Shown: positions 1 to 25,133 of the stretch, one piece after another
Layout of the letters: each line of letters opens with the position of its first letter
Numbering within the stretch: position 1 is the first letter of the stretch
Virus record (IMG/VR): IMGVR_UViG_3300047444_000065
Span: 1-25,133 of that record
Reading direction: 5' to 3' (one strand)
From: a virus
Length of the DNA: 25,133 nucleotides
Translations under genes and position numbers: made by a program
The notes under the pieces: generated by a model
What the model was told of the DNA's origin: nothing
Seen by the model: the letters and a program-made list of their open reading frames with translations, nothing else
Databases searched by the model: none

Positions 1-2
1 TC

Positions 3-359
3 CCTGCGCTGTTTGGCCCCGGCCTCAAAAAGAACGCGCTCTACGACTTGATGACCGGGCATGAGACGGAGAAGATCGCTCCCAACGCGGTCTATCAGTG
101 GTATCCCGTGGAGAGGCTGGCGGCTGATATAAATTGGGTTATTCTGCGCAATATCCAGCTGTCACACTTATGCTCGGAAAGGATAGTGATGGAGTACATA
201 CGGAGACAGTTTTTCCCGCGTGTCAAAATCGGTCCCATTCGACAGGCGCCACATTATGATGTGCGTTCAAAATATCATGGTGGTTTCTGGTATAGCGGCT
301 GGGAGATAATGGCTTGGATGGAGGCGTTCATTGCCCAAGGTATTCAGCAGCCACGTTGA
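3..359 (+). CDS. Unknown phage protein, 3' part of a gene cut by the window edge
   Basis: The frame is open from the left edge to a TGA at 357-359. A TTG at 48 and an ATG at 51 could be starts, but neither has a Shine-Dalgarno sequence, and the residues before them (ending LKKNALYDL) look like normal protein, so the gene most likely begins outside the window. The visible part is rich in aromatic and basic residues (YQWYPVERL, FWYSGWEIMAWMEAF). I recognise no family. From about 120 to 310 the codons are more AT-rich (ATA, AAT, TTA, TCA, AGA) than in the genes that follow, which hints at a different origin. The last 29 bases overlap the KTSC gene. Confidence 0.55.
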   Translation, partial: PALFGPGLKKNALYDLMTGHETEKIAPNAVYQWYPVERLAADINWVILRNIQLSHLCSERIVMEYIRRQFFPRVKIGPIRQAPHYDVRSKYHGGFWYSGWEIMAWMEAFIAQGIQQPR

Positions 360-546
360 CGAGATCGACCACGATCCGGCATCCGGTGCGCTGACGGTGC
401 GGTGGAAAACCGGCAAGGTTTCGGTATATAAGGACGTGCCCGAGCAGGTGGCGGGGGAGGTCATGCGATCCGCCTCGATCGGGGAAGCCTTGCGCCAGAC
501 AGTGCGAGGCCGATATGATCACGCATATCTGGAGGACGACGCATGA
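331..546 (+). CDS. KTSC-domain small protein
   Basis: This is a 71-residue protein that is almost entirely one KTSC domain, the small fold also found after some lysyl-tRNA synthetases and common in phages. Family features visible here are SSHVDEIDHDP near the start, an alternating strand (LTVRWKTGKVSVYKDVP), and the closing GRYDHAYLE. The TTG start at 331 is supported by GGATGGAGG just upstream and by the domain beginning immediately after it. It overlaps the previous gene by 29 bases, and its stop overlaps the next ATG (ATGA). The molecular role of KTSC proteins is not established. The position before TerL suggests a small accessory phage protein. Confidence 0.75.
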   Translation: MPKVFSSHVDEIDHDPASGALTVRWKTGKVSVYKDVPEQVAGEVMRSASIGEALRQTVRGRYDHAYLEDDA

Positions 547-773
547 GCATCCCGGCAACGATGGTGAAGACCCCGGCCGCGACGATCACCGTCGCCGAGG
601 GCATCTCGACCGACGCTTCCTCCGAGTTCTGGCAGCGCGTCGCCGGCAATGTGTTCATCGTCTATGAGAATGTGCCCTACGCGCTCGGGCAAAACATCCT
701 CCAGTCCAAAGACCCCGACACGGCGATCAAGAGCCAACTGTCGGCCTATCCCAAGAGGGTTGCGGCTGTCTGA
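543..773 (+). CDS. Hypothetical small phage protein
   Basis: This 76-residue protein starts in an ATGA overlap with the KTSC gene and ends in a TGATG overlap with the next gene, so it is translated as part of one coupled cluster. It has no membrane segment or signal peptide. The first half is Thr/Ala-rich (MVKTPAATITVAEG), and a mixed segment follows (FWQRVAGNVFIVYENVPYALGQ). I do not recognise a family. It is a plausible small pre-packaging or virion accessory gene only by position. Confidence 0.6.
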   Translation: MSIPATMVKTPAATITVAEGISTDASSEFWQRVAGNVFIVYENVPYALGQNILQSKDPDTAIKSQLSAYPKRVAAV

Positions 774-1018
774 TGGATGCCCCGGCCAAAGCCTTTGCCG
801 ACATGGCGGCCCGTATCGCCAAGATCGATCTGGCCGAGTTTGCCGGGGCTGTGGTGATCGTCCCCCCGGATGGCGAGCCGATCGCGTTTCTCACCACAGA
901 GACGCCTGTTGCTGACATCGTGCAGTTCTGGGCCACGGCAAAAACCCGCGTCGAGATACGGCTGGCGAGCGCGATGGAGAGTGCATCCGCAGGCGACCCT
1001 TGGAGAGGCCGGCGATGA
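773..1018 (+). CDS. Hypothetical small phage protein
   Basis: This 81-residue protein begins at an ATG inside the TGATG that ends the previous gene. The N-terminal third is a predicted amphipathic helix (AKAFADMAARIAKIDLAEF). It is followed by two probable beta strands (GAVVIVPP, PIAFLTTE), a second helix (ADIVQFWATAKTRVEIRLASAM) and a basic tail. No family is recognised. It is the last gene before the conserved leader motif and TerL. A small terminase subunit would often sit here, but no helix-turn-helix is evident, so I do not call it that. Confidence 0.6.
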   Translation: MDAPAKAFADMAARIAKIDLAEFAGAVVIVPPDGEPIAFLTTETPVADIVQFWATAKTRVEIRLASAMESASAGDPWRGRR

Positions 1019-1022
1019 GAGA

Positions 1023-1042
1023 GAAAGGTTGGAGCCAGCGCC
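1023..1042 (+). promoter_or_regulatory. Conserved leader motif, copy 1 (before TerL)
   Basis: This 20-nt block matches GAAAGGTTGGAGMYAGCRCC, which recurs at 15470 and 21677. It contains two Shine-Dalgarno-like halves, AAGG and GGAG, separated by TT. The TerL ATG at 1050 lies 15 nt after GGAG. A TTG followed at once by TGA (1044-1049) lies only 9 nt after it. Confidence 0.6.
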
Positions 1043-1049
1043 GTTGTGA

Positions 1050-2981
1050 ATGAGCGCATGGACGCCCGATAAAGTCTCCGTCTTCCGCAACAGCTTCTAC
1101 GAATTTCTGAACCACATCCGCGTCTCCTCGAAAGAGAAGGGGCAGATGATCCTCGGCGAGAACCTGTACCTCGCCCAGACCATGTTCTACGAGGCGATCT
1201 TCGAGGGCCTCGCGGACGACTGCCACGATTTTTACATCCTCAAATCACGCCAACTCGGGATCACTACCGGAACCCGTGCGCTGTCCCTGTTCTGGATCGG
1301 CATGCACGAGGGGTTGCGCGGGTCGATGGTGTTCGACTCCGCTTTCAATACCAACGCCGCCCGGCAGGAGATTGCCGAGACGCTGGACAACCTGCCGGCC
1401 AAACTCAAGTTCCCCCGCATCAAACGCAGAACCAGGGACGCCCTGGTGTTGGAGAACGATTCCTGGCTGCTGTTCATGCAGGCCGGGACGCGCAACAGCC
1501 GTGCGGGTGGTGGGTTAGGTCGGTCGCTCGGTCTCAACTTCTGCCACGCATCCGAGGTATCGTCCTGGGTCAATGAGGAGGGGTTGACCTCGTTCCGTCA
1601 ATCCTTGGCGCAGGATTGGGAGAACCGGCTTTATATCTGGGAATCCACGGCTCGGGGATATGAGACGTGGTATCGGCTGTGGAACGAGGCGAAGACCGAT
1701 CCCCTGCAAAGCCGCACCCTCTTTATCGGCTGGTGGGCCAAGGACAACCAACGGATTGACCAGTCCAATCCCGCCTTCAAGATTTACGGCACCGAGCCTC
1801 CGAACAAGAAGGAGATGGACCGTATCAAGGGCGTTAAGGCGCTCTACGGCTACGAGGTAACGCCTGAACAGTTGGCGTGGTACAGGTGGAAAACCGACCC
1901 CGGCCGTGATCTGGATGAGGACGACCCCGAGGACAGCAATCTTATCCAGGAGCAGCCTTGGGTCGAAGAAGAGGCGTTCCAGCAGAGCGGCAGCACGTTC
2001 TTCATGGCCGACAAGCTGGCGTTAGCCGCCGCGCAGATCGGACGGTTGCCCAAGCCGCAATCCTACAAATTCTGGCCCGGTGAGAATTTTGTCGATTGCG
2101 AGATGAAGCCGTCTAACTCCCGCCGCGAGGTCGAGTTTCGCATGTGGGAAGAGCCGGTCACCGATAGCGTTTATGTCGTCAGCGCCGACCCCGCCTTCGG
2201 ACATGACGAGGCGAACAACTACAGCGCCGTTTCGGTATCGCGGTGTTTCGCCGATGGCATCGATCAGGTGGGCGAATACGCCTCGGCCACCATTCAGCCC
2301 CACCACTTCGCTTGGCTGCTGTGGACGCTCGTCGGCTACTACGGAGCCACGAAGCCCAACTGTCGCGTTGTGATGATCTGCGAGTTGAACGGGCCTGGGG
2401 AGGAGGTCTGGCGGCAATTCCAATCTACCGAGACAATCGTCCGCACCGGGTATCTCCGCGCCGCAGCGCAGGAGAAGGGTATTGCCGACATCTTCTCTAA
2501 TTGCAGTCGGTATATCTACGGACGCTCCGACTCGATGGGCGGAGGTAATGTTTGGCAGTGGAAAACCAATTCTCAGAATAAAGTACAAGTAATGGAGGCG
2601 TGCCGCAACTATCTCCACAATGGCGTCCTTACCATTCGCTCGCTTGAGATGCTGGACGAGATGCGTTCGATTACCCGAGACGGGGACAAGATTGAGGCGG
2701 AGGGGCGTAATCGAGATGATAGGACGTTTGCGCAGGCTCTCGGGGTTCGGGCTTGGGATGAGAAACTGAGACGGGCCTTGATCGCCGGGAAGCGCACGCG
2801 GGATGCTGAGCGGGCCAAGCTGTCGATGACGATCCAGGATCAGATGAGCTTGTGGAGCCGCAACACGCTCGACAACTTCTTTGCCGTCAAACAGGCAAGG
2901 CGAAGCCAGGAGCAACTAGCCGCATCCCGGTTGGGATGGCGCAACGGTGCCCGGCGCGCACCGGCACAGCGGAGGTGGTAG
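1050..2981 (+). CDS. terL: Terminase large subunit (packaging ATPase and nuclease)
   Basis: This 643-residue motor protein pumps DNA into the prohead through the portal and cuts the concatemer. The N-terminal ATPase has a Walker A-like KSRQLGIT at residues 65-72. A Walker B region, LNFCHASEV, lies at 162-170 with E169 as the likely catalytic carboxylate, and a coupling motif ESTARG at 198-203. The C-terminal RNase H-like nuclease has the usual acidic positions: ADPAFG (D380), MICELNG (E445) and RDDRTF (D556/D557). The length is typical of a two-domain TerL. The ATG at 1050 follows conserved leader copy 1. The portal follows after one small gene, as in many podoviruses. Walker B lacks the usual Asp before Glu. 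Confidence 0.93.
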   Translation: MSAWTPDKVSVFRNSFYEFLNHIRVSSKEKGQMILGENLYLAQTMFYEAIFEGLADDCHDFYILKSRQLGITTGTRALSLFWIGMHEGLRGSMVFDSAFNTNAARQEIAETLDNLPAKLKFPRIKRRTRDALVLENDSWLLFMQAGTRNSRAGGGLGRSLGLNFCHASEVSSWVNEEGLTSFRQSLAQDWENRLYIWESTARGYETWYRLWNEAKTDPLQSRTLFIGWWAKDNQRIDQSNPAFKIYGTEPPNKKEMDRIKGVKALYGYEVTPEQLAWYRWKTDPGRDLDEDDPEDSNLIQEQPWVEEEAFQQSGSTFFMADKLALAAAQIGRLPKPQSYKFWPGENFVDCEMKPSNSRREVEFRMWEEPVTDSVYVVSADPAFGHDEANNYSAVSVSRCFADGIDQVGEYASATIQPHHFAWLLWTLVGYYGATKPNCRVVMICELNGPGEEVWRQFQSTETIVRTGYLRAAAQEKGIADIFSNCSRYIYGRSDSMGGGNVWQWKTNSQNKVQVMEACRNYLHNGVLTIRSLEMLDEMRSITRDGDKIEAEGRNRDDRTFAQALGVRAWDEKLRRALIAGKRTRDAERAKLSMTIQDQMSLWSRNTLDNFFAVKQARRSQEQLAASRLGWRNGARRAPAQRRW

Positions 2982-2982
2982 G

Positions 2983-3630
2983 ATGGCCCGGTTCGTTTGG
3001 TACAAATGCCCGGATTGCCAAGGGACGTTTCGTTTCCTGCATCATCCAAGTGACTCCGATCCGCCCGATCGGTGCGAGATGTGTGGCGCATGGATGAGCG
3101 ATGACGAGCCGGTATTCGTTCCCCAGGCGCCGCTCATTCGCAAATCGGCCTATGCTCAATCGGTCGATCAGACCTATCGGACGATGGAGGAGTCGTCTGC
3201 GCAGCGGGCGAATGAGGCTGCCGGCATGCTAGAGGATCAATACCGGGCCGACAACAAAGCCTACGAGGGCGATCCCGCACTGCTTCATGATTTCCAGCGC
3301 GATCAGGTCGCCAAGATGAAGTCGGAACTCAAGATCACCGACATGGTGGACCCATCTCAAATGCGCGAGGGGGATACGTCCGTCACGCCAGGGCACTCGG
3401 CTGATGTCTCGGCGGCTGCTGCACGGTTGAGTGTCGGGCCGAACCGTCCGCAATTCCAGAACCTCGGCGGTTCAGTCCCAACAACTCCCGGCCCCGGCAG
3501 GGGAGCGCATGCGGCGATGACCGGGCATACCGGATGGCAGGATGGCACGGCCCCAGTTGTCAACACACAGCATCAGGCAAGGGCGGCGGCTTTTGCGGCG
3601 CGCGGCGAGATGGGCCGGCATACCGGATAG
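2983..3630 (+). CDS. Zinc-ribbon phage protein between TerL and portal
   Basis: This 215-residue protein starts at an ATG one base after the TerL stop, with GGAGG at 2971-2975 as ribosome site. An in-frame GTG at 2947 lies inside TerL and has no such site. Two CxxC knuckles (C9-C12 and C31-C34) form a likely zinc ribbon resembling the FmdB type. The rest is polar, probably partly disordered, and rich in Gln, Gly and Pro, with a helix-forming segment around residues 55-110. Its position between terminase and portal suggests a part in packaging or head completion, but that is inference. No enzymatic motif is seen. Confidence 0.7.
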   Translation: MARFVWYKCPDCQGTFRFLHHPSDSDPPDRCEMCGAWMSDDEPVFVPQAPLIRKSAYAQSVDQTYRTMEESSAQRANEAAGMLEDQYRADNKAYEGDPALLHDFQRDQVAKMKSELKITDMVDPSQMREGDTSVTPGHSADVSAAAARLSVGPNRPQFQNLGGSVPTTPGPGRGAHAAMTGHTGWQDGTAPVVNTQHQARAAAFAARGEMGRHTG

Positions 3631-3637
3631 GTGAATC

Positions 3638-5398
3638 ATGAGGCTCCCGACCCGAGACACGATCCGCCTTGCCACATGGGCGCGGCAGGTCATCGACGAT
3701 TGCCGCAGCAGCCAGGGACAGAGGGCGGCGGCCTATCGTCAATACGGGCAATGGATCGAGACCGGCCGGGCCTCAGGCGGGTTGGCTTTGGCAAACCTGA
3801 TCTATTCGCACAACGACCGGGTTGCCTCGCATCTGTTCAGCCCCAGCGAACTTCGCTGCGCTGTGGATTACGAGAGCAAGGTTCCCCCCGAATGGCTGTT
3901 GAAGGGCGAGGTTGCCGCAAGGGTCATATCCCGCGAATGGGAGAGGAAGAACACCGACATCCTGTTCGGGCACGGGGTCAAGGAGGCTTTGAACTACGGG
4001 GCCTGCTTGATGAAGCAGCTCGCCGCCCGTTCGTCGGATGGGGGAGTTCAGTATCGCGGTGCCCGTTTGGTGATGCCGTGGGCGATGGGCGTCTATGACG
4101 AGGGGGTAAACGACCTCTCCGAGCAGGAGGCCTTCGTCGAGACGGTCTGGATGACGAAGCACGAGGTATGGAGAAGGGTGAGGAATCTCCCCGAGGCCGA
4201 ACGGCTTTACAAGCGCATCCTCGGCAACGCTAAGCACGAGGACGGGAGCGGGGTGCCGACGAGTTTCATGCACCAGGTTCTCTCGACCGCCGTGCTCAAT
4301 ACCAATCTGCAAAACATGACACAACCTACTCCGGGAGGCATTGTCCAACTCACCAACGACCCCAACTTCGCGACACTCGGCCCCCAGGTTTCGGCCGAGA
4401 TGTTCCCGATGCACGAATTGTGGGTCAAGGACGACAACCGGCCGGGAGAGGATTACACGACGATCCAGTTCTTTGAGCCTGACATCATCGTGGCTCCGCT
4501 GTTCAAGCACACCAATCTGTTCGTCCCCGAGGAGCATCCATACACGCTGATCCAGCCCAACTTCGTTGCGGGGTATTTCTGGGGCCGGTCGGAGATCGTT
4601 GACCTGATGATGCTACAGGCGTGGCTCACCGAGCATCTGGACGACGCCAAGAGGTTGATGGGTCAGCAGATCGATAAAATCCTCGCCTTCATCGGCATGG
4701 ACGGGATCACCGACGAGCAGTACGCGGTGTTTCGCACCTCGGGGTATATGGGCATGCCGCCCAATACGGATGTGAAAGACCTGACCCCCAAACTCCCCGA
4801 GCAGATGATCCCTCTCATCGGCGAGATCATTCAGATGATGAACCTCGTCTCCGGGTTCCCTCCGGTTATGACCGGGCAGGGCGATCCAGGTGTTAGGTCA
4901 GGCAATCACGCCGACACGTTGATGAAAACCGGCAGCCCACGGTTGCGCGATCGGTCCCTCCTGGTCGAGCGTCAGTGCAACGACGCCCTGGATACGACGC
5001 TATCGCTGTTGCAGGCCAAGGACGCCCACGAATATATGATAGACCCGGCCCACGAGGAGACTGGGTTCCTCCTCGCGCAACTCCCGGATGACCGGAGGAT
5101 CACGGTCGATTCACACTCGGGCAGCCCGATCTATGTGGACGATCAATTGCAGCTTCTCAGCTTCTCGCTGAAGGCCGGGATCATCACAGGGGAGAGCTTC
5201 ATCGAGCAGTCCCCCTTGAAGCACAAGGACATCCTGATCCAGCGTCTGAAGGCCAAGGAAGCCGAGCAGATGAAGATCATGCTGGAGCACCCGGAACTGC
5301 TGTCAGGCACGTCGTCAAAGGCGAGAAGGGCGGGGATTAGCCAAGCGGCCGAGGGCGGGGGTTTGAGCAATGGGTTGGGGGACGTGGCGAAGCACTAG
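3638..5398 (+). CDS. Portal protein
   Basis: This 586-residue protein is the portal, the dodecameric ring at one capsid vertex through which DNA enters and leaves. The diagnostic stretch is the wing and stem region (HPYTLIQPNFVAGYFWGRSE followed by MMLQAWLTEHLDDAKRLMGQ). Later come a conserved PPVMTGQGDPGVRSGNHADT segment and a C-terminal helical crown rich in Lys, Glu and Met. Length and position directly after TerL fit short-tailed phage portals. The start at 3638 follows AGGTGA, seven bases after the previous stop. The C-terminus is Gly/Ser-rich and probably flexible. Confidence 0.9.
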   Translation: MRLPTRDTIRLATWARQVIDDCRSSQGQRAAAYRQYGQWIETGRASGGLALANLIYSHNDRVASHLFSPSELRCAVDYESKVPPEWLLKGEVAARVISREWERKNTDILFGHGVKEALNYGACLMKQLAARSSDGGVQYRGARLVMPWAMGVYDEGVNDLSEQEAFVETVWMTKHEVWRRVRNLPEAERLYKRILGNAKHEDGSGVPTSFMHQVLSTAVLNTNLQNMTQPTPGGIVQLTNDPNFATLGPQVSAEMFPMHELWVKDDNRPGEDYTTIQFFEPDIIVAPLFKHTNLFVPEEHPYTLIQPNFVAGYFWGRSEIVDLMMLQAWLTEHLDDAKRLMGQQIDKILAFIGMDGITDEQYAVFRTSGYMGMPPNTDVKDLTPKLPEQMIPLIGEIIQMMNLVSGFPPVMTGQGDPGVRSGNHADTLMKTGSPRLRDRSLLVERQCNDALDTTLSLLQAKDAHEYMIDPAHEETGFLLAQLPDDRRITVDSHSGSPIYVDDQLQLLSFSLKAGIITGESFIEQSPLKHKDILIQRLKAKEAEQMKIMLEHPELLSGTSSKARRAGISQAAEGGGLSNGLGDVAKH

Positions 5399-5408
5399 GG
5401 AATTTCCC
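5398..5408. repeat. Perfect 11-bp palindrome GGGAATTTCCC
   Basis: The palindrome lies at the very end of the portal gene, on the 3' side of the antisense HTH gene. It has the same GGG-N5-CCC form as the palindrome at 5751-5761 on the other side of that gene. A regulatory role is inference, and no U-tract supports a terminator. Confidence 0.35.
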
Positions 5409-5433
5409 ATCAAGACACGATTCACGAATTGCA

Positions 5434-5628
5434 TTAAGCCTCGATGCGCAATCCCTTAATCCATTCCGACAGGTCGGATCGATCGTAATAGATACGCCCG
5501 ACACGGGCGTAGTATGGCGGTCCCTTCTTGGCCTTACGCCACGCGCACAAGGTTGGCGGGGCTATGCCAATGATCCTGGCCGCCTCTTTGGCGGGGACCA
5601 TCTCGGAGTGATCGTGACCGTTAGCCAT
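5434..5628 (-). CDS. Excisionase/MerR-type helix-turn-helix DNA-binding protein
   Basis: This 64-residue protein is on the opposite strand to every other confident gene here. Residues 11-60 match the HTH_17/excisionase-type winged helix: PAKEAARIIGIAPPTL as helix-turn-helix, then AWRKAKKGPPYYARVGRIYYDRSDLSEWI as wing and closing helix. It should bind DNA, as a transcription regulator or an Xis-like architectural protein. No integrase is in the window, so a regulator is slightly favoured. The start is the ATG at 5628 with a weak AAGAG. A candidate promoter lies at 5637-5665 and an inverted repeat just upstream of that. It interrupts the head genes between portal and scaffold, as an inserted moron would. 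Confidence 0.8.
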   Translation of the reverse strand: MANGHDHSEMVPAKEAARIIGIAPPTLCAWRKAKKGPPYYARVGRIYYDRSDLSEWIKGLRIEA

Positions 5629-5636
5629 CGGCTCTT

Positions 5637-5665
5637 ATCGTAACGGCGTTTCAATGAGACTGCAA
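5637..5665 (-). promoter_or_regulatory. Candidate promoter for the antisense HTH gene
   Basis: Read on the minus strand, TTGCAG (3/6 match to the -35 box) and TACGAT (4/6 match to the -10 box) are exactly 17 bases apart. The leader to the ATG at 5628 would be very short. This is a weak consensus match, supported mainly by spacing and position. Confidence 0.3.
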
Positions 5666-5696
5666 TAGTGGCGTTTGGGGTGATTTGCTCCCACTA
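5666..5696. repeat. Inverted repeat TAGTGG-N19-CCACTA, possible operator
   Basis: Six-base arms at 5666-5671 and 5691-5696 are perfect complements and sit immediately upstream of the candidate -35 box of the antisense HTH gene. That is where an autoregulatory site could lie. The match is short and could be chance. Confidence 0.25.
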
Positions 5697-5750
5697 GGTA
5701 GGACAGCCAGATGCATTCGTCTCTCGTCCTTCTGGGATTGGTCGTCTGGC

Positions 5751-5761
5751 GGGTTTAACCC
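5751..5761. repeat. Perfect 11-bp palindrome GGGTTTAACCC
   Basis: This palindrome has the same GGG-N5-CCC form as the one at 5398-5408. The pair flanks the antisense HTH gene. It lies upstream of a strong Shine-Dalgarno sequence at 5769-5773. A binding site is possible but unproven. Confidence 0.35.
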
Positions 5762-5778
5762 TTGAGATGGAGGCAGAC

Positions 5779-5820
5779 ATGCCCGTTCGCAATCGCAGCC
5801 GCAAGCACCGCCGGAAGTAA
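5779..5820 (+). CDS. Possible 13-residue arginine-rich peptide
   Basis: The ATG at 5779 has a strong GGAGG at 5769-5773 with 5-base spacing. It encodes MPVRNRSRKHRRK and then TAA. The quality of the ribosome site and the strongly basic product argue for translation, either as a functional RNA- or DNA-binding peptide or as a leader that loads ribosomes for the genes below. Such a short frame could also arise by chance. No homologue is known to me. Confidence 0.35.
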   Translation: MPVRNRSRKHRRK

Positions 5821-5824
5821 TCCT

Positions 5825-5890
5825 GTGCGGTTTAAGCGGAAGCCCGCTCACAAGCAGATTCCGCAGCGCCGGCCATGCCCGAAGGTATGA
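5825..5890 (+). CDS. Possible 21-residue basic peptide
   Basis: A GTG at 5825 follows GGAAG at 5813-5817 and encodes 21 residues beginning MRFKRKPAHKQIPQRR. The TGA at 5888-5890 overlaps an internal ATG (5887) of the next gene as ATGA, the coupling style used elsewhere in this genome. The product is as basic as the 13-residue peptide just before it. Translation is uncertain because the start is GTG and the frame is short. Confidence 0.25.
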   Translation: MRFKRKPAHKQIPQRRPCPKV

Positions 5891-6288
5891 CCGACGCGCC
5901 GGGAGCAGCGCCGCCTCCGGGCGGGGCTGCTGCCCCTCCCCAGCCCCGTCCGGCTGGCGGCGCAGGCGGAGCGACCATGCCCACCCCGAATCAGGGGATG
6001 GAGGCGGCGGCGCTCGCCAAACTTGCCGTTCACGTACAGGCCATTTCCCTGATCGGTGGGGTTCTCCCTGCCGGGTCGGACGCGGCCAGAGATATTCGCG
6101 AGGCTTTGAACAAGCTCGCCAAGCACGTTCCCCCCGGCGCCGTGAGCCAGGGGCTTCAGATGTCCGAGGCGCAGCGCTCTTTGATGCAGCAGCGCCAGAT
6201 GGGGCCGCAGATCGCCGCGATGCGCGCGGCTCAGCCGGGAATGCCGCCGGGTGGTGCCGCTCCTCCGCAACCGCAACAAGCCGCATAA
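5875..6288 (+). CDS. Pro/Ala-rich head-region protein, unknown function
   Basis: This protein has 137 residues from the ATG at 5875. A second ATG at 5887 overlaps the stop of a possible basic peptide and may be the true start, and neither has a good ribosome site. The first 40 residues and the last 30 are low-complexity Pro, Gly, Ala and Gln. The middle (AALAKLAVHVQAISLIGGVLPAG, then REALNKLAKHVPPGAVSQGL) is helical. The layout, a short helical core with disordered tails directly upstream of the scaffold, suggests a minor head protein or assembly helper. I recognise no family. Confidence 0.6.
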   Translation: MPEGMTDAPGAAPPPGGAAAPPQPRPAGGAGGATMPTPNQGMEAAALAKLAVHVQAISLIGGVLPAGSDAARDIREALNKLAKHVPPGAVSQGLQMSEAQRSLMQQRQMGPQIAAMRAAQPGMPPGGAAPPQPQQAA

Positions 6289-6298
6289 GGAGCCAGAG

Positions 6299-6475
6299 AT
6301 GGCAACCGACATCTTCCGCGATCCGACCAAGAGCCTGCCCAAGCAGGACAGCCAGATCGTCCGCGTCCCGATGGACCAGATCGATCTCGGCGGGCGCAAG
6401 AGCCATTTGCCGGGCAATCCGAAGTCCGGGTCGCTCGCGATTCAGCATGTGCCGAACTCCGGCTCGAAGCACTGA
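6299..6475 (+). CDS. Small head-region protein with C-terminal HVPN motif
   Basis: This 58-residue protein has its start at 6299 fixed by AAGGAG at 6287-6292. An in-frame GTG at 6251 lies inside the previous gene. The sequence is polar and probably extended: DIFRDPTKSLPKQDSQIVRVP, then GRKSHLPGNPKSGS, ending IQHVPNSGSKH. Its C-terminal half resembles that of the small gene at 7052 (GRK, a Pro/Gly stretch, then HVPN), and at DNA level they share 16 of 17 bases around HVPN. The two flank the scaffold gene. A minor capsid or cement peptide is possible, but unproven. Confidence 0.65.
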   Translation: MATDIFRDPTKSLPKQDSQIVRVPMDQIDLGGRKSHLPGNPKSGSLAIQHVPNSGSKH

Positions 6476-6485
6476 GGTTTGATCG

Positions 6486-7052
6486 ATGGCGACACACGAG
6501 ATCGACGAGAACGATTACGCCGAGTTCCAGCGGCTGCGCGAGGTCGCGACGCTGATCCAGAAGAACCCGGAGGCGACTCGTCGGTTGCAGGAAGCCGTGG
6601 CGATTGCCGCGCCCGAGCGGATTGGCCCCGAGATTCGCATCCGCAATGAGGTCAACGAGAAGTTCTCCGGCATCGAGAAGAAGCTCGACGAGTTCCTTTC
6701 GGGCCAGGCCAAGGAACGCGAGGAGCGACAGGCGGAGAGCGCCAAGCGTGAGCTTGAGGGCCGATGGCTGAAGGGCCGGGCGGCTCTGAGGGATGCCGGC
6801 TATAACGACGAGGGTATCGGCCACGTCGAGAAGCTGATGGAGGAACGCGGCGTCGCGGACCACGAGGTTGCGGCGGCGTTTTTCGAGCGCGAGAATCCTC
6901 CGCCGGAGCCTGTGTCCACGGGCAGCTCGCGCTGGGATTTCTTCAACATCCCCAAGGACGATGTGAGCCTCGACGCCTTGATGAAGGGCGACGAGGAGTC
7001 GTTTCTGCGCAACGCGATCCCGGCGGCGATCAAGGAAGTCCGGGGCCGCTGA
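6486..7052 (+). CDS. Probable scaffolding protein
   Basis: This 188-residue, highly charged helical protein lies two genes before the major capsid gene, where scaffolds sit. Residues around 45-100 are Glu/Lys/Arg-rich with heptad-like spacing (NEKFSGIEKKLDEFLSGQ, then REERQAESAKRELEG) and probably form a coiled coil. The C-terminal part ends in a basic IKEVRGR, in keeping with scaffolds that contact the shell through a basic C-terminus. GAGGT at 6474-6478 supports the ATG at 6486. Its stop overlaps the next ATG (TGATG). The family call rests on composition and position, not on a specific motif. Confidence 0.7.
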   Translation: MATHEIDENDYAEFQRLREVATLIQKNPEATRRLQEAVAIAAPERIGPEIRIRNEVNEKFSGIEKKLDEFLSGQAKEREERQAESAKRELEGRWLKGRAALRDAGYNDEGIGHVEKLMEERGVADHEVAAAFFERENPPPEPVSTGSSRWDFFNIPKDDVSLDALMKGDEESFLRNAIPAAIKEVRGR

Positions 7053-7186
7053 TGTCGATTTTCCAAACCCCCGCTCCGCCGAAGGCCACGCCATCGATGC
7101 CGGCGCGGGGATCGCTTACCGGGCGCAAGGACGCGCCGCCTACTGCCGATCGCGGTACCAGCGTTCGGCATGTGCCGAACAAGTAA
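7052..7186 (+). CDS. Small Pro-rich protein with C-terminal HVPN motif
   Basis: This 44-residue protein starts in a TGATG overlap with the scaffold gene. It is rich in Pro, Ala and basic residues (QTPAPPKATPSMPARGSLTG) and ends TSVRHVPNK. The GRK...HVPN end parallels the small protein at 6299, suggesting paralogues or a shared short linear motif. It is followed 15 bases later by the major capsid gene with its own GGAG. Coupling to the scaffold and the conserved end make it more than a chance frame. Confidence 0.6.
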   Translation: MSIFQTPAPPKATPSMPARGSLTGRKDAPPTADRGTSVRHVPNK

Positions 7187-7201
7187 GAGCGGAGACGATA
7201 G

Positions 7202-8245
7202 ATGCCTTTGCCCGGCCAGGGTGCGGTCCCCACGGGGTCGCTTTATACGGAGCTGAGCGCCGTCACACGCAGGGCATTCGTGCCTCGCTTGTTCGTTCAA
7301 ATCTACTTCGCCTCACCGGCGCTGTTCTTCCTCCTCGGGGGTGCGCAGCGGGCAGCGGGCGGCTTGAGCCAGGTGACGATCCCCGTGCAGGGGCAGTCGA
7401 TGGTTCAGGGTCAGTTTACCGGCTACGGCGGTGGGTTCAACTCGCCCGTGATTACGCCGGGTGTGCAAAACCTGCAATTCCCACTGGCCTATTGGGTCGT
7501 CCCGATCCCCTTGCCGTTTGGCGAGACGGTGATCCAGGCGACCGATCGCGAGATTTCTCTGCTTAAGGCACGCATGAACGATGCATGGTCCGTGACCGTG
7601 CAGAACATGGGCGGCTTGCTGTTCAGCAACAACACGGCGAACTCGCTTCAGCCCAACAGCTTCTACGATGCTTTCGACGATGGCACGAACGTCACGACCT
7701 ACGGTGGCGTGAACCGGACGGCTCCGGGCAACACGTCTCTCAAAGGTCAGTACTTCGTCGCATCGTCGGCCTCGGGCAATGTCGGTAACGTAGGCTACAA
7801 GCGCACCACGATGTCCAACTCGCTGATTACGGTCGGCGATGCGGCGGGTGGTGAGGCACCGACCTGCGTCATTATGAACCCGGCGGACTTCGCTACCTTG
7901 AACACCGACTTCATCGGGACAGAGGCGACGTTCAACCGGCCCGGCCAGGAATACTCGATGGGAACGCCGATCCGGTCGTCCTTCCCGAACCTGAACGTGG
8001 CAGGTGTGCCGATATTCAACGATCACTTCTGCCCGGTCGGCAACGCCTACTACGTCAACACCAAGTACACGAATATGTACGGGTCGGAAGACGCGATGTT
8101 CGATTTCTCCGGCTTCTACTCGCTGGTGCCGATCGGCCAGATCGGACAGCAGGGTGTCGTGGTCCTCGGATACAATGTCCTGACGGCCAAGCCGAGCGCG
8201 AACGCGCATGTGACCGGCATCGCGAATCCGTCGTCCACGTTCTGA
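7202..8245 (+). CDS. Major capsid protein
   Basis: This 347-residue protein should form the icosahedral shell, most likely with the HK97 fold of tailed phages. Position after the scaffold and length support this. So do the style of the sequence: an N-terminal arm, a Gly-rich segment (FTGYGGGFNSPVITPGVQNL), the long spine-helix-like ISLLKARMNDAWSVTVQNMG, and domain-like beta segments (CVIMNPADFATLNTDFIGTE, then VAGVPIFNDHFCPVGNAYYV). GGAG at 7191-7194 sets the ATG at 7202. There is no proteolytic delta domain, consistent with a separate scaffold gene. Confidence 0.88.
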   Translation: MPLPGQGAVPTGSLYTELSAVTRRAFVPRLFVQIYFASPALFFLLGGAQRAAGGLSQVTIPVQGQSMVQGQFTGYGGGFNSPVITPGVQNLQFPLAYWVVPIPLPFGETVIQATDREISLLKARMNDAWSVTVQNMGGLLFSNNTANSLQPNSFYDAFDDGTNVTTYGGVNRTAPGNTSLKGQYFVASSASGNVGNVGYKRTTMSNSLITVGDAAGGEAPTCVIMNPADFATLNTDFIGTEATFNRPGQEYSMGTPIRSSFPNLNVAGVPIFNDHFCPVGNAYYVNTKYTNMYGSEDAMFDFSGFYSLVPIGQIGQQGVVVLGYNVLTAKPSANAHVTGIANPSSTF

Positions 8246-8264
8246 TCGGATGAGGTAACAAACA

Positions 8265-9377
8265 ATGGCTGGTTGGCTTTCTGGTCCTGGGCAGAATCTG
8301 CCGATCCCGTCGCTTTATCCGGCATCGCTGGTCAATGGGGCGATCGATCCGGCAGGCACGCGGGTAACGCTGGCACCTGGGCAATCTCTCCTGATCCCGC
8401 GAGGGGTGTGGGCGATCGATCTTTCCAAGGTCGGCGTCATTCAGGTACTCGACCCGATCACGCAGACCTGGCAGATCGAGTCTTCCTACAATCGCGGCGG
8501 CAACAACACCGTGACGAGCGATGGTACTAACATCCGCGTCGCCAACATGACCGGCTGCGCGATCGGCGCGGTGGTTACGACAGCGGGTTCCGCCTATGTT
8601 GCGGGCAGCACGACGGTTACGCCGAGCGCCGGCAACTCGCAGTGGACGGCTGTCGTGGGTGGGTTGATCAACGTCACGATCAGCGTCTCCGCAGCGGGTG
8701 CGGGCTACACGGTTCCCCCGCTGGTGTTCATCCCGCCGCCCCCGCAGCCGGGTGTGCAGGCGACGGCCATCGCGGTCATCTCGTCCGGCACGGTGTCGAG
8801 CATCACGGTCGTCAATCAGGGCGCCGGGTATCTCACGCCTCCGGTGCCGCAGATTTATCCCAATCCGACCGACCCGGCCTATATCTCTGGGGCAATCACC
8901 TCGAACGCGACGGCGGTCACGACGCTGGTTGGCTCGGGAACCCTGGCGGCGGTGCTCTGCAACAATCCGGGGTCTTCGTTCTCGACCGTTCCCTCGCTGA
9001 CGATTGCCGGTGCCGGGACTTCGGCGGCGGCGACGATCGTGCCGATGTGGACGATCACAGGTGACTCGATCACCAACGGTGGCGCTGGGTACTCGGTGTT
9101 GAGCGAGATCACGACAGTCGGCGGCGTCCCGAGCGCGACGCCTGCCTATCTCAACCCGGCGGTCGAGCTTACGGGGTATCTCCCGCGCAAGGCATCGATC
9201 GGCGTCGCTGCTGTATCGGGTGGCACGATCACCACGATTGGCACGATCTATGACGGCGGGTTGTTTGCCGGTACGCCGACTGTTTATGTCGCGGGTGGCG
9301 GAACCACTTCGGCCACGATCGGGGTTACGCTCGGCTCGGCCAACGCCACGATCTTCATGGCGCAGGTCGGCGGTTAA
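8265..9377 (+). CDS. Virion protein made of GxGY repeats
   Basis: This 370-residue structural protein follows the capsid gene. After a non-repetitive N-terminal domain (residues 1-100, with VTLAPGQSLLIPRGVWAIDL), it consists of divergent units of 40 or so residues marked by a Gly-x-Gly-aromatic turn: GAGY at 145 and 186, GSSF at 236, GAGY at 273 and GGLF at 331. Each turn is followed by a Pro-rich strand and a Thr/Ser/Val-rich strand, suggesting a beta-solenoid or stacked beta modules. The same unit occurs in the genes at 10128 and 11048. A head decoration, spike or whisker role is plausible. GAGG at 8252-8255 is the ribosome site. Confidence 0.7.
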   Translation: MAGWLSGPGQNLPIPSLYPASLVNGAIDPAGTRVTLAPGQSLLIPRGVWAIDLSKVGVIQVLDPITQTWQIESSYNRGGNNTVTSDGTNIRVANMTGCAIGAVVTTAGSAYVAGSTTVTPSAGNSQWTAVVGGLINVTISVSAAGAGYTVPPLVFIPPPPQPGVQATAIAVISSGTVSSITVVNQGAGYLTPPVPQIYPNPTDPAYISGAITSNATAVTTLVGSGTLAAVLCNNPGSSFSTVPSLTIAGAGTSAAATIVPMWTITGDSITNGGAGYSVLSEITTVGGVPSATPAYLNPAVELTGYLPRKASIGVAAVSGGTITTIGTIYDGGLFAGTPTVYVAGGGTTSATIGVTLGSANATIFMAQVGG

Positions 9378-9423
9378 GTCTCCTGATCCCGTGAAAGGGG
9401 AGGGTTTGTATTTGGAGGTCTAG

Positions 9424-10128
9424 GTGCTCACGTCATACGAGACAATCACCTCGGCGCTCTTGCAGGCCCCTTCCTCCCCGATCCCGCTGATCCCGACAGC
9501 GACGATTGACACCTACATTAACGAGGCCCGGCAGCAAGTCGCCGCGCAAGGCGTGTGCATCCGCAACTATGCGGATTTGACGCTGGTCATCGGGCAACAG
9601 CAGTACAACTTCTCCACGATCACCGGCTTGGCGACGGGTGTGGCCGGCGTGTTCAACGTCCGCCAGCTTTGGCGGCAGAACGCGGGGGGTTACAAGTGGC
9701 TGATCTCTCGGCCATTCGAGTTCTTCGGCCTTTACGCGCTTAACAGCCCGGTCCCGGCGAACGGGCAGCCGAGCCAGTGGTCGCAGTTCGGCCAGGGGAC
9801 GAGCGGCAACATCTTCGTTAATCCCGCCCCTGATTTTGGCTATGCCTGCAAGGTTGACGCACTCTGCACGCCGATCGATCTGGTGGACAATACGACAGCA
9901 GAGGCCATCCCGCCGATCTGGACGCTGGCTGTGCCGTTCTATGCGGCGTGGATCGGATTCCAGTCGCTTCAGCGGTCATCGGACGCGGACAAGATGTTGG
10001 AGCGGTTCACGCAGCAGATGGCATTTGCCCGCAATGCCGCCGATCCCAATCTGTTGCCGGAGAATTGGGCACAGTCGCCTGACCAGATGCAGGCCAACCG
10101 GCTCGGCATACAGCAGAAGGCCGGCTGA
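9424..10128 (+). CDS. Head-tail adaptor-like protein, copy 1
   Basis: This 234-residue protein starts at a GTG with a strong GGAGG at 9414-9418. It begins with a helix (TIDTYINEARQQVAAQGVCI) and continues with a beta domain (LTLVIGQQQYNF, VFNVRQLW, GNIFVNPAPDFGYACKVDAL). It ends with helices (IWTLAVPFYAAWIGFQSLQR, then DKMLERFTQQM). This is the layout of short-tailed phage adaptor or tail-tube proteins of the P22 gp4 / T7 gp11 type that sit under the portal. It aligns along its length with the next gene but lacks that gene's inserted repeat segment. It ends in a TGATG overlap with that gene. Confidence 0.65.
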   Translation: MLTSYETITSALLQAPSSPIPLIPTATIDTYINEARQQVAAQGVCIRNYADLTLVIGQQQYNFSTITGLATGVAGVFNVRQLWRQNAGGYKWLISRPFEFFGLYALNSPVPANGQPSQWSQFGQGTSGNIFVNPAPDFGYACKVDALCTPIDLVDNTTAEAIPPIWTLAVPFYAAWIGFQSLQRSSDADKMLERFTQQMAFARNAADPNLLPENWAQSPDQMQANRLGIQQKAG

Positions 10129-11048
10129 TGCTCAACAGCTACCTCCAGCAAGTTCAATCCTTCGTCCGCGACCGGGCGCAAAAGGAGCTTAACCCCGAGG
10201 ATTTGCGCGTCTTCATCAATCGTGCTAGGCGCGAGGTGGCTCTACGAACTCAGTGCGTTCGCGTCCTCACGCCGATGTCAGGGGCCATCGTCAGCATCAA
10301 TATCACCAACGCCGGCACGGGGTACACGGCTCCTGTTGTGACGATCTCCGCCCCGGACCAGCCGAACGGAGCGCAGCCGTTTCCCGCAGGCGCACAGGCC
10401 ACAGCGACGGCGCAGATTATCCTTGGCTCGCTCAGCAACATCGCCGTCAACTTCGGCGGCTCGGGATACACGTTCCCCCAGGTCACGATCACCGATCCCA
10501 CAGGGACAGGGGCAACAGCCACGGCCAACGTGCAACCGATCAACGTCACCCAGGCGTCGCAGGAGGTCTACCCGTTCTCCGCCGTGCCGCTCAACATCTT
10601 CCCTGGCGTGGGGGAGATTATCTTCGTCCGATCGGTCAGCTTCATTTACGCCAACTACCGCTACAGCCTGCCGTGCTACCCGTTCTCGACCTACCAGGCG
10701 TTCATCCGCCAGTACCCGAGGCAATACCTCTACGTGCCGACGATGTGCGCCCAACTCGGACAGGGCAGCAACGGCTCGCTCTACATGTATCCCATTCCCT
10801 CGACGATCTATCAGATGGAATTTGACTGTTGCTGCCTACCCAAAGATTTGGAGGATGATAGTTCATTCGAGGCGATTGCCGATCCTTGGACAGATTGTGT
10901 CCCTATGGGAGCCGCCATCTATGCTTACGAGGAGATGCAAAACCTCAACGCGGCAATGTATTATCGCAAGAAGTTCGACGACTATTGCAACAGATACTCG
11001 GCATACACCCGGCCGGGCAGAGTGACTAACATTTATGGAAAATGGTGA
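10128..11048 (+). CDS. Head-tail adaptor-like protein, copy 2, with GxGY insertion
   Basis: This 306-residue paralogue of the preceding protein has matching landmarks: FINRARREVALRTQCVR, EVYPFSAV, GQGSNGSLYMYPIP, and FEAIADPWTDCVPMGAAIYA with KKFDDY. Residues of about 52-142 have no counterpart in copy 1. They carry two GxGY units (GTGY at 63, GSGY at 111) like those in the genes at 8265 and 11048. The insertion falls between the first helix and the first shared strand. It probably forms part of the neck or tail below the portal. The insert may project outward as a decoration; that is inference. Confidence 0.65.
   Translation: MLNSYLQQVQSFVRDRAQKELNPEDLRVFINRARREVALRTQCVRVLTPMSGAIVSINITNAGTGYTAPVVTISAPDQPNGAQPFPAGAQATATAQIILGSLSNIAVNFGGSGYTFPQVTITDPTGTGATATANVQPINVTQASQEVYPFSAVPLNIFPGVGEIIFVRSVSFIYANYRYSLPCYPFSTYQAFIRQYPRQYLYVPTMCAQLGQGSNGSLYMYPIPSTIYQMEFDCCCLPKDLEDDSSFEAIADPWTDCVPMGAAIYAYEEMQNLNAAMYYRKKFDDYCNRYSAYTRPGRVTNIYGKW
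10281..10553 (+). repeat. GxGY repeat insertion in adaptor copy 2
   Basis: This segment encodes two units with Gly-Thr-Gly-Tyr and Gly-Ser-Gly-Tyr turns. It is absent from the neighbouring paralogue at 9424. Its first unit (NAGTGYTAPVVTISAP) reads almost like the units of the gene at 11048 (NPGTGYAVPPTVSIDD). Confidence 0.6.
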
Positions 11049-13411
11049 TGTCGGACGGCGGCAACATCTCGCTTCCCGGCAAGCCCGCCGACACGCCAGG
11101 GCTGCCTGAGAATTTCCATCCGATCAATTTCGAGAAGTTCGAGACGCTGAACACCAAGCCGTCTCGCCCGGCGATTGGCGCGGGCGAGATGTTCTGGTGC
11201 GATGGCTGGTTCCCGATTGGGCCGAGCAACCTTCGCATCCTGCCGGGGATCGGGCCGGACATCTACACGGCCCCCGCTGGGATGACGATTGTCTGGTTCG
11301 CGTTCGGCAATGTCGGCGATGTGCCTTACGCCACTGTGTTGTTGTCGGACGGCTCGATGATCGCCGTCAACCTCAACACCAATGCGACATCGACGATCAT
11401 GCCGGCGGGGACGATTGCAAGTCCGTCAACGGTGCAGGGGTTTACGCAGTTCGGCAGCGAGGAGTTGGTGTTCGCCAAGGATCAGACAAACGGGTACTGG
11501 CTTTGGGATGCCAACAACCTGTTTACCGCAGGCGGGGTTGGCCCCGAGGTCTCCATCGCGAACGCCGGGAAGAACTATACGAGCCTGCCGACGATCTCGT
11601 TTCAGACGACAGGGAGCGGGACATCGGCGACGTTCGTTGCGGAGATCAGCAACGGGGCCGTGACGAAGATCACGACGACGAATCCGGGGACAGGGTTCGG
11701 TGTTGATGATTTCATCAACCTCTACATCAGTGGGGGGGGAACCGACGACAGCGCGATTGCTACACCGACTGTCAGCGTCAATACCGGCGGGGTGCAAGAG
11801 GTCGTCATCGTCGATGGCGGGCATGGCTATACCAGCCGGACGAGGGTCATTTTCAGCGCTGCGCCTGGCAGCGGGGCGAGCGGGGCTGTCTCGATAACGA
11901 ACGGGGCGATCACCGCAATCGCGATTATCAATCCGGGCACGGGGTACGCAGTCCCGCCCACCGTTAGCATCGACGATCCCGGCATACCGGGCAGCCCTTC
12001 CATCCCTGGTGGGTCTGGTGGCGTCGCGGTTTGCACCGTGGCGTTCGGCCAGATTACCTCGATCGGGGTCAATTACGGCGGCACGGGGTATCGGGCGCCG
12101 CCGATTGTCTCGATCATCGGCGATGGCACTGGAGCAACTGCTGTTGCTCAAATGGAATCAGGGGTTGTAACCGCGATCATCATGCAGACCTACGGCCAGG
12201 GGTACAGTAAGGCGTTGGTTCATTTCAGTGGTGGGAATGACGGGGCCGAGGCGACGACGTTCCTGATGCCCTATGGCATCTCAGGGACAGCGTCTGAGGT
12301 TTATCAGGGCCGGGTGTGGATCACCAACGGTGGGGCCACAGCATCATTTCCCCCGAGGGGCAGGACGATCTTCTCGTCGGCTGAATCGGCGGTGGATTTT
12401 GGCGACAATGGCGGGGCGTTTGTCTCGACCGACTCATTCCTCCGTGTCGGGTATCATTGGCTAAAGCAAACCAACGGGTTCCTCTATCTCGGGGGTGATT
12501 CATCGATCAACTATATCTCCGGGGTTCAGACCAGTGCGCCGGCCACGACAGGCGGGGCAGCGAGCGTGCCGGTGACGACGTTCAGCAACGTCAACGTCGA
12601 TCCCCAGCTTGGTTCTCCCTGGCCGTCTAGCGTTCAGGTGTTCTCCCGCAACATCGTGTTCGCCAACACGATCGGGGCTTTCGTGTCCTACGGAGGGGCT
12701 GTGTCCAAGGCGTCTCTCCCGTTGGATGGGTTTTACTTTACCGGGCCGATCTACAGCGCGACGGCCAATTTCTCCTCCGCTGTGGCAAATATCTTCGGCA
12801 TCCCGGTTTACATGCTTCTCCTGCCAACGATCGATCAGTTGACGGGGCAAACCGTTAATAAGCTGCTGATGTGGGATGGCAAGAAGTGGTTTACGTCGCA
12901 ACAGGATCGTCCATTAACTTATATCTCGACGTATGAGATCAATTCTGCTCTGACGGCATGGGGGACGGACGGGACGCATCTGTTCCAATTGTTCGCCCAG
13001 CCCTCGACCGGGTTTACCAAGCGGGTGCAATCCAAGCTATATGCCGACCCGGCCTATTGGCTGACCAAGACGGCGAGAAGCCTGACGCTGGTAGCGCAGA
13101 GTTATGCCCTCGATAACCCTCTGACCGTTTTCATCGACAACGAGAACGCCCTGGGGTCGGGGAACGCGGAGATTACGGTCACGCCGAGCGCGGGGTTGTT
13201 GACATGGACGAACAATGTCGGGCAGCCGATCGTGTGGACGAATAACGCAAATCAGCCGATTGTGTGGGGTGCTCCGGGGTTGGCGGTGATGGGTCCGTAT
13301 CCGGTGGGCCAATCCGGTAGGATGATCGGGTTGACGATCGAGACCGACGCCTCTGATCTGTCTCTCTTGTCGGTGATGCTCAGCGAGCAGGTTTACACGG
13401 CGAATGTCTAG
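11048..13411 (+). CDS. Tail hub/nozzle protein (probable beta-propeller) with GxGY insertion
   Basis: This 787-residue protein starts at the ATG in the TGATG overlap. An ATG two codons earlier at 11042 is possible. Before and after a central insert, repeated four-stranded blade-like sequence is seen (TIVWFAFGNVGDVPYATVLL, ELVFAKDQTNGYWLWDANN, then YQGRVWITNGG, GFLYLGGDSSINYISGV and NKLLMWDGKKWFTSQ). This fits the propeller tail nozzles of short-tailed phages (P22 gp10 / T7 gp12 type). About 240 residues, encoded by 11543-12262, are six GxGY units placed inside the propeller. It follows two adaptor-like genes, as expected for a nozzle. Confidence 0.7.
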   Translation: MSDGGNISLPGKPADTPGLPENFHPINFEKFETLNTKPSRPAIGAGEMFWCDGWFPIGPSNLRILPGIGPDIYTAPAGMTIVWFAFGNVGDVPYATVLLSDGSMIAVNLNTNATSTIMPAGTIASPSTVQGFTQFGSEELVFAKDQTNGYWLWDANNLFTAGGVGPEVSIANAGKNYTSLPTISFQTTGSGTSATFVAEISNGAVTKITTTNPGTGFGVDDFINLYISGGGTDDSAIATPTVSVNTGGVQEVVIVDGGHGYTSRTRVIFSAAPGSGASGAVSITNGAITAIAIINPGTGYAVPPTVSIDDPGIPGSPSIPGGSGGVAVCTVAFGQITSIGVNYGGTGYRAPPIVSIIGDGTGATAVAQMESGVVTAIIMQTYGQGYSKALVHFSGGNDGAEATTFLMPYGISGTASEVYQGRVWITNGGATASFPPRGRTIFSSAESAVDFGDNGGAFVSTDSFLRVGYHWLKQTNGFLYLGGDSSINYISGVQTSAPATTGGAASVPVTTFSNVNVDPQLGSPWPSSVQVFSRNIVFANTIGAFVSYGGAVSKASLPLDGFYFTGPIYSATANFSSAVANIFGIPVYMLLLPTIDQLTGQTVNKLLMWDGKKWFTSQQDRPLTYISTYEINSALTAWGTDGTHLFQLFAQPSTGFTKRVQSKLYADPAYWLTKTARSLTLVAQSYALDNPLTVFIDNENALGSGNAEITVTPSAGLLTWTNNVGQPIVWTNNANQPIVWGAPGLAVMGPYPVGQSGRMIGLTIETDASDLSLLSVMLSEQVYTANV
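11543..12262 (+). repeat. Six-unit GxGY repeat insertion in the nozzle gene
   Basis: Six units are marked by GKNY, GTGF, GHGY, GTGY, GTGY and GQGY, spaced about 40 residues apart. They interrupt propeller-type sequence that resumes at GISGTASEVYQGRVW. Similar bases surround several turns (GGCACGGGGTA is shared between units and with the insert at 10281). Confidence 0.6.
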
Positions 13412-13420
13412 GAACGATTG

Positions 13421-14401
13421 ATGGCCTTCACATACACCTTTGCAGCGGTCACGGCGGCCACTGGGGCGCAGCTAGACGCCAACTTCAACGCGTCGGGGTT
13501 GTTGGGCACGCTCCCCTGCACGGTGTCGGGCACCAACGCGCTGATCCTGACGGCGCTGACGACGCCAACGGTTCCCTCGCCTCCTATAGCTCTACAGGCG
13601 CAACTGCGCGTCTCAGGGATCGCGACCGGGACCAATACCGGGGCAACGACGGCGAATGTCTCGGGGACCGGAGCTTTGGCGGTCTACAAGGACACGGCTT
13701 CCGGCCCTGCGGTTTTGTCCGGTGGGGAGATTTTCGTCGGCAACTACATCGTCCTCACCTACGACGCGGCGCTCAATACCGGGTCTGGCGGGTGGCACCT
13801 TGAGACGCCTCTGATCGCGGGCGCGCCGACAGGGACAGCCGGGGGCGATTTAAGCGGCAGCTATCCCAACCCGGCGGTTGCCAAGATCAACGGTGTGGCG
13901 CTCGGCTCGACGACGGCAACGGCTGGCAATCTGCTCGTAGGATCGGGATCGGCATGGGTCTCCGTGCCCGCGAGTGGCGATGCTTCGCTCGCCTCGACCG
14001 GAGCGGCTACGGTTGTCAGCCTCCGGGGAAGCACGGTTGTCGCCCCTACGTCATGGACGCCAACCGACAATTCCGGGGCTGTCCTGTCGTTTACATCGGT
14101 CAGCGCGAACTACTCCAAGATCGGCAACATGGTGTTCGCTTATTTCACGCTGACCTACCCTGCAACAGCGGACACGTCGAACGCCTCGATTGCGGGTCTG
14201 CCGGTGGCTGTTCCCAACCATCCCTATGCGGCCGGCCCTGCTGCGTGCTCCGTGAGCGGCGGGGCGATAGCCGTTATCCTCTCGCCCACCGTCAGCACGT
14301 CAACCGCCGCGTTTACAAATCACGCGACGGCAGCGGCTGTTACGAACGCCAATCTCAGCGGCCTGACGGTAAAGGGCATGCTAATCTACCCGGCGGCGTG
14401 A
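13421..14401 (+). CDS. Tail fibre or tail-tip structural protein
   Basis: This 326-residue protein is rich in Ala, Ser, Thr and Gly. It contains the common phage fibre element GGDLSGSYPNPAVAKINGVA at about residues 147-166, followed by a typical fibre linker (GNLLVGSGSAWVSVPASG). The C-terminal part (SWTPTDNSGAVLSFTSVSAN, then YSKIGNMVFAYFTLTYP) looks like a beta-sandwich adhesin head. There is no signal peptide, unlike the fibre genes further on. ATG at 13421 is preferred over TTG at 13418. The ribosome site (GGA) is weak. It could be a side fibre or a component of the tail tip. Confidence 0.7.
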   Translation: MAFTYTFAAVTAATGAQLDANFNASGLLGTLPCTVSGTNALILTALTTPTVPSPPIALQAQLRVSGIATGTNTGATTANVSGTGALAVYKDTASGPAVLSGGEIFVGNYIVLTYDAALNTGSGGWHLETPLIAGAPTGTAGGDLSGSYPNPAVAKINGVALGSTTATAGNLLVGSGSAWVSVPASGDASLASTGAATVVSLRGSTVVAPTSWTPTDNSGAVLSFTSVSANYSKIGNMVFAYFTLTYPATADTSNASIAGLPVAVPNHPYAAGPAACSVSGGAIAVILSPTVSTSTAAFTNHATAAAVTNANLSGLTVKGMLIYPAA

Positions 14402-14730
14402 TGAGCCTCGCCAATCTTTTCAACATCCCCCATTCCGAGGAGGATTTGCAGGTCTTCTCGTTCAGCAATATGGACCAGCACCGGCAGATCGTGGATGCAG
14501 TTACGAAGCAGCGGTTGACGCTGTATCCGCTCGATCCTATTCCAACGCAGGATGCCCGGACTTGGCTGATGATCCATCAACAGGCGCACGTCGAGTTCAC
14601 GTCGGCGTTAGGGATTGCCGGGGTTGACCTGACGGCGGTAGATTTCCACGACCCGGAGCAGATGGCGAGTTGGATACGGCTTCATGCCGACGAGCACATG
14701 CAAGCGGCGAACAAATTGGGCCTGAGATAA
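14401..14730 (+). CDS. Hypothetical small phage protein
   Basis: This 109-residue protein starts in a TGATG overlap with the fibre-like gene and ends right before the ATG of the next gene. It is mainly helical and His/Gln/Asp-rich, with a possible metal- or helix-rich centre (TWLMIHQQAHVEFTSALGIA) and end (SWIRLHADEHMQAANKLGLR). The same frame stays open upstream inside the previous gene, but that part is a shadow. No family is recognised. Tight linkage to the GNAT-like gene suggests a shared virion role. Confidence 0.65.
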   Translation: MSLANLFNIPHSEEDLQVFSFSNMDQHRQIVDAVTKQRLTLYPLDPIPTQDARTWLMIHQQAHVEFTSALGIAGVDLTAVDFHDPEQMASWIRLHADEHMQAANKLGLR

Positions 14731-15471
14731 ATGCTGACACGCACGACCGACGCAGATGCGATCAACTCGATCCTCAACCATCCATCGGTGCGCCCAGACG
14801 TGGCGGAGCCGAAGGACGGGGTGCTGGACCTCGCGGCTGTAGCGGCAAATCCGGCCAATATATTCCTGGTCGGCGAGCATGGCGGCTTTGTCATCTTCAA
14901 ATACGACGTCGGGATTTACGAGGTCCATACGGCCATTCTTCCCCAAGGTCGGGGAGAGTGGGCCAAGCAAGCCTCGGCCGATTGCGTCAACTTCATGTTC
15001 ACGCATACCGACTGCGTTGACCTGATTACGCGCGTTCCGCAGGGGCACATCGCGGCCAAGGCGCTGACCGAGATGAACGGGTTTCGCCACGAGTTCACGA
15101 CTCCCCCGGACACGCTGTTCCGCGAGCGACTGGTGCCGTGCCACATCTATTGCCTGACGATCCATGAGTGGGCAAAGCGCGTCGAGGGCATGGAAGGGCT
15201 GGGGGCCGCGTTCCACGAATGGCTGACGGCTCAGGTTGGAGAGGGGGCGCCGCACGAGCCTGACGAGGCCCACAACCGGGTTGTTGGAGTGGCCTTGGCG
15301 ATGGCTCAGTCGGGGCAGGTGGCAAAGGGCGTTGTGTGGTATAATCGCTGCTCCCTAGCCGCGAGGCACCCGACGATCGGGCTGTTGGGTCTCGACCCGC
15401 CACAGATCAGGTTCGATGCGGGGGTTTTGACGGTGACGCCGCAGGGATTGCAATTCTCTCGTCCTCATTGA
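14731..15471 (+). CDS. GNAT-fold phage virion protein
   Basis: This 246-residue protein has an N-terminal half with the GNAT acyltransferase layout: a strand and turn (NIFLVGEHGGFVIFKYDVGI), strand 4 with the acyl-CoA loop (EVHTAILPQGRGEWAKQAS), a helix and strand (VNFMFTHTDCVDLITRVPQG), and a closing segment (AAKALTEMNGFRHEF). The QGRGEW loop fits the family Q/RxxGxG/A motif only loosely. The C-terminal half is a separate domain. Similar proteins occur among podovirus virion genes, at a place like that of T7 gp13. Whether it is catalytic cannot be told. The stop overlaps the start of the second leader motif. Confidence 0.65.
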   Translation: MLTRTTDADAINSILNHPSVRPDVAEPKDGVLDLAAVAANPANIFLVGEHGGFVIFKYDVGIYEVHTAILPQGRGEWAKQASADCVNFMFTHTDCVDLITRVPQGHIAAKALTEMNGFRHEFTTPPDTLFRERLVPCHIYCLTIHEWAKRVEGMEGLGAAFHEWLTAQVGEGAPHEPDEAHNRVVGVALAMAQSGQVAKGVVWYNRCSLAARHPTIGLLGLDPPQIRFDAGVLTVTPQGLQFSRPH

Positions 15472-15489
15472 AAGGTTGGAGACAGCACC
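15470..15489 (+). promoter_or_regulatory. Conserved leader motif, copy 2 (before ejection genes)
   Basis: This copy agrees with GAAAGGTTGGAGMYAGCRCC. ATG ACG TGA (15491-15499) begins 9 nt after GGAG and its stop overlaps the GTG start at 15496, which lies 14 nt after GGAG. It marks the boundary between the tail genes and the ejection-protein genes. Confidence 0.6.
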
Positions 15490-15495
15490 GATGAC

Positions 15496-16713
15496 GTGAG
15501 GAGCTTCACGGATTACGAGCCGCCGAGCACCTGCCATTTCGGGATCATTTCGGGTGCGCTGGCTGGTGGCCTATTGGAGCTTGGCGTCGGGGCGGCGACG
15601 GCTGACGTTCTCGGTGGTATTGGCGGGAGTTTGCTGACCGGGATCGGCGGCAGTGAAATCCTGGCCGGGATTACCGGCGGCGATCCGATCAAGGCTCTGG
15701 AATCCGGGGCAATCTCGGGCGGCATCGGGGGAATAGCGGGTGCTGCACTCGGCCCGGCCGGGTTGGGGTTAAGCTCTACCGTCGCGCAAGGCATCGGCGG
15801 CGCTCTCGGTGGTGGTGCAGGGGCTTTTGCGACAGGGTCAAACCCGATCACGGGGGCTTTGACCGGCGGTGCGCTGGGTGCGCTTGGAGGCGCGTTTGGC
15901 GGTGGCGGCACGACGGCACCATCTACTACGGTGGCAAGCGCGCCTGCGACGGGAGGGGCGGCCTCTGCCGCCTCGACGTCGGGAATATCAGCCGCTGGTG
16001 GTGCGCCAGTTGATTTGACGGCGGGTCTAAGCGGCGGTGGGGGTGGGATCAATGTTCAGCCGTTGAGCAACATGGCTGCTCCGGCTGGCGCAACCGGGGG
16101 CGTCTCGGGAGGAGGTAACGTGGATTTCACTGGCGGTGGCGACTTCGGCGGGACAGGCATCATCACGCCGCAAACCCCCAACTCGACAGGCGGGTTGAGC
16201 GGGATGGGATCGAACATCCTCGGGTTCTTCGAGAAGAACCCCGGAGCCTTAATCGCCGGGGGATTGCTCGGGGCAAACATGCTGATGGGCGACAAGCCCC
16301 TCCCGGCTGAGGCATCGATCCAACAGGCCGCAGGCGAGGCGCAATCGCACGCCAACGTGTTGCAGGCATACCAGACGAGCGGAACCTTGCCTCCGGGGTT
16401 ACAGTCTCTTGTTGACCAACAGACATCCTCGGCGGAGGCGGAGTTGCGCTCCAGCTTCGCCAAGAGTGGCCTGTCCGGTTCGACGATGGAGGCCGAGCAG
16501 CTGGGCCAGTTGAAGCGAGCCAAAGCGGGGCAAATCGCGGCACTGGCGGACAATCTGGCAAAACAGGGCATCCAGTGGGCGGGGTTGTCGGCGCAGGAGA
16601 TGGGGCAGTTGCTCACCGCTCAACAGGCACAGGATACCGCATTCACGCAGAGCCTTGGTCTGTTTGCCGGTGGCCTGTCGGGGTTGCGTGGCTCAGGGAC
16701 AGGGACGGCGTAA
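15496..16713 (+). CDS. Glycine-rich membrane-active virion protein, probable ejection protein
   Basis: This 405-residue protein starts at a GTG 14 nt after the second leader motif. Residues 17-135 are glycine/alanine-rich with several hydrophobic stretches (GIISGALAGGLLELGVGAA, ISGGIGGIAGAALGPAG, GALTGGALGALGGAFGGGG) resembling glycine-zipper membrane segments. A Ser/Gly-rich middle follows. Another hydrophobic helix (NPGALIAGGLLGANMLM) comes next, then a helical C-terminal third rich in Gln and Ala (AEASIQQAAGEAQSHANVLQ). The pattern fits internal virion proteins that enter the host membrane during DNA ejection (T7 gp14 or P22 gp7/gp20 type). The specific family is not certain. Confidence 0.65.
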   Translation: MRSFTDYEPPSTCHFGIISGALAGGLLELGVGAATADVLGGIGGSLLTGIGGSEILAGITGGDPIKALESGAISGGIGGIAGAALGPAGLGLSSTVAQGIGGALGGGAGAFATGSNPITGALTGGALGALGGAFGGGGTTAPSTTVASAPATGGAASAASTSGISAAGGAPVDLTAGLSGGGGGINVQPLSNMAAPAGATGGVSGGGNVDFTGGGDFGGTGIITPQTPNSTGGLSGMGSNILGFFEKNPGALIAGGLLGANMLMGDKPLPAEASIQQAAGEAQSHANVLQAYQTSGTLPPGLQSLVDQQTSSAEAELRSSFAKSGLSGSTMEAEQLGQLKRAKAGQIAALADNLAKQGIQWAGLSAQEMGQLLTAQQAQDTAFTQSLGLFAGGLSGLRGSGTGTA

Positions 16714-19032
16714 ATGCCCGAGGCACAACCGACGCCCGATCAGTATATCGAGCCGCCACCGGCCGGGTATATGGGCGGGCCTATGGGTACGCCGAGCGAT
16801 ACGTTTGGTTTGCCGCCTCGTCCTGCGCCTTCACCGCAAGCGCCTACAGGGCCGCCTGACGAGGTTATTCGGCCGCAGGGTGGGCAGTTGCCGATGAGGC
16901 AGGTCGCGCTCAACACCAATGCGATGAGTCCGGGGTATGGGTTTGACTCCGATGCGAAGCCTGCGCCGCCGCAGGGAGAGAAACCAGCATCACCACAAGA
17001 AGGGGCATCTCCGGGGGAATATCCCGCATATCTGGACCAACTGATCATTAGCCGGGAAAGGAGTGGGCCGGCAGCCGTTTCTCCCAAAGGCGCGGTTGGT
17101 ATAAATCAGATCATGCCGTCAACCGCCGCTGCTTACGGGGTCAGCCGGGACAAACTTCTTGACCAGAAGGTTAACATGGCTCTCGGCAACAAAATCCGCC
17201 GCGATCTGTGGGAGAAGTATCACGATCCTGTAGCGGTGATGGTCGCCTATAACGCGGGGCCAAAAACCGCAGATCGTTGGCTTGCGGCGGGGAGAGACCC
17301 CGGTGTTTTGCCGGCGGAGACACAAAAGTACATCGGGTTGCCGGGGGACGCGGGGCTAAAGTCATGGGCGACAAGTGAATCCCCCGAGTTGAAGGCCCGT
17401 GGCGATGCGATCATGGCCGAGGCGGACCAGATGCGCGATCGGCACGTCTCCGCTATCAGCGAATTGATGGCGCAGGCTAATACGGCCCCGGCTGGGTCAA
17501 AGGCTAGAGACGACGCCATTGCCGAGATTCGTGAACGCGAGCATCGCTACAGTCTGGACTACGAGCGGATTTCGATGCACCCGCCGCCGATGAAGCCGGT
17601 GGATGCCTTGGCTAACTTCGGATCGGCTGGCACGATTATCGCGTTGATCGGCGGGTTGTTTGCTCGCCGGCACATGACAGCGGCGCTCGGGGCTGCTGGT
17701 AAGGCGATGCAGGCGATCAACCAGAACAACTATGACGAGTGGCAGCGCGAATATAAGGTGTGGGAGCAGCAGAGCAGAACCGCGCTCGATATGGTTAAGA
17801 TACAGCACGACGAGTTGCGCGATCTTATCGACGACAAGAAGATGTCGTTTGATGAAAAGAACCGCACAATCCAGACGGCTCTTAGTGCGTTGGGGATGAC
17901 GCGCCTATCGGAAGAGATGGCGTTGGGGGCGCACGAGAAGGTTTATGGTGAGGTCGCTGGGTTGGAGAAGGCGCACTCGGCGGCGGCACAGAGCAGGCTT
18001 GCATTGCAACTGTCGGTAGCAGGCCCGTTGGAGGCCAAGTATCTCTCGGAGGGAATGCCCCAGGCCGAGGCTCATGCCAGGGCATTTCGGGAGGCTAACA
18101 TTACGAAGGATCAGCCGGTCGCCAAGGTGGTAGAAGGTAAGGTTGAAGATGAGGCAAAGCGCCTTAATACAGCATGGGATGCCGCCCATCCGGGGGCGTC
18201 TGACGCTGAAAAGGCCGAGGCGCATCACAAGAACGATTTGGCCGCACGAACCGAGATGGCGCTTGCGACGGCCAAATCTCCGACCGGGAATTTGAGCGAG
18301 GATTCGGTGAAGCTGCTGGCGAAGCAGTACGAGATGGGCGATATGGGGGTGATCACGTCGCTGCCGCGTGGTGGGCCTGGGCGTATCCAGGTCGAGAACC
18401 AGATCGCCGCTGATCTGAAGGATATGCCAGACGCGGCGTCGCAGGTCATAATGAACCGCCTGCGCATGGCCGAGGCGAAAGCCGCCGCCACCACGGCGGG
18501 GCGGATCACCATGAACACGGAGGTTTACTCCAAAGAGGCGGCGGGGGCGGGCCAGCAGGTCATTGAGACCTCCAAGAAGTTCCCGCGCACCAACTACCCG
18601 AAAATCAACGAGGCAATCCAAGCCTACAATCTCCATACGGGCGACCCAAACATCATTGCGTTCGGCGCGGCGATGAGCGCGTTCATCAACGCCTACGGCA
18701 AGCTGTCCAATCCGACAGGGATAGGTGTTCACGACGCCGACAAGGAGAGGATCACCAAAATCCTCGATACGCGGTTGTCGCAGGGACAAATCGAGGCGGG
18801 CGTGGAGCAGGTCATCAAAGAGGGCGTCGTCGTCTCCACTGCGGCCCGTCAGGCACAGGAAGAGGTGCTGGGGCATATCATGCCGCATCAGCCGGGAGCG
18901 GCGGCGGCAGCGCCCCCGGCAGCGCCTACCGCTACTGCCCCGCCCCTTCCCAATGCACGTCAAGCCCCGGATGGTCATTGGTACGTGCCCGCTCCTGGTG
19001 GCCCCGGCAAATATCTGCGGGTTGACCCCTGA
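16714..19032 (+). CDS. Virion lytic transglycosylase (SLT domain) ejection protein
   Basis: This 772-residue protein has a disordered Pro-rich N-terminus (1-100). A soluble lytic transglycosylase domain follows at about 105-207: SRERSGPAAVSPKGAVGINQ with probable catalytic E115, IMPSTAAAYGV, and the family's VAVMVAYNAGP. It would cut peptidoglycan to let the ejection apparatus cross the cell wall. The remainder is long, charged and helical, as in T7 gp16-type and P22 gp16-type ejection proteins, with one hydrophobic segment (SAGTIIALIGGLFARRHMTAAL). The start is the ATG directly after the previous TAA, and the ribosome site is weak. It lies in the ejection block between two other membrane-active proteins. 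Confidence 0.8.
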   Translation: MPEAQPTPDQYIEPPPAGYMGGPMGTPSDTFGLPPRPAPSPQAPTGPPDEVIRPQGGQLPMRQVALNTNAMSPGYGFDSDAKPAPPQGEKPASPQEGASPGEYPAYLDQLIISRERSGPAAVSPKGAVGINQIMPSTAAAYGVSRDKLLDQKVNMALGNKIRRDLWEKYHDPVAVMVAYNAGPKTADRWLAAGRDPGVLPAETQKYIGLPGDAGLKSWATSESPELKARGDAIMAEADQMRDRHVSAISELMAQANTAPAGSKARDDAIAEIREREHRYSLDYERISMHPPPMKPVDALANFGSAGTIIALIGGLFARRHMTAALGAAGKAMQAINQNNYDEWQREYKVWEQQSRTALDMVKIQHDELRDLIDDKKMSFDEKNRTIQTALSALGMTRLSEEMALGAHEKVYGEVAGLEKAHSAAAQSRLALQLSVAGPLEAKYLSEGMPQAEAHARAFREANITKDQPVAKVVEGKVEDEAKRLNTAWDAAHPGASDAEKAEAHHKNDLAARTEMALATAKSPTGNLSEDSVKLLAKQYEMGDMGVITSLPRGGPGRIQVENQIAADLKDMPDAASQVIMNRLRMAEAKAAATTAGRITMNTEVYSKEAAGAGQQVIETSKKFPRTNYPKINEAIQAYNLHTGDPNIIAFGAAMSAFINAYGKLSNPTGIGVHDADKERITKILDTRLSQGQIEAGVEQVIKEGVVVSTAARQAQEEVLGHIMPHQPGAAAAAPPAAPTATAPPLPNARQAPDGHWYVPAPGGPGKYLRVDP

Positions 19033-20753
19033 TGCCCACGCTTACCCCTGTCGAGGGCGACCCCTTCGCTGCCGCTTCGCCCGCACCCAGCGGTGGGCCG
19101 AAGTTGACGCCGGTTGAGGGTGATCCGTTTGCCGCTCCTGCCGAACCGCAGACGACCGCTGGTGGGCTTGCTGCCGCCGCCGGGCGAGGTCTAGCCCCGA
19201 TTGCAACTGGTGCGGCTATCGGGGCAGGTATTGGGTCTATCGTGCCAGGTCCAGGAACGGCATTAGGGGCAGCGGCGGGGGGCGGCGCGGTTCTCCTGAC
19301 TGATTTGGCATCAGCGGTATATAGGCCGTTGGCGGAGCAATTCGGTTGGCCCAAGGTTGCCTCGCCGCAAGAGATGACCGATCGCGTTCTCGATATGGCT
19401 GGCGTTAAGCGGCCAAGCACTGGAATAGAACGAGGGGTTGAGGCTGCTACTGGCGGTGCCGCCGGGGCATCGGCTGGCGCAAAACTGGCTGGCGAGATTG
19501 CAGGCAGGGCAGCAACTCCGCTTGTGAGGGCTATTGCAGGCCGAGCCGCCGAGAAGCCGGGGGTACAGATGGCATCTGGCGCGCTGGGCGGTGCGGCAGG
19601 CCAAGCGGCGGCGGAAGCAGGTGGTGGTCCTCTAGCGCAGTATGCGGCATCAACTCTTGCAGGGTCTTTGCCGTATGCCCCGACAGGAGCGCGGGCGGCC
19701 ATTGCGACTGACGCACGCCCGGCTGCATTGGAGGCGCGTAAATCTGGCTATGTTTTGCCTCCGGCAGCTATCAGCGAGAAGCCGGGCCTTATCTCAAGCA
19801 TGTTGGCTGGGTGGGGAGGGAAGATTAAGACGCAGCAAGCGGCCTCTGATCATAACCAGACCGTGACTAACGGCTTGGCGGCGCAAGCACTCGGACTGCC
19901 GGGGGATACCGTCTTAACGGATCAGGTTTTCCAAAATCTGCGGCAGCGGGCCGGGAGCGCTTACCAAGCTGTTGCCAATGCGATGCCCAACATTGCCGCC
20001 GATCCGACATACCAAGCTGAGATTGCGGCGCTCAGCGGCGCGAATAGCCAAGCGCATCAGCTTTTCCCCAAGATCACCAAAAATCCAGGCATCAAGGAGT
20101 TGATCGACGACCTTCAGGCCAACCCGCAGATGCCGACGCCGGCTGCGGTCGAGATCGTGAAGGAGCTTCGGTTCAATGCGAACGCCAACATGAAGGCTCG
20201 CGATGATCCGAGCCGTTTGGCGCTTGGCATGACGCAACGGCAGGCCGCCGATGCGATCGATGCTCTCATGGAGCGCAATATCACAGCATCTGGGCAACCT
20301 GATGTTGTCAGCGCCTATCGTCAAGCACGGCAGTTGATCGCCAAATCCTATGATGTCGAGGGGGCAACCAACTCGGCAACCGGCGATGTGAATGCCAGGT
20401 ATATTGCGGGATTGGCGGCGAAGGGGCGACCGCTCACGGGGGAACTTGACAAGATTGCTAATACCGCAATGGCCTTCCCCAAGGCGATGATGCCGCCAGC
20501 CGGATTTGGCTACAATGATCAGTGGAGTGCTTTGGACTTCTTTGGGGCAGCCGCCACGGCGGCGCACGGCCACCCAGCAGTTGCGGCTACGATCCTTGGC
20601 CGACCGGCTGCGCGGGCCGCTGTATTGTCAGAGCCTTATCAAAAGGCGATGACGAACCAGCGGCCAACCGCGCTACCTCTGCCGTTATTGCTCGACCCCG
20701 GCTTTGGCTCCGTCACTCAGCCAGAATCAGCTAAGACGTTTGGCGTCCAGTAG
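19032..20753 (+). CDS. Internal virion/ejection-type protein with duplicated N-terminal peptide
   Basis: This 573-residue protein starts in a TGATG overlap with the transglycosylase. Residues 4-14 and 25-35 are the identical peptide LTPVEGDPFAA. A Gly/Ala-rich hydrophobic region follows at about 44-95 (GLAPIATGAAIGAGIGSIVP) and another at 140-215. After that comes a helical, Gln/Ala/Asn-rich body. Composition and position match an ejection protein that works with the two preceding gene products. No enzyme motif is seen. The duplicated peptide may be a packaging or portal-binding tag. Confidence 0.65.
   Translation: MPTLTPVEGDPFAAASPAPSGGPKLTPVEGDPFAAPAEPQTTAGGLAAAAGRGLAPIATGAAIGAGIGSIVPGPGTALGAAAGGGAVLLTDLASAVYRPLAEQFGWPKVASPQEMTDRVLDMAGVKRPSTGIERGVEAATGGAAGASAGAKLAGEIAGRAATPLVRAIAGRAAEKPGVQMASGALGGAAGQAAAEAGGGPLAQYAASTLAGSLPYAPTGARAAIATDARPAALEARKSGYVLPPAAISEKPGLISSMLAGWGGKIKTQQAASDHNQTVTNGLAAQALGLPGDTVLTDQVFQNLRQRAGSAYQAVANAMPNIAADPTYQAEIAALSGANSQAHQLFPKITKNPGIKELIDDLQANPQMPTPAAVEIVKELRFNANANMKARDDPSRLALGMTQRQAADAIDALMERNITASGQPDVVSAYRQARQLIAKSYDVEGATNSATGDVNARYIAGLAAKGRPLTGELDKIANTAMAFPKAMMPPAGFGYNDQWSALDFFGAAATAAHGHPAVAATILGRPAARAAVLSEPYQKAMTNQRPTALPLPLLLDPGFGSVTQPESAKTFGVQ
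19041..19136 (+). repeat. Duplicated 11-residue peptide with scrambled codons
   Basis: Copies at 19041-19073 and 19104-19136 both encode LTPVEGDPFAA. Only the Glu codon (GAG) is the same, and the other ten codons are synonymous changes. The peptide is therefore identical while the DNA is not. Confidence 0.85.
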
Positions 20754-20760
20754 CCCGTGC

Positions 20761-20832
20761 TCACTGACCAGCAAGCAGCCCCCAGATTGTTAAGGCCAGC
20801 AGTACCCCAGCGGCAACCTCTAGCACCAGCAT
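20761..20832 (-). CDS. Possible 23-residue single-membrane-span peptide
   Basis: The ATG at 20832 (minus strand) is preceded by GGAGGG at 20842-20837, about 4-5 bases away. The peptide starts MLVLEVAAGVLLALTIWGLL and then stops. It is nearly all hydrophobic, with one acidic residue near the N-terminus, and would span a membrane once. It fills most of the only gap of more than 100 bases in this half of the window, and opposes the direction of every neighbour. A lysis-related, superinfection or toxin-like role is possible. Chance cannot be excluded for such a short frame. Confidence 0.45.
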   Translation of the reverse strand: MLVLEVAAGVLLALTIWGLLAGQ

Positions 20833-20872
20833 ATCGCCCTCCACGCTCACACCGGATCACATAGGCTAAGAG

Positions 20873-21115
20873 ATGCGGAACGCAAATACAAACGTGGTTA
20901 ACGACGACGACCTCGGGGGATCGCTGCGCACCTTCGCTGCCGATTTGATCGAGAATGTCAAAGAGGCGGACACCGAGCTACAGATCGCCGCGTTCAAGGC
21001 GGTGAGCCAATTCTATATCGCGACAACCAAACTTGGTGATAAAGTGCCGCAGGACGACGAGCCGGGCGGCCTTCCGGCGATGCGGGCCGCGATGAAAGCG
21101 GTGGGGAGCACTTGA
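20873..21115 (+). CDS. Small acidic helical protein, unknown
   Basis: This 80-residue protein is acidic and helical: LRTFAADLIENVKEADTELQ, then IAAFKAVSQFYIATTKLG, and an acidic tail (DDEPGG). The ATG at 20873 has only a weak upstream AGG. It ends in a TGATG overlap with the holin-like gene. No family is certain. Short helical proteins beside holin-like genes at the end of a virion cluster are sometimes small terminase subunits, and none is evident beside TerL here. That is a weak positional guess, not a call. Confidence 0.6.
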   Translation: MRNANTNVVNDDDLGGSLRTFAADLIENVKEADTELQIAAFKAVSQFYIATTKLGDKVPQDDEPGGLPAMRAAMKAVGST

Positions 21116-21438
21116 TGGCGCAAACACGGTTGACTGCTGTTCGCGAGGAAGATGCGCGGCTGATCGGCGATGAGCCGCTGCCCCCGGTGGCCCCGCCTGT
21201 TCCGCGTGAAACATCGCGCGCCCAATCCGCTCTCGCGGGTCTGTTGCTGACGAGCCTGCGTGCGCTGTCGCAACGGGCCATTGTCGCGTTCGCCTCCCTG
21301 GTTGACCTGGCGTTGATTGTCTCGGCCTTCGCCTTGTGGCTTCTCGTGATCCGTGACCCGAGCACATTGCAGCTTGCCGCTCTGGCCGGGTATGCCGTGT
21401 TTATCCTGGCCGCCATCCTTTTGCGTCGGAGAGAATGA
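21115..21438 (+). CDS. Two-helix membrane protein, holin-like
   Basis: This 107-residue protein starts at the ATG in TGATG, with GGGGAG at 21102-21107. Residues 1-50 are soluble and Pro-rich. Two probable membrane helices lie at about 56-79 (AIVAFASLVDLALIVSAFAL) and 84-103 (TLQLAALAGYAVFILAAILL). The C-terminal end is basic (RRRE). Two helices with a charged tail fit a class II-type holin that would open the inner membrane at lysis. No endolysin is present in the window to confirm a lysis cassette, so another small membrane protein is possible. Confidence 0.6.
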   Translation: MAQTRLTAVREEDARLIGDEPLPPVAPPVPRETSRAQSALAGLLLTSLRALSQRAIVAFASLVDLALIVSAFALWLLVIRDPSTLQLAALAGYAVFILAAILLRRRE

Positions 21439-21665
21439 TGAAGCAATACGAGTTCATGTCTGTCCCGATGACGACGGCTGCGATGGCCGCGCATGGGTTG
21501 GAAGGGTGGATGATCAAGGCCGTTCATGCCGGGATCGTGTTCATGGAGCGCGAGATCGAGCCGCCGCCGCCCGTGAGTGCGGCTGAAAAAATGGCAGACC
21601 CATCTCCTGCGCCTGCTGCCCCTGCTGTGTTCTCCCCGGTCACGGTTGCCGCCACGCCCGCCTGA
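21438..21665 (+). CDS. DUF4177-like small protein
   Basis: This 75-residue protein starts at 21438 (GGAGAG at 21428-21433). An overlapping ATG at 21435 is too close to that site. The first 40 residues follow the DUF4177 pattern: MKQYEF strand, a short helix, the conserved GLEGWMIKAV, and a closing strand ending in FMERE. The remaining 35 residues are a Pro/Ala-rich tail. The family has no established function and is common in small phage and bacterial proteins. It is the last gene of the second module, just before the third leader motif. Confidence 0.6.
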   Translation: MKQYEFMSVPMTTAAMAAHGLEGWMIKAVHAGIVFMEREIEPPPPVSAAEKMADPSPAPAAPAVFSPVTVAATPA

Positions 21666-21676
21666 GAAGAAATAGA

Positions 21677-21696
21677 GAAAGGTTGGAGATAGCACC
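21677..21696 (+). promoter_or_regulatory. Conserved leader motif, copy 3 (before fibre genes)
   Basis: This is the third copy of GAAAGGTTGGAGMYAGCRCC. An ATG at 21699 (10 nt after GGAG) opens ATG GAT GCG TAA. The fibre gene's ATG at 21703 lies inside it in another frame, 14 nt after GGAG. It marks the start of the fibre module. Confidence 0.6.
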
Positions 21697-21702
21697 CAAT
21701 GG

Positions 21703-23208
21703 ATGCGTAAAGGCTGGTTTGGCCTCATAGCCCTGCTGCTCCCGGTCGCGGCTGTCGCGCAGCAAAATCCGGGCGTACAGCAATCCGGCCCCGTCACGTC
21801 GCTTCATCTTCCCGCATGGGCCACTCAAGGCGTTTTGCAGGACGGTGGAGGGGCGGCGGGGTCGAGCGTGTTCGGGAGTGGGTATGTGACCGAGTTAGGC
21901 ATCACCAACTCTGGCCTCCCGCTTTGCATCACCAGCGCCCTCCTGTCGTCGCAATCCGGTTACTATCAGTCTTGCATGGGGGCCAACGCGACGGTTCTCG
22001 GCGAGACGGGTGCGTTCTTCACCTTCAACGCCTATGGCGGGGCTGCCCAGCTTCCCTTGGTGTTCGAGATCAACGGGGCGAATTACGACTTCCCCGGCAA
22101 CGGGCAGGGCAACATCCTCGGTCCTAACACATCGACGATCAACGAGCCGATGGTGTGGGCCAACACGCAGGGGACGCTGGCGAAGGATGGGCTGAACACC
22201 GCAATCGCGCACACCGGCTCATTGTCGATAACCGGGGCTACCACGCTGACCGGGGCGACCGGCCTGGCCCCGACCGCTGCAACTTTGTCGTCGCTCAATT
22301 CGCTGTATTTCCCGACTTACTCGCAACTGGCGGGTGTCAGGGACATCCTGGCTTTGTCCGGGGTTGTCTCGGATTCGGCCGGCAGCTTCCGTGACACTTT
22401 CTATGCTCAAAGCAGCGACAGCGACACGACGACATATACCCAAGCGCACACGAACTACGCCGGGAGGTTTGCCGCGTTTGGCGCAAACACCGGGACGTGG
22501 CAGGCCATCGACAAGAACATCGTCGGGCTGAACGCCTACGGCTATGCCGCAACGACGGGAACCGGGCGAGGGGTGTCGGGGATCAATACCGATGCCGTTC
22601 AGTACGGGGCCGGGATTTCCGACAACGAGTTTGCTGCTCACAATCCAAGCTCGGGTAACGGGAGCATCGCGCAATCGGTATCGATGGCTGGGGTACAGGC
22701 GATCATCGACAGCAATTATGCCGATAACGATGTGTCGCACATCGCCTACGGGATCAACATCGACAATATCGGGTCCAAGAAGATCACCGCCGCCCTGAGC
22801 GCGACAAATGGCGACGCGGACTACATGATCTACACGAACGCGGCGATGGCAGTGCATTCCGCCGCTATCACCATGCCGCATTCCGGGACAGGAAATGCCG
22901 GAACGATCATTGATTACGGGTTGAACAACGGCAATCCTGCGGGTGGATCGTACACCTATTGGGCCAGCGCCACGGATGGCGGGACATTCGGTTGGGTTGA
23001 CGCAGGGGCGACGCTCGGGACGCTTGGCGTCTCGGGCTTGACGATAACGGGGAAGGTTGCGGTTGGGGGGACGTTCTCTGTTACACAGGCTAGTCCAGCT
23101 GCGGCAGATGCATGTACGGCTGGGCAGATTGTTGCTGATACGGGCTTTATATATACCTGCGCATCGACGGGAGTATGGAAGCGCGTAGCCGTCACGGGCA
23201 GCTACTGA
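21703..23208 (+). CDS. Tail fibre protein with N-terminal signal peptide
   Basis: This 501-residue protein begins with a convincing Sec signal: basic RK, a hydrophobic core (FGLIALLLPVAAVA) and an AVA-Q cleavage site near residue 19. Residues 20-131 form a module shared with the next gene (QQSGPVT, then ELGITNSGLPLCI, SGYYQSCMGAN and FEINGANYDFPG). A long Thr/Asn/Gly-rich beta region follows, ending in a CTAGQI...YTCASTGVWKRV segment typical of fibre tips. It would recognise the host surface. An export signal on a virion protein is odd, because assembly is cytoplasmic. The start is the second ATG after the third leader motif. Confidence 0.7.
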   Translation: MRKGWFGLIALLLPVAAVAQQNPGVQQSGPVTSLHLPAWATQGVLQDGGGAAGSSVFGSGYVTELGITNSGLPLCITSALLSSQSGYYQSCMGANATVLGETGAFFTFNAYGGAAQLPLVFEINGANYDFPGNGQGNILGPNTSTINEPMVWANTQGTLAKDGLNTAIAHTGSLSITGATTLTGATGLAPTAATLSSLNSLYFPTYSQLAGVRDILALSGVVSDSAGSFRDTFYAQSSDSDTTTYTQAHTNYAGRFAAFGANTGTWQAIDKNIVGLNAYGYAATTGTGRGVSGINTDAVQYGAGISDNEFAAHNPSSGNGSIAQSVSMAGVQAIIDSNYADNDVSHIAYGINIDNIGSKKITAALSATNGDADYMIYTNAAMAVHSAAITMPHSGTGNAGTIIDYGLNNGNPAGGSYTYWASATDGGTFGWVDAGATLGTLGVSGLTITGKVAVGGTFSVTQASPAAADACTAGQIVADTGFIYTCASTGVWKRVAVTGSY

Positions 23209-24350
23209 TGCGCCTTATTCTCCTCTTGGTTCTGCTCCTGTCTGCCCCGGCTTGGGCGCAAAACCAGACGCCTGTTTACCAATCCGGGAGCATGACGCCG
23301 GGGCATGCGGCCAAGTTTCTGACCAATGGGATCATTGGAGACGCTGGGCCGGCGGGTGGGGGAGCGCCGGGGGTTGGGCTGAATGAACTTGGGATCACGA
23401 ACACCGGAACGCCGTTTTGCATCAACGATGGGCCTATCGTTCCTGGTTCCGGCTACCATCAACTCTGCCTCGGGGCCAACTCTCTCGGGGGCGGGTTGCT
23501 AACATACAACCCCTATGGGACGGCATCTCCGCTGTCGTTCAATTGTTTGATCAATGGGGTATTGTATCCAAACTGCTTCGGTGGCGGGACGGTAACAAGC
23601 ATTACCGCGACATCACCGATCGTGGTTACGCCTTCCCCGATCACGGGTGTGGGTGTCATCAGTTGCCCTACTTGTGCAACAGGTGGCGTCACCTTTGCCG
23701 ACCCGACAGCGACGATAGGGACATCGGCGGTAAATGGCTCGGCATCGACGGCGATGCGCTCGGACGCAGCACCGGCGATCCCGCAATGCTCAAGCAGCAC
23801 CTTCGGAGCCTGCAAGGTTGACAACAGCACGATAACCGCTTCGTCCGGGGTTATCTCGACACCTGGGGGAGCCAACCCTACGGCGACGGCCGGGGCGAGC
23901 GCGATAAATGGATCGGCGGCTACGTTCATGCGGTCGGATGGTGCTCCAGCGCTCACCGCTGCAACGCCATCAACAGCCGGCATCGCCAAACTCAACAACG
24001 TAGGCTACCCGGCCGGATGGGTGGCGACGATCAACCCTAACAACGCCGTTGTCGTTACGGTGGGGCAGGACTCGACGATCACCGGGATTGTCGGCAGGGT
24101 CGAGACAGCGGTGGGGAGCGCAGCGACGGTATCGGTTTACAAGGCCCCGAGCGGTACGGCTTGCTCCGCTGGTACGGTTCTCCATTCCGGGAGCTTTAAC
24201 GCGAACGGCACGGCAGCGACTAACCAGACGCTGAGCGTTACCGTGAGTACGTTGGCGGCGGGTGACTCGATCTGCTACCAGACGACGGGAACGGATTGGA
24301 CCACGGGCGCCGGGATCGGCACCATAACCATCTACTTCGCCCCGACATGA
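23208..24350 (+). CDS. Tail fibre/adhesin with N-terminal signal peptide
   Basis: This 380-residue protein starts in a TGATG overlap with the previous fibre gene. It has a clear signal peptide (MRLILLLVLLLSAPAWA, cut before QN). The shared module at about 18-125 reads VYQSGSMTPGHAAKFLTNGI, ELGITNTGTPFCI, SGYHQLCLGAN. Two copies of a 28-residue fibre repeat follow (pattern NPTATxGxSAxNGSAxTxMR). The C-terminus is a beta-sandwich-like head (INPNNAVVVTVGQDSTITGI) of the kind that binds receptors or sugars. An in-frame ATG at 23175 lies inside the upstream gene and would bury the signal, so 23208 is preferred. Confidence 0.7.
   Translation: MRLILLLVLLLSAPAWAQNQTPVYQSGSMTPGHAAKFLTNGIIGDAGPAGGGAPGVGLNELGITNTGTPFCINDGPIVPGSGYHQLCLGANSLGGGLLTYNPYGTASPLSFNCLINGVLYPNCFGGGTVTSITATSPIVVTPSPITGVGVISCPTCATGGVTFADPTATIGTSAVNGSASTAMRSDAAPAIPQCSSSTFGACKVDNSTITASSGVISTPGGANPTATAGASAINGSAATFMRSDGAPALTAATPSTAGIAKLNNVGYPAGWVATINPNNAVVVTVGQDSTITGIVGRVETAVGSAATVSVYKAPSGTACSAGTVLHSGSFNANGTAATNQTLSVTVSTLAAGDSICYQTTGTDWTTGAGIGTITIYFAPT
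23697..23954 (+). repeat. Two 84-bp copies of a fibre repeat
   Basis: The copies at 23697-23780 and 23871-23954 each encode 28 residues of the pattern (A)(D/N)PTATxGxSAxNGSA, continued by xTxMRSDxAPA. They are separated by 90 bases. The type recurs in phage tail fibres and is probably a shaft element. Confidence 0.7.
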
Positions 24351-25133
24351 TCCGGCCTCTCGCCCTTCGCTTTCTGGTCACGGCATTCCTGGTGCTATGC
24401 GTGACTGCGCCGGGTTGGGTGATACAAGCTCCATCCGCTGTCTGCGATCCAAACCAGACGTTCACAACCCCCGGAGTGCATACCTACATTCCCTGCGCAA
24501 CAGCGGATTTATTCGTTGAAGCAATAGCCGGCGGCGGCGGCGGCGCCGGCAACAATATCTCAGGTGGAGGTAATAGCGGCGGCAGGGGGGGAGACTTCGC
24601 CGCTGGAACCATGAGCTTTGTTAGTGGACAGACCTACTACGTCCTCGTTGGGTTTGGCGGTAATGGTGTGACTTCGGGTGCCCCCGGCACAGGAACAATA
24701 TCTTATGTTTGCGGGGCAACCACACTAAATTGCGATACTTCTCGCGCCACTTGTATATCACAAGGCATTGAATACCCCGATTGGGTTTGTGCCAACAACG
24801 GCTATAATGTTCCAGGTGGCAGCAAAGGAGCTACCACGACATTCGGCGGCCAAAGTTCCAACGAAGGCAGCGGCACGGGCGGTAGTGGCGGGGCAGGCGG
24901 TGCAGGCGCGGGCGGTGCTGCCAGCAACGGGTCTGACGGCACAGCTAGCGCCAATACATGCGGCAGCACGGGCGGCGCGGGCGGCGCAGGCGGCACCGGA
25001 AGCCCCAGCGGTGGGATGGGTGGTAACGGCGGCAATGGAGATTGTAGCGGGCATGCTCCTGGGCAAAACGGTCAACCCGGCAATGCGCCCGGTGGTGGCG
25101 GTGGTGGTAGCGGAGGCTCAAGCGGCGGCGGCA
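24347..25133 (+). CDS. Glycine-rich tail adhesin, 5' part, open at right edge
   Basis: The ATG at 24347 overlaps the previous stop (ATGA). The frame stays open for 262 codons to the window end. The N-terminus (LALRFLVTAFLVLCVTAPGW) is a signal-like hydrophobic stretch. It is followed by FTTPGVHTYIPCATADLFVE and a Gly-rich tract, the layout of the glycine-rich adhesin domain of phage tail tips. Seven or more Cys residues are visible, unusual for a cytoplasmically assembled fibre. From about 24480 the codons are more AT-rich than upstream, suggesting a horizontally acquired tip. Function at the receptor-binding end is inferred. Confidence 0.65.
   Translation, partial: MIRPLALRFLVTAFLVLCVTAPGWVIQAPSAVCDPNQTFTTPGVHTYIPCATADLFVEAIAGGGGGAGNNISGGGNSGGRGGDFAAGTMSFVSGQTYYVLVGFGGNGVTSGAPGTGTISYVCGATTLNCDTSRATCISQGIEYPDWVCANNGYNVPGGSKGATTTFGGQSSNEGSGTGGSGGAGGAGAGGAASNGSDGTASANTCGSTGGAGGAGGTGSPSGGMGGNGGNGDCSGHAPGQNGQPGNAPGGGGGGSGGSSGGG

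Follow-up and report, generated by a model that had tools for sequence, protein, structure and literature searches.

Copies of the element and the genes they precede

The window analyzed here is an entire virus record of 25,133 bases, which was also the scope of the element scan. Searching it for the pattern GAAAGGTTGGAGMYAGCRCC, with up to three mismatches allowed, returned three exact copies at the positions reported by the first-pass annotation, a result that chance hardly accounts for, as 100 dinucleotide-shuffled sequences averaged 0.02 matches and none of them reached three. All copies, as well as the micro-ORFs and genes described with them, are on the plus strand. Copy 1 (GAAAGGTTGGAGCCAGCGCC, 1023..1042) precedes the TerL gene (1050..2981), recognized by similarity to annotated terminases, and the same element occupies the same place in L013, whose TerL is 100% identical. 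The intervening sequence holds a micro-ORF, TTG TGA (1044..1049), whose stop adjoins the TerL start (TTGTGA-ATG). Copy 2 (GAAAGGTTGGAGACAGCACC, 15470..15489) is followed by the micro-ORF ATG ACG TGA (15491..15499), whose stop shares bases with the GTG start (GTGA) of a gene from the ORF list at 15496..16713. Family search gave no match for this gene, possibly encoding an ejection protein; its start is not anchored by homologues, as none of its matches extends upstream of residue 239, and the gene on its 3' side encodes a protein with a transglycosylase domain. Copy 3 (GAAAGGTTGGAGATAGCACC, 21677..21696) is followed by ATG GAT GCG TAA (21699..21710), and the real ATG, at 21703, lies inside this micro-ORF. 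The gene that begins there (21703..23208, from the ORF list) is fibre-like, with an N terminus resembling a signal peptide by eye and no family match, and residues 25-125 of its product are 44% identical to the product of an element-bearing gene of L004. The start/stop junctions of the second and third micro-ORFs read ATGACGTGA and ATGGATGCGTAA, respectively.

The element therefore ends 7, 6 and 6 nt before the real starts, and all three copies show a micro-ORF with its stop at the main start, behind a Shine-Dalgarno-like core. The portal gene of the window (3638) has no element. The earlier description of the copies as heading three gene modules is a fair one in the case of TerL; for the genes at 15496 and 21703 it is plausible. 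The accompanying statement that the flanks are not conserved applies to the 5' flanks, which look unrelated by eye, but not to the 3' side, where the start codon of an ORF of 1-3 codons lies 1-2 nt after each copy.

Recurrence in relatives and geometry of the starts

The first-pass annotation had proposed conservation in related phages as a check on the element, and copies do recur in uncultured relatives ahead of TerL, portal and fibre-like genes. Relatives were drawn from two listings (80 of 159 and 80 of 157), and a table of 26 copies, those of the window included, was compiled. From this table we left out near-identical copies (L013, L005, L025 and L104 of the window TerL group; L014-L018, L030 and L109 of the G002 group), pattern matches without family proteins (L010, L012), core matches not ahead of a family gene (L098, L024, L156, L078), and a weaker match (L095). 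Carriers in relatives are portal, terminase, fibre-like and small genes, the portal being the commonest in the table (13 of 26 copies) and starting with GTG in 10 of those 13. Two strong copies are present in a 65-kb relative, G020. Among the upstream regions listed, the element was seen at neither TerL nor portal in the close relatives L019 and L134, nor at the portals of L108 and L117, while L106 has a shortened form and was scored as element-less in the cluster statistics below.

A micro-ORF of 1-3 codons, starting 6-12 nt past the GGAG-like core, accompanies 19 of the 26 copies; its stop overlaps the real start as NTGA in 14, abuts it in one, and lies 4-5 nt inside it in four. In five of the seven copies with no micro-ORF, a frame from upstream, open for 113-133 codons, reads through the element and reaches its stop between positions -6 and +1 relative to the real start, so that one kind of frame or the other ends at the real start in 24 of 26 copies. 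The remaining two, from G013, lie before a possible CTG-started TerL and a 32-aa ORF and lack both the micro-ORF and an overlapping frame. Between core and real start there are 11-17 nt in 22 copies and exactly 14 nt in 11, with four copies (4, 7, 8 and 8 nt) at or near the ordinary Shine-Dalgarno distance. For 17 of the 26, this gap modulo 3 equals 2 (binomial 0.0008, for copies that are not independent of one another). Literal ATGTGA is present in five tabulated copies, where core and micro-ORF start are 12 nt apart, a distance long in itself. These features, namely the copies, their association with micro-ORFs, the overlaps and the spacing, can be read directly in the sequences.

The association was also evaluated by clusters with homology-anchored starts, using a motif rule that was written after the copies had been seen. 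A micro-ORF was found at the TerL or portal start in 12 of 15 element-bearing clusters, compared to 26 of 468 in an element-less set spanning eight genes (Fisher 4e-12). For portals alone the figures were 10 of 10 and 7 of 70 (1e-8), although the copies at portals are homologous to one another, a relatedness that clustering only partly removes; non-ATG portal starts were likewise seen in 9 of 10 element clusters and 15 of 70 others. In 63 of 86 element-less relatives an upstream ORF (30 codons or longer) has its stop where the portal gene starts, and the micro-ORF can therefore be seen as restoring a common arrangement. In IMG/VR, a looser pattern gave 112 matches, six of which had a short ORF under a slightly looser rule (at most four codons); the one clear relative among these loci, L272, belongs to the six, with ATGCCGCCGTGA across the GTGA start of its portal, and represents a partly blind case. 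In the same collection, AAAGGTTGGAG followed by ATG-N6-TGA was not enriched (22 stretches, L272 again the only relative, vs 33 for a TGC control), and we dropped the idea that the micro-ORF link is a general property of AAAGGTTGGAG. The link therefore belongs to the family of the window phage, where shared descent could explain it.

Proposed termination-reinitiation and alternative explanations

Among the roles suggested initially, one in translation is the best supported, based on the position at gene starts and on pairing with 16S rRNA: GAAAGG and GG are predicted to form a two-part pairing with the 3' tail in all 10 of the element variants listed, using a tail sequence that may differ from that of the host. 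The pairing energy is not exceptional, as 27% of shuffled 12-mers pair equally well or better, and an A at element position 7 or 8 would pair more strongly than the conserved base. The conserved TT and AGCRCC are thus not accounted for by such pairing, as the first-pass annotation had noted for AGCRCC. A to G changes at positions 2-4 are weak evidence for pairing, as the pattern scans favoured purines there; the same changes were also seen in a pattern-free listing of upstream sequences.

We propose, with a probability of about 0.5, that a 16S-complementary element of the Shine-Dalgarno type feeds a stop/start overlap and that the gene behind it is translated by termination-reinitiation. The element would act at the RNA level, holding a ribosome that has either been recruited to the micro-ORF, whose start is 6-12 nt behind the core, or come from upstream while translating a frame that crosses the element. 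Termination would occur at the stop overlapping, abutting or just inside the real start, and reinitiation would follow on the start of the structural gene, often a weak one. If ribosomes do use the micro-ORF and reinitiation is the main route, as we infer, the outcome might be to set the level of low-copy virion proteins, by means of a cassette that could be copied from gene to gene. Overlaps of this kind are known to work in such a manner, according to PMC9841429: in AUGUGA and GUGUGA reporters the overlapping GUG frame requires RF2 termination, and the A that completes the stop is needed in E. coli narQ (GUGUGA, GGAG).

Alternatively, the element might serve the real start directly, as an extended Shine-Dalgarno of the plain kind or a standby site with an unusually long spacer, in which case the micro-ORFs would be incidental. 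The ability of the element to pair with the 16S tail agrees with this, as do the copies at ordinary distance, and the recurrence of exactly 14 nt suggests that distance itself counts. Fourteen nucleotides is however unusual in this window, because for 12 of the 20 other genes a site predicted at -6 kcal/mol or better ends at most 7 nt from the start, and it exceeds the optimum given in PMC9841429, after conversion of spacing; furthermore, the micro-ORFs of all 10 element-bearing portal clusters would be left unexplained. We consider this reading unlikely. With the start 11-17 nt from the core in most copies and a frame ending there in nearly all, the plain enhancer of the initial proposal is probably not what the element is. 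Less probable still is a site like the Start-Associated Sequences (SAS), at which a putative protein of phage or host origin would bind RNA or DNA, the Shine-Dalgarno match being only a part of it. TT and, in part, AGCRCC are retained without gain in rRNA pairing, the very argument made for cluster K SAS in PMC3203893, but AGCRCC is missing or changed in many of the 26 copies.

Recombination offers another explanation, whereby the element would be a linker for homologous exchange at module borders and its position at start sites a by-product. The frames upstream of TerL in G016 and G026 share 95% identity across 78 aa before diverging ahead of the element, an 84-aa gene separates element and TerL in G014 and not in G015, a 38-aa ORF of G018 is flanked by two copies, and the portal and fibre leaders of G013, compared from GAAAGG through the TGA of ATGTGA, differ at a single base. 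Such a linker predicts neither strand, distance to the start, micro-ORF nor non-ATG starts, and we regard it as improbable in this exclusive form; as the means by which the cassette spreads, it is compatible with termination-reinitiation. A transcript start or promoter region, also suggested by the first-pass annotation, would fit the placement ahead of gene modules. Nevertheless, scans around the three copies gave no sigma-70-like sites (-35/-10 hexamers), sequence 5' of the copies has nothing in common by eye, and in several relatives the element is read through within an open upstream frame, which makes this very improbable. A search for T7-type phage RNA polymerase (PF00940) found none in 18 records, which is uninformative, as control genomes likewise gave nothing.

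Coding constraint, in the form of an ERLE peptide conserved at the C-terminal end of the protein encoded upstream, was rejected as the general cause for three reasons: in some copies an in-frame TAA lies close to the 5' side of the element (immediately before it at the G002 TerL, and 9 nt before it at the G014 portal); the window copies are out of frame with the upstream gene; and at the portals of G016 and G026 an inserted base takes GAAAGG out of that frame while the nucleotides persist. Programmed frameshifting from the micro-ORF was also rejected, as the main frame varies (-1 in most, 0 for the window TerL, +1 for the window fibre and G002 TerL) and a slippery site is absent by eye. A conserved RNA fold gained no support: of the 26 leaders, 22 were folded singly, with z from -2.4 to 1.7 against base-shuffled sequences and no common hairpin by eye, and the window had no Rfam match at gathering scores.

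Comparison with known systems

If termination-reinitiation is confirmed, this phage lineage would own a standard gene-start part, similar to what is described of the engineered bicistronic design, along with a natural series of micro-ORFs (1, 2 and 3 codons) in which to probe the minimum cistron length for translational coupling, and it would show how genes swapped at module borders keep working starts.

Start-associated repeats and stop/start reinitiation are of a known kind, and the element appears alike in spirit to the SAS/ESAS of cluster K mycobacteriophages. As described in the portions of PMC3203893 considered, SAS likewise consists of a short, asymmetric repeat that contains a Shine-Dalgarno core and lies directly 5' of unrelated genes, with conserved bases beyond rRNA pairing and almost restricted to one phage group, and it typically lies 3-7 bp from the start codon, a range that includes the 7, 6 and 6 nt of the window. 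The sequences differ, the 13-bp SAS consensus being GGGATAGGAGCCC. SAS is also found in 11-19 copies at non-structural genes that mostly start with ATG, whereas our element has three copies in 25 kb, at virion genes, with portal starts in relatives that are mostly GTG, and the SAS description in that text does not mention a micro-ORF.

Start-stop sites of the narQ type (PMC9841429) similarly combine a Shine-Dalgarno, a better placed 5' start and a UGA overlapping a 3' GUG start; unlike these, the element is a conserved, repeated cassette with ORFs mostly of 2-3 codons and a longer spacer. The minigenes of axe-txe, LEE1 ler and ycbK (PMC8708949) likewise consist of a leader ORF of two to few codons and act in cis on the next gene, as proposed here, but are single loci, and those of ycbK are inhibitory, so that the sign of the effect can differ. 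In the TURBS of influenza B segment 7, a stretch complementary to rRNA lies 5' of a stop/start overlap, as the pairing predictions suggest for the element, and is proposed to retain the small subunit so that it can reinitiate, according to PMC3035654. TURBS is eukaryotic, 45 nt long and directed to another rRNA site, and the likeness is one of analogy, with no claim of homology. We can only tentatively suggest that the element is a bacterial counterpart of TURBS, that is, a dedicated and transferable rRNA-tethering signal that would put virion genes under termination-reinitiation by bringing along a minimal cistron of 1-3 codons wherever no upstream gene overlaps.

Element copies in the window and its relatives

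A pattern search of both strands recovered three copies of the 20-nt element in the window, all on the plus strand, against a chance expectation of 0.02 even when three mismatches are allowed. They lie at 1023-1042, 15470-15489 and 21677-21696, exactly where the first-pass annotation had placed them, and the 25,133-base record holds no further copy. The genes behind them are TerL (1050-2981), an ejection-like gene (15496-16713) and a fibre-like gene (21703-23208). Neither tRNA genes nor Rfam matches at gathering scores were found in the window, where a GTG-started open frame of 155 aa (3631-4098) directly follows the stop of the preceding gene and extends, in a different frame, across the start of the portal gene.

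Proteins related to the TerL, portal and major capsid protein of this phage occur in uncultured IMG/VR contigs, several of which measure 62-67 kb. Identity to the matching annotated phage records reaches at most 37% for TerL (seven records) and 35% for the capsid protein (two records), and no close cultured relative was found among the annotated phage records searched. The capsid protein matches phrog_9953, a major head protein, and no Pfam or PHROG match was found for TerL and portal. Contigs L172, L173 and L174 (L and G numbers denote IMG/VR contigs or loci) carry capsid relatives and are binned with Acetobacteraceae, Patescibacteria and Verrucomicrobia MAGs. Because an ORF of the 65-kb relative L177 (12170-13066) resembles by eye a tyrosine integrase, the phage family may be temperate.

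The exact element pattern, with 17 specified bases, occurs in nine IMG/VR stretches, seven of which are relatives of the window phage by protein similarity; for the other two, L010 and L012, no such similarity was found. The first-pass annotation had proposed a search of related phages for further copies, and these do exist before TerL, portal, fibre-like and small genes: the fetched loci, 2.2 Mb in all, contain GAAAGGTTGG 52 times, in 25 different contexts, with about four occurrences expected, and most of the contexts stand before genes of these kinds. Variants seen in relatives are GGAAGGTCGGAG, GAAAGGTATGGAG, GAGAGGTTGGAG and GAAGGGTTGGAG. The distribution is patchy, the element being absent from TerL and portal in some close relatives.

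Reading frames ending at the gene start

Leader geometry was tabulated for 26 non-redundant copies from 14 contigs, in rows hand-chosen from several listings, with 13 portal genes, six TerL genes, three fibre-like genes, one ejection-like gene and three small ORFs behind them. The GGAG-like tetranucleotide lies 14 nt from the real start in 11/26 copies and 11-17 nt in 22/26, the remaining gaps being 8, 8, 7 and 4 nt. A micro-ORF of one to three codons, opening 6-12 nt past the tetranucleotide, is present in 19/26 copies, a count made up of 18 scripted cases and the in-frame TTG-TGA before the window TerL, which the tabulating script skipped and which is counted in the statistics. In 14 copies its stop and the real start share an NTGA overlap; the stop adjoins the start at the window TerL, and falls 4-5 nt inside the gene in the window fibre, the G020 fibre, and the TerL and portal of G002. 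In L037 an open frame resembling, by eye, an HNH endonuclease (3-314) crosses the element just before portal, and the micro-ORF consists of its final codons. The portal start of L110, near 7066, is by homology a CTG overlapped by TGA (ATGCCAAACTGA).

Five of the seven copies without a micro-ORF stand at the end of a long upstream frame that reads GAA AGG TTG GAG (TerL of G015, G016 and G026; small ORFs of G014 and G018). These frames are open for 113-133 codons and stop between -6 and +1 relative to the real start; that of G014 and G015 encodes a conserved protein, 87% identical along 112 aa as far as the element, and for the others openness alone was observed. With 19 micro-ORFs and five long frames, an ORF thus terminates at the real start in 24/26 copies. 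The exceptions, both in G013, have neither micro-ORF nor overlapping frame: one stands at a doubtful CTG start of TerL, or inside TerL if an upstream GTG is the start, and the other precedes a 32-aa ORF. Seven portals combine the two features, the micro-ORF opening within an in-frame stretch that stays open for 30 codons or more. Conservation acts on the RNA and not on the protein: an ERLE peptide was rejected as the conserved feature, since in-frame stops lie directly upstream in some copies and a one-base insertion in two portals shifts the frame and keeps the nucleotides. In element-less relatives 63/86 portals, and 246/539 starts over eight genes, have an upstream ORF of 30 codons or more whose stop falls between -6 and +5 relative to the start; the micro-ORF thus restores a stop-at-start arrangement common in the phage family.

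Association and spread within the family

Over eight genes with homology-anchored starts, a micro-ORF of at most three codons accompanies 18/23 element-flagged starts, two of which are loose motif matches before homologues of gene 10128, and 29/542 others. After contexts of at least 75% identity were merged, and with element status assigned at TerL and portal only, a micro-ORF is present in 12/15 clusters with the element and 26/468 without (Fisher 4e-12), and portal clusters alone give 10/10 and 7/70 (1e-8), one of these seven (L106) having a shortened element; we acknowledge that the motif rule behind these statistics was drawn up after copies were seen, and that kinship is removed only in part. 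Non-ATG portal starts, scored by a script blind to CTG, occur in 9/10 element clusters and 15/70 others.

A looser pattern (14 specified bases) is found in at least 120 IMG/VR stretches, and 6/112 of its matches in newly fetched loci are followed, 4-13 nt past the core, by the start of a short ORF no longer than four codons. These six include L272, the sole clear relative among the 112 loci (L223 and L302 each show a single weak match) and a partly blind case, in which the element precedes portal and ATG CCG CCG TGA overlaps a GTG start. Since AAAGGTTGGAG followed by ATG-N6-TGA is not enriched across IMG/VR (22 stretches vs 33 for a TGC control), the association is a property of this phage family and not a general one.

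The portal and fibre cassettes of G013 (element plus micro-ORF) differ by one base, start codon included, the upstream frames of G016 and G026 diverge ahead of the element, and in G014 and G018 the element is separated from the gene by a small ORF, a pattern suggesting that the cassette has been copied or has been a site of recombination. In L186 (5145-5423, reverse strand) two successive small ORFs of 54 and 38 aa precede portal. Each stops within or just past an element copy and shares an NTGA overlap with the start that follows, which makes an element-flanked small gene.

Ribosome pairing and known systems

Pairing was calculated with a presumed 16S tail of alphaproteobacterial type, which may not be the host's; the predicted duplex consists of two helices, GAAAGG/CCUUUC and GG/CC, on either side of an unpaired UU, at -9.7 kcal/mol vs -5.7 with the E. 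coli tail. Changes at element positions 2-4 are A to G, tolerated in the calculation, though the pattern scans themselves favoured purines there; other changes affect mainly the loop and position 12. Because 27% of shuffled 12-mers pair equally well or better, and pairing would gain from an A at position 7 or 8, the conserved TT and AGCRCC need a cause other than rRNA pairing.

Kohl et al. (PMC9841429) showed with AUGUGA and GUGUGA reporters, whose Shine-Dalgarno favoured the 5' one of the two starts, that the overlapping GUG is translated in an RF2-dependent way. This dependence dropped with growing distance of the stop, and their native case narQ (GUGUGA, GGAG) depends on the A following GUG. 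Five tabulated copies read literally ATGTGA, and by this likeness we infer termination-dependent translation in this phage family, whose genes would be translated by the same route via ORFs of one to three codons. The sign of the effect on the next gene is not certain, because the two-codon minigenes of axe-txe act in cis on the next gene and those of ycbK have a negative effect (PMC8708949). No phage element of such make-up was found in the open-licence PMC literature, in titles and abstract openings among the matches listed. The closest described feature is the Start-Associated Sequences of cluster K mycobacteriophages (PMC3203893), which are alike in kind to the phage element but differ from it in sequence, copy number, class of gene and start codon.

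Follow-up and report, generated by a model that had tools for sequence, protein, structure and literature searches.

A single module, a repeat unit of about 45 residues and of beta-strand type that carries a GxGY motif, is confirmed here to be common to three virion genes of a podovirus-like phage: the tail nozzle gene, the adaptor gene and the gene that follows the major capsid gene (called rep below). The phage is represented by virus record IMGVR_UViG_3300047444_000065, whose 25,133 bases form the window, and all of the results discussed are computational. The original prediction had assigned six units to the nozzle, two to the adaptor and none to the gene at 9424; these counts hold, and rep has four to six.

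The structural gene block

The structural genes of the window form a podovirus-like block that begins with the genes at 1050, 3638 and 6486, named terminase-like, portal-like and scaffold-like from position alone (portal and terminase orthologues are also present in relatives), and continues on the plus strand with the major capsid protein gene (7202..8245; PHROG major head protein, E 2.9e-11; no units), rep (8265..9377; 370 aa), the insert-free adaptor paralogue (9424..10128), the adaptor with its two-unit insert (10128..11048) and the tail nozzle protein with its six-unit insert (11042..13411), an open reading frame with two possible starts, 11042 or 11048. In relatives the rep orthologue also lies directly 3' of the capsid gene, and from this position alone rep may be supposed to coat the capsid. 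Equating its N-terminus with the protein of 108-111 aa that the freshwater clade has in this position was tried and set aside as too weak (hhalign probability 13%).

Further downstream, the large virion-like product of 16714-19032 contains an SLT transglycosylase domain (E 6e-13) and is likely an ejection protein, and the adjoining genes at 21703-23208 and 23175-24350, with a common N-terminal region of about 120 residues (43% identity, E 2e-17), probably encode two fibre-like proteins that share an anchor. A weak host hint comes from two relatives of the capsid gene, L088 and L089, which stem from an Acetobacteraceae bog MAG and a Verrucomicrobia MAG, where the phage contigs were possibly binned.

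One unit in three virion genes

With an iterated profile, whose consensus has 47 positions, the three proteins score 124, 69 and 67 bits as wholes and the gene at 9424 scores -1 bit, while none of 300 shuffles per protein exceeds 7 bits. Because circularity had to be avoided, profiles were also trained per gene, on other phages: a nozzle-only profile from a distant clade gives 76 bits to the window nozzle, 52 to the adaptor, 34 to rep and -1 to the gene at 9424 (best of 500 block shuffles, 11 bits), and an adaptor-only profile gives 60 bits to the nozzle and 20 bits to rep. The weak cross-test is that of the rep-trained profile, which scores the window nozzle at 4 bits only. By direct comparison, the adaptor insert and the nozzle units are 38% identical over 99 aa (E 1.5e-12).

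The units all lie on the plus strand. The iterated profile finds four in rep (8664..8804, aa 134-180, 43.5 bits; 8784..8930, aa 174-222, 24.0 bits; 8934..9041, aa 224-259, 24.4 bits; 9051..9128, aa 263-288, 15.2 bits), with motif residues at 145, 186 and 273, and a weak one ahead of them (8565..8657, aa 101-131, 8 bits) that has the strand pattern, while a further, cryptic unit (9195..9299, aa ~311-345) is seen from the predicted strand pattern only. Adaptor units 1 and 2 (10278..10442, aa 51-105, 38.6 bits; 10425..10550, aa 100-141, 39.2 bits) have their motifs at residues 63 and 111. The six nozzle units, again from the iterated profile, follow one another at 11528..11671 (aa 163-210), 11651..11803 (aa 204-254), 11786..11920 (aa 249-293), 11900..12064 (aa 287-341), 12047..12178 (aa 336-379) and 12158..12283 (aa 373-414), with motifs at residues 216 (GTGF), 260, 299, 347 and 385 and a degenerate copy near 176.

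Structure prediction, which covered two of the three genes, agrees between rep (pLDDT 90) and the nozzle (pLDDT 80) on how the strands are ordered, each unit reading strand, GxGY turn, strand, loop, strand and a tight turn leading to the next unit; in rep an N-terminal beta domain (aa ~31-100) precedes the four to six units. Against predicted viral structures the best Foldseek match of the rep model is a P22 gp10-type nozzle (E 1.6e-11), followed by cyanophage baseplate and structural proteins; against the PDB its best match has E 0.13, and no Ig fold is among the best 50 matches listed. The nozzle model matches the solved nozzles of A4, HRP29, SU10, T7, PhiM1 and Pa223 at E 3.6e-14 to 2e-7, with TM-scores of just 0.3-0.4, and gene 11042 is accordingly classed as a podovirus nozzle with a propeller-based fold (T7 gp12 / P22 gp10 / SU10). 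By strand order the array would leave the beta-propeller between blades 2 and 3; the geometry of such arms is likewise putative, and homologues point to the probable exposure and contacts of their units.

No family of Pfam or NCBIfam falls on the unit in any of the three proteins, and none in Pfam on a tandem of the consensus; the Ig-like families (BIG, FN3, I-set) are unmatched in these same searches, as are CBM families in Pfam and NCBIfam. Searching the PDB by sequence gave no convincing relative of the unit (matches to 1m9u and 7dm0 were judged to be chance), a tblastn search of phages with the consensus tandem gave no match, the query probably having been masked by the low-complexity filter, and no description of the motif was found in the literature. 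PHROG families do match (phrog_701, 5342, 460, 708, 2885 and 438; E down to 1.9e-22), and since these are families of cyanophage-type proteins, the unit is widespread but unnamed. Within 12 longer relatives (32-66 kb) the units are essentially confined to nozzle, adaptor and rep; weak matches elsewhere in such relatives are at G009:C1:48891-48950 (E 2e-5) and G003:C1:8557-8640 (E 9e-4).

A fixed pair in the adaptor and a variable array in the nozzle

That the units are insertions, as had been proposed, is borne out by unit-free proteins that align around the sites. The gene at 9424 is a paralogue of the adaptor (blastp E 8e-14) with no units in 76/76 members, and the two proteins align before residue 48 and again from ~145, which identifies the unit pair as an insert; the 214-aa adaptor of MW202825 likewise aligns on both sides of adaptor residues ~51-143. 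The adaptor matches Pfam SU10_adaptor (PF24175) with 31.2 bits, above the cut-off of 27; the insert splits the protein, so that its C-terminal half alone matches, and in L087, a relative free of the insert, the match covers positions 2-185. In the nozzle, the unit-free proteins L043 and L053 align around residues ~168-411 of the window protein.

Exactly two units are present in all 85 adaptors of the window's clade, and residues invariant in the pair include P76, D77, P79, G81, P86, G88 and Q90. Distant freshwater relatives are represented by about 80 viral contigs together with MW202753 and MW202825; none of their adaptor-like proteins has units, one is without any insert, and many hold an unrelated insert of 60-76 residues at the same site. 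This unrelated insert (L086:6111-6959 and about 40 freshwater relatives) has the pattern ..NPVIWSSG..GDYVFSNIYIYKV..PPYPS..YPP, and Pfam and PDB searches with it were without match, so that a CBM5/12 reading suggested by eye found no support there. Adaptor genes also form a paralogue series, two in the window (9424-11048) and, in L022/L024 at 11986-16319, four insert-free copies together with a unit-bearing one, which suggests stacked or specialised neck rings.

The nozzle comparison used 86 distinct sequences, a few of them truncated, after identical ones had been merged. At the main site 20/86 have no units and 66/86 have two to eight; a single unit is found in none, a hint that two units may be the smallest stable block. 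The units of L083 and L151, which belong to one contig, sit in another loop, and L152 has two units inside a unit-free clade. On the nozzle-core tree, units are gained or lost six or more times, with two of the changes forced by well-supported branches, and because the outgroup has units, most of the changes appear to be losses. Both adaptor units persist in phages that lack nozzle units, as do the rep units wherever rep is in view, except for L145, which falls below threshold.

These data bear on whether the repeats could be tolerated passengers of permissive loops, with no function beyond being harmless to assembly. The repeated loss of the nozzle array would fit such passengers, as would an adaptor site that in another clade accommodates something unrelated; however, a pair whose number does not vary across 85 sequences, and several of whose residues are invariant, is not what passengers lead one to expect, and this explanation appears improbable.

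Age and mobility of the units

The original prediction described the unit as a mobile domain, and this description survives in part. When units were compared across phages, the closest match lay in the same gene for all 361 units tested, and adaptor units match by position, 1 to 1 and 2 to 2, in 50/50; within genomes, the closest pairs are only tandem duplicates in one nozzle, that of L072. It follows that the module entered the three genes before the clade diversified and was then inherited in place, the gene-specific lineages being older than the clade. The unit may therefore be called mobile on a deep timescale only, and by these comparisons continuing change would be confined to nozzle copy number and one relocation.

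The original prediction had also pointed to DNA that the units have in common, and the word GGCACGGGGTA is indeed present in the adaptor (10314..10324) and twice in the nozzle (11936..11946 and 12080..12090, all on the plus strand), but it is absent from gene 8265. It spells GTGY in favoured codons, with a chance of 0.07 per site, and the identity does not extend into the flanking DNA, so it reflects codon choice and was rejected as evidence both of homology and of recent copying. DNA similarity between the genes of the window comes in short stretches only, of about 35 bases or fewer.

The strongest form of mobility, a module moving freely and still being copied among the three genes, would draw on the variation of unit presence by clade and gene, on freshwater relatives with nozzle units only, on the displaced units of L083/L151 and on the two units of L152. 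Set against these are the uniformly same-gene best matches, the restriction of close within-genome pairs to the L072 tandems and the shortness of the DNA similarity between genes, by which recent copying of DNA between genes is rejected and free movement in recent time largely refuted; continued free movement is thus the least probable of the explanations weighed, and very unlikely.

What the units may do

Conservation was measured as mean pairwise identity, units versus the rest of the same protein. Adaptor units stand at 51-53% against 51-56% for the adaptor core, and rep units 1-3 at 48-51%, with the fourth at 38%, against 44-54% for the rep N-terminus, so the units of these two proteins are about as conserved as the proteins themselves and appear constrained like structural parts. 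Nozzle units 3-6, at 31-35% against 46-48% for the nozzle core, are less conserved than what surrounds them, as an array free to vary would be. The conservation in adaptor and rep, a property read from alignments, would favour a structural role over that of an arms-race adhesin and argues against a fast-evolving part in host recognition for these units.

With moderate confidence, we read the tandem units as beta-rich arms on the exterior of a short-tailed virion, which would serve as structural parts or spacers and be fixed at the neck but adjustable at the nozzle. The nozzle arm would be an optional extension from the propeller, at blade 2/3, where SU10 has its Ig-like nozzle domains; the adaptor pair would separate the N-terminal helices from the beta domain (the fibre dock in SU10) and may be retained through contacts with neighbouring subunits or fibres; and the rep units could be a rod on an N-terminal domain that anchors to the capsid. 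The units would have entered each gene once and early and diverged in place, after which the nozzle array expanded, contracted or disappeared. Against this, Gly/Pro turns alone raise conservation, for folding reasons, and the nozzle array, being dispensable in several lineages, is not a required structural part there.

The main alternative, raised in the original prediction and possible though on balance unlikely, is that the units are weak multivalent adhesion modules, whose copies on head, neck and tail bind glycans of the envelope or capsule and hold the phage until the tail engages. The unit-bearing proteins are ones expected on the particle exterior, and in cyanophages PHROGs assign the module to tail fibres, baseplate wedges and head proteins; Ig-like domains of other phages have been proposed to act so, unverified (PMC8718954, PMC5292684), and the nozzle array changes fast in number and sequence. 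Yet the unit matches no carbohydrate-binding family, rep has no fold match in the PDB, no binding site has been identified, and the conservation of adaptor and rep units at about the level of their cores does not suit an adhesin.

Comparison with known systems

A precedent for the external arms that we favour is SU10, whose nozzle has Ig-like domains that emerge between propeller blades 2 and 3 and swing out, lengthening the tail by 277 A, and whose adaptor consists of a helix bundle and a fibre-dock domain (PMC9509320). In SU10 as here, tandem beta domains occur in the nozzle protein, at a comparable place by strand order, and the window adaptor has its pair at the start of the beta domain; SU10 has four Ig-like nozzle domains, whereas here there are six GxGY units, and 0 to 8 in relatives, and rearrangement on infection has been shown for SU10 only. 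Among inserted domains of tail-tube proteins, domain 2 of YSD1 stabilises the ring, and contact with sugars has been proposed for the Ig folds of T5 or SPP1 (PMC8718954), so there are precedents for structural and adhesive roles alike.

More generally, the unit resembles the Ig-like (BIG1, BIG2, FN3) virion domains, for example of T5 pb10, pb6, lambda gpV and T4 Hoc, which are likewise small beta modules, found as additions to or insertions within head and tail proteins, occur across unrelated virion genes and have often been proposed to touch cell-surface sugars (PMC8718954, PMC5292684). It differs in being a tandem unit of about 45 residues rather than a sandwich of about 90, in having no Ig match in Pfam and in showing no Ig hit among the PDB Foldseek matches listed for rep; it works like the phage Ig-like domains without being recognisably Ig-like. 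The BACON domains of crAss-like phages are also a tandem beta-domain repeat of evolving copy number in a structural protein (PMC6949934), but they belong to a recognised carbohydrate-binding-type family, while the GxGY unit is not in Pfam. In T4-like cyanophages, which are contractile-tailed, PHROG families place the unit in baseplate wedge, tail fibre, head and head-closure proteins; here it occupies a podovirus-type adaptor, nozzle and post-capsid protein.

It is tempting, and we do so tentatively, to regard the unit as a phage-wide, non-Ig virion block whose fold has no counterpart in the PDB, which plays in many tailed phages the part of Ig-like domains and of which, in this podovirus clade, one pair became obligate in the neck ring while the nozzle copies stayed adjustable. 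Ig-like virion domains are well known and their role is unsettled; the GxGY unit, with no Pfam, NCBIfam or PDB entry, is a second module of similar distribution. Since natural relatives have it in fixed number in one protein, in varying number in another and not at all in a paralogue, the question of adhesion versus assembly can be tested directly, and the annotation of many phage structural genes that are now labelled unknown would gain from a curated family model.
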